A stretch of DNA of 64,000 nt from Tridacna crocea (lineage: Eukaryota > Mollusca > Bivalvia > Cardiida > Cardiidae), in contig OX031062.1 in the NCBI GenBank assembly GCA_943736015.1, positions 59,508,962-59,572,961 of the forward strand. Reading direction: 5' to 3'. Both the position numbers and the translations under genes were made by a program. Under the pieces are notes generated by a model, which saw only the letters and a list, made by a program, of their open reading frames with translations, ran no database searches and had not been told where the DNA came from. Each line of letters begins with the position of its first letter. Position 1 is the first letter of the stretch. Shown here one piece after another: positions 1 through 64,000 of the stretch.

Positions 1-197
1 CATGAAAGTAATTGTAGAAAGTACATGATTTGTCTCTTTGAATCTGGACTGCCTTTGTTTTCTGGCAATTAATTAGACATAAACATCAGTCTAGGGTTAT
101 AGGTATTATTCTTTGCATGTTTTTCATTCAAGTAGAAGATTTTTGGCTGCAAGATTGATATCCATTGCCATGCAATAAAGTTTAGTTGTTGACCCGT

Positions 198-426
198 TTA
201 ACTCTTCACCAAACAACAAAATTTTAGACTAGTCCAAAATGAAAGCATTTGCAGACGACAAGATAAAATTGTCTGGAAATTTGAAAATTATTTTAGGAAG
301 GGAAGAAAACATGGTGGGAAAAGGAGAAAATGCTGGTTACCAGCATTTTCTCCTTTTCCCTCCATGTTTTCAGAAGGCTTCTTTCTCAGGGTCGTTATAA
401 GTCGGGATTGTGTGGTAAAGAGTTAA
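198..426 (+). mobile_element. TTAA-bounded palindromic MITE (X-Y), reference copy
   Basis: This 229-bp copy shows the family plan. TTAA is followed by the X arm (CTCTTCACCAAACAACAAAA, then the block TGAAAGCATTTGCAGACGAC). Next comes the core, in which AAAATGCTGGTTACCAGCAT lies in the middle of a long palindrome bounded by AAACATGGTGGGAA and its complement. The Y arm (TTATAAGTCGGGATTGTGTG) ends in GGTAAAGAGTTAA. The tips are inverted repeats (CTCTTYACCA). There is no coding capacity. TTAA target sites and CCCTTT-type tips are typical of the piggyBac superfamily; the assignment is inferred because no transposase is present. Confidence 0.88.
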
Positions 427-1560
427 ATTTCATCAATAGCCAATTCTTTACCTGCCTATATACTTTTTGCACCTATTTACAGACAGCATAATTATAAAAA
501 TGTGTCTTGAACAATAGAAATTGTCTTTGAAAGAGTAGAAGTTGGGGAAAAAGAGCATCATAAGAACATCTTTTTTCTTTTTTTTTTACAGATAATTTAC
601 ACTTTAATCTGTTTAAAAATGATTTCACCCTTTTCCTCAAAGATACCTACTGCAGACACATTAAAATAACATTGGCAAAACATCCTATATTTACTGGTTA
701 TGTTCTTTCAGCTTGCCAAGCCTGGTCTTGGTCAAAATGTCCTGGCCAAACTTCCTTGGCCAGAATGACCTACATCCATACAAGTGCCACAAAGAAATAC
801 TGTGCAGAAAAAAAAATTATTACAGGGCAAAAGGAGTCCTATGACTAAATCTAGTTTTCCAGAATATATTGTATTCATCTACATATCAGTCAGCATGTGA
901 AGACTGATCTCTATACTATATACACTGATCTGTAAAGTACCTCAACTTGTGCTTGGCACTGCAAAATTTCAATATTGTAATGAATGAGAAAAAAGAAAGT
1001 AGATACAGATAAAGCTGAGCTACCTATCTTGAAGTGGTAGTACAAGCTACAGAAGAGAGAAAGAGGGAAATATATTTGAGAAACATATTTTCTTTCACTA
1101 TTGCACAAAGAGCATTTGGATCAAACAAAAATTGTATGACTCAATCTCATTATCCAGATTTCAGGAGAATTTCAAGATTTTCCATGAGTTTTTTTTTTCT
1201 CTTGCCTGCCAGGATTCCCCCACATCTGGGAAGGATAATGTCTGGGTACCAGGCATGCATGACAAAGCTTTGGTTCCATGCTTGTTAACAAAATATTTAT
1301 GAATGGGTTATTACTTACAAGTGGTTCGGCTTTATCACCTGCCTTTTGTTATGGGGGTATCAATTTCAGAAGAACCATCCAGCATGAATAAGCCTGACAT
1401 CCATATAATTTATGAGTAGTTTATTGACCTTCATTTGCTTTGTCTTTTTTCTGTATTTGTTTGAATGATGTATGTGGTTTTCAACAATATTAATGGGACC
1501 TAGATAACAGTGACAGTTCAACTATTGTTTTACTTGTTGATTTAAACGTCGGATTAAGAT
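427..1560. other. Stretch without recognisable gene or repeat
   Basis: AT-rich sequence between MITEs. A short inverted repeat lies at about 735-775 (GTCCTGGCCAA facing TTGGCCAGAATGAC). A strong-looking 3' splice site ends at 1212 (pyrimidine tract then GCCTGCCAG). It is followed by an open frame of about 29 codons to a stop near 1300, but no poly(A) signal or good donor follows, so I do not call an exon. Confidence 0.5.
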
Positions 1561-1800
1561 TCAACTCTTTACCAAATGACAACATTTTACACCTATCTAA
1601 ACTGAAAGGAATTTTGCAGGCAACACATTTAATGTGGCTGAAATAGTCGAATTTGTGGTGAAAATTGGGTAGAAAACACTGTGGGTAAACCGTAAAGGAA
1701 AAAATGCTGGTTACCAGCATTTTCTCCTATTCTTGTGTTGTTTTCAAAAGGCTTCTTTCTCATGGTCATCAAAACTTGTAATTGTTTGGTAAAGAGTGAA
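1561..1800 (+). mobile_element. TTAA MITE (X-Y), decayed tips
   Basis: X arm ACTCTTTACCAAATGACAAC, core ATGCTGGTTACCAGCATTTT, and Y arm ending TTTGGTAAAGAGTGAA. The bounding TTAA has changed at both ends (TCAA and TGAA), which suggests an older copy. Confidence 0.82.
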
Positions 1801-1846
1801 AAAGAAAAAAAAAAACAAGCTTCATTTCATCACTAATCCTTTTCTT

Positions 1847-2070
1847 TTAACCCTTTACCACACAATCCCAACTTTTAACGACCCTGGGAAAAAGGCCTTT
1901 TGAAAATGTGGTGGGAAAAGGAGAAAATGCTGGTAACCAGCATTTCCTCCTTTTCCCACAATGTTTTGTACCCTTCCCAAATTCTTATATTTTAGTCACA
2001 TTTATTTGGTTGTCTGCAAATACTTTCAAATGGGACAAGTCTAAAATGTTTTTGTGTGGCAAAGGGTTAA
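1847..2070 (-). mobile_element. TTAA MITE (Y-X)
   Basis: Starts TTAACCCTTTACCACACAAT (Y arm), palindromic core at about 1915-1965, then X arm in reverse ending GGCAAAGGGTTAA. TTAA is intact at both ends. Confidence 0.88.
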
Positions 2071-2307
2071 GAGGTTTAGTTGGAACAATTTGATTAATTC
2101 ACTTTCCATGTTTTGTCATTCTAATTTATAATGCGATCATTATAACTTTTTGTTTATTTGAGATTTAATTTGTTTATATATTAAAATGTGGCTATAATAT
2201 TTCTCGATGGATGAAAAGCATTGCATTTTCCTCAGTCATGAAAATAAAAGCTTTAAAAGTGCTGAATGTCATTTACTGAGATACCTGATAATGGAAAACT
2301 CATGCAT

Positions 2308-2537
2308 AATAACTCTTTACCAAACGACAAAATTGTAGACTTGTCCAAATTGAAAGCATTTGCAGTCGACAAAATAAATATGGCTCATAAATTGAAAATT
2401 GTGTTGTGAAGAATAGAAAACATTGTGGGAAATGGAGAAAATGCTAGTTACCAGCATTTTCTCCTCTTCCTACAATGTTTTCAAAAGGCTTCTTTCTCAG
2501 GATCGTTAAAAGCCGGGATTGTGTGGTAAAGAGTTAA
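2308..2537 (+). mobile_element. TTAA MITE (X-Y)
   Basis: Left tip AACTCTTTACCAAACGACAA with its TTAA altered to ATAA. The core is a near-perfect palindrome and the Y arm ends GTGTGGTAAAGAGTTAA. Confidence 0.87.
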
Positions 2538-2960
2538 TATGTGGGTTCAAACCAGAATTGGTACATTTTATTGACAGAATAGACATAGAACTATAATATA
2601 TACTGATAAAAACTGGCCAGGAATTTGCAACCCGTAGAGTATTTAGAATGATCTATTGGGTATTTAATTGTTTTACCAACTAAACACACATTACCTTAAT
2701 TGCTCTGCTCACCATAAATTGCTGCTGGAAACAGAGGAGCAGAAATTAGTGTCAAAAATTCAAGATAAGTGTGCAACCCTCGTAAATAACACATGTTCAT
2801 GGTAAAAGAAGTATGCAGTGGTACGCTTGTTCGTAATGTTAATTACTCCTTTCGAAGAGAGAAGAAAGTTCTTATAATGTTCAATGGTGATGTATCACCC
2901 TGGGTATTCCTGAAAACAGTAACTGATGTACTTACAGGTTTATTTTTTGAATCAGTGATC

Positions 2961-3190
2961 TTAACCCTTTATTCCATAGATACTCATTTCTAGGCGCTGC
3001 TTGTAGGAGCCTTTGGAAAACATTGTGGCAAAAGGTGAAATTGCTCGTGACGAGCAATTTCACCTTTTGCCACATTGTTTTCTATGCTATCAAAAGGTAT
3101 AATACACACATAAGAAATGGCTTCATCCTTGCTGTTATTTAGGGTCAATTAGAGATACCATAGAAATGCCTTATTGGGTAAAGGGGTTAA
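2961..3190. mobile_element. TTAA MITE, subfamily B
   Basis: Begins TTAACCCTTTATTCCATAGA and ends ATTGGGTAAAGGGGTTAA. The core reads AAAGGTGAAATTGCTCGTGA and folds on CTCGTGACGAG, unlike the TGGTAACCA centre of the main family. The outer core AAACATTGTGGCAAAAGG is clearly related. Two more full copies lie at 17795 and 35289. Confidence 0.85.
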
Positions 3191-3507
3191 ACCAAAACCA
3201 TTTTGGAGACAAATAGAAAAAGTTCGTAATAATCCCCTTATTTCATGAAACAACAGCTGTAGATAGATATATGATCTTTTTCATTTCTAATGCTGAAGCA
3301 ATTACATGTTGATTAACTGCAGTATAACAAAGAGACTTCTGGGTCTGTATTCACCAACCATTCTTGAGAAAAGTCTTAGTCTTATTCTCCAAGATATTCT
3401 AAGTTTGAAAGTAACACAACTTTTGATTGGCTAAACCATTTGGTTTAGCCAATCAGGATTTGTGTTACTTTTAGATATAGAAAATTCTGGAGAGCAAGAC
3501 AATGTAC

Positions 3508-4077
3508 ACATTATCTCCCGCTAGATGGCATTCTATAAATTCTCATCTATCTAATTTGGGCATCCTGGGTACAGAACTGAACCACTTTCCTATGCGACAA
3601 CCGTTACTTTGAATTTCAAACTAAAATAAACGTTTACTCAATAAAATGCTACCTCGTGCAATTCACTTAGCTATGATCAGCAGTCTAGAGTAGCCTGGCA
3701 TTCAGGCCCTGCATTTAAGTCATTCTAGTAAACAAGGTACACAACTACAGCAAAGTCACAGAAATATGTGTTGTTATTTGCCCTTCTTCTGAAATACAGA
3801 CATTCAGAAGATTGAGAACACAGAGTTTTCATTTTGCATTTTTACTTGACGACTTTGTTTTATGAAAAGGCTCTATTTAACGGACTGACACCAGTCTACA
3901 GTCTAGAGAAATCTGGAGCTAAAGCAGGTCTCATTTCTCCTCAAACGTATTGATAAAAGCTATTTTCTACATTACTACTTTATATAGCGTAATATTACAG
4001 TCAGCCCGCTTTTGGGGCTAGTGATGCGTTATATAAAACAGTTGAATCTTCGAAGAATATGACATGCGCAGACAATG
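3508..4077 (+). mobile_element. MITE starting CATTATCTCCCGC with 9-bp target duplication
   Basis: Inserted in the CCAAT palindrome. ACAATGTAC precedes it at 3499-3507 and recurs at 4078-4086. The left end reads CATTATCTCCCGCTAGATGG and the right end GACATGCGCAGACAATG. It is itself split by a further insertion at 3691-3898. Related copies are at 24565-24914 and, reversed, at 32495-32899. The 9-10 bp duplications suggest a Mutator-like source (inference). Confidence 0.78.
3691..3898. mobile_element. Short element nested in the CATTATCTCCC MITE
   Basis: 208 bp flanked by the direct repeat CAGTCTAGAG (3681-3690 and 3899-3908), a 10-bp target duplication. The ends are imperfect inverted repeats (TAGCCTGGCATT against TAGACTGGTGTC). 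The two other copies of the host MITE lack it, which confirms the insertion. Confidence 0.72.
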
Positions 4078-4398
4078 ACAATGTACGTTCTTCAGAATGG
4101 CTGGTGAATACGGGCCCCAGTTTTATTGCATTACCTGTATGGGTGATGTTCATTTTTAAAATCACATAATGATTATGATTTCTTTTTTAAATGTAAAATG
4201 TAATGCTTGTAATTTTTTCCATCCCATTGTTGATTGATTGTCTGAAACTCTGAATTTCAAGGCTACTTTGATTGAATGGGAAAATTGATTTCTGTAAATC
4301 TGAAGGCCAATGTAATTATTCAGTGTACTAAATAGCGTCAAGAGTGGCTGTCAAATACAGTCTTCAATTTACAAAATATTCAGATTGAATTGAGCCCT

Positions 4399-4627
4399 TT
4401 AACTCTTTACTAAACGACAAAATTTTAGACTGGTCCAAATTGAAAGCACTTGCAGATGCCAATATAGAAGTAACTCAAAAATTAAAATTTGTTTCCAGCA
4501 GGGTAGAAAACATTGTGGGAAAAGGAGAAAATGCTGGTTACCAGCATTTTCTCCTTTTCCCACAATGTTTTCAAAAGGCTTTCATCTCAAGGTCGTAAAA
4601 ACCAGGGATTGTTCGGGAAAGGGTTAA
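4399..4627 (+). mobile_element. TTAA MITE (X-Y), 229 bp
   Basis: TTAACTCTTTACTAAACGAC at the left, core palindrome perfect across GAAAACATTGTGGGAAAAGG and its complement. The Y arm carries the variant AAACCAGGGATTGTTCGG and ends GGGTTAA. Confidence 0.88.
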
Positions 4628-4832
4628 TCAGTTCAGATATGCAATATTCCAAGATAACTCTTGCATGGTTTGGTCAACATGATGTGCCTTTGCTAACAGC
4701 CTAGGCCAAGGATGTGCAGTTTGGTTATTAATCTGCTCTGTTAGATATTTCTAGAGATTTTTTTGTCAATACTGTCCTGAAAATTCTCTTTGTGAGTTCT
4801 GTTTTCAGGTGAAAAGTACATATTTAATTTAC

Positions 4833-4961
4833 CTTCGGGGATCTAAGAGATAATTTACAGAGCATAAAATCAGATAATCAGAACCTGCAGTCTCCGAGAT
4901 TGTCAGCAGGGTTTCTATATTGATCACAAGTTCTGTATAGATGTCATCTGATATGGCTTTA
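4833..4961 (-). CDS. Possible internal exon of an unidentified minus-strand gene
   Basis: A 129-nt stretch on the minus strand, preceded by a pyrimidine tract and TTTTTAG and followed by the donor AG|GTAAAT. One frame is open throughout for 42 codons plus split codons at each end. The product would include DDIYTELVINIETLLTISET and end near NYLLDPR, an acidic and leucine-rich composition unlike random AT-rich translation. I do not recognise the family. Part of the plus strand is open too, so chance cannot be excluded. Confidence 0.35.
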
Positions 4962-4988
4962 CTAAAAATAAAACCTGCAATACTGGCA

Positions 4989-5075
4989 GAAGCGTTTTAA
5001 TGACTGGCAGCACGCAACAAGCAGTATTCAAGCATGATGCACGATAATACTCAATAGCTGTTACGTGTTATGGTC
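4989..5075. repeat. Direct repeat flanking three MITEs, copy 1
   Basis: Contains CAAGCATGATGCACGATAAT. A diverged copy (CAAGCTTGATGCATGATAAT) lies at 5722-5810, directly after three MITE copies, as if one short duplicated sequence had been split by their insertion. Confidence 0.45.
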
Positions 5076-5303
5076 TTAACCCATTACCACACAATTCCTA
5101 CTTTCGACGACCCCGAGAAAGAATCCTATAGAAAACATTGTGGGAAAAGGAGAAAATGCTGGTAACCAGCATTTTCTCCTTTTCCCACAATGTTTTCTAC
5201 CCTTTACAAAACATATTTCAAATTTTTAGTCACTTTTTTTTTTTGTCTGCAAATGCTTTCGATTTGGACAAGCCTAAAATTTTGTCGTTTGGTAATGAGT
5301 GAA
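5076..5303 (-). mobile_element. TTAA MITE (Y-X)
   Basis: TTAACCCATTACCACACAAT at the left with a perfect core palindrome. The right end is GGTAATGAGTGAA, with the bounding TTAA changed. It directly abuts the next copy. Confidence 0.87.
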
Positions 5304-5498
5304 CCACTGTGGGAATAAAGTCTATAGGAAAGCTTGCTGGATCAAGAGAAAATACTATTGTAACCCAGCATTTTCTCCTTTTCTGACAGTGTTTCCTACT
5401 TTTCCCAAGCCAAATGCCATCATTTTAGGAACATTTGTCATGTGCAAATGCTTTTACCTTGGATTAGTCTAATATTTCTTTGTCTAATAAAGAGTGAA
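5300..5498 (-). mobile_element. TTAA MITE, strongly decayed (Y-X)
   Basis: Middle member of a three-copy chain. The core survives as GAGAAAATACTATTGTAACC and CCAGCATTTTCTCC. X arm remnants are ATGTGCAAATGCTTTTACC and TAATAAAGAGTGAA. Confidence 0.65.
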
Positions 5499-5721
5499 TT
5501 CTTTACCAAACAAAAAAAAATTGATTAATCCAAATAGCAAGCATTGCAATTAAAAAAAAGTATTTCATTCAAATGACGTGATTTCTCTTTGAAAGGGAAG
5601 AAAACATTGTGGGAAACGAAGAAATTGCTGGTTACCGGCATTTTCTCCTTTTCCCACTATGTTTTGAAAAGCTTTCTTTTTATGGGTTGTTAAAAGTTGG
5701 GATTGTGTGGTAAAGGGTTAA
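5495..5721 (+). mobile_element. TTAA MITE (X-Y)
   Basis: Starts TGAATTCTTTACCAAAC and ends GTGTGGTAAAGGGTTAA. The core AAATTGCTGGTTACCGGCAT carries mismatches. Third member of the chain begun at 5076. Confidence 0.78.
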
Positions 5722-5810
5722 TAATTAAAAGCATGCAATAAGATGCATTCAAGCTTGATGCATGATAATGAATACCGGTACCATAAAGAAGTAACAAGTT
5801 ACGGCCTAAA
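5722..5810. repeat. Direct repeat flanking three MITEs, copy 2
   Basis: Partner of 4989-5075: CATGCAATAAGATGCATTCA followed by the shared GATGCATGATAAT block. Confidence 0.45.
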
Positions 5811-5958
5811 TGACTTTTGCAAGCTACATGTACTCTATGTTGAGACAATCTGTTTCTTTGCATATCCCATCTGCTCCTTTTTCAGTGCTTTTATGACATA
5901 AATAATTTACTTTTGTCACTATCATGGTAATGATTTAGATTTTTCATTATGTATATAG

Positions 5959-6104
5959 AGAATACGTACCTAGTGTTGTAGAATATCAAAAATATCTAAC
6001 GAGGTTGGGAGAATTGATAATTGTCGAGCCTTGGCGAGACAATTATCAATTCTCACAACCGAGTTAGATATTTTTGATATTCTACAACACTAGGTACGTA
6101 TTCT
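5959..6104. mobile_element. Hairpin (foldback) element, about 66-bp arms
   Basis: AGAATACGTACCTAGTGTTG runs into an almost perfect inverted copy ending CAACACTAGGTACGTATTCT. The spacer is about 14 nt around CGAGCCTTGGCGA. Arms are nearly identical over about 66 bp. I found no second copy in the window and no clear target duplication. Confidence 0.8.
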
Positions 6105-6840
6105 ATTTATCTTTCAACGTCTGATTGGTCGGTTTTTCTTATTCCTATTTATTATTCAACAAGAAAAAACACGAATTTATCGCTATATGCAAATTAGCTA
6201 ATGATACAGCACGCGCTTTTAATCTAATACACAAACAATTTACTCATAGACGTACAAGCCTGCACAAAGAAAGAAGTTCAAGATGTTTCTTCGTTTTTGT
6301 ACACAGTCAAACGTTTTCAAAAAAACAAACCGACAGAAATTGAATTTTTGTCAATATTGTAACAGAAATCAAGTGTGCATTTGACCAGAAATACGTTGGA
6401 TAAGCCGTCCCTTAAAAAAAATATGTCACGGGTAACCGGCAAACTGTTTGTGTACTCTCAAACGGTCGTGTAGTACACACCATTGAATTTTAAACGCAGG
6501 AGAAAAGTACATAGAGTTTTTGACAATTCTGTCGATCAGATAAGATTATGATATGGATACACATTTGACGTTTAAGACGGTTCCGTAGAACATTGGAGTT
6601 GTCACACTGCTATTCCTAGTGGAGATATTCAAGTTTGGAATATGCATCTCTGTTCGGGTATGGCGGGTGGAGTTACTTGGCCTTCACACACTGGATTTTC
6701 ATGGACTCTAGCTTCATTTGCAAATGCGAATTGATTGGAAAGCTGAGATTGGGCTGTGCAGATTTGAGACACGCTACTACTGGATGGGGGACAGTGATTT
6801 TCAAAACCTGACAGCCGGTGAAAGGTACGTGTCACCGCTG
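6105..6840. other. Stretch without recognisable gene
   Basis: Contains only short open frames. CTTTCAACGTCTGATTGG directly follows the hairpin. TAGTTGAAAGATAAAGTA near 7819 resembles the hairpin's right flank in reverse, so a larger element spanning about 5.96-7.84 kb is conceivable but unsupported. Confidence 0.35.
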
Positions 6841-7139
6841 CTTGTGTTTGCCAAAATGTTTGACCATATTTTATCCCGTTTCCACGATATTTTCTACACA
6901 TTTCAAAACTAATTTCGAGATGCGCGTTGAATTTGATTTGTCATCTGCAAATGATTTCAATTTGGACTGTTGTATAATTTTTGTAAAGAATTACATTATT
7001 TTTTCTCTGATATATTGAAAACAATGTGGGAAATGGATAAAATGTGCATAACAAAATTTTTTCATCCTCCTCCTTGTACTGTTTAAAAACCTTTCTTCCC
7101 TATGGTGGATAATTTGGAATTGTGTGCTAAAGGGATAAA
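6841..7139. mobile_element. Two decayed TTAA MITE remnants
   Basis: 6841-7000 resembles a core plus reversed X arm (TTGTCATCTGCAAATGATTT, TCAATTTGGACTG). 7005-7139 resembles a core plus Y arm (AAAACAATGTGGGAAATGGA, GAATTGTGTGCTAAAGGGAT). Palindromy is largely lost in both. Confidence 0.55.
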
Positions 7140-7438
7140 TTGTTTTGAAGTATGTATGAGAAAGAAAATCAAATATGCCAACATATAGAATATCAAGGAA
7201 ACTCTCCCCTCAAGTAGATCTGCCATTCTAATAGTCACTATGCTATTCTGTAAATCTTCATTCAGAAAATCAAGAAAATGTGCTCATAACAATACAATTT
7301 TCCATTACTGCAATGCTCTCTACTGTAAAAGTCTGCTTACTCTGAAAACGACATAATTATGATGTAAAGGATTACTCTGCTGATTTTCTTTCTCATCATT
7401 AGGCATTCAGTTTATAATTTCTTTTTTCTAATTTCAGT

Positions 7439-7612
7439 GCAAGACAACTCAAAATTTTAACTGAAATAAGGCATGGAGTTGTGGAAGAAGTTTTAGTAAA
7501 CATTTAAAGATTTTGGAAGACAGTCAGCAATTTACCTGCCTACAGAACTACACTAGACCTGCTGTGTGACATATTCTGTATTTGTTTAATTTAAATAAAG
7601 ATAACAAAAGTA
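7439..7612 (+). CDS. Possible terminal exon with 3' UTR, gene unidentified
   Basis: A strong 3' splice site (TTTCTTTTTTCTAATTTCAG) is followed by an open frame. It starts with one base of a split codon, then encodes ARQLKILTEIRHGVVEEVLV and two more residues before TAA near 7507. An AATAAAG poly(A) signal lies at about 7593, followed by a T-rich stretch, as expected of a 3' end; cleavage near 7612 is a guess. I do not recognise the protein and no matching upstream exon was found. The frame is short, so this may be chance. Confidence 0.38.
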
Positions 7613-7844
7613 CTGTTTTTGTTCTATAGATTTTTTTTCTAGCGACTGTTGTCTTGCTTGAATTTGTGTATTGACAAAATGTCAACAAGAGGTCATGTTT
7701 TAGGTCGAAAGTAGTTCCGGCCTGTGCTATAAATATCCGTGGTATATCATTGTTCTAAAAATAACCGTGGTATATCAAAAAAAATATATCATGGGTGATA
7801 TTGCATGGATATTCGCGTAGTTGAAAGATAAAGTACTATCTCTT

Positions 7845-8075
7845 TTGACTCTCTACCAAAACAACAAAATTTTAGGCTGGTCCAAATTGAAAGCACTTGC
7901 AGACGACGAAAAAAGCCATGACTCAAAAATTGAAATTTATTTCCAGCAGGGTAGAAGCAATTTTGGGAAATGGAGAAAATGCTGGTTACCAGCATTTTCT
8001 CCTGTTCCCACAATGTTTTCAAGAGGCTTCTTACTCAGGGTTGTAAAAACCAGGGATTGTTTGGTAAAGTGTTAA
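7845..8075 (+). mobile_element. TTAA MITE (X-Y)
   Basis: Left tip TTGACTCTCTACCAAAACAA, core with one arm mismatch (CAATTTTGGGAAATGG), right tip TTGGTAAAGTGTTAA. Confidence 0.84.
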
Positions 8076-8082
8076 CTTATGC

Positions 8083-8311
8083 TTAACTCTTTACCACATG
8101 AGAAAATTTTAGACTGATCCAAATTGAAAGCATTTGCAGACGACAAAATAAAGGTGACTGAAAAATTGAAATTTGTTCTGGGAAGGGTAGAAAACACTGT
8201 GGGAAAAGGAGAAAATGCTGGTTACCAGCATTTTCTCCTTTTCCCGCAGTGTTTTCAAAAGGCTTCTTTCTCGGGGTTGTCAAAAGTAGGGATTGTGTGG
8301 TAATGGGTTAA
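8083..8311 (+). mobile_element. TTAA MITE (X-Y), 229 bp
   Basis: TTAACTCTTTACCACATGAG at the left, GTGTGGTAATGGGTTAA at the right. The Y arm is of the AAAAGTAGGGATTGTGTGG type. Core palindrome is nearly perfect with CACTGTGGGAAAAGG. Confidence 0.88.
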
Positions 8312-8574
8312 CATGATGTATCATTTTTATCATGGACTGATTTTTAGAGCACCCACCAATGAAGTGGGAGTTTGAAGGTAAAATTAAATGGGAAAGGGAA
8401 GGAGGGGAGAAAATGGCAGTGAGTCATTCTGATTCGGCTGCTGAGCTACCAGCCAGGGAATAATGGTTATCAAAATTATGGCTAAGAAAGATCTGAGCTT
8501 AAAAAAAAAAAAAGGAAAAAAAAAATCAGAAAAAGATGTCTGGTGAGCCAGATACCAACTTGTGACCACAATGT

Positions 8575-8758
8575 TTTGTAAGGTCTGTCCTTCTTTAGGG
8601 TTACAAAAACTTGAATTATAATGGAAAAGATGTGTGTTTAATATGAATGACCTTGTGGAAAAAGAAGACTTATAATAAGATTGTTGGAAAAGGAGGGAAA
8701 AAAAAACTTGCTTCTAGCATTTTCTTGTTCTCAAAATGTTTCAAACAGATCCCATTAG
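8575..8758. mobile_element. Decayed TTAA MITE fragments
   Basis: Broken core pieces (ACAATGTTTTGTAAGG, ATTGTTGGAAAAGGAGGG, TCTAGCATTTTCTTG) without recognisable tips. Confidence 0.45.
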
Positions 8759-8988
8759 TTAACTCATTACCAAATGACAAAATTTAAGGTTTGTCCAATT
8801 CGGAAGCATTTCCAGATGACAAAATAAAAGTGATTGGAAATTTGAAAGTTGTTTTGTGAAGAGTAGAAAACATTGTGGGAAAAGGAGAAAATGCTGGTTA
8901 CCAGCATTTTCTCCTTTTCCCACAATGTTTTCTAAAGGCTTCTGTCTCAGGGTCGTCAAAAGTAGGGATATTGTGTGGTAATGGGTAA
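8759..8988 (+). mobile_element. TTAA MITE (X-Y)
   Basis: TTAACTCATTACCAAATGAC, perfect core, Y arm AAAAGTAGGGATATTGTGTG, right tip GGTAATGGGTAA with TTAA altered. Confidence 0.86.
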
Positions 8989-9317
8989 AGATAAAGTTAA
9001 TTTGTCGTGTGCAGATGTTCTCTATTTCGAGAATTTTATTTGGTAAAGGCATTTGCAAGAAGCTGTCAGAGAACAACTCAATCCTAAGATGCAACATTGC
9101 CAAGAGGAAAACATGGTACAAAAAAAAAATGTGCTGAGAATTATTGGTACTCCAGATTTTTTTCTTGGTACTATTTTTCATGTTAACGTGTGAACAGTTA
9201 ATTTGGTAAATCAGTTTTTTAAGGCTCATTAATACCATTAAGCTAGCTTTCCCGCAATAGAAATAAAAGAGGGTGATAGAAAATAAAGAAAATTAGTCTG
9301 CAACAGTGTAATTCAGC

Positions 9318-9578
9318 GGAACCCTTTCCAACACAATCCGGACTTTCAACAATTCCTGAGAAAGTAAGCTTTTGAAAACACTGTGGGAAATGTGAAAATG
9401 CTGTGTAACCAGCAATTTCTCCAGGTAACTAGCATTTTCTCCTTTTCTTACAATGTTTTCTATTTTTTCTACCCTTTCAAACACTAATATATATGTTTGA
9501 TTCACATTTATTATCTTGTTGTCTGCAAATGCTGTCATTTTAGACTAGTGTAAAATTTTGTAGTTTGGTAAAGCGCCA
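9318..9578 (-). mobile_element. TTAA MITE (Y-X) with rearranged core
   Basis: Starts GGAACCCTTTCCAACACAAT. The core shows a repeated CAGCAATTTCTCC / TAGCATTTTCTCC, so its right half has been partly duplicated. The X arm ends GTAGTTTGGTAAAG. Confidence 0.72.
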
Positions 9579-10249
9579 ATTACGATTTATCAAATCATGC
9601 CATGTTTTAGCCAAGATAAGACAGATGGTTTCTCAAAACATTTTTGGAAAAGGAGGTTCTTGGTAAGCAGCATTCTCGTAATCTCATACCTTCTTTCAAG
9701 AACCAGTTCTGTCATTTTCTAAGCAATATTTATCGTCTGAATTATTGTCTTACACAAAAGTTTTCATTACAGACAGAGCTATTACAGTTTTATAGGCAGT
9801 GTACACAGTTTATGACTGAACCTTGCATGATACTAAATATTAAGCTCAATATCATTTCATTTCTAATGGACCATATTGATTTTATCACAAATGCCTGAGC
9901 TATGCTCTGGCAAAACGGGGCTTAATGCATCGCTGTGATGCTTGATGCTCAACAAAAACATCACAATATTATAGATCAATAAATCCATTTTGTATGTTTA
10001 ACAGGCAAATGAGTTGTGAGGTACACTTGTCCTTTGATCTGCAGAAATTAGACTAATATCGAAAAGTTTTGAACCACTCTGGTCAGCCTCTGCTGAGTCA
10101 GTAGGCTGACCTGGGTTAATAGTTCCTGCAAATGCATAAAGACCCTTTTTCATAGAACATTGTTCACCTCCATCCGTCCTTCCATTTATACATTGATATG
10201 GTATATACAAAATGCTGTCAATAAAATATAATTAACTTCCCTTTTGTCT

Positions 10250-10379
10250 TTAGCACAATTCCATGTTTTAGCAATAACAAGAAAGCTTTTAAAAACATGA
10301 AAAAAGAGAAAATCATGGTAACAAGAATTGTCTTTCACTTAGGTTTTCTACTCCTTCAAATTCAAATTCCATCATTTAA
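10250..10379 (-). mobile_element. Decayed TTAA MITE remnant
   Basis: Contains AGCACAATTCCATGTTTTAG and a core relic AAAGAGAAAATCATGGTAAC. It ends where the intact copy at 10376 begins. Confidence 0.5.
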
Positions 10380-10609
10380 CTCTTTACCACACACAATCCA
10401 GACTTTTAAAGACCCTATGAAAGAAGCCTTTTGAAACCATTGTGGGAAAAGGAGAAAATGCTGGTATCCAGCATTTTCTCCTTTTCCCACAATGTTTTCT
10501 ACCTTTCCTAAGACAAATTTCAATTTTTAAGTCATATTCATTTTATCATCTCCAAAATAATGTGTTCAAATTGGGCAAGTTTACAATTTTGCTGTTCGAT
10601 ACGACTTAA
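10376..10609 (-). mobile_element. TTAA MITE (Y-X)
   Basis: TTAACTCTTTACCACACACA at the left, core centre TGCTGGTATCCAGCA, right tip TGTTCGATACGACTTAA. Abuts decayed relatives on both sides. Confidence 0.84.
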
Positions 10610-10822
10610 CTCACCCATTGTCTTTACAAGTCCCATGTTTTTAGTGATCATGAACCAAAAGATTTTTGAAAACAGGTGAAAAAGGGAAAATCATCGTAAA
10701 AACCATTTTTTTCCCACTATGTATTTCTACTCCTTCAATGAAAAATTCCATCATTTACTTAGTTGATTGCAATTTACTGTCTCCAAATGCTTTCAGTTTG
10801 GACTAAGCCAGAATTTTGTTAA
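10606..10822 (-). mobile_element. Decayed TTAA MITE (Y-X)
   Basis: TTAACTCACCCATTGTCTTT, core relic GAAAATCATCGTAAAAACC, X arm AAATGCTTTCAGTTTGGACT. Shares its right TTAA with the next copy. Confidence 0.6.
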
Positions 10823-11045
10823 CCCTACCACACAATCCCGACTTTTAACGACCCTGAGAAAATGGCCTTTTGAAAACATTGTGGGAAAAGGAGAAAATGC
10901 TGGTAACCAGCATTTTCTCCTTTTCCGACAATGTTTTCTATCCTGATGGAAACAAATTTCAATTTTTAAATAGCATTTATTTTGTGGTCTGCAAGAGCTT
11001 TCAATTTGGACCAGTCTAAAATTTTCTTGTGCGGTAAAGAGTTAA
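10819..11045 (-). mobile_element. TTAA MITE (Y-X)
   Basis: TTAACCCTACCACACAATCC (tip shortened by two bases). Near-perfect core. Ends TTGTGCGGTAAAGAGTTAA. Confidence 0.86.
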
Positions 11046-11337
11046 GAGATAAAGATCCAAGATCACCAGGCCCCAGTAGTGCAGTCAGAAGTGTACAGGA
11101 CTTGAGAACACGGGTTGTTGGTTTGAAACTGAACATTTACCAATATCTGTCCAAAGATTGATAATATTGAAAATGTGGATACATACCTGTTCTGAAAAAT
11201 TTGAGAATTACTGATTAGGGATGTTTTGCGCTCTGAAATGTTTGTGATTTGAACACACCTGATATTTGTAAGAAAGTGTACTTATGGTAAAATATGCAAA
11301 CGTAAAAGTTTGTGAATTTTCGAATTTGAAAAATCAG

Positions 11338-11556
11338 AAAAATGTCCATGTCATAGAGATTTCGACTGATACAGCAGTCTTGCAATTGGACTCATTTCTC
11401 TCACTGTTGATTGATGTTTCCATGATGATTATGCGGGAAAGCAGCCAATAGCTTCGGAAGAATATGGTACAAAGTACTGGTAAAAAAGATAATCGATGTA
11501 AACATGGACAGTTGCACTGGTGATATAATGAAATAATGTTGAAAATGGCGTTATCA
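11338..11556 (+). mobile_element. Old SINE, tail on the right
   Basis: Contains GATGATTATGCGGGAAAGCA, then AATAGCTTCGGAAGAATATG and the tail-side block ATGAAATAATGTTGAAAATG. These are reverse complements of the blocks at 11975, 23935 and 52328. The tRNA-like head has decayed. Confidence 0.55.
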
Positions 11557-11803
11557 TACAAACAAACATTCAAGGTCAGGCTACATGTTTTGAGCAGTCT
11601 GATCTTAATCTACACAGTGCACAAAAACATGTAAAGATGGTTTTAGCATGTCATGGGTTAGGTAACAATTTTTGTGCAAAATGGATAATTTACCAAATTG
11701 ATACTGTCTCTAGATGGCTGGGGATAAATGTCAATAGCCCAGAAGGTTGAGACAAATAATATTCAGTATGCAGTATTGATTGATTTCGTCTGTATATATG
11801 GTA

Positions 11804-11902
11804 TGTCCCATAAAACCCTATTAGAATGATAAAACTGATACATAGTTTTCGCAGATTTATTCGAATGTCAAAGGTCAGAGGGTCATTTTGTCTTATGGGA
11901 TT
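11804..11902. repeat. Short inverted-repeat element (TGTCCCATAA ends)
   Basis: TGTCCCATAAAACCC at the left and TCTTATGGGATTA at the right form about 10-bp inverted ends around an 80-bp interior. A GTATGTG donor-like site and a CGCAG acceptor-like site nearby are best explained by this repeat. Confidence 0.35.
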
Positions 11903-11974
11903 ATTTTTTGTCTAAATAAAAGGTATGTGATTGATTTTTGATACACACAATTTTTGTTTGTTTGTACGGTTTTA

Positions 11975-12180
11975 AACTACTTTCAATGTTATTTCAGTTA
12001 CCAGTATATTGTGGCAGCCAGTGCATCTATCCATGCTTTCCTGCAGCCTTTTCTCTGTACTTTGCACATTATTTTTCCAAAAAAAAACTGGCTGCTTTTC
12101 CACATAAACATCATCTAGATGATGACTGACAGTGAGGGGAATGAATCCTATCACAATCACTCTGGTTGACCCTCAGAAAG
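11975..12180 (-). mobile_element. Old SINE, reversed
   Basis: ATGTTATTTCAGTTACCAGT (tail side), GGCAGCCAGTGCATCTATCC, CTGGCTGCTTTTCCACATAA, ending near TTGACCCTCAGAAAGAAATT. Same family as 23935. Confidence 0.6.
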
Positions 12181-12232
12181 AAATTAGCCAAGCTGGGAAA
12201 ATGAACCAAAACCACCTATCTGCGGTCCCTGT

Positions 12233-12463
12233 TTAACTCTTTTCCAAACAATCTCTGGTTTTAATGACCCTGAAACAGAAACCTTTTGAAAACATTCTGG
12301 GAAAAGGAGAAAATGCTGGTAACCAGCATTTTCTCCTTTTCCCACAATGTTTTCTACTCTACCAAAATCAAGTTTCAATTTTTCAGTCACCTTTATTTCA
12401 TTGTCTGCAAATGCTTTCAATTTTGATTAGTCCAGAATTTTGTGTCATTTGGGAAAGAGTTAA
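12233..12463 (-). mobile_element. TTAA MITE (Y-X)
   Basis: TTAACTCTTTTCCAAACAAT with the Y variant TCTCTGGTTTTAATGACC, a near-perfect core, and ends GGGAAAGAGTTAA. Confidence 0.87.
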
Positions 12464-12486
12464 TGTCCCCTACAGTTGAGTGATCA

Positions 12487-12676
12487 GGGCTCGTATTCAT
12501 TCTTGAGAATATTCTTAGTCTTTTCTGCAAGGTTTTCTAAATTTGTAAGTAACACAACTTCTGATTGGCTAAACCATTCGATTTAGCCAATCAGACGTTG
12601 TGTTACTTACAAATGTAGAAAATTCTGGAGAGTAAGACAAAGAACGTTCTTAAGAATGGTTTGTGAAAACGGACCC
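12487..12676. repeat. CCAAT-box palindromic MITE copy 2
   Basis: GGGCTCGTATTCATTCTTGA, centre CTGATTGGCTAAACCATTCG with AGCCAATCAGACGTTGTGTT, right end GAACGTTCTTAAGAATGG to GGACCC. Inverted ATTGGCT and AGCCAAT motifs flank the centre. Confidence 0.75.
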
Positions 12677-12718
12677 AGGATTGGCCTCGCAGACTCAGTT
12701 ATGGTTATGGAGTAATAT

Positions 12719-12945
12719 TCAATTCTTTACCACACAACAATGTTAGACATGTCAATGTTGAAAACATCAGGGAATTACTAAAAATGTGTGGTTGAATAAA
12801 CATTATTTCTGTTTGATAGGATAGAAAACATTGTGGGAAAAGGAGAAAATGCTTATGACCAGCATTTTCTCTGTTACACATGATGTTTTTTGAAGCCCTT
12901 TCCTTCAGGGTCCTTAAAAACAGGGGTTGTTTGATAAAGAGTTAA
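12719..12945 (+). mobile_element. TTAA MITE (X-Y)
   Basis: TCAATTCTTTACCACACAAC, core AAATGCTTATGACCAGCATT, Y arm AAACAGGGGTTGTTTGATAA. It shares its right TTAA (12942-12945) with the next copy. Confidence 0.8.
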
Positions 12946-13172
12946 CCTTATACCATACAGTAAAATTTTCTACCTATCCAAAGTGAAAACATTTGCAAGC
13001 GACAATTTCATAGTGGCTCACATTTACGCAGTTTTCCTTTGATAGGGTAGAAAACTTTGTGGGAAAAGGAGAAAATGCTGGTTAACAGCATTTTCTCCTT
13101 TTCCTACAATGTTTTCGAAAGGCTTCTTCCTCAGGGTCATCAAAAGTCGTCATTGTGTGGTAAAGGGTTGAA
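12942..13172 (+). mobile_element. TTAA MITE (X-Y), chained
   Basis: TTAACCTTATACCATACAGT, core centre TGCTGGTTAACAGCA, right tip GTGTGGTAAAGGGTTGAA. Head-to-tail with the copy at 12719. Confidence 0.83.
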
Positions 13173-13229
13173 GCAAGATTTTTCAGTCATCTTTACTGTA
13201 TAACTGTAACAGGTGGTGAAAAATGTCGC

Positions 13230-13302
13230 GGTGCGACGGGGATTCGAACCCAGGGCCTCAGGAATACCATCCCTGCACTCTAACCAACTGAGCCACTGAA
13301 CC
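13230..13302 (-). other. tRNA-like sequence inside the TRIM LTR, copy 1
   Basis: 73 nt on the minus strand with an A-box-like TGGCTCAGTTGG and B-box GGTTCGAATCC. A 5-bp anticodon stem with a 7-nt loop would give anticodon GGT (threonine-like). The acceptor stem pairs poorly. It is probably an internal polymerase III promoter rather than a working tRNA. Confidence 0.6.
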
Positions 13303-13517
13303 ACATGTTGATACAGCCGCACGATATATCACAAATACCTGTACCCAGCTACATTATACCTTTATGTGTATCTGGAATAGACAGGTATACTACATACTTC
13401 CCCGCCCCATGAAGATTCATCCACGAATCCCACAATTTCTGCTACCCCATCTCAAATTCTAATAAGTGGGTTACTTATGTTGGGCGCCAAATGTAACAGG
13501 TGCTGAAAAAATGTCGT

Positions 13518-13590
13518 GGTTTGACCGGGATTCGAACCTAGGGCCTCAGAAATACCGTCCCTGCACTCTAACCAAGTGAGCTACTGAACC
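13518..13590 (-). other. tRNA-like sequence inside the TRIM LTR, copy 2
   Basis: Same 73-nt unit in the other LTR, with TAGCTCACTTGG and GGTTCGAATCC boxes. Its presence at the same offset in both LTRs shows it belongs to the LTR rather than being a chance SINE insertion. Confidence 0.6.
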
Positions 13591-13685
13591 ACATGTCGAT
13601 ATGGCCGCACAATGTATCACTAAATACCTGTACCCGACTACATTATACCTTTACATCTATCTGTGGAATAGAGCAGTATACTACA

Positions 13686-13945
13686 TGACAAATTTTTCAA
13701 CCTGGTACAAATCTGACATGATTCTCTACAAATGAATAATGGCTCAAAAATTGAATTTGCATTTGGAAAGGTAGAAAGCATTTTTGCGAAAGGCTAAAAT
13801 GCTTACCATGTGAAAGATTAGAAAACACCAGGGGGAAAAAAAAAAGAAAATGTTTGTAAGTAGTCCTTTTACTTTTCCCACAATGTTTTCAGATGCTGTT
13901 TTTGTCAAGTTCATTAAAATAGTAGATATGGGAAAAAGGACTTTT
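13686..13945 (+). mobile_element. Decayed TTAA MITE
   Basis: GACAAATTTTTCAACCTGGT at the left and core relics (GAAAAGAAAATGTTTGTAAG, CTTTTCCCACAATGTTTTCA). No intact tips. Confidence 0.5.
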
Positions 13946-14455
13946 AACTTCAATAGATTTTTTTTTTTGGTTTTACGGAATTAAAATTCAGTTTTCCTTT
14001 GAGAGCAATGTACACTGCAGTATGATGATTCACATTTTTTTCCCTATCCATGCATTATGCATTGTATGATATCTAGATAGTATAATGCATTTCACAGAAC
14101 CCCTGAGGAAATATCATCTCACTGCAAAACCCAATTTTGAATTAGAAGCACTGTATAAGTGGGAAATTTTGTAACGTGGAAATTTGCAATTTCGTGAACT
14201 TGTAAAATTCTCAAACATTTCCATTTACATATTTTACCACAAGTATACCAACCAGTAACAAGTTTCTTGAATTAGCTTACATTTCTGTACACGGAATGTC
14301 CATAATTGGTAATTCACAAAATTTTCTGACATTTTTATACATCCATTTTTACAGTATTCCTAGATACATGTACTATAGGTATATTAATCTACAGCATCTG
14401 TATGGTTTTTTTTTGACACCAAGTTTTTTTCAGACATAATCAGCTTTTTCAGACA
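13946..14455. other. Stretch without recognisable gene
   Basis: AT-rich. A short near-repeat (TTTTTCAGACATAATCAG) occurs twice in tandem at about 14425-14461. Confidence 0.45.
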
Positions 14456-14484
14456 TAATCAGTATTGACCACTAAAATTTATTA

Positions 14485-14717
14485 TAAACATTCTTACAGA
14501 CAAGAAAACTTCAGAATGGTTCAAATTTAGAGCAATTGCAGATTTAGAAAATAGATGGGGCATAAATGATAAAATTTGTATCAAATTGTGAAAAAAAAAA
14601 CATTGCAGGAAATGGAGAAAATGCTGGCTACCAGCATTTTCTCCTTTTCCCACAATATTTTTAAAAGGCTGCTTCCCTTGGTACATTACAACTTTGGATT
14701 GTGTGGTAAAGGGTTAA
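14485..14717 (+). mobile_element. TTAA MITE (X-Y), left tip lost
   Basis: Starts within the X arm (CTTACAGACAAGAAAACTTC), core centre TGCTGGCTACCAGCA, right tip GTGTGGTAAAGGGTTAA shared with the next copy. Confidence 0.75.
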
Positions 14718-14949
14718 CTCTTATCCCATTACCACCCAATCCCTACTTTTGATGCCCCTGAAATAAAGAAACCTATTGAAAACATTGTGGAAAAAGGAGA
14801 AAATGCTGGTAACTAGCATTTTCTCCTTTTCCTATAATGTTTTTTACCCTTCACAAAACAAATTTCAAATTTTCAGTCACTTATTTTGTCGTCTGCAAGT
14901 GCTTTCGATTTGGACAAGCCTAAAATTTTGTCATTTGGTAATGAGTTAA
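14714..14949 (-). mobile_element. TTAA MITE (Y-X), chained
   Basis: TTAACTCTTATCCCATTACC at the left, core centre TGGTAACTAGCA, right tip TTTGGTAATGAGTTAA shared with the following copy. Confidence 0.84.
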
Positions 14950-15174
14950 CTCTTTACCAAACAAAATATTTATAGACTGGACCAAATTGAAAGGATTTGC
15001 AGACGACAAGATAAATGTGACTGAAATATTTGAATTTGATTTGGGAAGGGTAGAAAACATTGTGGGAAAAGGAGAAAATGCTGGTTACCAGCACTTTCAC
15101 CTTTTCTCACAATGTTTTCAAAAGGTTTTTTTCTGAGGGTCATTAAAAGTCTGGAATGAGTGATAAAGAGTTAA
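14946..15174 (+). mobile_element. TTAA MITE (X-Y), 229 bp, chained
   Basis: TTAACTCTTTACCAAACAAA, core with CAGCACTTTCACCTTTTC on the right, ends GTGATAAAGAGTTAA, again shared. Confidence 0.85.
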
Positions 15175-15310
15175 CTGGATTTTGCCTTTGATATGATAGA
15201 AAACTTGGTAAAGGAGAAAATGCTGGTTACCAGCATTTTCTCCTTTTCTGACGATGTTTAAGGCTACTTCCCCAGGGTCGTTGAAATTGTTTTGATTGGC
15301 AAAGAAATGA
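15171..15310 (+). mobile_element. TTAA MITE, X arm shortened
   Basis: Fourth member of the chain. TTAACTGGATTTTGCCTTTG joins directly to the core, followed by a short Y arm (GGTCGTTGAAATTG) and a decayed tip. Confidence 0.65.
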
Positions 15311-15327
15311 CTAGATCAAGACTTAGT

Positions 15328-15562
15328 ACAGTAATTACCATGCAATTTTGTGCCTAAGCAATCCTCAAGAAGAATGCTATTGAAAACATGGTGGGAAGAG
15401 GAGAAAATGGTTACTAGCATTTTTTTTTCTTCTGCTTTTTTTCACCATAATTTCTTCCCAGTCAAACACATAACCTGTCATTTTAATAGATACACTTGAA
15501 TTTTTGTCTGCAAATACTTTCAATTTAGACAGTTCTGAAAAATTGTTGTATGGTTAAAGTGT
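15328..15562 (-). mobile_element. Decayed TTAA MITE (Y-X)
   Basis: TAATTACCATGCAATTTTGT, core relic AGAGGAGAAAATGGTTACTA, X arm TCTGCAAATACTTTCAATTT, tip GTATGGTTAAAGTG. Confidence 0.6.
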
Positions 15563-15657
15563 ATCTAAAGCTTTATTACCATAAGAAAGTCTAGTAAACC
15601 AAATAAAGTAAGTGAGGTTTTCAATTCTATATGTGAAGAAGTAGCTTCACTCTCTCT

Positions 15658-15866
15658 AGACCACACTATCCCTCGTACAATCCTGAGATTAAACGACCCT
15701 GAGTAAATAGCCTTTTGAAACCTGATAACCAGCATTTTCTCCTTTTTCCATTATATTTTTTACACTTTCACAGACATTTGTCGTCATCTCAACTTAATTT
15801 AGTATGTCTTCTGCAAACTCTCTGAATTTGGACGGGTCTGAAATTTTGTCGTCTTTAAAGAGTGAA
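15658..15866 (-). mobile_element. TTAA MITE (Y-X) missing left core half
   Basis: Y arm CGACCCTGAGTAAATAGCCT joins straight to CTGATAACCAGCATTTTCTC, so one half of the palindrome is gone. Ends TCTTTAAAGAGTGAA. Confidence 0.68.
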
Positions 15867-16096
15867 CTCTTCTTTTCCGGGAAAATCTTTGTAGACTTTC
15901 CATAGTGAAAGTATGGTTAGACAACAATTTGAATGTAAAATTATCAGAATCAGTAAAATTTTTCTTTGAAAAAGTAGAAAATCATTGAAAAGGGAGAAAA
16001 TGCTGGTTAACAGTATTTCCTTTATTTTCTTAAATACTTCCAAAAGCCTTCATTTACAGTGTCGTTAAAAGACATTGGATTGTTTGATAAAGGGTA
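15863..16096 (+). mobile_element. TTAA MITE (X-Y), decayed, chained
   Basis: TGAACTCTTCTTTTCCGGGA, core AAATGCTGGTTAACAGTATT, Y arm GACATTGGATTGTTTGATAA. Confidence 0.66.
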
Positions 16097-16097
16097 T

Positions 16098-16315
16098 TGC
16101 ATGCCTCTGTGGAAATTGCATCAATAAATCAATTAGGCTGCACATTTGCTTGATATCCATAGGATCCTCTATGTGGCCCAAAGTAGCTGGAATAATGTTC
16201 CGGCTGGAATAATTTACATCATTTCCTGGAAAAACTGGAAAAATTGGAAATTGTATACATGCATCAGTTTCTCCATGGCAATGCTTGAAGCAAGACCATG
16301 GAATAAAATATGTTA
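16098..16315 (-). CDS. Open stretch resembling an exon, gene unidentified
   Basis: Unique sequence between two MITEs that stays open on the minus strand. A plausible acceptor (pyrimidine-rich, TTTTTCCAG) ends next to 16225. The frame after it reads NDVNYSSRNIIPATLGHIED and then PMDIKQMCSLIDLLMQFPQ. The composition is protein-like, but there is no convincing donor and no family I recognise. It could be a degraded exon, or chance. Confidence 0.3.
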
Positions 16316-16542
16316 AATCTTTTACCAAACAATCCCTGGTTTTTACAACCTTGAGAAAGAAGCTTTTTGAAAACATTGTGGGAAAAGGAGAAAATGCTGG
16401 TAACCAGCATTTTCTCCTTTTCCCACAATATTTTCTTCCCTTCCTAGAACAAATTTCAAATTCTAAGTCACATTTATTTTGTCGTCTGCAAATGCTTTCA
16501 ATTTGGACTGGTCTAAAATTTTGTCGTTTTGTAAAGAGATAA
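16313..16542 (-). mobile_element. TTAA MITE (Y-X)
   Basis: TTAAATCTTTTACCAAACAA with the Y variant TCCCTGGTTTTTACAACC, near-perfect core, right tip GTAAAGAGATAA (TTAA altered). Confidence 0.86.
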
Positions 16543-16750
16543 CCTTTTACCAAACAATCCCTGGTTTTTACCACCTTGAGAAAGAAGCTTTTTGAAAACA
16601 TCGTGGGAAAAAGGAGAAAATGCTGGTAACCACAATATTTTATACCCTGCTTGAAACAATTTCAATTCTTGAGTAGCATCTATTTTGCCGTCTGCAAGTG
16701 CTTTCAGTTTGGACCAGTCTGAAATTTTGGCGTTCAGTAAAGAGTTTAAA
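16539..16750 (-). mobile_element. TTAA MITE (Y-X) lacking right core half, chained
   Basis: Left arm nearly identical to its neighbour's (CCTTTTACCAAACAATCCCT). The core stops at TGCTGGTAACC and jumps to ACAATATTTTATACC. Ends near AGTAAAGAGTTTAAA. Confidence 0.74.
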
Positions 16751-17108
16751 TACAAATTCTATGATAATTTCATTTCTTCTTCTTTTGTAAAATTTTTAAA
16801 TTTAGATGTTATTACAGTTTCTGATCTTTTTTGTTGTTGTTTCAAACGTCAAAGTTCAAATCTGACAAAAATTTTTATTCTTTCTTTTTTACCAAAATGT
16901 TCAAATCGACAAATCCCATAATAATTTCTTTTCTTCTTTTTCCGCATTTCGGTGTGAATGACATTGAATGCAGTCAACTAAATGGTTCTAAATTGATGAC
17001 AAATGAGTATAGATTGATGGAGACAGCAATGAAGACCATAAACCGGGAATTTTCAATCACCAGTGATAATTGGAATGCATGCTAAATTGAAAACCTAAAT
17101 AGCATTTC

Positions 17109-17690
17109 AACTCTTTACCAGAGAAGAATTTTTGACATGGTACTTGTTCATCTTCGCGAGCCAAGGTTACGATCACTATGTGGATCTTAACTTGGCTGAT
17201 TGAGCCCAATTTCGAGATTTCTGCAATGCGCCCTCTATTGGATGCTGGTTATTACCCCCCTTTACATCATATTTATAGAAGCCAATGAAATATCGCTTTA
17301 CAAACCGCTTATGAATACACAATGCAGCGATAAGCAGACATCCATGTGGGTTTCCAGCTGTTCTTTTGAAAGGTAGCGACCTTATTCTATTTTTTATTAA
17401 AGATGAAATGGTATGAGCGATTTCATTTGTTATCCGCCAAGGGTAGAGTAGTGTAGTGAATCGTCAGCCTTGGCTTGCGAAGACGGGTACTTGTTCAGCT
17501 TTTGTAAAGGTTAGATTAGATGATGCTCAAACAATGCCTTTGAAACATGGCTAAATTTGTTGAAAAAGTAGAAAATACTGACCACCATATTATGATTTCT
17601 GTTTTTGATTGGGTAGAGAGCATTTCTCCTTTTCCAATGGTATTTTCAAAAGGCTTTATCAAAACCCAAAATAGTATAATTTTTTGGCAT
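17109..17690 (+). mobile_element. Decayed TTAA MITE split by another element
   Basis: CAACTCTTTACCAGAGAAGA (X start) before 17139. Core and Y relics (TGGGTAGAGAGCATTTCTCC, GGTATTTTCAAAAGGC) follow 17496. The element at 17149-17485 lies between. Confidence 0.5.
17149..17485 (+). mobile_element. MITE with CATCTTCGCGAGCCAAGG ends, copy 1
   Basis: 337 bp. The ends are inverted repeats (CATCTTCGCGAGCCAAGG facing CCTTGGCTTGCGAAGACG). It is flanked by the 10-bp direct repeat GGTACTTGTT (17139-17148 and 17486-17495). Relatives at 30958 (reverse) and 46706. An 8-10 bp duplication fits a Mutator-like mechanism (inference). Confidence 0.85.
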
Positions 17691-17794
17691 GGAGTTTGGG
17701 ATTTATGAAAAATGGTATACTTGCAGAAGACAGATCTTGATAATGTTGAAGGAGTAGCATCAAAGCCTTGGTCGATATGACCTTTCTTTCTCTT

Positions 17795-18011
17795 TTAACC
17801 CTTTACTCCATAGATACTCTTTTCTACACATTGCTTGTAGGAGATTTTGGAAAACATTGTGGCAAAAGGTGATGAGCAATTTCACCTTTTGCCACAATGT
17901 TTTCTGTGCTGTTAAAAGGGGTTCTATACATATAAAAAATGGCTTTATCCTTGCTGTTATTTAGGGTCAATTACAGATGCCATAGAAATCTCTCATGGAG
18001 TCAGGGCTTAA
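17795..18011. mobile_element. TTAA MITE, subfamily B
   Basis: TTAACCCTTTACTCCATAGA, core with one half shortened (GCAAAAGGTGATGAGCAATT), then TTAGGGTCAATTACAGATGC. Its right TTAA is shared with the main-family copy that follows. Confidence 0.82.
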
Positions 18012-18236
18012 CTCTTTACCAAACAACAAAACATTGAACTCATCCAAATTGAAAGAATTTGCAGACATAAAATTTAATGTTCCTAAGATAACAATTTCAG
18101 TCCCTGATTGGATAGAAGACATTGTGGGAAATGGAGAAAATGCTGGTGACCAGCATTTTCTCCTTTTCCCACAATGTCTTCTAAAGCCTTCTCTTTCAGG
18201 GTCTTTAAAAGTCAGGATTGTGTAGTAAAGATTTAA
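18008..18236 (+). mobile_element. TTAA MITE (X-Y), 229 bp, chained to subfamily B
   Basis: TTAACTCTTTACCAAACAAC, core centre TGCTGGTGACCAGCA, right tip TGTAGTAAAGATTTAA. Confidence 0.85.
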
Positions 18237-18679
18237 CTGTAAAAACTGAAGAACATTATTTTCCTAGATTAGATAATTATGTTAAAAATTTTTGTAAAGA
18301 GTTTAAACTTCGTGATGAAAAGATTCTTTTCCATTATTTTTGGCAAAACAGTAATGCAATTGGGGAGGAGGTTGGGGTTTGATATTACAGAATAACAATA
18401 GGCTTTTAAATGTCTTTGTATAGCAGCTGGAAATGGATTTTATTATTTAACTAACAATAGCATCGATGAAAAGCATCAGATGCAGGCACTATGTGGGCCA
18501 ATCTCCCTGTAGACAACACTGTTTTCTTCTGGTCTTATCCAGTAGCCGAACACGTTCAGAAACATTGCAGTTAAAGATGAATTTCTCATGACAAACAGTT
18601 TCTCTTTTATTGCACTTATATGCTTTTATCTTAACTCATATACTTCAACTTTTAAAATTGTTTTGATCATCAATGGTCA
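18237..18679. other. Stretch without recognisable gene or repeat
   Basis: AT-rich, with many stops on both strands. No splice-like block stands out. Confidence 0.45.
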
Positions 18680-18688
18680 CTGGCATGC

Positions 18689-18946
18689 CATCCTCGGATA
18701 CCCCGGGATCTCCCTATTTGCTACGCTACATCGACCCCTGGGACAATTAGTTGTATTTCCCTCGCTTTACCGCTGGCCGAATGCTGGCTTTTCATTGGTT
18801 CCATCATCATTTTGTGATGGGCGAGTGTACTGTACGCTATGACGTTTCGTATCAATTTTCGGCGACTGATTCAAAGTTTTATCAGTCAATTGTCCCAGGG
18901 TCGATGTAGCGTAGCAAATAGGGAGACCCCGCGGTATCCGAGGATG
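18689..18946. mobile_element. MITE with CATCCTCGGATACC ends, 9-bp target duplication
   Basis: 258 bp, richer in GC than its surroundings. CATCCTCGGATACCCCGGGA at the left faces CGCGGTATCCGAGGATG at the right. Inverted repeats run about 65 bp to GGGACAATT. CTGGCATGC stands on both sides (18680-18688 and 18947-18955). Confidence 0.85.
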
Positions 18947-19108
18947 CTGGCATGCTGTTTTAATTAAACTGTGTGCCAAATACACGTACTTTGTTTCCAA
19001 AGATAATGAACAACTTGAGAATATTTGTCAAACAAAGCAAGGACTGTTATTGGCTGTGGATCCATGACATTTAATCAAAATACCTTTTTTGTTGAAGAGA
19101 CATCTTAC

Positions 19109-19161
19109 CTTAGCAATGTTGCACCAGTTGTAGCGACTTGTTGAAGCATTGCCATGCCAGA
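19109..19161 (-). CDS. Possible small minus-strand exon
   Basis: The donor CTAAG|GTAAGATG at the 3' end is close to consensus. Upstream lies a pyrimidine tract and ACAAAG. Two frames are open across these 53 nt. If the frame starts at the acceptor, the exon ends with two bases of a codon, which is phase-compatible with the candidate at 4961-4833. Too short to judge alone. Confidence 0.2.
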
Positions 19162-19267
19162 CTTTGTCGAAATTATGGGAACGAAAAGAAAATTGTTTCG
19201 ATATATGAAAGATGGCATGAACATTTACATTGCGACATTTTAATTCAAACCTATTGTCTAGAACTTG

Positions 19268-19482
19268 TTAACTTTTTACCACATAATCTGACTTTTAAAG
19301 AGCCTGAGAAAGAAGTCTTTTGAAAACATTGTGGGAAAAGGATAACCAGCATTTTCTCCTTTCCCACAATGTTTTCTACACATCCCAACCCATGTTTCAA
19401 CTTTAAAGTCTCATAATTTTGTTGTCTGCAAGTGCTTCCAATTTGAACTAGTCTAAAATTATGTTGTTTAGTAAAGAGTTAA
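19268..19482 (-). mobile_element. TTAA MITE (Y-X) with shortened core
   Basis: TTAACTTTTTACCACATAAT. The left core half lacks its GAGAAAATGCTGG part (GGAAAAGGATAACCAGCA). Ends GTTTAGTAAAGAGTTAA. Confidence 0.8.
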
Positions 19483-19625
19483 ATTGTTTGATTTATAGGA
19501 GTGTCTACAATAGAAAATGCTTTTCAGCCAAGCAGCTGGAAAAATTTACATTTATTTAGAAGAGAGGACCTGACAGTACACAATGATTTTTCTAATGCTG
19601 TCTGATCTTTTTTCTGCTCTTACAG

Positions 19626-19712
19626 GAGAAAATAAAAATGTTAGCTGTGAATATTATTAACAATATCCCTATTTTAAGAATTGTTTGCGGATCAAGTACA
19701 CAGTCATGTTAA
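19626..19712 (+). CDS. Weak candidate terminal exon
   Basis: Preceded by a good 3' splice site (CTTTTTTCTGCTCTTACAG). One frame is open for 28 codons to TAA. There is no poly(A) signal close by and no partner exon. Confidence 0.13.
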   Translation, partial: EKIKMLAVNIINNIPILRIVCGSSTQSC

Positions 19713-20337
19713 AAATGTTAAATTATGGTAAACATAGTCATTATTATCTGGAATGATTTGTAACTCAAAATACAATGAAAAAAGTTGGGTGACATTAAAT
19801 ATTTTTCAATTAAATTTTGTTTCAAGGATCAAATTTTGATAGTTTTTGATGAAATGTGGCATTCTGCAGAAAGTCACTTTTGCAACATGAGTCTCGACAA
19901 AAATGCAATTCAACAAAATAATTTTCAACATAATGTTGTACAGGTGATGTTGCTTCACAAAATAATTTTCAACATAATGTTGTACAGGTGATGTTGCTTC
20001 ACTTTGCTCTGAAGTGTTGTTGTTCACAGAACTAGTTTTGCAATGGCTCATCTAGTTTCTTACTTAAAGGAAATACCTTTTGCATTTTTTTTTCATCAAT
20101 TATGAGATATACCAATCTTAATTTCCTGACAAGGTATTTCATACATTTATTTTGTGTTTCAAGTTTTGTTTGCTCTAATAGCTGTAGCACATTTGTATAG
20201 AATTTATAGCATAGCCTTACCATATAGATAAAGTAGTATTGCAAAACATCTGCACAAGTGTCAACAACAGCACACAACACTTAGTCTAGAGGCAGCTGTG
20301 AAATACAGACATAATTTCTTGTTGTATTGTGAACAGT
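19713..20337. other. Stretch without gene; contains a 44-bp tandem duplication
   Basis: Apart from the duplication at 19915-20002, nothing recognisable. Confidence 0.45.
19915..20002. repeat. 44-bp direct tandem duplication
   Basis: AAAATAATTTTCAACATAAT through GTGATGTTGCTTCAC occurs twice in a row without change, so the duplication is recent. Confidence 0.85.
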
Positions 20338-20606
20338 TTAACTCTTTACCCCATAACAGGCATCTCTATGGCATCTCTAATTGACCATAAATAAGAGCAA
20401 AGATAAACGACCCTGAAAAAGAAGCCGTTTGAAAACATTGTTGGAAAAGGAGAAAATGCTGGTTACCAGCATTTTCTCCTTTTCCAACAATGTTTTCTAA
20501 AGGCTTCTCAAACCACATTTCAATTTTTCAGTCAAATTTATGTTGTGGTCTGCAAATGCTTTCAATTTGGGTCAGTATATATTTTTGTCATTTGGGAAAG
20601 AGTTAA
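20338..20606 (-). mobile_element. Chimeric TTAA MITE: subfamily B end joined to main family
   Basis: The first 66 bp (TTAACTCTTTACCCCATAAC, CATCTCTAATTGACCATAAA) are the reversed right end of subfamily B. At about 20406 it switches to the main Y arm (ACGACCCTGAAAAAGAAGCC), followed by the core and X arm to GGGAAAGAGTTAA. The core arm reads TTGTTGGAAAAGG. Confidence 0.8.
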
Positions 20607-21013
20607 TGTAACCTATGACATGTCAGCATCAGAAAGTTCTGAGAGAAACTGTGATGGATAGAGATGTTGCATGTTGCAAGGCATTTCTCCATATTTCACA
20701 AGAGCTTTGGTTGTCAGTATTGATGATCAATATAGGCAATCCGGCCTTCTTTTCACACCTTTTGTCTTTGATTTTGAATGTTTCCTTCCTATGTACCAGT
20801 AGCTCAAATCACTTGAAATGTTCAGAGAAAGGCATAATGTAAAGTCACTTATATATTTTCTGCCATGCATATAATTATCACAGTTTCGCTGTCATAAATA
20901 TATATTTGCAGTCTCACTTATGCCCCAGTACTTAGTCATCCCATAGTATTAACTCTTTACAAAAGGACAGAATTTTTGTTTGAAAGCAATATGAAATTTT
21001 GCAGATGACAATA

Positions 21014-21242
21014 TTAACCCTTTACTACACATTATCCCGACTTTTAATGACCCCGAGAAAGAAGCCTTTTGAAAACACCGTATGAAAAGGAGAAAATGCT
21101 GGTTACCAGCATTTTCTCCTTTTCCCACAGTGTTTTCTACGCTTCCCAAACCAAATTTTAATTTTTCGGTCCTTTATTTTGTAATCTGCGAAAGCTTTCA
21201 GTTTGAACTTGTCTGAAATTTTCTTGTGTGGTAAAGAGTTAA
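21014..21242 (-). mobile_element. TTAA MITE (Y-X), 229 bp, nested
   Basis: TTAACCCTTTACTACACATT, core with CACCGTATGAAAAGG mismatches on the left, ends TTGTGTGGTAAAGAGTTAA. Shares TTAA with the next copy. Confidence 0.85.
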
Positions 21243-21464
21243 CCCATTATCACTCAATCCCTCCTTTTGACGACTCTGAGAAAGAAGCCTTAAGAAAACA
21301 TTGTGGAAAAAGGAGAAAATGCTGGTTACCATTTTCTCCTTTTCCCACAATGTTTTCTACTCTTCACAAAACAAATCTTAAAATTTCAGTCACTTTTATT
21401 TTGTCGTTTGCGAATGCTTTCGATTTGGACAAGCCTAAAATATTGTCGTTTGGTAAAGAGTCAA
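21239..21464 (-). mobile_element. TTAA MITE (Y-X), nested and chained
   Basis: TTAACCCATTATCACTCAAT, core centre shortened to TGCTGGTTACCATTTTC, right tip TTTGGTAAAGAGTCAA. Confidence 0.84.
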
Positions 21465-21670
21465 TGTGCCTCAGATGATGATTTCTGCCTACTGGTAGGG
21501 CAGAAAGCATGGATGAGAAAGAAGAAAATGCTGGTTACTAGAGTACTTTCTCAGTTTTCCAAAATGTTTTCTAAAGCGTTCTTCAGAGTTGTTAAATCCT
21601 GGAATTGTCTAGTTATGTTTGTTGACGGAGTAGGCCAAGATCAGATTGCATAGAAACTATACTGTTTTGT

Positions 21671-21896
21671 TTAACCCTTTACCAAATGACAAAATTTTAG
21701 ACTAGCAAATTGAAAGCACTTCCAGACGACAAATTAGATGTTACTCAAAAATTGGAAGGTGTTCCAGCTGGGTAGAAAACATTGTAGGAAAAGGAGAAAA
21801 TGCTGGTTACCAGCATTTTCTCCTTTTCCCATAATGTTTTCAAAAAGCTTCTATCTCAGGGTTTTAAAAACCAGGGGTTGTTTGGTAAAGGGTTAA
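21671..21896 (+). mobile_element. TTAA MITE (X-Y)
   Basis: TTAACCCTTTACCAAATGAC, core nearly perfect, Y arm AAACCAGGGGTTGTTTGG, ends GTAAAGGGTTAA. Confidence 0.87.
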
Positions 21897-22167
21897 ACTG
21901 TCCTTCACCTGTGTTAAAATGATGGCTAAAATTATCTGCAAGCACACACACAAAAAAAGTTCATTAATTTAGGAACTCAGAAAGGCCCAACAATTTATGA
22001 AATTAACTTGGGACTTTGCAGTAATATGTCATGCTGATATGAAAAATTTAAAAAGATAAGGGGTGTGCCAATCTTAGATTTTTGTAATGAGAATTCTATC
22101 AAAGTTTTACCATATTTTTGTAAGAGTGAAATAGCACTGCAACAACCCAAGAAATACACAAGAGATT

Positions 22168-22400
22168 TTAACTCTTTACCAAACAGCAAAATTTAGACAG
22201 GTCTAAATTGAAAGTATTTGAATATGACCCCATAATTTTGCTTGAAAAATTAAATTTTTTTTTTTCCGAAAGATTGAAAACATTGTAGGAAAAAGAGAAA
22301 ATGCTGGTACCAGCATTTTCTCTGTTTCCTACGATGTTTTCAGACAGAAGTATTCTTTCTCAGGGTTGTTAAAAGTCGGGATGGTGTGGTAAAGGGTTAA
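22168..22400 (+). mobile_element. TTAA MITE (X-Y)
   Basis: TTAACTCTTTACCAAACAGC, core centre shortened to TGCTGGTACCAGCA, right tip GTGTGGTAAAGGGTTAA. Confidence 0.85.
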
Positions 22401-22576
22401 GGAGATTACCCACCTACCAGCAATCATTTTGGATGTTATGCTGTCATTAGCAAGTGTTTTATTGGTCCTAATAAAATATTAAAAAAGGTCTCCCATATTT
22501 GACACAGTATAATAACGGCCAGGAAACATGAGTTGGAACCCATCTCATGAAGAGACCAAAATTGACGGGACACTGT

Positions 22577-23019
22577 TAACTCTGTACCAGACCCAAATAT
22601 TTCAGCCTTAATCCAAGCCGGAAGCATTTAACCCTTTACCACACAATCCCAACTTTTAACGACCCTTAGAAAGAAAGCTCTTGAAAACATTGTGGGAAAA
22701 GGAGAAAATGCTGGTAACCAGCATTTTTCTCCTTTTCCCACAATGTTTTCTACCCTTTCCAAAGCAAATTTCAGTTTTTGAGTCACATTTATTTTGTCGT
22801 CTGCAATTGCTTTGTATTTGGACAAATCTAAAATTTTGTCGTTTGGTAAAGAGTTAAAGAGTTAACTGGTGAATATGTCTCAAATGATGGGATATGTTCT
22901 GGAAAAGGTGAGAAAATGAGAAAATTTTGGTTACAGCCATTTTCTTTCTTTCCCACAATGTTCTAAAAAACCATTTTCTGTAGGGTTTTAAAACATGGCA
23001 TAGTTCCATAAAGGGTTAA
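22577..23019 (+). mobile_element. Decayed TTAA MITE split by an inner copy
   Basis: Left piece TTAACTCTGTACCAGACCCA to GAAGCATTTAA (22577-22631). The right piece begins at 22862 (TTAACTGGTGAATATGTCTC) and runs through a core relic to CATAAAGGGTTAA. Confidence 0.62.
22628..22857 (-). mobile_element. TTAA MITE (Y-X), nested
   Basis: TTAACCCTTTACCACACAAT, core near-perfect (one extra T in the right half), X arm ending GTTTGGTAAAGAGTTAA. TTAA stands at both junctions with the outer copy. Confidence 0.86.
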
Positions 23020-23202
23020 ATGAAATTAGGCAGGAATAATACGGCAATTTACTATCAATTTTCCTGCCATTATTACGTCCCGATATGTGTCAGGCGTTTG
23101 TATACAATCAGACCTGACTCACGTATGGTCGAAGAATGGTAAACTAATGAGTCACTCAGCATGGACATCAGCGCTGGACACAAGTCATGTTTTTATAATT
23201 GA

Positions 23203-23438
23203 TTAACTCTTTACCACACAATCCCGACTTTTGACGACCCCGATAAAGAAGCCAAACTGAAAGCATTAATTTTGCAGATGACATAAAAATGTGGCTCAGA
23301 GAGGAGATTTGTCTATGAGAAAGTAGAAAACATTGTGGGAAAGGAGAAAATGCTGTTTACCAGCATTTTCTCCTTTCCTACAATGTTTTCAAAAGCTGTC
23401 TTTGTCAGGTTCATTAAAACTTGGGCTTGTGTGGTAAA
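23203..23438 (+). mobile_element. TTAA MITE with swapped end (Y tip on X body)
   Basis: The first 52 bp are a Y tip (TTAACTCTTTACCACACAAT to AAAGAAGCC). The sequence then jumps into the X arm (AAACTGAAAGCATT, TTGCAGATGACA), core and normal Y arm. Its right tip is decayed. Confidence 0.72.
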
Positions 23439-23471
23439 ATCTGAGACTTGTCCTTATTGAGAGCAGATTTG

Positions 23472-23641
23472 CACATTCTTAGTCTTATTCTTCAGAATTT
23501 TGTCAGTGTGAAAGTAACAGAACATCTGATTGGCTAAACCATTTGGTTTAGCCAATCAGATGTTCTGTTACTTTCATTGTCCGAAAATCTTGAAGAATAA
23601 GACAAAGAACGTTCTTAAGAATGGTTGGTGAATACAGACCC
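23472..23641. repeat. CCAAT-box palindromic MITE copy 3
   Basis: Left end eroded. Centre ATCTGATTGGCTAAACCATT with its exact inverse, right half GACAAAGAACGTTCTTAAGA to GAATACAGACC. Confidence 0.75.
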
Positions 23642-23698
23642 AGATCTGCAGTTGACAGCTTTTGAAAGACACTCAAGGATTGATTAATTCTCTTGTGT

Positions 23699-23927
23699 TT
23701 AACCCATTACCACACAATCCCTACTTTTGACGCCCCCTGAGAAAGAAGCCTTTAGAAAACATAGTCAGAAAAAGGAGAAAATGCTGTTAACCAGCATTTT
23801 CTCTTTTTCCCACAATGTTTTCTACCCTTCACAAAACAAATTTCAAATTTTCAGTCACTTTTATTTGTCGTCTGCAAATGCTTTCAATTTGGACAAGCCA
23901 AAAATATTGTCGTTTGGTAAAGAGTTA
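23699..23927 (-). mobile_element. TTAA MITE (Y-X), 229 bp
   Basis: TTAACCCATTACCACACAAT, core centre TGCTGTTAACCAGCA, ends GTTTGGTAAAGAGTTAA. Confidence 0.87.
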
Positions 23928-23934
23928 ATGCTGT

Positions 23935-24178
23935 TTTCAACTTTATTTCAGTTATATCCTTGCGGCCAGTGTGTCTATCCATGCTTCTATGGAGATTTTT
24001 TATTTTACCAGTACAGCACACACTATTCTTTCCTAGCCACTGGCTGCTTTCCCACATAACCAGTGTTGAAATAATGGTCAGTGATGAGATAGGAAAGAAT
24101 CCTGTTGTAATGACCTACCATCAATCATCAGAAAGAAATTTGCTTTGCCACCGGGGATTGGACCAGTGACCTCCCATC
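23935..24178 (-). mobile_element. SINE, reversed, with B-box-like head
   Basis: TTTATTTCAGTTATATCCTT (tail side), CGGCCAGTGTGTCTATCCAT, CCACTGGCTGCTTTCCCACA, and GCCACCGGGGATTGGACCAG at the head. On the minus strand the head reads CTGGTCCAATCCCCGGTG, a degenerate polymerase III B box. Confidence 0.65.
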
Positions 24179-24364
24179 TTAATCCTTTACCACACAATCC
24201 CGACTTTAAACACGCCTGTGAAAGGAGCCTTTTGAAAACATTGTGGGAAAGGGAGAAAATGCTTTCCTAAAACAAATTCTAACTCTTTAATCACATTCAT
24301 TTTGTCATCTGCAAATGCTTTCAATTTGGACCAGTCTGAAATATTGTCATTTTGTAAAGAGTTA
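24179..24364 (-). mobile_element. TTAA MITE (Y-X) lacking the right core half
   Basis: TTAATCCTTTACCACACAAT. The core stops at GGGAGAAAATGC and joins TTTCCTAAAACAAATTC, so palindromy is lost. Ends TTTGTAAAGAGTTA. Confidence 0.78.
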
Positions 24365-24564
24365 TGAACAGTGGCTGTCTCCATACAAGGGATTGCTCCT
24401 GTACTGAAGTTGTTTTACCCTATCATACTGGAAATAAAGACATTTTTCATTCCTTCAATTGAAAACTGAAAAAGTAGAAGAGCTAGTGAAGATTTTCATT
24501 GTATAGCGCAGTATCTCTATTTGCTACAATGTTTGAAAAATCATGCAAAATTTTAACTCGTAGG

Positions 24565-24914
24565 CATTATCTCCCGCTAGATGGCATTCTATAAATACTC
24601 ATCTATTTAATTTGGGCATTCAGGGTACAGAACCGAACCACTGTGCTATGTGACAACCGTTACTTTGAATTTCAAACTAAAATAAACGTTTAAAAATAAA
24701 ACCCTACATCTCACTCGGCTATGATCAGCAGTTTAGAGAAATTTGGAGGTAAAACAGGTCTGGTTTTTCTTCAAACATATTGATAAAAGCCATTTTCTCC
24801 GTTGCTATTTTATAGTGCGTAATACATGTACTACAGTTTCCCCGATAGTGGGGAGAGTGATGCATCATATAAGACAGGTCAAATCTTCGAAGAATATGAC
24901 ATGCACATACGACG
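24565..24914 (+). mobile_element. MITE starting CATTATCTCCCGC, copy 2
   Basis: CATTATCTCCCGCTAGATGG at the left, TCGAAGAATATGACATGCAC at the right. ACTCGTAGG before it and ACTCACAGG after it look like a 9-bp target duplication with two changes. Confidence 0.7.
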
Positions 24915-25129
24915 ACTCACAGGAGGAAAAGTGTGACTTATACCAGTTCAATTCATAAACCACTACAGCAGAATATTAATAGATGTCCATTCCTTAATGA
25001 CCAAAATTACTGACAGTAATCATATTTCTATCCCTTTCACTAATGGCATAGATTGACAGGTTCAATTTAGCTGAATTTAGCTCACAGAATATGCTTTGTT
25101 TGGTCAGTTTTATATTAATACACCGTATT

Positions 25130-25362
25130 TGAATCCTTGAGAAAACAATACAGGTTTTTAATGGCGTTGTGGAAGAAGGCATTTTAAAACAATGGGTGAA
25201 AAGGGGAAAAAACGCTGTTAGCAGCATTTTCTCCTATTTCCACACTGTTTTGTATCATATCAAAGAACTTGTGCTAATTTATGCAGTTCTTTTAAATTTG
25301 TATGCTGCAACTGCTTTCAGTTTGGTAAAGTGTCTTTTTTGTCTTCTGGTAAATAGTAGTGA
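25130..25362 (-). mobile_element. Decayed TTAA MITE (Y-X)
   Basis: AATGGCGTTGTGGAAGAAGG, core AACGCTGTTAGCAGCATTTT, X arm TGCTGCAACTGCTTTCAGTT, ending GTCTTCTGGTAAATAG. Confidence 0.62.
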
Positions 25363-25740
25363 TTTTAACTTTCTGATCTTGTCAGTACACCTTTCAATGC
25401 TTTTCTGGTACATGTCCAAAGATCACACGCATACACAACCCTACACGCATACACAACCCTCCAGAAGTTTCTCTATCATAATTATGAATCTATTTTTCTT
25501 TTGTCCAGTTGCGTTTTATGCTACATTCAACAACATTCAGTGTTTGCTTGTGGTCATTTGGCAGACAGCATTATAACTACAGTCTAATCTTAGACCTACA
25601 CTCTCAGCTACCATGTTACAGAAGTCATTTTCCATAGCAGTGTAAGGCTATTTTTCCAAGTGAAAAATTATGGAATTTCTTGTGTCACTAATGGAGGAGT
25701 GACTCAAAAAAAATACAATGTACAAAGACTAACTTCTTTC
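25363..25740. other. Stretch without gene; 18-bp tandem repeat inside
   Basis: ACACGCATACACAACCCT occurs twice at 25425-25460. A remnant of the reversed SINE (GTACACCTTTCAATGCTTTT) may precede it. Confidence 0.4.
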
Positions 25741-25741
25741 C

Positions 25742-26425
25742 TCTAGTCGCCACCTGGGCCCCTAACTTATAAAATCCAGTGGCCCAGCCCAAAATCCAGG
25801 GGCCCAGCTTACCGAAGCCAGAATGGATTAGCGATAATGGAAGATAAAACGGGCCAGATGTTTTCCCAATCTATTGGCAAGTCTGATATTGTTTTTAAAT
25901 TTTCCCAGCTTCATGGCATCGGCAAGGAGTGCAGGACAATTCGCCCCAAAGACAATTCGCCCAAACATGTTTGGGTTAAGAATTTCCATGACTTCTGGAC
26001 TTGGGCAAGTTGTCATTTGAAATATGGGCGAGATGTTTTCCCAATCTATGGGCGAGTCCAATTTTACTTTTAATTTAAGCGAGTTTTGTTTAGTTTGGGG
26101 TGAGTTGTCTCTGGACGAGTTGCCGGTAAATCTCCAGGAGATGCGCATGCAGTAATAGAGAACCAGCCGAGCAATCATTCGGTAAAAATGAAATACCGTA
26201 ATTGATACAATATTAGGTTCGGAAATACGCGAATCTCGTCGAATTCGAATGATAAACTATACAGAAACTTGACTTTGGTCACTATTCTGTCTGAAAATTA
26301 AATGAATTTGAAAAATGTCCTATTTTTTGAGATCGCCACCTGGGCCCCTGATGGGCATTTTCAGGCTCGCCCAGCCAATTTTCTAGTCACCATGGGCGAG
26401 TGCTAATATTTTTCCCTGGTAGATC
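25742..26425. repeat. Repeat region rich in GGGCGAG and CGCCACCTGGGCCC
   Basis: CGCCACCTGGGCCCCTAACT near 25748 and CGCCACCTGGGCCCCTGATG near 26334 bracket the block. GATGTTTTCCCAATCTAT occurs at about 25857 and 26031 (174-bp spacing). GACAATTCGCCC motifs lie between. Probably an old composite element; class unknown. Confidence 0.5.
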
Positions 26426-26493
26426 TCTATCTTTGCTATTAATTTTTACACATAATATCATTTTTATTTAAGTTTTGTTTATTTTTTTTTCAG

Positions 26494-26540
26494 GTAGTTC
26501 CTCTTTGTACTTCATGGAACCTTTCATAAAGTTCAAGTGA
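26494..26540 (+). CDS. Weak exon candidate between splice-like sites
   Basis: TTTATTTTTTTTCAG before and GATA|GTAAGTAG after. With the first AG as acceptor every frame meets a stop. Using the AG four bases on leaves 15 open codons (FLFVLHGTFHKVQVI). Could equally be a non-coding exon or chance. Confidence 0.15.
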
Positions 26541-26670
26541 TAGTAAGTAGATAATTTAATTCAATTAATTTCACACCGTCTGAAATAATTAATCGATCCT
26601 CAGACCTTGCCAAAGGCCACATCTGCATAAACAGCACCATAATAAAAATCCCAAATTTTCATGATGCTTT

Positions 26671-26893
26671 TTAACCCTTTACCAAACAATCCCGACTTTT
26701 AACACCCCTGTCAAAGGGGCCTTTTGAAAACGTGGGAAAAAGAGAAAATGCTGGTAACCAGGATTTTCTCTTTTTCCCACGTTTTCTTCCCTTCCTACAA
26801 CAAATTTCAATTCTTTGGTCACATTTATTTTGTCGTCTGCAAATGCTTTCAATTCGGACCAGTCTAAAATTTTGTCGTGTGGTAAAGAGTTAA
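26671..26893 (-). mobile_element. TTAA MITE (Y-X), core arms shortened alike
   Basis: TTAACCCTTTACCAAACAAT. Both core halves lack the CATTGT part (GAAAACGTGGGAAAAAG facing TTTTTCCCACGTTTTC). A matched loss on both sides suggests copying or repair across the hairpin. Ends GTGTGGTAAAGAGTTAA. Confidence 0.84.
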
Positions 26894-27002
26894 AAAGAAA
26901 ATATGCAGCTTAATATCGTTTATAAAATGCGCAAGTTCAAGTACGTTAAGATTACGACCCATAAGTCATCTGTAACATCGACATTCTAGTAAAGGCTACA
27001 TG

Positions 27003-27063
27003 TATTTCAAAAGGCTTTTTTCTCAGGGTGGTTAAAAGTCGGGATTGTGTGGTATCGGCTTAA
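27003..27063 (+). mobile_element. Y-end fragment of a TTAA MITE
   Basis: TTTCAAAAGGCTTTTTTCTC through AAAAGTCGGGATTGTGTGG to the TTAA that begins the next copy. Confidence 0.7.
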
Positions 27064-27291
27064 CCCATTACCACACAATCCCTACTTTTGACGACCCTGA
27101 GAAAGAAGTCTATAGAAAACATTGTGGGAAAAGGAGAAAATGCTGGTTACCAGCATTTTCTTCTTTTCCCACAATGTGTTCTACCCTTCACAAAACAAAT
27201 TTCAAATTTTCAGTCACTAAATTTATCATGTCGTCTGCTATTGCTTTCGATTTGGACAAACTTAAAATATTGTCGTTTGGGAATGAGTTAA
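27060..27291 (-). mobile_element. TTAA MITE (Y-X)
   Basis: TTAACCCATTACCACACAAT, near-perfect core, X arm with three extra bases, ends GTTTGGGAATGAGTTAA. Confidence 0.87.
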
Positions 27292-27530
27292 TATGAGAGT
27301 TTGGGGCCATAGACTCCCTATCCTGTTGGTAAATATGACGAATTTGGACGAATCTAAAATTTCGTTGGTAAAGATGAAAAGAAGACAAGGTATTCGTACC
27401 ATAGTTCTCTATATCACGCTATATTTGGGTAATGGATAGGATAATCAAAATGGAAGCCCTGTTCTGTTTTATGACAATTTTATGTCAAAGATGCTGTCAG
27501 GACCCCCATCTGCATTTTTTCCCTCTTTTA

Positions 27531-27852
27531 CTATGATGACAGCAGACACTTTTTATGACAGCAAAGGAAGGTTTGCAGTTTTTTTGTCATCCTGAGATAG
27601 GATTTCTTTCCTTAGTCAATCTCTGACATCTTGCAGATGCTGTGGACGAGATGGTATCAAACACCATAGAATAACAGTCACAATGGCTCTCATATTTTGT
27701 GCTAATGATCCTGGTAAGAATAATATAACTATGATGACAGCAGACACTTTTTATGACAGCAAAGGAAGGTTTGCAATTTTTTTGTCATCTGAGATAGGGT
27801 TTCTTTCCTTAGTCAATTTCTGACATCTTGCAGATGTTGTGGGTGCTTTCAA
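27531..27852. repeat. Tandem duplication of about 196 bp (second copy partial)
   Basis: CTATGATGACAGCAGACACT through TGACATCTTGCAGATG occurs at 27531-27641 and 27727-27841 with a few differences. The duplicated piece includes the 3' splice-like site before 27637. A MITE X-end fragment (TGCTTTCAATTTGGACAAGG) follows the second copy. Confidence 0.82.
27637..27713 (+). CDS. Possible internal exon, gene unidentified
   Basis: Acceptor CTGACATCTTGCAG and donor CCTG|GTAAGAA are both good. One frame is open across all 77 nt (CCGRDGIKHHRITVTMALIF then CANDPG), starting and ending in split codons. The opposite strand is open too. The exon sits between the two copies of a local duplication. Confidence 0.25.
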
Positions 27853-28122
27853 TTTGGACAAGGCAAAATTTTGTCGTCTGGTAAAGGGGGGGATCTTGAG
27901 CCTTTAAGAAGCTCTAATGAAGCTTTGGGATTATTTTGAAGGTTAAATTGACAGTTGTTAGGTACAGATTACGGTCAACCAGCATTTGAATACTATATTT
28001 AGAGCATAATTGAATTATTAAACCAATTACAGCAAATTTGAGATGGCTGACCAACCGTCCAGACTAAAGTGGACAGCAGTCAGTCAATATTGAAGATCAT
28101 GTGGGAGATGGTGCATGTATAA

Positions 28123-28366
28123 TTAACTCTGTACCTCACAACTCTGTACAAAACGACAAAAATTTAGACATACCCAAATTGAAAGCACTTGCAGAAGACA
28201 AAATAAATGTGGTTCAAAAGTTGAAATTTGTTTCGGGAAGGGTAGAAAACATTGTGAGAAAAGGAGAAAATGCTGTTTACCAGCATTTTCACCTTTTCCT
28301 ACAATGTTTTCAAAAGGCTTCTTTTTCAGGGTCATTAAAAGTCAGGATTGTGTGGTGAAGAGTTCA
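28123..28366 (+). mobile_element. TTAA MITE (X-Y) with duplicated tip
   Basis: The tip is partly repeated (TTAACTCTGTACCTCACAAC then TCTGTACAAAACGAC). The core centre is TGCTGTTTACCAGCA and it ends GTGTGGTGAAGAGTTCA. Confidence 0.82.
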
Positions 28367-28424
28367 GAATTTGCTATGTTGAGAGCATTTTGTAAGCCAC
28401 CTATTTAAAGTTTCTCAAGTGATT

Positions 28425-28578
28425 GATTTTTGATACAAAATTTTGAAAGAGTAGATAACATTACAGGAAAAGGATTTGTGGTGTATACCAGAATTGTCAT
28501 CACTTTCCTTGTACGGTCTCATTGCCTTTTCCATGGGGCTGTTAAATCATGTGATTATTTGATAAGGGTAAACCCCTT
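28425..28578 (+). mobile_element. Decayed TTAA MITE
   Basis: GATACAAAATTTTGAAAGAG, core relic AGGAAAAGGATTTGTGGTGT, Y relic TTATTTGATAAGGGTAA. Confidence 0.5.
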
Positions 28579-28760
28579 TCTTTCACTAATAAACTGCATA
28601 TTGATTCACATTAGAAGTTTTGGACTTTGAAACACTACTGTTGATGGAGAAACCGCTCAAGATAGCGAACTTTTAATTTGTCACACTGAAATCTGTTTTT
28701 ACTTGGTATTTCTATACCTTATTTGATTCTTTTTCAATCTGAATAAAATCATTTCAGACA

Positions 28761-28989
28761 TTAACCCATTACCACACAATCCCTACTTTTGACGCCCCTG
28801 AGAAAGAAGCCTTTTAAAAACACTGTGGGAAAAGGAGAAAATGCTGGTAACCAGCATTTTCTCCTTTTCCCACAATGTTTTCTACCCTTTCCAAATCAAA
28901 TTTTGATTTTTGATTTACATTTTTTTTGTCATCTGCAAATGCTTTCAATTTGGACTGGTCCAAAATTTTGTCGTTTGGTAAAGAGCTAA
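28761..28989 (-). mobile_element. TTAA MITE (Y-X), 229 bp
   Basis: TTAACCCATTACCACACAAT, core almost perfect, X arm ending GTTTGGTAAAGAGCTAA. Confidence 0.87.
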
Positions 28990-29217
28990 GGGGGTAATAG
29001 AGATTTGTCCTGTGGATCCAATCACTTGTTCAATTTCACAGCTGGTGATGCTACTTAGTTAACTTAATTTGTCCATTTATGCAAACTGAAGTAGGCAATA
29101 TTGAGGATGAAGATCATTGTCTGCGGTCTTGCAGCTCTCAAACTAGCCAAACCTTTTGTATTTTTAGCTCACCTGAGCACAACGTGCTCAGGGGGAGCTA
29201 TTGTGACCGGTCATCGT

Positions 29218-29293
29218 CCGGCGTCCGTCCGTGCGTCCGTCCGTCCGTGCGTCCGTCCGTCCGTCCGTCCGTCCATCTGTCCGTCCGTCCGTT
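29218..29293. repeat. GTCC-rich microsatellite
   Basis: (GTCC)n with GTGC interruptions. It produces arginine/proline/serine-rich open frames that are not genes. Confidence 0.9.
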
Positions 29294-30429
29294 AACAATT
29301 TCTTTAAAAATCTTCTCCTCCAAAACCAGAAGGCCAATCTTGATAAAACTTGGCAGGAATGTTCCTTGGGTGAAGCTCTACAAAAATTGTTAAAAGAATT
29401 TAATTCCAACAAAAGCTCTGGTTGCCATGGCAACAAAATGGCTGAAAATGGAAAAAATCTTTAAAAATCTTCTTGTGACAAACCATAAGGCCGGGAGCAT
29501 TCATATTTTGTATGAAGCATCATTGGGTGACCCTTTACCAAAATTGTTAAAATTATTCCCCTGGGATCATATTTGGGCTTTGCCCGGGCGCACCCTATTT
29601 TACATAGAAACAAAGAAGGAAAGCTTTAAAAAATCTTCTTCTGACAAACCATAATGGCTAGAGCATTCATATTTGGTATGTAGCATTATCTGATGATCCT
29701 CTACCAAAATTGTTAAAATTATTCCTCTGCTCTCATATTTGGGCTCTGCCCGGGCGCACCCTATTTTAAAATCTTTAAAAATCTTCTTGTGACAAAACAT
29801 AAGGTTGGGAGCATTCATATTTTGTTTGAAACATCATCGGGTGACCCCTTACCAAAATTGTTAAAATCATTCCCATGGGGTCATATTTGGGCTTTGCCCG
29901 GGCACACTCTATTTTACATAGAAATTTAGAAGGAAATCTTTAAAACTTCTTCTGGTGACAAATCATAATGGCTAGAACATTCCTATTTAGTGTGTAGCAT
30001 TAACTGATGATCTTCTACCAAAATTGTTGAAATTATCCTTCTGCGGTCATATTTGGGCTCTGCCTGGGCGCACCCTTTTTTACAATCTTTAAAAATCTTC
30101 TTGTGACAAACCATAAGGCGGAGGGCGTTCATATTTTGTTTGAAGCATTATCGGGTGACCCCTTACCAAAATTGTTAAAATTATTCCCCTTGGGTCATAT
30201 TTGGGCTTTGCCCGGGCGCACCCTATTTTACATAGAAACAAAGAAGGAAATCTTTTAAAAATCTACTGGTGACAAACCATAAAGGCTAGAGCATTCATAT
30301 TTTGCATGTAGCATCATCTAGTGACCCTTTATAAAAATAATTAAAATTATCCCCTTGGGGTCATATTTTGGCTCTGTGCCCTGGTGCACACTATTTTACA
30401 TGGAATCATAGGAAATTTTTAAAATCAAT

Positions 30430-30592
30430 TCCATCTAAAAAGGAGAAATTGTTTGTAACAAGCAATTTCTCCTTTCTCACAATCTTTTCTACCATATAGA
30501 TCACTTATTTTTCATTTTAGATACATTTTAAAATGTCTGCAATTTGTTTCAATTTGGAACGGTCTAAAATTTTGTCGTCTGGTAATGGCAAA
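30430..30592 (-). mobile_element. TTAA MITE fragment inside the CTCACCTGAGC element
   Basis: Core AAGGAGAAATTGTTTGTAAC with its inverse, reversed X arm (AATTTGTTTCAATTTGGAAC), tip CGTCTGGTAATGGC. The Y arm is missing. Confidence 0.7.
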
Positions 30593-30957
30593 ACTACAAG
30601 TCAAAAAGGGAACAAGACACTGTGAAGAGAAAAATTGATGATAAGCAGCAGCTTTTAGCTCCACTGGCCAAAGACAAAGAAGAAAATCTGTAAACATATT
30701 TTTGTAACAAACCCCAGGGTATGCCTTATTTGAAAAGAATTAATAGCCTGCCCTTGATAAACCATGTAAGTTACAAATATACTCAGGTGAGCGATATAGG
30801 ACCATCATGGTCCTCTTGTCATAGTTTGGTCAGTGAAGTTGATTATTTTGGCCACAGTGTTTTTACTATATTATTTTTGTTATGTATGATTTATTCAGAT
30901 TAATTTATTTTTTGTCTCAACATTGAACTACAGAATACTGTTTGGGCCATTGCCCAT

Positions 30958-31359
30958 CATCTTCACAAGCCAAGGCTGACGATTCAGTAGGCTACTCTAC
31001 CCTTGGCGGATCGAGCTTGATTTTTACATTTCCCCGATACTCTTTTTCATTGGATGCAGCCAGCTCTAACTGCAACAAATGAAATCGCTCGTAGCATTTT
31101 GTCTTTGATAAAAATAGAGTAAGGTCGCTACCTTTCGAATAGAAGGTAAACATGGAAACCCATGTGGATGTCTGCTTATCGCTTCATGTGTATTGGTAAG
31201 CGGTTTGTAAAACGAAACTTCATTGGCTTTTAGAAATATGATGTAAAGGGGTGTAATAACCAGCATCCAATAGAGGGCGCATCGCAGGAATCTCGAAATC
31301 GGGCTCAATCAGCCAAGGTAAGATCCACGTAGTGATCGAAACCTTGGTTCGTGAAGATG
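30958..31359 (-). mobile_element. MITE with CATCTTCACGAGCCAAGG ends, copy 2 (reversed)
   Basis: 402 bp. CATCTTCACAAGCCAAGG at the left faces CCTTGGTTCGTGAAGATG at the right. TTGCCCAT stands on both sides (30950-30957 and 31360-31367), an 8-bp target duplication. Confidence 0.85.
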
Positions 31360-31384
31360 TTGCCCATGGATCGTCAGTTTTAAA

Positions 31385-31630
31385 GGCTATGCTCAATAGT
31401 ATGATAATGATAACACAAAATTATAATACTACGATGGTGATAACGTGATAGTACGATGATTACGGTGCAGTATGATATCGTGTTTTCATCATCATGCATG
31501 CTATTGCTTTATCGTCATCATACTATCAGAATATCGTCATCGTACTTTCCTGTTATCACCATTGTACTTTACTGTGTTTTTGTCAGAGTACTATCGCATT
31601 ATCACTATCGTACTATCGAGCATTGGGTTT
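31385..31630. repeat. Palindromic element of degenerate TAGTACGATGATAA units
   Basis: Left half ATGCTCAATAGTATGATAAT and right half ATTATCACTATCGTACTATC with TCGAGCAT are inverted. Both are built of short degenerate ATAGTACGATGRTGATAA units, meeting near CATCATCATGCATGC. Confidence 0.65.
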
Positions 31631-31984
31631 AAAATCAACAAATTCATAGGCAATGGCACTAACACAATTCTGTATTAAACTGAGATTGTGGAATGAAACT
31701 GCATGTCTGTAGTAAAAACTTTTTAAATTGGCTATTGACAGATACCTAGAGCATTTAAAAAAAAAACTTATTTTTCATTTTGTCATATAACACTGGAAAG
31801 CCTGATAACTGAGAGTTTTCCTGCCACGAATCTCGGATTATCTCTTTTATTATAGCTCAACTTTCAGAATTATTCCTTTATACTTGTTCAAGAGAACTTG
31901 AGCTTTTAATGATAGGACTGGGGGATAAAATGCAAAAAGATTTCCATTACAGTCATGTTGTAGAAATTTATTCTATCTTTATCC
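31631..31984. other. Stretch without recognisable gene or repeat
   Basis: AT-rich; nothing recognised on either strand. Confidence 0.4.
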
Positions 31985-32267
31985 TTAACTCATTACCGAA
32001 CAACTTGGTTTTAGACTAGTACAAATTGGAAGCATTTGTAGACAACAAAGTTATTGTTATTAAAAAAATTGAAATTTGTTTTGTGAAGGGTAGAAAACAT
32101 TGTGGGAGAAGGAGAAAAAGGCTGGTAACTAACTTTTTCTCCTTTTCCCACAATGTTTTCTACCCTTCACAAAACAAATTTTAATTTTTTAGTTCCTTTT
32201 ATTTTGTCGTCTGCAAGTGCTTTCAATTTGGACCAGTCTAAGATTTAGTCGTTTGGTAAAGAGTTGA
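31985..32267. mobile_element. Foldback TTAA MITE with two X arms (XX)
   Basis: 283 bp. TTAACTCATTACCGAACAAC starts an X arm (TTTTAGACTAGTACAAATTG). After the core, the right side is also an X arm in reverse (AAACAAATTTTAATTTTTTA, TTGTCGTCTGCAAGTGCTTT, GTCGTTTGGTAAAGAGTTGA). There is no Y arm. The length is 54 bp above the standard 229, the difference expected from replacing Y by X. Confidence 0.86.
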
Positions 32268-32494
32268 TTGGGACTTTCACTTATGGATTGAAATTGTCAG
32301 TTGGGTTTTATGAAGAGTGCTTTGTAAGGGTTTAAAAAAAGTGTCCTCCTACCTGCAATAAACCATTCAATTTCATTGATGTCAGTGGCTCTCTCTCCCC
32401 TGAAAAAGATAAATAATATCAGTTGATCAATAAAAAGGTACTGACCCATTTCCTCTGGAATTCATACTGCTGACTATAATAGTGTAATAATATG

Positions 32495-32899
32495 CGTCGT
32501 CTGCACATGTCATATTCTTCGAAGATTCGACCTGTCTTATATGTGCAGACGACGCATGTCATATTCTTCGAAGATTCGACCTGTCTTATATGAAGTGTCA
32601 CTAATCCCCTTATATCAGGCAGACGGTAGTAATATGCACTATAAAGTAGCAATGGAGAAAATGTTTTTTATCAATATGTTTGTGGAAAAATCAGGCCTGT
32701 TTTAGCCCCAGATTTCTCGAAACTGCTGATCAAGTAGCTGAGTGAATTGCACGAGGTAGAGCTTTATTGAGTTAACGTTTATTTTAGTTTGAAATTCAAA
32801 GTAATGGTTGTCGGATAGGACAGTGGTTTGGTTCTGTACCCAGGATGCCCAAATTAGATAGATGAGTATTTAGAGAATGCCATCTAGTGGGAGATAATG
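32495..32899 (-). mobile_element. MITE starting CATTATCTCCC, copy 3 (reversed), with inner duplication
   Basis: Ends CATCTAGTGGGAGATAATG. Flanked by TAATAATATG and TAATAGTATG (10-bp target duplication, one change). TGTCATATTCTTCGAAGATT is repeated in tandem with about 50-bp spacing near its left end. Confidence 0.78.
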
Positions 32900-33197
32900 T
32901 AATAGTATGAATAGACTTTGAAAAAGGTTTTTACCTTTTGATAGGGGTTGGATATGTGAGAACATCAAGGAGAAAGGGAAGAGATTGCAGGTTAAAATCA
33001 GACTGCACTCCATGTACTTTGCTCATATTTTCTATTCTGCATGAAGGAAAACATTTTGTAGGTTGCTTTGCAAAACAAACATTGCATAGCTTTCGGAGAG
33101 AAATGAAGACTTTTGTATTGACTTTCACTAATCTATGGAAAGAAATCGGAAATTGAACCAGTAATTCCTGTATTTCAAGCCCTGTAAATACTGACTA

Positions 33198-33420
33198 TGC
33201 TTCCACACAGTCCCTACTTTTGACGACCCTGAGAAAGAAGCCTTTAGAAAACAATGTGGGAAAAGGAGAAAATGCTGGTAACCAGCATTTTCTCCTTTTC
33301 CCACAATGTTTTCTACTCTTCACAAAACAAATTCTAAATTTTCAGTCACTTTTATTGTGTAGTCTGCAAATGCTTCCAATTTGGACGAGTCTAAAATATT
33401 GTCATTTGGTAATGAGTTAA
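33198..33420 (-). mobile_element. TTAA MITE (Y-X), left tip lost
   Basis: Begins in the Y arm (CTTCCACACAGTCCCTACTT), core arms AAACAATGTGGGAAAAGG, ends CATTTGGTAATGAGTTAA. Confidence 0.84.
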
Positions 33421-33530
33421 GTTTCTTAGCGCAACCCAGTGACCTTTTGCGGACAGTGTAGATTAAGGTCTTTGATATAAAGATCAGACTGCACCTTCAG
33501 TGCAGTCTTACCTTAATCTACACTGTCTAA
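33421..33530. repeat. Palindromic element with GGACAGTGTAGATTAAG ends
   Basis: GGACAGTGTAGATTAAGGTC faces CTTAATCTACACTGTC around CAGACTGCACCTTCAGTGCA. TTAGCGCAACCCAGTGACC precedes it. Relatives at about 35185 and 50753. Confidence 0.65.
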
Positions 33531-33771
33531 TTATCGTCCCTCCAAAAATACCTTTGAAATAGCAAAATAAGTTTTCACTATCAGCTCAAAAATTTCATTT
33601 CACTTAAATTATTTACCTTGGCACCAGCATTTACAATTTTGTAATACTGTATTATGGTTTTTCATTGAAATGTAGTTGTATCTTGGTAAAGTCCTTTAGA
33701 TTTATCATTTTAGATAGACTATTCATGTGGGTAAATTCCACGAAATTGGTTCCTGAAAAATGTGATGCTTT

Positions 33772-33997
33772 AAGTGTTTCCCAGGCAGTCCCTGGTTTTC
33801 ATGACCCTAAGAAAGAATGTTTTTGAAAACATTGTGGGAAAAGGAGAAAATGCTGGTAACCAGCATTTTCTCCTTTTCTCACAATGTTTTCTATCCTTCC
33901 AAAACCAAATATCGATTTTTGAGTCCCATTTATTTTGTCGTCTGGAAGTGCCTTCAATTTGGACATGTCTAGAATTTTGTTGTTTGGAAAAGAGTTA
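33772..33997 (-). mobile_element. TTAA MITE (Y-X), left tip lost
   Basis: Begins CCAGGCAGTCCCTGGTTTTC, core near-perfect, ends GTTTGGAAAAGAGTTAA and shares that TTAA with the next copy. Confidence 0.83.
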
Positions 33998-34190
33998 ACT
34001 CTATACCTAACAACAAAATTTTAGATGTTGCTCAAATGATAGTTTATTGTCCTTGACAAGCTGGAAAACACTGCGGGAAAAGGAGAAAATGCTGCTTACC
34101 ACCATTTTCATCTTTTCCTTCAGTATTTTCAAAAAGCCTCTTCCCCAAGGGTCATTAAAAGTCAGAGGGGGATTGTGCAGTAAAGAGTCA
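33994..34190 (+). mobile_element. TTAA MITE (X-Y) with shortened X arm, chained
   Basis: TTAACTCTATACCTAACAAC, X arm lacks its GCATTTGCAGACG block, core AATGCTGCTTACCACCATTT, ends GTGCAGTAAAGAGTCA. Confidence 0.72.
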
Positions 34191-34468
34191 GAGTAAAAAA
34201 TAATACAGTGTGTCTGAGCCCTGGGTCTGATACAGGTGACAGCTTGATTGATTAGTGGATGTAATGATATTTCACAGAAAATTCAATATTGCCAATATTG
34301 CTGGTCCTTTCATTTTTTTAGGTAACCTCTGCCCACGGTAATCGGGTATTATTGATAAAAGGTGAATTGATACTGTTTGTTTAGTATTTTATCCAGTTTA
34401 CAGTTGCTACAAAAAATCACCCAAACCAAACAAGGTTAATTTCAACCTTTTTATGAAACAACCCTGTG

Positions 34469-34722
34469 TTAACCCATTACCACACAATCCTGACTTTGAA
34501 CAACCCCCTGAGAAAGAAACCTTTAGAAAACATTGTGGGAAAAGGAGAAAATGCTGGTAACCAGCATTTTCTATGCTGGTAACCAGCATTTTCTCCTTTT
34601 CCCACAATGTTTTCTACCCTTTACAAAACAAATTTCAAACTTTCAGCCACTTTTATTTTGTGGTCTGCAAAATGCTTTCGATTTTGACCAGTATAGAGTT
34701 TTGTCGTTTGGTAATGAGTTAA
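34469..34722 (-). mobile_element. TTAA MITE (Y-X) with duplicated core centre
   Basis: TTAACCCATTACCACACAAT. The centre ATGCTGGTAACCAGCATTTT is present twice in tandem at about 34551-34594. Ends GTTTGGTAATGAGTTAA. Confidence 0.85.
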
Positions 34723-34860
34723 AGAGTAGACTCTTGATAATCAGCGTTTTCCCCTTTTCCCACAATGTTTTGTACCCTATCGGAGACAGAAATTATCATT
34801 TCCGCTTCTCGTACTTTGAACTTTTTCCAGTCCAGAACTTGTTAATTGGTAAAGAGTTAA
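34723..34860 (-). mobile_element. Right half of a TTAA MITE
   Basis: Starts inside the core (GATAATCAGCGTTTTCCCCT) and runs through a decayed X arm to AATTGGTAAAGAGTTAA. Confidence 0.68.
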
Positions 34861-35084
34861 CCCTTTCCCAAATGACAAATTTTGGACCCTTCCAAACCGC
34901 AAGAGTTTGCAGACGACAGTTTTAGATTTGGAGAAAATGGCAGAAAGTTCTCAAAAAGGGTAGAAAACACTGTGGGAAAAGGAGAAATTGCTCATTACGA
35001 GTAATTTCTCCTTTTCCCACAGTGATTTTACATGACTTTAACTACAGACATGTAAAAACCAGGGCTTGTTTGGGAAAGGGTTAG
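34857..35084 (+). mobile_element. TTAA MITE (X-Y) with a subfamily B-like core
   Basis: X arm TTAACCCTTTCCCAAATGAC and outer core CACTGTGGGAAAAGGAG, but the centre is AAATTGCTCATTACGAGTAA, as in subfamily B. Y arm AAACCAGGGCTTGTTTGGG. Confidence 0.8.
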
Positions 35085-35184
35085 CCTTTATCATGCTAAA
35101 TCATAAAATTGGAAACTTTCAAGCCGACAGTGAAACCCAATATGATGCTATTTGATATTTATTTATTGGATAAAAACATCTCAT

Positions 35185-35285
35185 TTTTGGACAGTGTAGT
35201 TCAAGATTTGTCGGCAAATTTTATGCAGTCTGATCTTGATCTACACTGTCCATGAAAGATCAATGAGTCACACTTATCAGCGTAA
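35185..35285. repeat. Palindromic GGACAGTGTAG element, second copy
   Basis: GGACAGTGTAGTTCAAGATT and CAGTCTGATCTTGATCTACA form the inverted ends. AAGATCAATGAGTCACAC follows, as at 50825. Confidence 0.6.
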
Positions 35286-35288
35286 GGG

Positions 35289-35517
35289 TTAACCCTTTAC
35301 TCCATTGATACTCATTTCTATGCATTGCTTGTAGGAGCCTTTGGAAAACATTGTGGCAAAAGGTGAAATTGCTCGTGACGAGCAATTTCACCTTTTAACA
35401 CAGTGTTTTCAACACTATCAAAAGGTATCATATACACATAAGAAACGGCTTCATCCTTGCCGTTATTAAGGGTCAATTAGAGGTACAATAGAAATACCGT
35501 ATGGGGTAAAGGCTTAA
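35289..35517. mobile_element. TTAA MITE, subfamily B, 229 bp
   Basis: TTAACCCTTTACTCCATTGA, core centre GCTCGTGACGAGC, then TTATTAAGGGTCAATTAGAG, ends GGGGTAAAGGCTTAA. Confidence 0.86.
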
Positions 35518-35739
35518 AAGAATGATGGCAGCAGACCACATACAATGACAGTAATCTTCAGTCCATTGTAAAGCCTCTCTGTATTACCTGTGTGTCTTAA
35601 TTATAGAACCTTGTTCTAGTTCCTCTACCTAACATCATTCTATGAATAATACATGAACAATAATCAATGGATCCATTCTTCTATCTGTTTGAATGGCATA
35701 ATGGTTGTTAAGGGTAAAAATTACTGGTACTGTTATTAT

Positions 35740-35828
35740 GTGCCCAGTTGCTCAGAGTTAATGCACAGGGCTTTGAATGCAGGGTCACTGGTTTGATTCC
35801 AAAATCAACTTTGGAATCACAGAATTTT
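35740..35828 (+). mobile_element. tRNA-like SINE head
   Basis: TGCCCAGTTGCTCAGAGTTA (A-box-like) and CACTGGTTTGATTCC (B-box-like) about 45 bp apart, the spacing of a tRNA. The acceptor stem does not pair well, so it is a derived sequence rather than a tRNA gene. Confidence 0.4.
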
Positions 35829-35832
35829 GGGT

Positions 35833-36049
35833 TTAACTCATTACCAAACGAAAAATTTTAGACTGGTCCAAATCAAAAGCATTTGCAGATGACAAAAAAA
35901 AAACGGAAAATTTGTTTTGTGAAGGGTAGGAAACATTGTGGGAAAAGGAGAAAATTCTGGTTACCAGCATTTTCTCCTTTCCCACAATGTTTTCAAAAGG
36001 CTTCTATCTCAGGGTCTTAAAAACCAGGGATTGTTTGGTTAAGGGTTAA
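35833..36049 (+). mobile_element. TTAA MITE (X-Y)
   Basis: TTAACTCATTACCAAACGAA, core AAATTCTGGTTACCAGCATT, Y arm AAACCAGGGATTGTTTGG, ends TTAAGGGTTAA. Confidence 0.85.
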
Positions 36050-36252
36050 CTAAACAATGCTGTGTTTTTATGCTCTTGATGAGAAAAGTAATGGGGTAAC
36101 TGCTGTTTATCAGCCTTTTCTTCTTTTCCCACAATGTTTCTCTCCTTTCAAAGAACATCCTTCTCCTTGAATCACATCGAATTAAAATGTTTTCTGCCAG
36201 TTCTTCAAACATGGATAAGTCTATTAGCTTTTGTCTTGTAGTAAAGAATTAA
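36046..36252 (-). mobile_element. Decayed TTAA MITE (Y-X), chained
   Basis: Core relic TAACTGCTGTTTATCAGCCT, right tip GTAGTAAAGAATTAA shared with the following copy. Confidence 0.62.
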
Positions 36253-36515
36253 CTCTTTACCAAAAGACAAAATTTCAGACTTGAATTAGTCATTTACAGA
36301 TGACACGTTAAATATTGCCCTTAGTATTGATGGGGTTTTACTCTGATTGGACTGAAGGTATATTGTGGGAAAAGGTCAGTGCTGGTATCCAGCATTTTCT
36401 CCTTTTCTTACAATGTTCTCTACCCTTTTGTAGGCAATTTTTACCATTGAGCCTAGTTCATTTTGTCCTCTGCAAATGCTTTGGATATAGACAAATTTTA
36501 CTGTTTGGTATTAAA
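36249..36515 (+). mobile_element. TTAA MITE with X-like arms on both sides, decayed
   Basis: TTAACTCTTTACCAAAAGAC begins an X arm. After the core (CAGTGCTGGTATCCAGCATT) the right arm also has X features (TTTGTCCTCTGCAAATGCTT). Likely a second, older XX foldback. Confidence 0.65.
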
Positions 36516-36915
36516 GGTGGTCCTTCACATTTTGGGATGAAGAATTTACAAAAATTAAAAAAAAAACATCCTCATACTCCCAAATCCTTTTAATTTTCAT
36601 TCATAGAACCCCAGTAGTCGAAAACCATCCAACAACAAGAGAAATTAGAGATTTAATATGGCCCAGGTCGACACCGACTGGAAAAGCGTTCTATTTTTAC
36701 ATGAGCAACTCGCTCATTTACATACCGGAAATACACTGACAGAGTTTCAAACATAGCATTGGAAGAAGAGATTTTGGAAAATGATTGCATCTTTGTTATG
36801 TTATGGAATTTAAGTGTCATTAGGCACATGCCAGTTGCCTGACGTTCCCACAATGCTTTTTTTTGATTTCGGGTGCAAAATCTAAAAATAAGTTAGAGGC
36901 TACGTAGCCTTTTAA
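36510..36915 (+). repeat. Dispersed repeat of about 400 bp, copy 1
   Basis: TTAAAGGTGGTCCTTCACAT, then CATAGAACCCCAGTAGTCGA and GCAACTCGCTCATTTACATA. The same blocks appear reversed at 59108-59398. Class unknown. Confidence 0.6.
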
Positions 36916-37057
36916 GGGAACACCATCAAAAAACTTTTTGTTTTTTGTTATTTTATTATTCTTGATTATTGATGATTTATATTGTTTTTTCATATAAATT
37001 TCAGTGACATGAATATTTTTTAATTTGGTGAGATGTGAAAAATGTAAATACGCACCT

Positions 37058-37286
37058 TTAACCCTTTACCACACGAGAAAAATTTAGACTTGTACAAATT
37101 GAAAGGATTTGCAGACGACAATTCAATTTTGGCTCATATGATGGAATTATTCTTTGATAGGTTAGAAAACACTGTGGGAAAAGGAGAAAATGCTGGTTAC
37201 CAGCATTTTCTCCTTTTCCCACAATGTTTTCAAAAGGCTTCTTTCTTGGGGTCGTTAAAAGTCGGGATTGTGTGGTAAAGAGTTAA
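37058..37286 (+). mobile_element. TTAA MITE (X-Y), 229 bp
   Basis: TTAACCCTTTACCACACGAG, perfect core, Y arm AAAAGTCGGGATTGTGTGG, ends TAAAGAGTTAA. Confidence 0.88.
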
Positions 37287-37302
37287 AGGGTTAATGCACC
37301 AG

Positions 37303-37400
37303 GAAATCTGGATGGTCAGTTCAGTCTGTTTGTAATGATGAAAGACCCATATGGTGTGCTGTACAGCAAGGCTGGATTAAGTTTAAATATAAAAGACACC
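37303..37400 (+). CDS. Weak exon candidate, gene unidentified
   Basis: After ATGCACCAG the plus strand stays open and reads GNLDGQFSLFVMMKDPYGVL then YSKAGLSLNIKDT. The start phase would fit the end of the candidate at 27637-27713. The pyrimidine tract and donor are poor. Confidence 0.2.
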
Positions 37401-37492
37401 ATGTTGCACTTTATCAAAAAGTTGTTTTTGGCCCTTTTGAAGAAAATTAATCCCTTTTTAATGATATGCCCCTTTTCCAGACCTTCCTTTCT

Positions 37493-37717
37493 GAACTGGT
37501 TACCACACCATGCTGACTTTTTAATGGACCTTTGGAAAAAGTCTTTTGAAAACACTGTCAGAAAAGAGGAAAATGCTGGTAACCAGCGTTTTCTCCTTTT
37601 CGCACAATGTTTTCTATTGAAGGGAAACTTTTATCATTTGAGCTATGTTAAAATTGTTGTCTGTAAATGCTTTGAATCTGAATGGGTATAAAATTTTGTT
37701 GTGTGCTAAAGAGTTAG
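37493..37717 (-). mobile_element. TTAA MITE (Y-X)
   Basis: GAACTGGTTACCACACCATG, core centre TGCTGGTAACCAGCG, X arm decayed, ends GTGTGCTAAAGAGTTAG. Confidence 0.78.
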
Positions 37718-37942
37718 CTTATTACCAAACGACAAAACTGTAGGTTTGTCCAAATCGAAAGCATTTATAGCCGACAAATAAAAGTGACTGGAAATTGGAA
37801 ATCTGTTTTGGGAAGGGTAGAAAACATTGTGAAAAAAAGGGGAAAATGCTGGTTACCAGCATTTTCTCCTTTTTCCACAATGTTTTGCTAAGGCTTCTTT
37901 CTCAGGGTCGTAAAAAGTAGGAATTGTGTGGTAATGTATTAA
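37714..37942 (+). mobile_element. TTAA MITE (X-Y), 229 bp, chained
   Basis: TTAGCTTATTACCAAACGAC, core with AAAAAGGGGAAAATGCTGG, Y arm AAAAGTAGGAATTGTGTGG, ends AATGTATTAA. Confidence 0.84.
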
Positions 37943-38103
37943 ATTAACCCTTGTATTTTGAAATGCTGTTATGAATGCTCCTCCAGGGAGTGCGTGATGC
38001 CTCCTTTTAGTTGCTTTTTATGAAAAGTCTATAGATAAAGATTAGGCTGCCTAGAATCTGGTGTTAAAGCTACACTGTCCATGTTTTTGTGACAGAATTC
38101 AAA

Positions 38104-38250
38104 TTCACTCTTTACCACACAATTCCCAGTTTTAATGACCCTGAGAAAGAAGCTATAAAAAAAACCAATGCTAGAAAAGGAGAAGATGCTGGTAACCCAT
38201 GACCTTTCTTACTTTCCACAGAAAGATCCCACAGTTCGAGATCAATTTAA
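38104..38250 (-). mobile_element. TTAA MITE Y arm with broken core
   Basis: TTCACTCTTTACCACACAAT, CCCTGAGAAAGAAGC, core GAAAAGGAGAAGATGCTGGT, then unrelated sequence to the TTAA of the next copy. Confidence 0.62.
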
Positions 38251-38421
38251 TTCTTTACCACACAATCCCGACTTTTAACGACCCTGAGAAAGCTTTTGAA
38301 AACACTGTGAGAAAAGGAGAAAATGCTGGTAACCAGCATTTTCTCCTTTTCCCACTATGTTTTCAAAAGCTTTCTTAATCTCAGAAATGTTTAGACTTGG
38401 AATGGCATGGTAGAGGGTTAA
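38247..38421. mobile_element. Foldback TTAA MITE with two Y arms (YY)
   Basis: 175 bp. TTAATTCTTTACCACACAAT and ACGACCCTGAGAAAGCTTTT on the left. After the core, CAAAAGCTTTCTTAATCTCA and GGCATGGTAGAGGGTTAA, a reversed Y arm. No X arm on either side. The length is 54 bp below 229, the mirror image of the XX copy at 31985. Confidence 0.84.
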
Positions 38422-38611
38422 GATGAGATAATTAAGGAAGAAAAAATATGTGTTAATGAAGAGGGATAGTAATTAGATGAATCCAGCCAAAGATTATGGC
38501 CCAAAGGAATTTAGGAAAAAAATGGTTCTTTTCTTTTTTTTCATGTAATACTGGTAAGATATTGATTCCATGAAGCCTGAAACATGCAAAACGGGACTTT
38601 CAGACATGTTG

Positions 38612-38809
38612 CCTAACTCTGTAGCAAACGACAGAATATTGGACTGATCCAAATTGAAAGCATTTGCAGACAGCAAAATAAATGCAAATCTTAAAGCAAT
38701 TTGATTTGGGAAGGGTAGAAAACATTGTGGGAATAGGAGAAAATAACCAGCATTTTCTCCTTTTCTTACAATGTTTTCAAAGCTTTCTTTCAGCTAAGGG
38801 CAAAGTTGA
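38612..38809 (+). mobile_element. TTAA MITE with aberrant right arm, tandem copy 1
   Basis: X arm CTAACTCTGTAGCAAACGAC. The right arm after AAAGCTTTCTTTCAGC is the odd CTAAGGGCAAAGTTGAA, shared only with the next copy. Confidence 0.78.
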
Positions 38810-39003
38810 ACTCTTTAGCAAACGACAGAATATTGGACTGGTCCAAATTGAAAGCATTTGCAGATGACAAATAAATGCAACTCTTATAGCAATTTTAAGG
38901 GTAGAAAACATTGTGGGAATTGGAGAAAATGCTGGTAACCAGCATTTTCTCCTTTTCCTACAATGTTTTCAAAAGCTTTCTTTCAGCTAAGGGCAAACTT
39001 TAA
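38806..39003 (+). mobile_element. TTAA MITE with aberrant right arm, tandem copy 2
   Basis: Same structure and the same unusual right end (CAGCTAAGGGCAAACTTTAA). The pair therefore looks like a tandem duplication, or two insertions of one variant. Confidence 0.78.
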
Positions 39004-39171
39004 CTTTTTGCATTTTATTACAAAATTATAGACCTTACAGAATTGAAAGCTCTTGCAGAACACAAGTTTTTAATTATAGCTCTAAGTTTAGGATGTGTCA
39101 GTGGAAGTGTATAAAAACCATTGTAGGGAAAGGAGAAAATGCTGGTTCTTTTTTTTTCCACAATGTTTTAA
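39000..39171 (+). mobile_element. Decayed TTAA MITE, chained
   Basis: TTAACTTTTTGCATTTTATT, X arm TTGAAAGCTCTTGCAGAACA, core cut short after GAGAAAATGCTGG. Confidence 0.65.
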
Positions 39172-39397
39172 CCCATTACTACACAATCCCTACTTTTGAC
39201 GCACGTGAGGAAGAAGCCTGTAGGAAATATTGTGGAAATAGAAGAAAATGCTGCGAACCAGCATTTTTTCCTTTTTCCACAATGTTTTCTACCCTTTCTA
39301 AATCGAATTTTTATTCTTCAGCAACATTTATTTTGTTGTCTGCAAATGCTTTCAATTTTAACCAGTCCTAAAATTTTGTCGTTTGGTAAAGAATTAA
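39168..39397 (-). mobile_element. TTAA MITE (Y-X), chained
   Basis: TTAACCCATTACTACACAAT, core AAATGCTGCGAACCAGCATT, ends GTTTGGTAAAGAATTAA. Fourth member of the 38612-39397 chain. Confidence 0.84.
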
Positions 39398-39440
39398 TTG
39401 AAAGTCTTTGACCCCAGTGTTGTAAAGACAGGATTGTTTG

Positions 39441-39667
39441 TTAAGTCATTACCACACAATCCCTACTTTTGACAACCCTGAGAAAGAAGCCTTTAGAAAA
39501 CATTGTGGGAAAAGGAGAAAATGCTGGTAACCAGCATTTTCTCCTTTTCCCACAATGTTTTCTACCCTTCCCAAATCAAATTTCAGATTTTCAGTCACTT
39601 TTATTGTCGTCTGCAAATGCTTTCGATTTGGACAAAACTAAAATTTCGTTGTTTGGTAATGAGTTAA
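39441..39667 (-). mobile_element. TTAA MITE (Y-X)
   Basis: TTAAGTCATTACCACACAAT, perfect core, ends GTTTGGTAATGAGTTAA. A Y-end relic (GTTGTAAAGACAGGATTGTT) lies just upstream. Confidence 0.87.
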
Positions 39668-39877
39668 ACATTAAAGATTGAACTCTTTACTGGATGACAA
39701 AATCTGAAAAATACCATGTGTTTTCAGAAATTGTTGTCTGAAATCAACAATTTCAGTTATGGATATTAAAACATGTTTGAACCATCTGTCTTGGTATTTC
39801 CTTGCAGTAGGATGTTGTCTAAATATTTCCTTCTGGTTGGATGCTGTCCTTTTGTATCTTTTTTCCTGATTTATGCT

Positions 39878-40106
39878 TTAATTCCTTACCAAACAACTAA
39901 ATTTTAGACCAGCCCGAATTGAAAGCATTTGCAGACAACAAAATAAATGTGACTGAAAAATTGAAATTTGGTTTGGGACGGGTAGAAAACATTGTGGGAA
40001 AAGGAGAAAATGATGGTTACCAGCATTTTCTCCTTTTCCCACAATGTTTTTTAAAGTCTTCTTTCTCAGGGTCGTCAAAAGTAGGGATTGTGTGGTAATG
40101 GGTTAA
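39878..40106 (+). mobile_element. TTAA MITE (X-Y), 229 bp
   Basis: TTAATTCCTTACCAAACAAC, core AAATGATGGTTACCAGCATT, Y arm AAAAGTAGGGATTGTGTGG, TTAA shared with the next. Confidence 0.88.
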
Positions 40107-40329
40107 CCCTTTACTACATAATGACAACTTTTGACTACCCTGAGAAAAGAAACCTCTTGAAAACATTGTTGGAAAAGGAGAAAATACTGGTAACCAGCAT
40201 TTTCTCCATTTCCCATGTTTTCCCTCCTCTTTGATACAAATATCAAATTTTCAGTCACTTTTATTTTTACGTCTGCAAATGCTTTCAGTTTAGACCAGTC
40301 TAAAATTTTGTTGTTTGGTATAAAGTTAA
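40103..40329 (-). mobile_element. TTAA MITE (Y-X), chained
   Basis: TTAACCCTTTACTACATAAT, core centre TACTGGTAACCAGCA with a shortened right half, ends GTTTGGTATAAAGTTAA. Confidence 0.84.
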
Positions 40330-40549
40330 TCCTTTCCCAAACAATCACTGGTTTTAACGACCCTGAAATAGAAGCCTTTTGAAAACATTGTGGGAAAAGG
40401 AGAAAATGCTGGTAACCAGCATTTCTCCTTTTCCCACAATGTTTTCTACCCTGCTGGAAACAAATTTCAATTTTTGAGGTATATGTTTATGATGTTGTCT
40501 ACTAATGCTTTCAATTTAGAGCAGTCTAAGATTTTGTCGTTTGTAAAAT
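40326..40549 (-). mobile_element. TTAA MITE (Y-X), chained, right tip lost
   Basis: TTAATCCTTTCCCAAACAAT, near-perfect core, X arm ending GATTTTGTCGTTTGTAAAAT. Confidence 0.82.
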
Positions 40550-40747
40550 TATGCTGATTAGGAGTCCGAAAAGTCAGAAATTAAAACAAAAGTCTTTTGA
40601 GGCTTTGCATGAGAAAGGAAGTAGAGCAAAGTACCCAAATTTCGACAGGTTAACAGTAAAATTTCATCATATGAGATACCGTTTGTAGATGACCTAATTT
40701 CGACATACCCTGACAAAGAACGATAACAACCCGACACATTTTATGCT

Positions 40748-40976
40748 TTAACTCTTTACCACACGAGAAAATTTTAGACTGGTCTAAACTGAAAGCATTT
40801 GCAGACGACAAAATAAAAGTGACTAAAACATAGAAATTTGTTCTTGGAAGGGTAGAAAACACTGTGGGAAAAGAAGAAAATGCTGGTTACCAGCATTTTC
40901 TCCTTTTCCCATAGTGTTTTCAAAAGGCTTCTTTCTTAGGGGCGTCAAAAGTAGGGACTGTGTGGTAATGGGTTAA
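40748..40976 (+). mobile_element. TTAA MITE (X-Y), 229 bp, inside the mariner-like element
   Basis: TTAACTCTTTACCACACGAG, core CACTGTGGGAAAAGAAG with one mismatch, Y arm AAAAGTAGGGACTGTGTGG, ends TAATGGGTTAA. Confidence 0.87.
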
Positions 40977-41324
40977 ATTGTCATCTGTGCGATTCCTGTA
41001 TGATATTTTCAATATAAACGTAACCCAGGGTATGGTTCTTTATTTCGACATGGGGATCGTAATTTCGACACCCTTGTTTTGTTTTGAAAAAATAGATGCA
41101 GATTACGGCAAACACGTGATTTTGACAGTTATCCGCCATTTACCAATCACAAGGGAAGCAACTTTTGCAAGTTTTTGGGTCAGTAAACGAGTTCGATTTA
41201 TCCGTAATTGGTAATGAGATAAAATTGTGCTGGAGGACAAAAGTTCATTCATTTGTTCGATTTGACCAGGGACGTAGCCAAGATATTAAAAAAAAAAAGT
41301 TGGGAAACAAAAAATTGCAAAATT

Positions 41325-41403
41325 CGTGATTTGAACCTACAGCGGTAATAAATATGTCTGCTAAGTGAACAGCACTCTTGACCACGGAGCCACGGGCGCT
41401 TCT
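41325..41403 (-). mobile_element. tRNA-like SINE head with A-rich tail
   Basis: On the minus strand, CGTGGCTCCGTGGTCAAGAG (A-box-like) and GTAGGTTCAAATCACG (B box). A run of A on the plus strand (41290-41300) and GGGACGTAGCCAAG lie on the other side. Confidence 0.5.
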
Positions 41404-41910
41404 GCTAAAAGGGTGGAATTTTATTATATTATTTCTTAGTTGGGTGGCGAAATTACGGCATCCCTTTCAATTTTGTTTTCTATTTTCGACACCTCTGCTA
41501 AAATTTTATTCCAGGCACGAATAGAAAATCTGAACATCAAATCATCATAATAAACATAGTACAGGGCTATTTCAATACTACAAGTATTGAATTGATGAAA
41601 AAAATTCAATTTCTCTTTACTTTTCGTAAAGCCCTGTCCTTATGGAAAGTGTTAAAGGCTAGTTTTTCAAAAACTTTTTCAAGAAACAAAATCGGTCTGC
41701 ACCAAAAATGTCAGATCAAGTGAGTGCCTTTTGAACCGAGATTTTATCAAGACGTCAAATATATTTTGAAGTCATGATCTAGTCGGATGAAGCGACTAAT
41801 AGATGAAGTGAAAATAGATTTTACTACATAAATAGTAAGGGGTGTCGAAATTACGGGTATGCCGAAATTAGGGTACTTTGCTCTATTTGCTTTTTTTCAA
41901 ACTATGTTTT

Positions 41911-42139
41911 TTAACTCATTACCAAACAACAAAATTTTAGGATTGTCCATATCGAAAGCATTTGCAGACGACAAAATAAAAGTGACTGAAAAATTGAAAT
42001 TTGTCTTGTGAAGGGTAGAAAACATTGTGGGAAAAGGAGAAAATGCTGAAGACCAGCATTTTCTCCTTTTCCCACAATGTTTTCTAAAGGCTTCTTTCTC
42101 AGGGGCATCAAAAGTAGGGATTGTGTGGTAATGGATTAA
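41911..42139 (+). mobile_element. TTAA MITE (X-Y), 229 bp
   Basis: TTAACTCATTACCAAACAAC, core centre AATGCTGAAGACCAGCATT, Y arm AAAAGTAGGGATTGTGTGG, ends TAATGGATTAA. Confidence 0.87.
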
Positions 42140-42195
42140 CTATTTTAAAAATTCAATTTTGATTTATGTTTTACTTATTTTTGTCATTTGCAGAT

Positions 42196-42519
42196 TGTAA
42201 CCCGCTACCAGACAACAAAATTTTTACCTTGTCTAGATTGAAAGCAATTGCAGACTACAGTTTCAAAGTGGCTCAAATGGTGCATTCCTTCTGTAATAAA
42301 TACCACACAATTTCAACATTTTAAGACCATCAGAAAAAATGCTTTTGAAATCATTGTGAGAAAAGGAGAAAATGTTGCTTACCAGCTTTTTCTCCTTTTC
42401 CCACTGTTTTCTATCCTATCAAAGACAGAAATCATAATTTTAGCAACCTTTAATTTTTCATTTGTACATGCTTTCCAGTTTGGTGCAATCCAAACTTTTG
42501 TTGTTTGGTAAAGAGTTAA
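42196..42519. mobile_element. X-arm fragment abutting a TTAA MITE (Y-X)
   Basis: 42196-42298 is an X arm (AACCCGCTACCAGACAACAA to AAAGTGGCTCAAATGGTG). At 42299 a second copy starts in its Y arm (AATACCACACAATTTCAACA) and continues through the core to GTTTGGTAAAGAGTTAA. Confidence 0.75.
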
Positions 42520-42859
42520 GGTAAGTCGGAGATAATAATCTGTATTGTAATAGATTTAGCTTGGAGGCAGTTTGAAACATCTGTACATATCAAGAATTAT
42601 GTCTCCCTTGAGAAACGGCTGAAAACTCTGGTAAGAGGGCAAGACAATCCCTGAAAATGATTCCTGAATAAGAATTCCATGATTTTGTCAATCTGCATTG
42701 ATTCAGTCTCCCCCTGGGACAATCCATTGCTTTTAACTTCTGAAATAAATCGGCTGATTATAATTAGCTTCATTTGTCATCATAATTATGAGGTTTGAAA
42801 ATAATTATAGATCCTTTCCATGGGTAAGATTCTTTTTGCTGCTTTTGTTAGTTGTTTAA
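42520..42859. other. Stretch without recognisable gene
   Basis: AAG|GTAAGTCGG right after the MITE resembles a strong splice donor, but no open exon precedes it outside the MITE. Confidence 0.4.
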
Positions 42860-43030
42860 GAAATAATCTTCTTTCTATCGTAGTATATCGTTCAATAAAC
42901 CACAGTTGTGAGTTATGAGGCACAATAAATAATCCACGAGGGCGATAGCCCTCGTGGGTTATTCATTGCGCCTCATAACTCACAACGTGGTTTATTGAAC
43001 GATATACCACGATAGAAAGAAGATTATTTC
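42860..43030. mobile_element. Hairpin (foldback) element, about 80-bp arms
   Basis: GAAATAATCTTCTTTCTATC at the left is matched by GATAGAAAGAAGATTATTTC at the right. The arms meet at CGAGGGCGATAGCCCTCG with almost no spacer. Only a few arm differences are visible. Confidence 0.82.
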
Positions 43031-43330
43031 GATTCTAACATGGCCAATTCTTAATGAAAGGAAAACAAGTTCAAACTGAGAGTAAAAACGCGGAGGAAGA
43101 TTATGTTCCATTGAATAACTCACTCATTGAATGACGTCACTCGATATAGGATGACGTCACTCTACATGGATTGTCGCAGATTTTACCACGTTTTTCTTGC
43201 ACTGTGTTTATAGAGCCAATGTCGCGTGTCATGTTAGAATGCTATTTTTTTTAAAACTCATTGTATGTTGCACACATTTCACATTATACAGTTTATTTGG
43301 GACTATTAAGTTTTCTTTTGTTAAATAAAA

Positions 43331-43600
43331 ATAGAGGATATTTTTTTCTCCATGAAAGATCAAAATTTATTTCATCTCATAAAAGAAGAAAGAGAGGATA
43401 TTTTTTTTTTTCGGTGAAAGGTCTAAATTTATTTCATCTCATGAACACCATTGGTAATATTTTCACGTGTGGCTCAGGTAAAAATATTACCAGTGGTGTT
43501 CATGAGATGAAATAAATTGTGCCACAGGTAAAAATATTACCAATGGTGTTCATGAGATGAAATTAATTTCGATCTTTTGCTGAAAAAAACAAACATTCTA
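43331..43600. repeat. Inverted and tandem repeats of a TTTATTTCATCTCATGAACA unit
   Basis: The plus strand carries the unit at about 43366 (partial) and 43426. The reverse (GGTGTTCATGAGATGAAAT) appears at about 43494 and 43545. AAAAATATTACCARTGGTG is shared. The arrangement can form two alternative hairpins. Confidence 0.7.
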
Positions 43601-43783
43601 TTTATTTCATGCCTTTGACCCTTTCTGGGAGGAGCTTTATCAAAATCCAGTACAGTTCCATTCAGTTATTCCCTGTGGGGTACCCCTTCCGCATGGTAAC
43701 GCATTACAATCTTACGTCAAGCGCGAGAAATGTAAGGTAAATGACGTCATATTTCCATCTGGTTTAGAGGCACTTGCAATTAA

Positions 43784-44796
43784 CCTACCCCTGCAAAAAG
43801 TAGTTCTTGAATTCATGAACAATTCCTGAACTACAGTTCATGAACAATCCCATGAACAGCAAATGGCCGGTTCATGAACCACTTTTGTTCATGAACTTTT
43901 GGTTTTGTTCCATGAACTGTTCCACGAATCAAAATTCATGAACTGGTTGTTGTGTCTGGGGATTTTTTTCTTTGATGGTAGAAAACTTTGGATCATAAAT
44001 CCAACCCTTCTGTTCCCTTTATTCTAAAAGGTTATGAAGCAAAAAGTAGCATATTATGAAGTTTGAGCATATTTGCACTTGTAGCCACACAGTCAATTAT
44101 TGTTCTTACATTTATTTAATTCTCTTACAGTAAATATCTGCAAATTGCATGACTGAAAATGGGTTTAAGTAATTACCATCCTAATGCTTGTAGAAATTTC
44201 TTATCAGTTGATAAATAAGGATTTACATGTATACTGATATAATATTTTTGGGCATTTCTAACTGACCAGAAATTGTTTTGATGTCCATCTTGAAATTATT
44301 TGTCGATATTTTGTTGTTTTTCAAATAAGGGAGGTAATTAATGTCTCCTTTTGTAATGAGAATAGAGTGGCCTAGATTTATAAATGATAATTCTTAGATG
44401 GAATGAGTGGCTCAGTCAAAGTAGGGTAATAATACTCATTTTTAATCATAGCATCTTTTACAGGATACTATTACAGTGGAAATAGCTGTTTTCCATTAGA
44501 ATGGTACCACTTAAATATTTAAGTTATTGAATTCTAAATCCTTGACCTTCTTAAAGACAGCAAGTTCATGATTTGTTCAAGAATATTCAGTTCATGAACT
44601 GATGGCAGAGTCTATTTCATGAACTGTTGGTAATAGTTCATGAACATGGAGTTCATGAACCACCAGTTCATGAACAACCACATGGCAGTTCAAGATTTTT
44701 TGTACCAGTTCTTGAATAATTCATGAACAGTTCATGAACCGAAAACATGTACCATGAACTGTTCATAAATTCAAGAACTACTTTTCGCATGGGTAG
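43784..44796. mobile_element. 1-kb inverted-repeat element with GTTCATGAAC arrays
   Basis: Inverted ends: CCTACCCCTGCAAAAAGTAG with TTCTTGAATTCATGAAC at the left, and GTTCATAAATTCAAGAACTA with CTTTTCGCATGGGTAGG at the right. Each end zone (43784-43960 and 44560-44796) carries about seven or eight copies or near-copies of the palindrome GTTCATGAAC. The middle 600 bp is AT-rich with no coding frame. Target duplication not clear. Superfamily unknown; dense subterminal motifs recall hAT or Kolobok-type transposase sites (inference). Confidence 0.75.
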
Positions 44797-45075
44797 GCAA
44801 CAAGAACGTGCAAATTGTTATTTTCACTGGTGGTACCAGTTTAAGATTGAAAAATATTTTCACTGATATTTCTCGGTAAGCATGAAATAAATAACTGATG
44901 TTAAACTTAATGTCATCCACCCATCAAGAAGAGGGTAAAATGGAAACAGACTCAATCCAGCTATTTTCAATTTCTCAGATTTATCCTGTTGACCGTATTG
45001 GACTGATTGATGAACCTGTACAAAAAAGCACAAAAAGGATTAATTGAAACAGAATGAGCTGAAATCATTCTTTAT
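44797..45075. other. Stretch without recognisable gene or repeat
   Basis: Nothing recognised. Confidence 0.35.
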
Positions 45076-45307
45076 TTAACTCTTTTACTGATCGACAAAA
45101 TCTTAGACTTGACCGATCTAACAGTATTAATCAGATGACTAAATAAATGTGATTGAAAATTTGAAACTTGACTTCTGAGGAGAAGAAAACACTGTAGGAA
45201 CAGGAGAAAAAATGCTGGTTACCAGCATTTTCTCCTTTTCCCTCAATGTTTTCAATAGGCTTCTTCCTCTGGGTTGTCAAAACCAGGGATTATTTGGTAA
45301 GGGATTA
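45076..45307 (+). mobile_element. TTAA MITE (X-Y)
   Basis: TTAACTCTTTTACTGATCGA, core with extra A bases, Y arm AAAACCAGGGATTATTTGG, ends TAAGGGATTAA. Confidence 0.82.
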
Positions 45308-45401
45308 ATATCGTCTCCTCCCCCAGAATGATGATCTGGTTGTTATAGCTCTTTAATATAAATTGAACCACTGGAACTAATTTGAAAATAATTTGACATT
45401 A

Positions 45402-45490
45402 TTAACCCTGTGCCAAACAATTCTAACTTCTAATGAATCGATGGAAGAACTTAGAAGACATTTGTAAACATTGAGAAAAAGGGAGGTGCT
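45402..45490 (-). mobile_element. TTAA MITE left-end fragment
   Basis: TTAACCCTGTGCCAAACAAT, decayed Y arm, stops at GAGAAAAAGGGAGG. Confidence 0.5.
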
Positions 45491-45891
45491 TTTATCAGGA
45501 GAATTACAGTGATTCTTTGGAATCCCCCCTCCCCTCTTCCCAGTAGCGGAAGAGAGCAGGTTGATAATGCATTGTAAAATTATCATTCGGAATGTTGTGG
45601 GCCATTTCCTGTGAATTGACTCATTAAATGACAACAATTACATGAACCACATGACTGTATGTAAATGTCACATTCTTTCCTTTTGACCTATTGGCACTTC
45701 AGTAATATTGGACTTTTACTATGCATGAGAAGATCAAAATAAAGTTGAATCAAATAAATAAAATTTAATAATAGTATGGGGTGTCTAAAAGCCAAGACTT
45801 GTTTGTAAGCTGGCTTTTGTGGTGATGTATGTCTCGCTAACACTTTGGCTTTCTAACCAAGTCCAGTTGCACAGTCAGTAGCATTCAGGGC
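45491..45891. other. Stretch without recognisable gene
   Basis: No open frame with splice support. The end (TAACCAAGTCCAGTTGCACAG) is faintly tRNA-like. Confidence 0.35.
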
Positions 45892-46117
45892 TTAACTTGA
45901 CCACACAGTCCAGACTTTTAACGGTCTGAGAAAGAAAGCTGTTGAAAACATTGTAGGAAAAGGAGAAAATGCTGGTAACCAGCATTTTCTCCTTTTCCCA
46001 CAATGTTTTCTACCCATTCCAAATCAAATTTCAGTTTTTGGTTCACATTTATTTTGTCGTCTGTAAATGCTTTCAAGTTGGACTAGTCCAAAATTTTGTC
46101 GTTTGGTGAAGAGCTAG
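45892..46117 (-). mobile_element. TTAA MITE (Y-X)
   Basis: TTAACTTGACCACACAGTCC, near-perfect core, X arm ending GTTTGGTGAAGAGCTA. Confidence 0.85.
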
Positions 46118-46122
46118 GATCA

Positions 46123-46314
46123 GGGTACCTATTCACCAACCATTCTTAAGAACATTCTTAGTCTTATTCTTCAAAATTTTGTCAGTGTGAAAGTAACAGA
46201 ACTTCTGATTGGCTAAACCATTTGGTTTAGCCAAACAGAAGTTCTGTCACTTTCACAGTCTAGAAATCTCAAAGAATTAGAATGTTTGTAAGACTGGTTG
46301 GTGAATACAGACCC
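46123..46314. repeat. CCAAT-box palindromic MITE copy 4
   Basis: GGGTACCTATTCACCAACCA, centre TCTGATTGGCTAAACCATTT and its inverse, right end GTTGGTGAATACAGACCC. Confidence 0.78.
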
Positions 46315-46351
46315 AGAAGATCACTCAGGTTTGTATCCCCATCTTTCTTTT

Positions 46352-46545
46352 CTATGATTGTCGGTAGTCACAGATTTCATTACTACTCTTAGCAGTGATC
46401 ATTGGTTTGATGATGGCCTTGTGGGAAAGCAGCCTGTGGCCTTGGAAGAATATTGTGGGAAGTGCTGATAAGAAAAACTCCAGGAAAGCATGAATCAGGT
46501 GCACTGATGGCCAGAATATAATTGAAATAATGCTGAAAATTGGAC
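46352..46545 (+). mobile_element. Old SINE, forward
   Basis: GGTTTGATGATGGCCTTGTG, GGGAAAGCAGCCTGTGGCCT, TGGCCAGAATATAATTGAAA. Reverse of the blocks at 23935. Confidence 0.58.
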
Positions 46546-46705
46546 GAAACTTTTGTAACAATACATTGTCAGTTACTTCAAAAACCTAAATGTTACTACA
46601 GTTTGAGACAAATTGTAGTTACAAGGTTTTTTAAGTAAATTGACGACTTGTTCTGTCAATGACTGAATGAGCGTCCTGTAGCTTTAGCAATAAGGCTATG
46701 CCACT

Positions 46706-46970
46706 CATCTTCACGAGCCAAGGTTATGATCACTACGTGGTTCTTACCTTGGCTGATTGAGCCCGATTTCGAGATTCCTGCAATGCACTCTCTATTGGAT
46801 ACTGGTTATTACCCCCCTTTACATCATATTTCTAAAAGCCAATGAAATCTTGTTTTACAAACCGCTTACGAATACACGTGAAGCTATAAGCAGACATCCA
46901 CGTGGGTTTCCATGTTTACCTTCTATTTGAAAGGTAGAAACCTTGTTCTATTTTTATTAAAGATGAAATG
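46706..46970 (+). mobile_element. MITE with CATCTTCACGAGCCAAGG end, copy 3 (right end missing)
   Basis: Matches copy 1 from CATCTTCACGAGCCAAGG to ATTAAAGATGAAATG and then stops. The flanks (GCTATGCCA before, TGGCATAGC after) are inverted copies of each other, which is unexplained. Confidence 0.75.
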
Positions 46971-47240
46971 TCACTTGGCATAGCTTCTCAGTACGACATT
47001 GGTTTTGATGCCAATATTGTATTTGCCCATAGATACTACTAACTTGGAGAATGCCATGTTATTGTATATTGTAATGAGACAATTTTAACCTGAAGGAAAC
47101 AACATTACAATACTTATCTCCCCCTCCCACACATCCTGTACTTTATGTTTGACAGGCAATTTATCTGTCAAAGATAATAGGCAACATCATGTTTACAGCA
47201 TGCTGTTGAGCAGAAACTACAACAACAATACAGTTACTAT
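46971..47240. other. Stretch without recognisable gene
   Basis: Nothing recognised. Confidence 0.35.
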
Positions 47241-47400
47241 ACCCCCCAACAACGAAGTGGAGGGGGGTATACTGGAATCGCCATGGCTGTCCGTCTGTCT
47301 GTGTGTCCGTCTGTCCATGTGTCCGTCTGTGTACAAAATACTGTCAAAGCACTGGCAGGGTATAAAGTCACATTCTTTGACAGGTCCAGTTTATCCAGTC
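47241..47400. repeat. Mollusc-type CCCCC/GTCCGTCTGTC element fragment
   Basis: ACCCCCCAACAACGAAGTGG with its inverse GGGGGGTATA forms a short hairpin. A GTCCGTCTGTCTGTGTG run follows. I know similar sequence from several marine invertebrates; class uncertain. Confidence 0.55.
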
Positions 47401-47421
47401 TTCACTGAAATTAGTCTGGTT

Positions 47422-47745
47422 TTAACTCTACACCACACAATCCCTTCTTTTAACCCATTACCAAACGACAATATTTTAGACTGGTCCAAATTGAAAGCAA
47501 TTGCAGACGACAAAATAAAAGTGACTGAAAACTTGAAATTTGTTTTGTGGAGGGTAGAAAACATTGTGGAAAAAGGAGAAAATGCTGGTTACCAGCATTT
47601 TCTCCTTTTCCCACAATGTTTTCTAAAGGCTTCTTTCTCAGGGGCGTCAAAAGTAGGGATTGTATGGTAATGGGTTAATGACCCTGAGAAAGAAAGCCTT
47701 TGAAAACAGGATGGGAAAATGAGAAAATGCTGGTTATGACCAGTC
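47422..47745 (-). mobile_element. TTAA MITE split at its inner TTAA by another copy
   Basis: Outer copy: TTAACTCTACACCACACAAT and CCCTTCTT before the insertion, TGACCCTGAGAAAGAAAGCC and a core relic after it. In intact copies this place reads CTTTTAACGACCC, which holds one TTAA; here TTAA stands on both sides of the inner copy. Confidence 0.85.
47450..47678 (+). mobile_element. TTAA MITE (X-Y), 229 bp, inserted in an older copy
   Basis: TTAACCCATTACCAAACGAC, core perfect except one base, Y arm AAAAGTAGGGATTGTATGG, ends TAATGGGTTAA. It directly shows the TTAA target duplication. Confidence 0.9.
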
Positions 47746-48062
47746 TGATTACTGATCTGTTTTTTCCAACTTTTTGAGAGATACCCCCGTCAAAACAGCA
47801 ATGACATTGGCACATGTGGAATGACGAATGTATACAAACTAAATGTGTCTCATTTTGCAAAATACTAGTATGTTTTTCATAGGAAACTGTCTGGTACCAT
47901 TCCAGATTCTCCATCATCTAAATGAATTAAGCTAAAAACACTGTGTCCCCAAGGATGTTCCTGACAGTTTTATAGTGGCAGCTATATCTTACATATCCAT
48001 GTCATAGCTTAATGCTGTACAGCTGCTCTGTTATTACAACCCCAAGCGGTTTCTGTATTTGC

Positions 48063-48252
48063 AATTTCAACATTATTTCAGTTATTTGACACCTATCTTT
48101 GATTTCCTTGAGGTTTTTACCAGTAATACCAACAACATTCTATCAGAGTCACTGATTGCATTCCCACAAAAATGTTTCAGGAACAATGATATTCATTTGT
48201 GAAAGAGGAGTGGATTCTGTAGTGCAACTATCATCAATGATCAGAGAGAATT
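48063..48252 (-). mobile_element. Old SINE, reversed, decayed
   Basis: TTTCAACATTATTTCAGTTA (tail side), ACCAGTAATACC, ATCAGAGTCACTGATTGCAT. Continues into the tandem array at 48253. Confidence 0.5.
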
Positions 48253-48870
48253 TAGCAGAGCTTTGAATTGAATCAGCAAGTTTCAAGCTTTATATGATAA
48301 CTGACTGGGCAACTTGGACTGGCAGCCCAGACTGCAGTACCTCAAAAGGTAAAGCACAGAGGCTGTTTTAGTTGAACTCTTTACCAAACAAGTCCTGATT
48401 TTAATAGCAGAGCTTTGAATTGAATCAGCAAGTTTCAAGCCTCATATGATGCCGACTGGGCAACTGGGATTGGCAGCCCAGGCTGTAGTACCTCAAAAGG
48501 TAAAGCACAGGGTTTTAAAACCAGAGGCTGTTTTAGTTGAACTCTTTACCAAAGAAGCCCTGGTTTTCTTAGGAGTGCCTTAAATTGAATCAGCAAGTTT
48601 CAAGCCTCATATGATATAGACTGGGCAACTGGGATTGGCAGCCCAGGCTGTCACTAGTACCTCAAAAGGTAAAACACAGGTCTTAAAACCAGAGGCAGTT
48701 TTAGTTGAACTCTTTACCAAAGAAGCCCTGGTTTTCTTAGGAGTGCCTTAAATTGAATCAGCAAGTTTCAAGCCTCATATGATATAGACTGGGCAACTGG
48801 GACTGGCAGCCCAGGCTGTCACTAGTACCTCAAAAGGTAAAGAACAGGGTTTGTAAACCAGAGGCTTTTC
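48253..48870. repeat. Tandem array (4 units, about 150-168 bp) including a MITE tip
   Basis: Each unit has TTGAATCAGCAAGTTTCAAG (or the AAATTGAATC form), GGCAGCCCAGGCTGTAGTAC, CCTCAAAAGGTAAAGCACAG and GTTTTAGTTGAACTCTTTAC. The last block is the Y tip of the TTAA MITE, so a MITE fragment has been amplified with its flank. Units start at about 48253, 48403, 48572 and 48739. Confidence 0.82.
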
Positions 48871-48880
48871 CTTTTTCTTC

Positions 48881-48895
48881 CCCCCCCCCCCCCAT
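48881..48895. repeat. Poly-C run
   Basis: About 14 C in a row at the end of the tandem array. Confidence 0.9.
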
Positions 48896-49430
48896 TTTTT
48901 CAAAAACTTTTCTTTCACAGTGTATTATAATTGTTGCCTGCAGTTGCTTTTAACTTGGATTATTGCTTAAAATTTGTGGTTTAATAAGGGGTTTAAGAAC
49001 AATCATAAATCCATAGAGGGCTTCACTCACTGCCATGATACTTATTAAGTACTGTTGAAAACGGCATATCAATTCTGTACCACACATTTTTTAGACAAGT
49101 CTAAATTCAAAGGTGTTTTTCTTCAGGTTTGTTAGAACTCAGGTTTGTATGGTGAAGTGTGGACGAAAAGTCTCAATCAGAGTGATACAACATTCCTCGA
49201 TATGGAACCACAGTTAAACTGCTACATAGATTTTGGTGAATACTAAACGATGTAGATTAGGAGTGCATTCTCTTCTCTATACCTCTCTACATCAGTGTTT
49301 TAGTAACATGTATCTTTCTTGACATTTCTGTGGCTTTTACAGGAGGAGATTGATTAAGATCAGACTGCATAGATAATTGAGTCTGGTATTAGATCTGCAG
49401 TATCCAAATCTTGATTCAAAACTGAGTTCT
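48896..49430. other. Stretch without gene; weak MITE relics
   Basis: TTGTTGCCTGCAGTTGCTTT (48930-48950) is an X-arm relic. 49069-49162 is a short foldback of MITE tips without core (TCTGTACCACACATTTTTTA, AACTCAGGTTTGTATGGTGA). GATTAAGATCAGACTGC near 49350 belongs to the GGACAGTGTAG family. Confidence 0.4.
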
Positions 49431-49659
49431 TATCCTTTTTTCACACAATCCTCACTTTTAACCACCTTGAAAGAGATGACTTTGGAAAAATAATTGTGGA
49501 AAAGGAGAAAATTCTCAGAACAAGCATTTTTCTCCTTTCCCCACTATGTTTTCTACTTGAACAAAGACAGAAATCATCGTGTTAGCAACATTTATTTTGA
49601 TGTCTGCGAATGTTTTCAAATTGGACTAGTTCAGAAGTTTGTCCATCGTAAGGGGTTAA
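49430..49659 (-). mobile_element. TTAA MITE (Y-X)
   Basis: Left tip decayed (TTATCCTTTTTTCACACAAT), core centre AATTCTCAGAACAAGCATTT, X arm ending CCATCGTAAGGGGTTAA. Confidence 0.78.
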
Positions 49660-49660
49660 A

Positions 49661-49862
49661 GTGTCATGGAGACAATGGAATTGTACTTTTAGTTCCTGAG
49701 GCAGACAAATTTATTTCTATGGCAGCAAAAAAGTCAATTTTCTATCTTGGAGTAATAGATTATGTAACCACACTTTCCAATTTTGTACATTGGTTAAGAA
49801 ATATTCTGTCAGGAAGCACAAATGGTAGAAAACAGTTTATTCTTTCCAAGACTGATAGATAA
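49661..49862 (+). CDS. Open stretch resembling a coding exon, possibly lipid-kinase-like
   Basis: The plus strand is open from the MITE edge to TAA and reads GDNGIVLLVPEADKFISMAA, KKSIFYLGVIDYVTTLSNFV, then HWLRNILSG. The phrase YLGVIDYV faintly recalls the GIID motif of phosphatidylinositol phosphate kinases, but this is a weak likeness. AG|ATAAGT at the end looks like a donor whose first G has changed to A. It could be a dead exon or chance. Confidence 0.22.
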
Positions 49863-49901
49863 GTATTGAAAACTTTTTGCAGATTACAAATTAAAATGTG
49901 G

Positions 49902-50125
49902 TTAACTCTGCAAAAGAAAGTAATTTTAGACTAGTCCAACTTAGAAGCATTTGCAGATGAAAAAAAATAAATGTGACTCAAAGATTGAAAATTGTTTTGG
50001 GGAAGGGAAAAAAAACACTGTGAGAAAAGGAGAAAATGCTGGTTACAAGCATTTTCTCCCTTTCCCACAATGTTTTCAGGCAGCCTTTTAAAAAAGAACT
50101 TCTTTTCAAGGATTATAAATGCACA
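49902..50125 (+). mobile_element. TTAA MITE (X-Y) inserted in an X-arm relic
   Basis: TTAACTCTGCAAAAGAAAGT, core centre TGCTGGTTACAAGCA, right arm decayed. The sequence before it (TTTTTGCAGATTACAAATTA) is an older X arm, cut where its own TTAA lies. Confidence 0.72.
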
Positions 50126-50238
50126 AGAGTCTTCTTTCAAAAGGCCAAGAAGTTGAGGTTTTCCGTAAGGTAAACATGGGAGAAAGTGTTGATGAAGTAT
50201 TGTTCTGGGACCCCTGGCAAAAACCCTTGACGCGATGA
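50119..50238 (+). CDS. Short open frame with protein-like composition
   Basis: 39 codons from ATG to TGA, including KGQEVEVFRKVNMGESVDEV then LFWDPWQKPLTR. AAG|GTAAAC inside it looks like a splice donor. The start overlaps a decayed MITE arm. Not recognised; chance is likely. Confidence 0.14.
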   Translation: MHKSLLSKGQEVEVFRKVNMGESVDEVLFWDPWQKPLTR

Positions 50239-50408
50239 ACTGATGAATTAGTATTGACTATGGAAAGTTGATGGAAGTATTACAATTTCAAGGATGTTTT
50301 TAGCCAGAATATGTTATGAATAGTAGAGATTCAGGTAAGACAGCATGACTGTTCTATACAGTCTGATGTTGGTCTAGTCTTTCCACAAAAGTAATAGAAG
50401 TAATGTGC

Positions 50409-50666
50409 TTAACTCTTTACCAAACGCCAAAATTTTGGACTTATCTAAACTCAAAGCTGTTGCAGACGACAAAGGTGGCTAAACTCAAAGCTGTTGCAGA
50501 TGACAAAGGTGGCAAAAATGAAACAAATTTTCCTTGTCAAAGCAGAAAACATTGTGGGAACAGGAGAAAATGCTGGTTACCAGCATTTTCTCCTTGTCGC
50601 ACAATGTTTTCAAAAGGCTTCTTTCTCGGGGTTGTTAAAAGTCGGGATTGTGTGGTAAAGTGTTAA
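50409..50666 (+). mobile_element. TTAA MITE (X-Y) with duplicated X-arm segment
   Basis: TTAACTCTTTACCAAACGCC. CTAAACTCAAAGCTGTTGCA with GACAAAGGTGG is present twice in tandem (about 50446-50515), accounting for the extra length. Y arm AAAAGTCGGGATTGTGTGG. Confidence 0.84.
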
Positions 50667-50752
50667 CTCTTATAATGCTTGATATCTATAATGAAATTTA
50701 CTAATCGATAGTAAAAACCCAAATATTCAGTTATCTTTTGGGAGTAATGTTT

Positions 50753-50861
50753 CCTAATTGGACAGTTTAGATCAAAGATCAGACTGCACTTTCTGTGCAG
50801 TCTGATCTTGATCTACACTGTCCACAAAAAGGTCAATAAGTTGCGCCTAGCAGCCTAAGGG
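50753..50861. repeat. Palindromic GGACAGTGTAG element, third copy
   Basis: TTGGACAGTTTAGATCAAAG and CTTGATCTACACTGTCCACA are inverted around CAGACTGCACTTTCTGTGCA. GCGCCTAGCAGCCTAAGGG follows. Confidence 0.65.
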
Positions 50862-51090
50862 TGAACTCTTTGCCACACAATTCCGACTTTTAACGACCCT
50901 GAGAAGGAAAGCTTTTGAAAACATTGTGGGAAAAGGAGAAAATGCTGGTAACCAGCATTTTCTCCTTTTCCCATAATGTTTTCTACCCAGCTGGAAACAA
51001 ATTTCAATTTTTGAGTTACGTTTATTTTGTCGTCTGCAAATGCTTTCAATTTGAACCAGTCTAAAATGTTGTCGTTTGGTAAAGTGTTAA
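50862..51090 (-). mobile_element. TTAA MITE (Y-X), 229 bp
   Basis: TGAACTCTTTGCCACACAAT, near-perfect core, ends GTTTGGTAAAGTGTTAA. Confidence 0.87.
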
Positions 51091-51400
51091 AGCTGTCAAT
51101 GTGAAACTCTGAGGACTATAACAATATTATTAGTCGCAGACTTGTGAATTGTACCATACAAGCTTGTGACCCCTAAAAGAAACCATTAATCATTTTTCAT
51201 GCAAATCGGATAAAAAATATTGATCTGTCAATCCTTCACTGGTCTACAAACATCAACCAAAAACATTTTTTAGCTGCTTATGAGCTTATGTGGATGGAAT
51301 CCTGTTTCTTGTCATCAGCCTTTCAAACTTAGAGATAAAAAAAAATCCAATGTTTAATTATTTCATTCAGTAGATACTAGAGTTGTTCTTTTTTTCTACC
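51091..51400. other. Stretch without recognisable gene
   Basis: Nothing recognised. Confidence 0.35.
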
Positions 51401-51852
51401 TTAAACCATTACCACACAATCCCTACTTTTGATGACCCTTAGAAAGAAGCCTTTAGAAAACATTGTGGGAAAAGGAGAAAATGCTGGTAACCAGCATTCT
51501 TTCCCTTTTCCCAAAATGTATCCTACGCCTTTACTCCATAGATACTCATTTTGAAGGCAGACAGCTTTTGAAAACATTGTGGGAAAAGGAGAAATTGCTC
51601 GTAATGAGCAATTTCTCCTTGTCCCAAAATGTTTTCCACTCAGTCAGATATTTATATATATTCTCATTTGTCCATATTTTTGACATCATATCTTTATTTG
51701 CTGCTGAAATGGAAGAGCCTCAAATTGGCATATCAGGTAAAGGGCTACCCTTCACAAAACATGTTTCAAATTTTCAGTCACTTGTATTTTATCATCTGCA
51801 AATGCTTCCAATTTGGACAAGCCTAAAATATTGTTGTTTGTTAATGAGTTAA
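51401..51852 (-). mobile_element. TTAA MITE (Y-X) split by a subfamily B-like element
   Basis: Outer copy TTAAACCATTACCACACAAT to the right core half (CCAAAATGTATCCTACG), resuming at about 51749 (CCCTTCACAAAACATGTTTC) and ending TTTGTTAATGAGTTAA. Confidence 0.82.
51528..51748. mobile_element. Subfamily B-like element inside a MITE, not at TTAA
   Basis: CCTTTACTCCATAGATACTC at the left, core centre AAATTGCTCGTAATGAGCAA, right end CAGGTAAAGGGCTA. The junction sequences are CCTACG and GGCTACCC rather than TTAA. Confidence 0.72.
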
Positions 51853-51910
51853 GAATACTGTAAAATCATTGAATCTTTGTAAAAATTGAAGGGATGCTAA
51901 AAATTTGGTT

Positions 51911-52065
51911 TAAACACTACCCTAACACACCTGCATCTTGACAACCCTGGGAAAGAAGTCTTGTAGGAAAACATTGAGAAATAAAGAGAAAACGCTGGTA
52001 ACCAGTATTTTTTTTCCATTTTCTGCCATGTTTCTATCCTTACAAAGACAAATTCCATCATTTAA
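51911..52065 (-). mobile_element. Decayed TTAA MITE, right part displaced
   Basis: AACACACCTGCATCTTGACA, core relic AACGCTGGTAACCAGTATTT, stopping at the TTAA of the next copy (AATTCCATCATTTAA). Confidence 0.62.
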
Positions 52066-52288
52066 CCCTTTACCACACAATGACGACTTTTGATGACCCT
52101 GAGAAAGAAGCCTTTTGAAAACATTGTGGGAAAAGGAGAAAATGCTGGTAACCAGCATTTTCTCCTTTTCCCACAATGTTTTCTACCCTATCAATAACAA
52201 TTGCACCATTTGAGGCACATTAAAATTGTGGCCTGCAAATGCGTGTAATTTTGACAGGACTAAAATTGCATCATCCGGTAAAGGTAAT
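52062..52288 (-). mobile_element. TTAA MITE (Y-X)
   Basis: TTAACCCTTTACCACACAAT, perfect core, decayed X arm (GCGTGTAATTTTGACAGGAC), tip CCGGTAAAGGTAATTA. Confidence 0.83.
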
Positions 52289-52327
52289 TAGATCAATTAG
52301 GGTAAGTCTACAATTTAGTTTTCTGAT

Positions 52328-52597
52328 TGGTTGGTTGGTTGTATTGGGGTTTAACGCCACTTTAACAGCTAAGGTCATATCATGGTGGTCGGTGAACCAC
52401 ATATGTGTTTCTTGGCCTTCTCACACCGGTACTTACACATCTTTCTTTCCAAAGCCACCGACTACTTTTCTCACATAGTTCAGCAGAGAAGAGAGGCGAA
52501 AATACGCCTGAAAGAAAGTTTGCCTCAACCGGGAATCAAACTCACAACCACCAGGTTGTGAGTCCAACACCCTCACCACTGAGCCACCCGGGCAGGC
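52328..52597 (-). mobile_element. tRNA-derived SINE with 13-bp target duplication
   Basis: On the minus strand it begins GCCTGCCCGGGTGGCTCAGT (A-box-like TGGCTCAGTGG), with GAGTTTGATTCCCGG as the B box about 45 bp on. It ends with a CCAAC-repeat tail that reads GGTTGGTTGGTTGTATTGGG on the plus strand. TTAGTTTTCTGAT flanks both sides (52315-52327 and 52598-52610). The 3' part (GGGTTTAACGCCAC) is shared with other invertebrate SINEs. Best preserved SINE in the window. Confidence 0.88.
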
Positions 52598-52616
52598 TTA
52601 GTTTTCTGATAAAGTG

Positions 52617-52829
52617 AGCTAATGCTCTACCAGACAACAGAAATCAGATTCTTCCAAATTCAAAGCATATATTAAATTTGGCTGAAATGATGGAATTTTT
52701 CATCAAAAACATTGTGGAAATAGAAGAAAATGCTGGTCACCAGCATTTTCTTCTTTTTCCACAATGTTTTCAAAAGCCTCTTCCTTCAGGGTTGTGAAAA
52801 CTTCAAATTGTATTGTAGCTTTAGGTTAA
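52617..52829 (+). mobile_element. TTAA MITE (X-Y), decayed
   Basis: GCTAATGCTCTACCAGACAA, core centre TGCTGGTCACCAGCA with CAACATTGTGGAAATAG arms, Y arm AAACTTCAAATTGTATTG. Confidence 0.75.
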
Positions 52830-52851
52830 ACCAAGTGTATTGTATACAACC

Positions 52852-53081
52852 TTAACCCTTTACCAAACAATCCCTGGTTTTTACGACCTTTAGAAAGAAG
52901 CCCTTTTGAAAACATTGTGGGAAAAGGAGAAAATGCTGGTAACCAGCATTTTCTCTTTTTTCCACAATGTTTTCTACCCTGCTGGAACCAGATTTTAATT
53001 TTTGGCTTATGTCTATTTTGTTGTCTGCAAGTGCTTTCAATTCGAACCAGTCTAAAATTTTATCGTTTGGTAAAGGGTTAA
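52852..53081 (-). mobile_element. TTAA MITE (Y-X)
   Basis: TTAACCCTTTACCAAACAAT, core good, ends TCGTTTGGTAAAGGGTTAA. Confidence 0.87.
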
Positions 53082-53606
53082 GTATAGGGTGACAAAAGTC
53101 TCTAGATTGTCTTTTTCCTCTATTTCCCAGTTTGGTCAAAATTCTCCCATTTACTAAGATTGTAATTGCATTTTCATGGTTCTGGTGGCGTGTGGCACCG
53201 CATGGTAATGACACTTTCTCAATAAAATAACTCGGGTGATCACTTGTAACTCATTTGCTTGTTTCCCGAGTGCCATGGGCATTAGCTTGTTCTATTTTCT
53301 TGTTTTTAGTACAAGCCCGCATCTTTGCGTTTTTGGGCTATTTAGACCTTTATTTGGTCAACATTTTCCCTGACGGTACTTTATTTTTGTCTTGACATTG
53401 TGCCACACACATAGCACACAGTAGGTATATTGCTTATAATAAAGAGCCTATGATTGGCTGGTTAAGGCATTGAATTTTAACATTGATAACAAGGCTTCGA
53501 CTCGGCAGAACTTGCTCAGAAAACCATCTCCCAAAAGAAATATTTTGAAATTCCGTTTTGGTTGCTATAGTTACTGTGTCAATAACAACCATATCAGGCA
53601 GTTACT
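53082..53606. other. Stretch without recognisable gene or repeat
   Basis: Mixed composition with AGCCCGCATCTTTGCG and ACATAGCACACAGTAGG. Possibly old repeats, none identified. Confidence 0.35.
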
Positions 53607-53834
53607 TTAACTCCTTACCAAACGACAAAATTTTAGACCGGTCCAAACTGAAAGCATTTGCAGACGAAAAAAAAATATGATTAAAAAATTGAAATTTGTT
53701 TTAAGAAGGGTAGAAAACATTGTAGGAAAAGGAGAAAATGCTGGTTACCAGCATTTTCTCCTTTTCCTGCAATGTTTTCTGAAGGCTTCTTTCTCAGGGT
53801 CGTGAAAAGTAGGGATTGTGTGATAATGGGTTAA
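53607..53834 (+). mobile_element. TTAA MITE (X-Y)
   Basis: TTAACTCCTTACCAAACGAC, near-perfect core, Y arm AAAAGTAGGGATTGTGTG, ends TAATGGGTTAA. Confidence 0.87.
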
Positions 53835-53929
53835 TCAGATTCTTTAGGAGTAGATAGCTTTTGACCATCTACTATTTGTTCCTATCTGTACATGTGCTTG
53901 CTTTGTGTTGACTTTGTTGCAGCATTATG

Positions 53930-54165
53930 TCAGGACTGGTGTTTCATGCTTCTGCAGATTTTCTTTAGATATTATTATATATTTCTTGACTTTCTTTTCT
54001 GGCATAATGCACACAAGTTCATAACCCATACATTTTGTCTCAAAAAGTGAAACATGTGATAGTACTAGAGAAGGTGAATTGATTCCTTTGACAATGACTA
54101 TAAATCAATCATCGAAAGGAGGTCTTTGCTTTGCAAGGATTTGAACTTGCATCCTTGGTTCACTA
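53930..54165 (-). mobile_element. Old SINE, reversed, decayed
   Basis: GGACTGGTGTTTCATGCTTC, TGACTTTCTTTTCTGGC, and at the head GCAAGGATTTGAACTTGCAT (B-box-like TTGAACTTG reversed). Confidence 0.48.
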
Positions 54166-54351
54166 AACATGCAAATTTTTATGTACCAAGTGCAAATGGA
54201 AAGTATATATGGACACATACGCTACAGGCAAACTATAAGACTTTGCTTACAGTATAGATCAAGATCAGAATGAACAAAGCTTGATCTGTTTGTCATACAT
54301 TTGTATGTGGCCTGAAAAGGCCTGCTTTATTTCTTAACTTTTCATAAAAAT

Positions 54352-54580
54352 TTAAGTCTTTACCACACAATCCCGACTTTTAACGACCCTAAAGAAGAAG
54401 TCTTTGGAAAACACTGTGGGAAAAGGAGAAAATGCTGATAAGCAGCATTTTCTCCTTTTCCTTCAGTGTTTTTGACTCTATCAAATAGAGAAATCATCAT
54501 TTCATCAATGTTTAATTTGTCGTCTGCAAATGCTTTCAGTTTGGTCACATCCCAAATTTTGTCGTTTGGTAAAGAATTAA
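54352..54580 (-). mobile_element. TTAA MITE (Y-X), 229 bp, chain member 1
   Basis: TTAAGTCTTTACCACACAAT, core centre TGCTGATAAGCAGCA, ends GTTTGGTAAAGAATTAA shared with the next copy. Confidence 0.86.
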
Positions 54581-54805
54581 CTCTTTACCACACAATCCCG
54601 ACTTTTAACGACCTTGAGAAAAAAGCCTTTTGAAAACATTGTGGGAATAGGAGAAAATGCTGGTAACCAGTATTTTCTCCCTTTCCCACAATGTTTTCTA
54701 CCCTTACTGAACCAAATTTCAACATATGAGTCACATTTATTTTGTTGTCTGAAAATGCTTTGAATTTGGTCACATCCCAAATTTTGTCGTTTGATAAAGG
54801 ATTAA
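54577..54805 (-). mobile_element. TTAA MITE (Y-X), 229 bp, chain member 2
   Basis: TTAACTCTTTACCACACAAT, core centre TGCTGGTAACCAGTA, X arm with the same GGTCACATCCCAAATTTTGT variant as its left neighbour, so the two are close relatives. Ends TAAAGGATTAA. Confidence 0.86.
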
Positions 54806-55006
54806 GCCTTGTACAAATAGAAGGCACATGCAGGCAGCATATCAATTACTGCTCAAATGAAGGGATTTGTTTTTGAATAGGCAGATAATAATGTGGAAGA
54901 AATAAAAAATTCTGTTGATCAACAATGTTCTCCTATTTCTTGTATGTTTCAGATAGTATTCATCCTGAGGGTTATGAAAAACTCTAAAACATTAGGCATA
55001 AGTTAA
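54802..55006 (+). mobile_element. Decayed TTAA MITE (X-Y), chain member 3
   Basis: TTAAGCCTTGTACAAATAGA, core relic TTCTGTTGATCAACAATGTT, ends GGCATAAGTTAA. Much older than its neighbours. Confidence 0.65.
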
Positions 55007-55234
55007 CCCTTTCCCAAACAATCCCCTGGTGGTTTTCATGACCCTGGAAAAGAAGTCTATTGAAAACAGTGTGGGAAAAGGAGAAAATGCTGATAACCAG
55101 AATTTTCTCCTTTTCCCACAATGTTTTCCATCCTCCAAGAGCAAATTTCAGTTTTTGAGTTATGCTAATTTTGTCGTCTGCAAATGCTTTCAATTTGGAC
55201 CAGTCAAACATTTTGTCGTTTGGTAAAGAGTTAA
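55003..55234 (-). mobile_element. TTAA MITE (Y-X), chain member 4
   Basis: TTAACCCTTTCCCAAACAAT, core centre TGCTGATAACCAGAA, ends GTTTGGTAAAGAGTTAA. Confidence 0.86.
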
Positions 55235-55262
55235 GAAGCTTAGATCTTAAAAAAAAAGCTGC

Positions 55263-55492
55263 TTAATTCTCTACCAAAAGACAGTATTTTAGACTAGTCC
55301 ATAATGAAAGCATTTGCAGATGACAAATCCATTGTGACTCAAAATGAGTTACTTTGAATCTGAAAGATTAGAAAACACTGTGGAAAAAGTAGAAAGTACT
55401 GGTTACCATCATTTTCTCCTTTTCCCACAATATTTTCAAATGTGCAGTTTCCAAGGGTTGTTAAAAAGTTCTGATTGTATGGTAAAGAAATA
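55263..55492 (+). mobile_element. TTAA MITE (X-Y)
   Basis: TTAATTCTCTACCAAAAGAC, core AAGTACTGGTTACCATCATT, Y arm AAAAGTTCTGATTGTATGG. Confidence 0.8.
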
Positions 55493-55910
55493 AGATCAGA
55501 TCAGACTGCCACCACTTGATCAGATATTTGTAAACAGTGTTGTCAGTCTAAAACATACATAAAAGTTGTCAGAGGATCAAAAGTGAAAGTAGGCATCAGT
55601 GGAGTTTGTATGACATGCTTATGATTTTTCTGGGCTTTCCATAATGATAACCATCTGTTTTCATGACAATTATCAAAGATGGGCCTTTGTTCTTCCCTGT
55701 CCAATCATGAATTATTCATCGTGACCTTAAACTTATCCTGGTCATCAAAGAGGAGAGAGTATTGGTGTTCTAGAATTAATTGAAAGTTCTGGGTACTATT
55801 TTATTCAGGTCATTTTCATATTACCGGGTAATTCTATTCCAAACAACAAACTTTTATACAGTCTCGGGACTCCTTTATGGATCAGTGACCTTATGTGTTT
55901 CATCCAGTCT
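55493..55910. other. Stretch without recognisable gene
   Basis: GATCAGATCAGACTGCC at the start is a relic of the GGACAGTGTAG family. TCTATTCCAAACAACAAACT near 55835 is a MITE tip relic. Confidence 0.4.
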
Positions 55911-56093
55911 GGGTAATAGTTATATAAGAATAGTCTAACTCTCATTCTACAAGATTTTCTATATTTGAAAGTTACACCACTTCTGATTGGCTAAATCACT
56001 TTGATTAACAAAAGTTGCGTTACTTTCAATTTTAGAACATTCTGGAAAAGAAGACAAAGGACTTTCTAAAGAACGGTAGGTAAATATGGACCC
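55911..56093. repeat. CCAAT-box palindromic MITE copy 5, decayed
   Basis: GGGTAATAGTTATATAAGAA, centre TTCTGATTGGCTAAATCACT with a damaged inverse (TTGATTAACAAAAGTTGC), end TAAATATGGACCC. Confidence 0.62.
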
Positions 56094-56361
56094 TAGGCCC
56101 TAGACTTGGGGAGGAGCTATGTTCAAGGGAGTATTCCTGGACAATGTGCTTCAGGGTACCCCAGGAATACATGAATGAACAGCCTGTGGAAGTAAAGTTG
56201 AAAGTGGCATTAAACACTAATCATATATTCTAGAAATAAATGTTTACCAAACAGAATTATACAGTAAACCATGTGAGTTGAAATCATTTAAACATATTTA
56301 TTTTACATCGATTGAGAAACAAGTTCTGCAAACTTATACTAATCTCTTTGGATTCTGCTTC

Positions 56362-56500
56362 CTGGGAACTACACCAGTACTCGCGCCGAATGTGTGGGCC
56401 GATGAAAAATTCCAAAGTTGACACCCACTCCTGTGAATCGAACTCAGGACATTTAGGTTACGAGGCCGACGCTCTACCTCATGACCACGGACACCACAAA
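56362..56500 (-). mobile_element. tRNA-derived SINE head
   Basis: On the minus strand, GTGGTCATGAGGTAGAGCGT (A-box region) and CCTGAGTTCGATTCACAGG (B box in a paired T arm), spaced like a tRNA. It continues into a body ending near GTAGTTCCCAGGAAGC. Confidence 0.6.
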
Positions 56501-56690
56501 TTGAAAGCATTTGAGAGACAACAAAATAAATGTGACTCATCTTTAATGAAGAAAACTTTCTTTGATCAATTCAAAGACATTGTGGGAAAACTGGAAAATG
56601 CTCGGGTTTCTAGCATTTTCTTCTTTACCCACCATGTTTTCAAAAGCCTTCCTCCTGAGGTAAAGAATAAAGGGATCATTATCATTCTGT
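56496..56690 (+). mobile_element. TTAA MITE lacking its left tip
   Basis: X arm from CAAATTGAAAGCATTTGAGA, core centre TGCTCGGGTTTCTAGCA, Y arm lost after CCTCCTGAGG. Confidence 0.65.
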
Positions 56691-56801
56691 AAGACTGGTG
56701 AAAGAAGAAAAACAGATCTGTTTTACTTTGTTCTTTGTTAAATGTGAAGTCTATTGTTTTGTTTATTCTCTGGGAAAAAATGTTTCACATCCACTTGTTT
56801 C

Positions 56802-57030
56802 TTAACCCATTACCACACAATCCCTACTTTTGATGACTCTGAGAAAGAAGCCTTTAGAAGACATTGTGGGAAAAGGAGAAAATGCTGGTAACCAGCATTT
56901 TCTCCTTTTCCCACAATGTTTTCTACCCTTTACAAAACAAATTTCAAAATTTCAGTCACTTTTATTTTGTTGTCTGCAAATGCTTTCAATTTGGACAAGC
57001 CTAAGATATTGTTGTTTAGTAATGAGTTAT
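56802..57030 (-). mobile_element. TTAA MITE (Y-X), 229 bp
   Basis: TTAACCCATTACCACACAAT, core perfect except GAAGACATTG, ends GTTTAGTAATGAGTTAT. Confidence 0.87.
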
Positions 57031-57204
57031 TTTAAATTATGACATGAACCATTAGATACTATTTATAGCCACCTATATGAATATCAAAATTGAACGGCAG
57101 AGAACATGGAGACTAATCTTGGATGTACTCTCTCTATTACATGCATTTTGCAAGATATTCTGTCAAAAACAATGCCCTGAGTGTGCAATATTTCATTATG
57201 GCCT

Positions 57205-57403
57205 GGGTCCGTATTCACCAACCATTCCTAAGAATGCTTTTTGTCTTAATTTTCAAGATCTTCGGTTTGTGAAAGTAACAGAACTTCTGATTGGCTAAAC
57301 CAAATGGTTTAGCCAATCAGAAGTCATGTTACTTTCACATTGGCAAAGTTCTGAAGAATGTGACTGAGAATGTTCTATAAGAATGGTTGATGAATACAGA
57401 CCC
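57205..57403. repeat. CCAAT-box palindromic MITE copy 6
   Basis: GGGTCCGTATTCACCAACCA, centre CTTCTGATTGGCTAAACCAA with a perfect inverse, end TTGATGAATACAGACCC. Confidence 0.8.
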
Positions 57404-57454
57404 TGGTGATGGAAAATGTTTAGCAATGTCGGGTTTAACTAGCATGTGATAATG

Positions 57455-57655
57455 ATGTTTTTTAAGACCCAAAGAATATAACCCTGCAAAGCGGTGTTGG
57501 AGAAGAAGAAAATGGTGGTTTTAAGCATTTTCTTCTTTTCTGGCAACGTATTATACCAAACACAGTTCCCATACTTTGAGCCCTTTTGATTGGGTTGTCT
57601 CTAAGGCCTTTCAATATGGAGAAGTCAGAAATTTTGTGGTCTAGTAAAGGATTAA
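57455..57655 (-). mobile_element. Decayed TTAA MITE (Y-X)
   Basis: Core AAAATGGTGGTTTTAAGCAT, X arm TTGTCTCTAAGGCCTTTCAA, ends GTCTAGTAAAGGATTAA shared with the next copy. Confidence 0.65.
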
Positions 57656-57880
57656 CCCATTTCCACACAATCCCTACTTTTGATGACCCTTAGAAGGAAG
57701 CCTTTAGAAAACATTTTGGGAAAAGAAGAAAATGCTGGTAACCAGCATTTTCTCCTTTTCCCACAATATTTTCTACCCTTCACAAAACAAATTTAAAACT
57801 TGCCATCAGTTTTATTTTGTCATCTGCAAATTCTTTCGATTTGGATAAACCTGAAATTTTGTCGTTTGGTAAAGAGTTAA
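57652..57880 (-). mobile_element. TTAA MITE (Y-X), 229 bp, chained
   Basis: TTAACCCATTTCCACACAAT, core nearly perfect, ends GTTTGGTAAAGAGTTAA. Confidence 0.87.
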
Positions 57881-58096
57881 TAAGCTTGGCACCCACACTG
57901 TAAACATTATTCTTTCATGCCATTTAATGTGCTTGAACCCAGAAAATGTGCAGATGAGAAGTGGCTTGATTAGAAGACTGGTCAGCAGTCAGTCATAAAA
58001 GTGTGATGACCAATTACCGATTAGACTGTGGACAGCCTCCCAACAGACCAAGACATCAGGCAATAAAAACCACACTTCCTTGAGCCACAGCCACCA

Positions 58097-58317
58097 TTAA
58101 CTCTTCACCACACTTTTTATGACCCTGAGAAAAAGGGCCTTTTGAAAACATTGTGGGAAAAGGCGAAAATGCTGGTAACCAGCATTTTCTCCTTTTCCCA
58201 CAATGTTTTCTACCCTTCCCTAATCAAATCACCATTTTTCAGTCACATTTTTTTTGTCATCTACAAATGCTTTCAGTTTGGACGTGTCTACAAATTTGTC
58301 GTTTTGTAAAGAGTCAA
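58097..58317 (-). mobile_element. TTAA MITE (Y-X), Y arm shortened
   Basis: TTAACTCTTCACCACACTTT (AATCCCGAC missing), near-perfect core, ends GTTTTGTAAAGAGTCAA shared with the next. Confidence 0.84.
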
Positions 58318-58624
58318 CTCTTCACCACACCGTACCCAGTTTTAACAATCCTGTGGGAAAGGCTTTTTGAAAACCTTATAGGAAAAGGAGGAAACCTTAT
58401 GGGAAAAGGAGAAAACCTTATAGGAAAAGGAGAAAACCTTACGGGAAAAGGAGAAACCTTATGGGAAAAGGAGAAAATGCTGGTAACCAGCATTTTCTCC
58501 TTTTAGCACAATGTTTTATTCTCTTTTAAAGAGAAATATCATCATTTTCACTGTATTGAAATTGTCATCTGCAAGTGCTTTCAATTTGGACAAGTCTAGA
58601 ATTTATTGAGTGGGAAAGAGTTAA
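58314..58624 (-). mobile_element. TTAA MITE (Y-X) with core segment amplified five times
   Basis: TCAACTCTTCACCACACCGT, then five tandem 21-22 bp units of the type AAACCTTATGGGAAAAGGAG (about 58370-58474) before the normal centre. The opposite core half (TTTTAGCACAATGTTTTATT) is not amplified. Ends GTGGGAAAGAGTTAA. Confidence 0.86.
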
Positions 58625-58765
58625 CCCATCTATGAAAGTTATTTGAAAGAAAGGAAAAATCTGTTTTTGAGAAATATAAAATTTGACATTGTGGAAAAAA
58701 GGAGCACTATTTGTTCCACCATATTTTCCATCCTTTTGAAAATTAATGCCATTACATGACCCACA
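58621..58765 (-). mobile_element. Decayed TTAA MITE, chained
   Basis: TTAACCCATCTATGAAAGTT, core relic GACATTGTGGAAAAAAGGAG, no clear right tip. Confidence 0.5.
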
Positions 58766-59008
58766 ATTATATTATTTGTTGTTTGCTATCAATTTTGCGG
58801 TGTGGATTTGCCACAATTCTGTTTTCTGGTATGTTTAGTCTGATTTTGTTTCTCCAGAGTCAAATAACGACGTTTTTTTTGCCCAAAATAGAACTTTGTA
58901 GAAGCCAATTAAGGAGTTTTATTATCGGCCTTGTACATTGGTATATAGGTTTTTCACATCACACCAACTTCAAAAATTTATATGAAAAAACAATACAGTT
59001 CATCAATA
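58766..59008. other. Stretch without recognisable gene
   Basis: Nothing recognised. Confidence 0.35.
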
Positions 59009-59106
59009 ATTAGCCCTTTACCAAACAATCCCTGGTTTTTATGACCCTGAGATAGAAGCCTTTTGAAAACATTGTAGGAAAAAGATAAAATGCTGGTAAC
59101 CAGTAT
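59009..59106 (-). mobile_element. Left half of a TTAA MITE
   Basis: TTAGCCCT-type tip (ATTAGCCCTTTACCAAACAA), Y arm, left core half to GCTGGTAACCAGTAT, where another repeat takes over. Confidence 0.78.
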
Positions 59107-59107
59107 A

Positions 59108-59398
59108 AGATAATAAATATGTATAATTTCCATATTGTCTTCTTCAGATGCTATGTTGAAAGCTTTGTCTGTGTATTTCCTGTATGTAAATGAGAAGTTG
59201 CTCATGTAAAAATAGACCGTGCTTCTGGTCGGCGTTGACCTGGGCTGTAGTAAATCTCTAATTTCTCTTGTTGTTGGATGGTTTTCAACTACTGGGGTTT
59301 TATGAATGAAAATTATAAGGCTTTGGGAGCATAAAGATTATCTTTTTATATTTTGTTAAAATTTTTGTCCCAAAATCTGAAGGCCACCTTTAAAGTTT
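59108..59398 (-). repeat. Dispersed repeat of about 400 bp, copy 2 (reversed)
   Basis: GTATGTAAATGAGAAGTTGC, GTTGTTGGATGGTTTTCAAC, TACTGGGGTTTTATGAATGA and AAGGCCACCTTTAA are the reverse of 36510-36915. It meets a half MITE with no gap, so its insertion may have removed the rest of that MITE. Confidence 0.6.
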
Positions 59399-59683
59399 CA
59401 TTACAAATGTTTAGCAAGCTAAGGGTTAATTCCATTGTGAATGATTTGTGACCACTGAATCATTGTCTGACCAAGCATTGTAATGACAAACACCAGCACA
59501 CAGTGCTTTATTGGTCTCCCATGACTTGGTGCTAGTTGCACATTTGTGGATAACCAACCACTATTGAGTATTATGATATTGTACTTTCAATAAATATTGT
59601 GCTGAAAAGTGCAACATGCTCAGTACGCACTAAGAATATTGGCAGTTAGTGTTAAAAAGCATGACTGTTGTTACCATATTTCT
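59399..59683. other. Stretch without recognisable gene or repeat
   Basis: Nothing recognised. Confidence 0.35.
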
Positions 59684-59834
59684 CTTAACTTGCCTAAATT
59701 GGAAGCAAATGCTGATAAAAAATTAACTATTGGCCAAATTGTAAAAATGTCCATTGATAGACTAAATAACGCATTGTGTCAAGAAGAGAAAAAGCTGGTT
59801 ACCAGCAGTTTTGTTTGTCTGGTAAAGGGTTAGC
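59684..59834 (+). mobile_element. TTAA MITE with shortened core and Y arm
   Basis: X arm CTTGCCTAAATTGGAAGCAA, core GAAAAAGCTGGTTACCAGCA, then directly the tip GTCTGGTAAAGGGTTAG. Confidence 0.65.
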
Positions 59835-59994
59835 TCTAATTGACTTAGTATGGAACTGACAGACATCCTGAAAGATTACTTACTGGTAGCGGTTGTATAT
59901 TTTTGTGCATGATTTGGACTAATGTAGAACTGACCATTTACAAGCCAAAGACAAACATATGACTCCCAGGGGAATTTACAAGCTTATTTCTGGC

Positions 59995-60216
59995 TTAACG
60001 CTTTACCACACAATCCCAACTTTTAATGACCCTGAGCAAGAAAGCCTCAGGAAACATTGTGGGAAAAGGAGAAAATGCTGGTTACCAGCATTTTCTCCTT
60101 TTCCCACAATGTTTTCTAACCTTTCCAAATTAAATTTCAGTTTTTGCCTTTATTTTGTCATCTGCAAATGCTTTCAATTTGGACTAGTCCAAAATGTTCT
60201 CGTTTGGTAGAATTAA
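59995..60216 (-). mobile_element. TTAA MITE (Y-X)
   Basis: TTAACGCTTTACCACACAAT, core perfect, X arm shortened, ends CGTTTGGTAGAATTAA shared with the next copy. Confidence 0.85.
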
Positions 60217-60443
60217 CCCTTTCACAATGGACTGGACCGCACGTTTAACAGCCTTGATGAAAAATTCCTCTGAAGCATTGTGGAAGATGGAGAAAATGCT
60301 GATACCTAGAATTTACTCATTCCATAGTTTTTCTATCCTTCGTTTCACAAATGAATCTTACAATTTGAGTGACATAGAATTTATAACCTATAAATGCTTA
60401 TTTTATCAACATGTCTCAATGTTCTTGTCTGGTACAGAATTAA
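60213..60443 (-). mobile_element. Decayed TTAA MITE (Y-X), chained
   Basis: TTAACCCTTTCACAATGGAC, core relic AAAATGCTGATACCTAGAAT, ends GTCTGGTACAGAATTAA. Confidence 0.7.
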
Positions 60444-60492
60444 CTCTTAACAGAACAAAACTAATTAGACTTGTCCAAAGCAGCTGCCATTT
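60440..60492 (+). mobile_element. TTAA MITE X-end fragment
   Basis: TTAACTCTTAACAGAACAAA and TTAGACTTGTCCAAAGCAG, then unrelated sequence. Confidence 0.6.
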
Positions 60493-60532
60493 TTTATACC
60501 CCTGCAAAAAATTTGGGGCCATATAGTTTCTC

Positions 60533-60761
60533 TTAACTCATTACCAACCAACAAAATTCTAGGCTTGTCCAAATTGAACGCATCTGCAGACTACAAAATA
60601 AAAGGGACTGAAAACTTGAAATTTGTTTTGGGAAGGGTAGAAAACATTGTGGGAAAAGGAGAAAATGCTGGTTGCCAGCATTTTCTCCTTTTCCCACAAT
60701 GTTTTCCATAGGCTTCTTTCTCAGGGTCGCCAAACGTAGGGATTGTGTGGTAATGGGTTAA
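60533..60761 (+). mobile_element. TTAA MITE (X-Y), 229 bp
   Basis: TTAACTCATTACCAACCAAC, core centre TGCTGGTTGCCAGCA, Y arm AAACGTAGGGATTGTGTGG, ends TAATGGGTTAA. Confidence 0.88.
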
Positions 60762-60764
60762 GTC

Positions 60765-60915
60765 AGTCTTACCTGGTTGTCATTATTTTCTCCATCTTCC
60801 TCTATGTTTTCTACTATCTCACACATGAATTCCATTATTTTTGCAACATTTTATAAATATGCTGCCAGTTTTTTTTTTTCCAAAATGAAGGAGTCTAATA
60901 TTTTTGTAGTGAGAA
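60765..60915 (-). mobile_element. Decayed MITE right half
   Basis: TTATTTTCTCCATCTTCCTC, GTTTTCTACTATCTCACACA, and X-arm relics to GTAGTGAGAAAAT. Confidence 0.45.
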
Positions 60916-61025
60916 AATCAAAATATTGCTCAACCTAAACAATTTCCATAGTTGGCATAGTATTTCAAAAGCCATTATTTTTGTAGATGCTTTAAAATTT
61001 TAAGTCTTCATGAAGTTTGCTAATG

Positions 61026-61230
61026 TTACCCTGTAGCAAACAATCCAGAGTTTTGATAACCAAATTACACGCTTTCATCCAAGATATTGTTGAAAAAGGA
61101 TAATATGATGGTAAGCAGAATTTTTTCATATCCCACAATCTTTTTTAGACTTTCACAGTCAAATCTAATAATTTTAGCCAAATTTGATTTGCCATCAGTA
61201 AAATGTTTTCAATATTGATTGGCAGAAAAG
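61026..61230 (-). mobile_element. Decayed TTAA MITE (Y-X)
   Basis: GTTACCCTGTAGCAAACAAT, core relic GATAATATGATGGTAAGCAG, X relic GCCATCAGTAAAATGTTTTC. Confidence 0.5.
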
Positions 61231-61480
61231 TGAAATATGCACAGATAATATTATACAATTATATTACAATATTACACTGTATGAGAAAAGCACATGGGAT
61301 AGGTTCGCTGCTTTTAGCCTTATGGAATCCTTGGAGATTCAATATGAATTATTCATCAACCAACTGTTCCAATAATAGGCAACAATTTGTCATAGATTGT
61401 GGTCACAATGGATACATAACTTCTTTTGTTCTCAGTTATCTTTGACCTCTGGTCAACTCTTTAAAAGTTAGGGTTAATAA
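61231..61480. other. Stretch without recognisable gene
   Basis: Nothing recognised. Confidence 0.35.
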
Positions 61481-61483
61481 CTC

Positions 61484-61712
61484 TTAACCCATTACCACTC
61501 AATCCCTACTTTTGACGCCCCTGAGAAAAAAGCCTTTTGAAAACACTGTGGGAAAAGGAGAAAATGCTGGTAACCAGCATTTTCTCCTTTTCCCACAGTG
61601 TTTTCTAACATTTCCAAAACAAATTTCTATTTTTCAGTCACCTTTATTTTGTCGTCTGCAAATGCTTTCAATTTGGACCAGTCCAAAATTGTCTTGTGTG
61701 GTAATGAGTTAA
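61484..61712 (-). mobile_element. TTAA MITE (Y-X), 229 bp
   Basis: TTAACCCATTACCACTCAAT, perfect core of the CACTGTGGG type, ends TTGTGTGGTAATGAGTTAA. Confidence 0.88.
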
Positions 61713-62050
61713 TCACATGACAATGTTTTAGTCTGGTGTGACTTCAAAGCATTTGCAGAGGACAAAGGAATTTGACCCAAACGATTTGACTTGCTTCTGA
61801 AAGAGCAGAAAAATGTTTTGGGAGAAGTAGAACCTTTATATTATATTTCAAACTGGAGTCCAAAAAATAAAATGGCATATCAGCTCTTCCCACTGCGGAG
61901 AACTTTTTTTTTGACCTAGCAGCAAACAAAAAATATTAAAAAAAAAAAAATGAAATTTTGTCCATTGATAGGTAGAAAACAGTGTGAGAAAAGGAGAAAG
62001 TGCTGGTTGTTCACCATTTTTTCCCTGTTTCACAACATTTCCAAAATTAT
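61709..62050 (+). mobile_element. Decayed TTAA MITE pieces
   Basis: 61709-61830 is an X arm (TTAATCACATGACAATGTTT, CAAAGCATTTGCAGAGGACA). 61950-62050 is an X/core piece (TTTTGTCCATTGATAGGTAG, GAAAGTGCTGGTTGTTCACC). Confidence 0.55.
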
Positions 62051-62230
62051 TTCTTGCCATTCTTTGGTTGTACATAGTCAATGTAGTCATGATTATTTGA
62101 CATTGGGTGAATCAATGCAATATCAGAGACCTCATAAAATCAAATTTAGTTGTCAGGGGCCTTGGTTCCTGTTACAGAAGAAATATTGATGAAGTTGTTG
62201 ATTCTTTTCTGATGAAAAACCTGTTCCCTC

Positions 62231-62459
62231 TTAACTCATTACCACACGAGAAAATTTTAGACTGGTCCAAATTGGAAGCATTTGCAGACGACAAAATAAA
62301 AGTGACTCAAAAATAGGAATTTGTTCTGGTACGGGTAGAAAACACTGTGGGAAAAGGAGAAAATGCTGGTTACCAGCATTTTCTCCTTTTCCCACAGTGT
62401 TTTCAAAAGGATTCTTTCTCAGGGGCGTCAAAAGTAGGGATTGAGTGGTAATGGGTTAA
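62231..62459 (+). mobile_element. TTAA MITE (X-Y), 229 bp
   Basis: TTAACTCATTACCACACGAG, perfect CACTGTGGG core, Y arm AAAAGTAGGGATTGAGTGG, ends TAATGGGTTAA. Confidence 0.88.
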
Positions 62460-62467
62460 CAACTGCT

Positions 62468-62722
62468 TTAACCCTTTACCACACAAAAAATATTATAGCC
62501 TGGTTCAAACAACAAAATATTAGACTGGTCCAAATGGAAAGCACTTGCAGACGACATAATAAATGTAACTCAGAAATTGAAATTTGTTTCCAACAGGGTA
62601 GAAAACATTGTGGGAAAAGGAGAAAATGCTGGTTACAAGCATTTTCTCCTTTTCCAACAATGTTTTCAATAGGCTTCTTTAACAGGGGTGTTAAAAGTCG
62701 TGATTGTGTGGTAATGGGTTAA
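62468..62722 (+). mobile_element. TTAA MITE (X-Y) with duplicated tip segment
   Basis: TTAACCCTTTACCACACAAA. AATATTATAGCCTGGTTCAA and then AATATTAGACTGGTCCAAAT are two versions of the same X segment. Core centre TGCTGGTTACAAGCA, ends TAATGGGTTAA. Confidence 0.84.
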
Positions 62723-63599
62723 TCCGGAGGTTGTGGGCTTTAATCCAGGCTCAACCTAAATTCACTATGTAGGCTTGATGAATATCTTCATGACTGTTTA
62801 CATGGGAAGGGAGCTAGTGACCTAGATTGTTGCGCATTGAAATGGCAACAAAACACCAAATATGCACATGGTCATTTGTGTCCACTTGACATAATTGTAA
62901 AAATAAGGTCTATCATTAAAAATGTATAAAAAAAAAAACAACAAATGAACAATACATTCTCAATTTTAGATCTTGAAATGCTGTTTTTATGGGTTCATCC
63001 ATCTCGAATAGAATCAGATTTCAAACATGTCATGATTGCACTAATCACAGAGTTTTTCTGATATTTTCTTAAGTCCTTTGGATGACTCAGAATTTTCTGG
63101 ACATTATTGGCAGTCAAGGTCTACAAGAAGCTTGGTAAACTTAGAAGATTCAAATTGTATGTATGATGTCATGTATTGATCAGAAATATTGATCGCCATG
63201 GCAAACATGGTGGCTGGAATTCAGAGAGATTCCATCAAATCACCAAGACCAATATTTAGCATCAGATGAGTAAAGGTTGCTTTAATAGTATTGGATATTC
63301 TGTGGTTATTTTATAAAATAAGAGGATTTTTTTTGTGAGAGTGTCTATTGTAAATTATATTGGAAGTGTTACAGGTCTTAACCTTCATATAAAACAATAT
63401 GTTTGTTGGATTTTTCATATGATCAGTGCTGAATCAACAGCTGGAACAGATAGATGGTAAAGTTTCTACCTTATAATTACTTTGGCCTCAAATTGGCATC
63501 TCTTGTGCTAAACTAGGTCTTCTGCTCTTACATGGTATTATATGTAATCTTGAGTTTAAATATATTGTAGTTGAGAGAATACAGCTTTTAAAAAACATG
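62723..63599. other. Longest repeat-poor stretch near the end
   Basis: GGAGGTTGTGGGCTTTAATC at the start is a faint tRNA-like relic. The rest has only short open frames and no convincing splice pair. Confidence 0.4.
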
Positions 63600-63675
63600 T
63601 AATACATGTATAGGAAGAAAATCCTTATAACTAGCATTTTTTTTTTCCCCACACTGTTTGCTATCCTTTAATTAA
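63600..63675 (-). mobile_element. MITE core relic
   Basis: AGGAAGAAAATCCTTATAAC and CTAGCATTTTTTTTTTCCCC, ending at the TTAA of the next copy. Confidence 0.45.
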
Positions 63676-63905
63676 CCCATTACCACACAATCCCTACTTT
63701 TGACGACCCTGAGGTAGAAGCCTTTTGAAAATATTGTGGGAAAAGGAGAAAATGCTGGTAACCAGCATTTTCTCCTTTTCCCACAACATTTTCTATCCTT
63801 TCCAAATCAAATTTCAATTTTTTATTTAAATTAATTTCGTCGTCTGCAAAATTAATGCTTTCAATCTGGACTAGTCCAAAATTTTGTCGTTTGGTAAAGA
63901 GTTAA
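63672..63905 (-). mobile_element. TTAA MITE (Y-X)
   Basis: TTAACCCATTACCACACAAT, near-perfect core, X arm with a short inner duplication (CTGCAAAATTAATGCTTTC), ends GTTTGGTAAAGAGTTAA shared with the next. Confidence 0.87.
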
Positions 63906-64000
63906 CTCATTACCAAACAAAATTGTAGGTTTGTCAAAATTGAAAGCATTTGCTGACAAAATAAAAGTGACTTAAAATTTGAAATTTGTTTTGTGAAGGA
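63902..64000 (+). mobile_element. TTAA MITE (X-Y), cut by the window end
   Basis: TTAACTCATTACCAAACAAA through the X arm to TTTGTTTTGTGAAGGA. Confidence 0.82.

What the first reader, a model, noticed from the sequence alone, without database searches (positions are those of the whole stretch)
198..64000. One TTAA-bounded palindromic MITE family fills over a third of the window
By eye there are about 85 near-complete copies of about 229 bp plus 30-40 fragments, roughly one per 500 bp. They range from nearly perfect to heavily decayed. Such density for a single short family is exceptional and implies repeated rounds of activity with strong local or TTAA-rich targeting. TTAA sites and CYCTTTACCA tips point to a piggyBac-type transposase acting in trans; that part is inference.
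Basis: partly seen in the sequence, partly recalled or inferred. Interest (0 to 1): 0.85.

Follow-up and report, generated by a model that had tools for sequence, protein, structure and literature searches.

The report
Giant-clam-like genome crowded by piggyBac MITEs
One 229-base jumping-DNA parasite that makes no protein has copied itself very many times through an animal genome, probably a giant clam's, most likely using the cutting enzyme of a rare larger relative whose matching end sequence can still be found.

Summary
A 229-bp TTAA-bounded family covers 39.5% of the window in 140 segments. It is genome-wide: its exact 31-bp core occurs 183,553 times in the 1.049-Gb genome, 0 for the reversed control. 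A pattern demanding both exact tips with TTAA occurs 53,992 times, control 0. Genome share is roughly 14-21%. The window is 2.9 times denser than the mean. Random choice among TTAA sites predicts at least as many abutting copies as seen.

The piggyBac guess now has evidence. One piggyBac element (PB-F) shares 35 of 38 right-end bases with the MITE, including a motif PB-F repeats four times; its sister PB-E shares 29-30; four other piggyBac families share 13-22. Left ends share little beyond the tip.

The central 67-bp hairpin is the best conserved part and shows more paired changes than expected.

The count is 2.7 to 9 times the upper end (20,000) quoted for animal piggyBac MITEs (PMC4912750). 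Size and karyotype point to Tridacna crocea. Known kind, extreme scale; present activity not shown.

The parts
198..64000 (.). Range occupied by the family: 140 segments, 39.5% of bases
198..426 (+). First complete copy, TTAA to TTAA, 229 bp; up to 95% identical relatives on other contigs
305..371 (.). Central hairpin (33-bp arms) of that copy; this module is the best-conserved part of the family
2309..2537 (+). Complete copy
8083..8311 (+). Complete copy, among the closest to consensus (K2P 0.065)
22628..22857 (-). Copy closest to consensus (K2P 0.060), nested in a decayed older copy; joining its flanks in a script gives an older element spanning model 1-225 (81.5 bits)
14946..14949 (.). TTAA shared by two back-to-back near-full copies (also at 12942, 21239 and 40103)
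31985..32267 (.). Composite L-core-L element (left arm on both sides of the hairpin); 3 of 123 cores in the window are of this kind
47450..47678 (+). Complete copy, 95.6% identical to one on another contig (L033), the closest pair among the 45 copies compared
62231..62459 (+). Complete copy
2961..3190 (.). Second family (MITE-2): ends TTAACCCTTTATTCC.../...GGGTAAAGGGGTTAA; core differs from the main one by 4 pairs changed on both arms and 1 changed on one arm

Best explanation
A non-autonomous piggyBac-superfamily MITE. Each 229-bp copy carries about 13-bp tips (TTAACTCWTTACC left, TTAACCCWTTACC right), one copy of a subterminal motif next to the right tip (CAATCCCKACTTTTRACGACCCT) and a central 67-bp hairpin; it codes for nothing. 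A transposase of the PB-E/PB-F clade binds the right-end motif, cuts the element out and pastes it into any TTAA, duplicating it. Shown: copy number, TTAA boundaries, tips and right-end motif shared with piggyBac elements that have open transposase frames, a few nested insertions, no need for targeting beyond TTAA. Inferred: that this transposase (or an extinct close relative) did the moving, that it binds the motif, and that copy number rose by cut-and-paste with repair or replication gain. The hairpin was kept by structural selection or by arm-to-arm conversion in the source lineages (inference).
For: Genome-wide counts with zero reversed-pattern controls. Eighteen of 20 arbitrary stretches hold the family, some weakly. 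TTAA at both ends in 33 of 54 near-full window copies against about 4% per end by chance. PB-F (6,376 bp, C7) and PB-E (about 7.2 kb; the C15 and C3 copies are 99.6% identical over 7,223 bp, and L027 and L028 are 99.5-99.6% identical to the C3 copy over the 4.1 kb held) end in TTAA with these tips. Right-end 38 bp against the two main MITE tip types: PB-F 35 and 33, PB-E 29 and 30, both ends of four other piggyBac families 13-22. A query from PB-F's right end gives 28 places that match only its first 38-39 bases at 97-100% (40 of 451 candidates scored); the one of the 28 inspected (L073) is a full MITE. PB-F carries the motif four times at 35-bp period, one copy identical to the MITE's 23 bp; PB-E three times in diverged form. 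Open frames of 481 and 486 aa match DDE_Tnp_1_7 over its full length at 299.9 and 297.1 bits; PB-F's also matches solved piggyBat 9c0f and piggyBac 6x67, with aligned aspartates. Joining the flanks of 61 near-full copies restores an older spanning copy in 4, against 16 of 1,187 mismatched joins.
Against: The left end matches PB-E and PB-F in 17-19 of 38 bases, hardly more than other families (11-17). The frames found lack the first 130 or so residues of the solved piggyBac chains, and PB-F's listed start is TTG, so a complete transposase is not shown; an upstream exon was not sought. Ends were resolved for six piggyBac families; those of L009/L012 and L010 were not, and most of the 118 transposase matches were not fetched, so a better partner may exist. 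Sampled copies are not very young: closest to consensus K2P 0.060, closest pair 95.6%. Three copies identical over 220 bp (listed) turned out to share their flanks, so they are duplicated host segments, not fresh insertions. Only about a dozen PB-E/F loci were seen, so the main mover may be extinct. Tip classes correlate but not strictly: 20,047 of 53,992 are mixed. The nested-insertion test rests on 4 cases.
Confidence: 0.9

Rival explanations
1. The MITE is moved by another TTAA-targeting superfamily, Kolobok.
For: Kolobok also uses TTAA and is the presumed partner of the Xenopus T2-MITEs (PMC6004289, passages).
Against: PMC6004289 gives Kolobok termini as RR, with AGGRR for T2-MITE; here the tips are CYC, as in the genome's own piggyBac elements, and the right 38 bp match a piggyBac element at 35 of 38. 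No search for Kolobok transposases was made in this genome.
Confidence: 0.03
2. A local or segmental amplification (satellite-like), not a mobile family.
For: The window is 2.9 times denser than the genome mean, some copies are back to back, and at least one set of identical copies was spread by duplication of a larger segment.
Against: 183,553 exact cores genome-wide in near-equal orientation; 18 of 20 arbitrary stretches positive; TTAA at boundaries; abutting rate not above random TTAA insertion.
Confidence: 0.01
3. A SINE or a Helitron-type repeat, as automated pipelines might label it: for Tridacna crocea one paper's table lists 16.01% SINE and 22.48% rolling-circle (PMC11700175, section 9 read).
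For: The high published shares for these classes in what is probably the same species may include this family; not tested.
Against: Fixed TTAA at both ends, inverted tips and an end shared with a DNA transposon. The only Rfam matches at gathering score in the window are two tRNA-like stretches outside the family.
Confidence: 0.02
4. PB-F acquired its right end from a MITE (by capture or conversion), so the shared 38 bp say nothing about the mover.
For: PB-E copies carry MITE copies inside them, so contact between the two is real.
Against: PB-F and PB-E are homologous from base 1 of the right end for 285 bp (71%), both carry the motif as a 35-bp-period repeat, each in its own form; that looks native, with the MITE keeping one unit.
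Confidence: 0.04

Closest known systems
Pokey / mPok1 and mPok2 (piggyBac superfamily, Daphnia; PMC4912750, passages read)
   Same: piggyBac element with non-autonomous MITEs sharing TIRs and TTAA target; two autonomous groups each with a matching MITE
   Different: mPok averages 760 bp with at most a few tens of copies; here 229 bp and 53,992 copies by the strictest pattern. The same paper quotes 50 to 2x10^4 copies for other metazoan piggyBac MITEs
T2-MITE (Kolobok superfamily, Xenopus; PMC6004289, passages read)
   Same: TTAA-targeting MITE with subfamilies of different age
   Different: tips AGGRR and a presumed Kolobok transposase
piggyBac transposase (PDB 6x67/6x68) and piggyBat transposase (9c0f)
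   Same: homologous transposase with aligned aspartates; asymmetric ends with internal repeats (recalled)
   Different: a MITE expansion of this scale is not known to me for either (recalled, not searched)
Tridacna crocea repeat annotation (PMC10858879, passages; PMC11700175, section 9 and passages)
   Same: probably the same species; PMC10858879 gives DNA transposons 37.68% of the genome, with 'Unknown' DNA elements 34.9%
   Different: in what I read neither names this family; 'mite' occurs 0 times in the main text of PMC11700175, which lists piggyBac-derived proteins among expanded gene families, and twice in PMC10858879 (MITE-hunter and its reference)

Membership tests
piggyBac-superfamily MITE | TTAA target duplicated at both ends | tested here: met
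   33 of 54 near-full copies have TTAA at both ends; 53,992 genome copies fit TTAA-tip...tip-TTAA, control 0
piggyBac-superfamily MITE | Ends shared with a larger piggyBac element of the same genome | tested here: met
   right end 33-35 of 38 with PB-F and 29-30 of 38 with PB-E; left end little beyond the tip, 17-19 of 38
piggyBac-superfamily MITE | That element encodes a DDE_Tnp_1_7 (DDD) transposase | tested here: met
   PF13843 at 299.9 and 297.1 bits over the full profile; aligned aspartates in piggyBat (catalytic role recalled). N-terminal part not found in the frame
piggyBac-superfamily MITE | Short, no coding capacity | tested here: met
   229 bp, so no long frame fits; the window's ORFs of 110 aa or more were listed but not searched against families
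piggyBac-superfamily MITE | Precise (seamless) excision by the transposase | not testable with these tools
   needs an assay or population resequencing
Kolobok MITE | RR (AGGRR in T2-MITE) terminal bases next to TTAA | tested here: not met
   tips CYC; definition from PMC6004289 passages
Satellite DNA | Long head-to-tail arrays at few loci | tested here: not met
   dispersed in 18 of 20 arbitrary stretches, both orientations equal
SINE | Variable target duplications, no inverted tips | tested here: not met
   fixed TTAA and inverted tips
SINE | Pol III-type RNA ancestry and 3' tail | tested here: inconclusive
   no Rfam match at gathering score in family copies; promoter boxes and tails not scanned

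The most novel reading that the evidence does not exclude
The hairpin, not the tips, is the heart of the family: a hairpin module kept largely perfect by compensated changes that has been paired with different TTAA-type ends (main family and MITE-2). Its cruciform or hairpin form may promote amplification, for example by aiding strand separation or copying during excision and repair. If so, it explains how a cut-and-paste element reached perhaps 0.8 million segments and about a sixth of a giant clam genome.
Probability: 0.2. Interest if true: 0.85.

Novelty: new member of a known kind. Interest (0 to 1): 0.6.

Why it matters
One short non-coding DNA parasite taking an estimated 14-21% of a one-gigabase animal genome is comparable in share to the best-known SINEs (comparison recalled), but moves as DNA. 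It has an identifiable candidate partner, so MITE amplification and its control become testable. If the species is Tridacna crocea, it bears on the claim that transposon growth in giant clams accompanied photosymbiosis (PMC11700175): a large piece of that growth might be one mis- or unclassified piggyBac MITE family.

Tried and rejected
Searching the genome with whole MITE consensus sequences gave 0 candidates; the tool skips very common words, which is the likely cause, so I counted exact patterns instead. PB-A (2,765 bp, TTAACCCTTTATATAC tips) looked like the partner at first but shares only 16-21 of 38 right-end bases; PB-B, PB-C and PB-D were likewise rejected. A strict two-partner story (CTTT tips with PB-F, CATT tips with PB-E) looked strong in 92 copies, but genome-wide 20,047 of 53,992 tip-perfect copies are mixed; I keep it only as a correlation. 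Recent insertion was sought in three copies that look identical in the list: all 220 bp are identical, but so are the 50-bp flanks bar one base, so a larger segment was duplicated. Local targeting was rejected by simulation. Genome share: the plain sample mean is 21.0% (bootstrap 14.3-27.8%); scaling by exact cores gives 15.3% from the same sample (bootstrap 9.5-36.9%), 13.8% from the window ratio and 14.2% pooled. The 0.8 million segments (183,553 x 140/32) assume the window's ratio and are rough. Species: COX1 was found but no named animal collection was at hand. Literature: ten searches listed no paper that I recognised as describing this family; only open-licence PMC papers are held, and I looked into six of them.
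Full report
What was claimed and what is there. A profile built from the window's copies covers 25,251 of 64,000 bp (39.5%) in 140 segments; 76 of 140 are at least 90% of full length, 94 at least 75%, 46 shorter. The consensus is 229 bp from TTAA to TTAA. Of 54 near-full copies 33 have TTAA at both ends, 43 at the left and 40 at the right, against 4.0% by chance within the same slack. The 2.5 kb on either side of the window also hold copies.

Genome-wide or local. The window is C7:59508962-59572961 of a 1,048,827,098-bp assembly in 31 contigs. In 20 arbitrary 2.5-kb stretches (round coordinates), 18 have a match at E 0.01 or better, some of them weak; mean coverage is 21.0%, range 0-50% (bootstrap 14.3-27.8%). 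The exact 31-bp core occurs 91,934 times forward and 91,619 reverse, with 0 for the reversed pattern. The window has 32 and the 50-kb sample 12, so the window is 2.9 times denser than the genome, and scaling by cores puts the family at 13.8-15.3% of the genome. TTAA with exact left tip, 188-216 bases, exact right tip with TTAA occurs 53,992 times, control 0.

Targeting. 33 of 139 neighbouring segment pairs abut (gap from -5 to +6 bp); in 15 of the 33 both abutting ends are model termini (counted from its list). Sequential random insertion of 139 copies into 269-600 starting TTAA sites predicts means of 23-47; with the 269 sites that lie outside the family today the means are 39-47 (95% range 31-56), so 33 is no excess. 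Each insertion makes one more TTAA next to the last copy. Joining the flanks of 61 near-full copies restores a spanning older copy in 4, against 16 of 1,187 mismatched joins (with looser margins 5 of 61); the best case (22628-22857) restores model positions 1-225.

Anatomy. A left arm of about 103 bp, a central palindrome of 67 bp with 33-bp arms, and a right arm of about 51 bp. The arms are unrelated except for the tips. Folding as single-stranded DNA gives z = -9.4. Identity to consensus over 92 copies (66 window, 26 sample) is 0.91-0.955 in the bins at 106-165, 0.87-0.88 at the two ends and down to 0.73 elsewhere. Changes on both core arms that keep the pairing number 28 of 2,949 cells, against a shuffle mean of 8.4 and maximum of 20 in 500; 7 of the 28 are one change at one pair; 12 cells changed on both arms without pairing and 315 on one arm only. 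Relatedness of copies inflates the 28, since inherited changes count repeatedly. A second family has other ends (2961-3190; cores also at 17839-17918 and 35332-35424). Read from the window's letters, the core at 3003-3096 differs from the main one at 4 pairs changed on both arms and 1 changed on one arm; that at 35332-35424 at 3 pairs on both arms, 2 on one arm and 1 on both arms unpaired; the third core is shortened. Of 123 cores in the window 80 have left and right arms, 3 have left arms on both sides, none has right arms on both, 27 have one arm and 13 none. In the 100 rows printed a number of elements start with right-arm sequence on the left, by eye.

Partner. The genome has 118 listed matches to PF13843, most of the first 30 nearly full length. 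Ends were worked out for six families. PB-A: 2,765 bp, TTAACCCTTTATATAC. PB-B: about 2.6 kb, TTAACCCTWGTCATGC. PB-C, 2,883 bp, and PB-D, 2,693 bp, each from one copy by its inverted TTAA ends. PB-E: 7.2 kb, with C15 and C3 copies 99.64% identical over 7,223 bp and ending at TTAA. PB-F: 6,376 bp, one copy on C7, ends set by its tips and by homology to PB-E. The ends of L009/L012 and L010 were not found. MITE right end against 38 bp of each: PB-F 35 (CTTT-type MITE) and 33 (CATT-type), PB-E 29 and 30, all others 13-22; left end: PB-E/F left ends 17-19, others 11-17. A 301-bp query from PB-F's right end lists 12 places over longer lengths, itself included, and 28 places that match only bases 1-38 or 1-39 at 97-100% (40 of 451 candidates scored); the one of the 28 inspected, L073, is a full MITE. 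The right end of PB-F repeats CAATCCCGACTTTTAACGACCCT at positions 17, 52, 87 and 122, the second unit identical to the MITE motif; PB-E has diverged units at 17, 52 and 87. In the window this motif occurs 35 times with up to 3 mismatches, and 0 times in one shuffled window. The transposase frames are open (481 aa, listed start TTG; 486 aa) and match Pfam DDE_Tnp_1_7; PB-F's matches piggyBat 9c0f (E 1.4e-40) and piggyBac 6x67, from chain residue 131-140 on. PB-E itself carries MITE copies inside.

Tip classes. In 92 copies the base that separates CTTTACC from CATTACC is linked between the two ends (56 and 17 concordant, 11 discordant, 8 others with a third letter left out of the test; Fisher p = 5e-10), and CATT/CATT occurs only among the 45 copies closest to consensus. 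Genome-wide 24,762 are CATT/CATT, 9,183 CTTT/CTTT and 20,047 mixed (by subtraction). PB-E has CATT tips and PB-F CTTT tips (with CCC for ACC). This fits successive waves with related transposases but does not prove it.

Age. K2P to consensus: minimum 0.060, median 0.132, 90th percentile 0.309 over 92 copies. The closest pair among 45 was 95.6%. Three identical copies on C1 share their flanks and so were duplicated with them. The copies sampled are therefore not fresh, whereas PB-E copies are nearly identical. Present MITE activity is open.

Species. The assembly size equals the 1048 Mb listed for Tridacna crocea in PMC11700175 Table 2, the 18 large contigs fit its 18 pseudo-chromosomes (PMC10858879), and contig C31 carries COX1 near base 26,500, not far from the 25-kb mitochondrial genomes of T. 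gigas and T. derasa (abstracts). T. derasa (1,060 Mb, 18 chromosomes, same listing) is a near miss, and another T. crocea assembly is 1.30 Gb. This is an inference, not an identification.

Comparison with what is known. PMC4912750 (passages) quotes 50 to 2x10^4 copies for other animal piggyBac MITEs, citing a 2002 review that I did not see. The present family has 53,992 copies by the strictest pattern and 183,553 by the core, 2.7 to 9 times that upper bound, and perhaps 0.8 million segments. The quoted range is old, and newer counts may exist outside the library. The giant clam papers report 67-72% repeats with large unclassified DNA or rolling-circle shares; whether this family sits among them was not tested.

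Verdict. The scale and the maintained hairpin are the interesting parts.

Noticed in passing
window 2961-3190, cores at 17839-17918 and 35332-35424: Second TTAA-bounded family (MITE-2) with a hairpin homologous to the main one but other ends; its piggyBac partner was not found.
   Followed up: partly
window 5953-6110: Near-perfect palindrome, 78-bp arms, 91% complementary, 2 bp apart; no match to the family's profile there.
   Followed up: no
window 3379-3500: Inverted repeat with 60-bp arms, 80% complementary; possibly another small element.
   Followed up: no
window 29454-30424: Tandem array with periods of about 148-166 and 314 bp, 3-6 units.
   Followed up: no
window 48357-48866: Three tandem units of 168 bp (91%) whose unit contains AACTCTTTACCAAAG, like the MITE left tip; possibly a MITE-derived tandem repeat.
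   Followed up: no
window 13229-13302 and 13517-13590, minus strand: Two tRNA-like stretches (43.0 and 33.2 bits) 288 bp apart; one is called tRNA-Thr(GGT); possibly tRNA-derived repeats.
   Followed up: no
G000 C8:56.71-56.76 Mb and C13:4.48-4.61 Mb: Clusters of piggyBac transposase matches, mostly partial; possibly tandem remnants.
   Followed up: no
L014-L019, L023 (PB-A): piggyBac elements of about 2.76 kb, 98-99.9% identical to each other, with transposase matches free of stops: recently mobile.
   Followed up: partly
L079-L081 (C1:3765692-3766011, 5310192-5310511, 5311957-5312276): MITE copies identical over 220 bp with shared flanks (one difference in 320 bases at most): part of a larger duplicated segment.
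   Followed up: yes
PMC11700175, section 9: Text and Table 2 disagree on rolling-circle and DNA shares for T. maxima (text 15.91% and 23.26%, table 23.26% and 15.02%).
   Followed up: no
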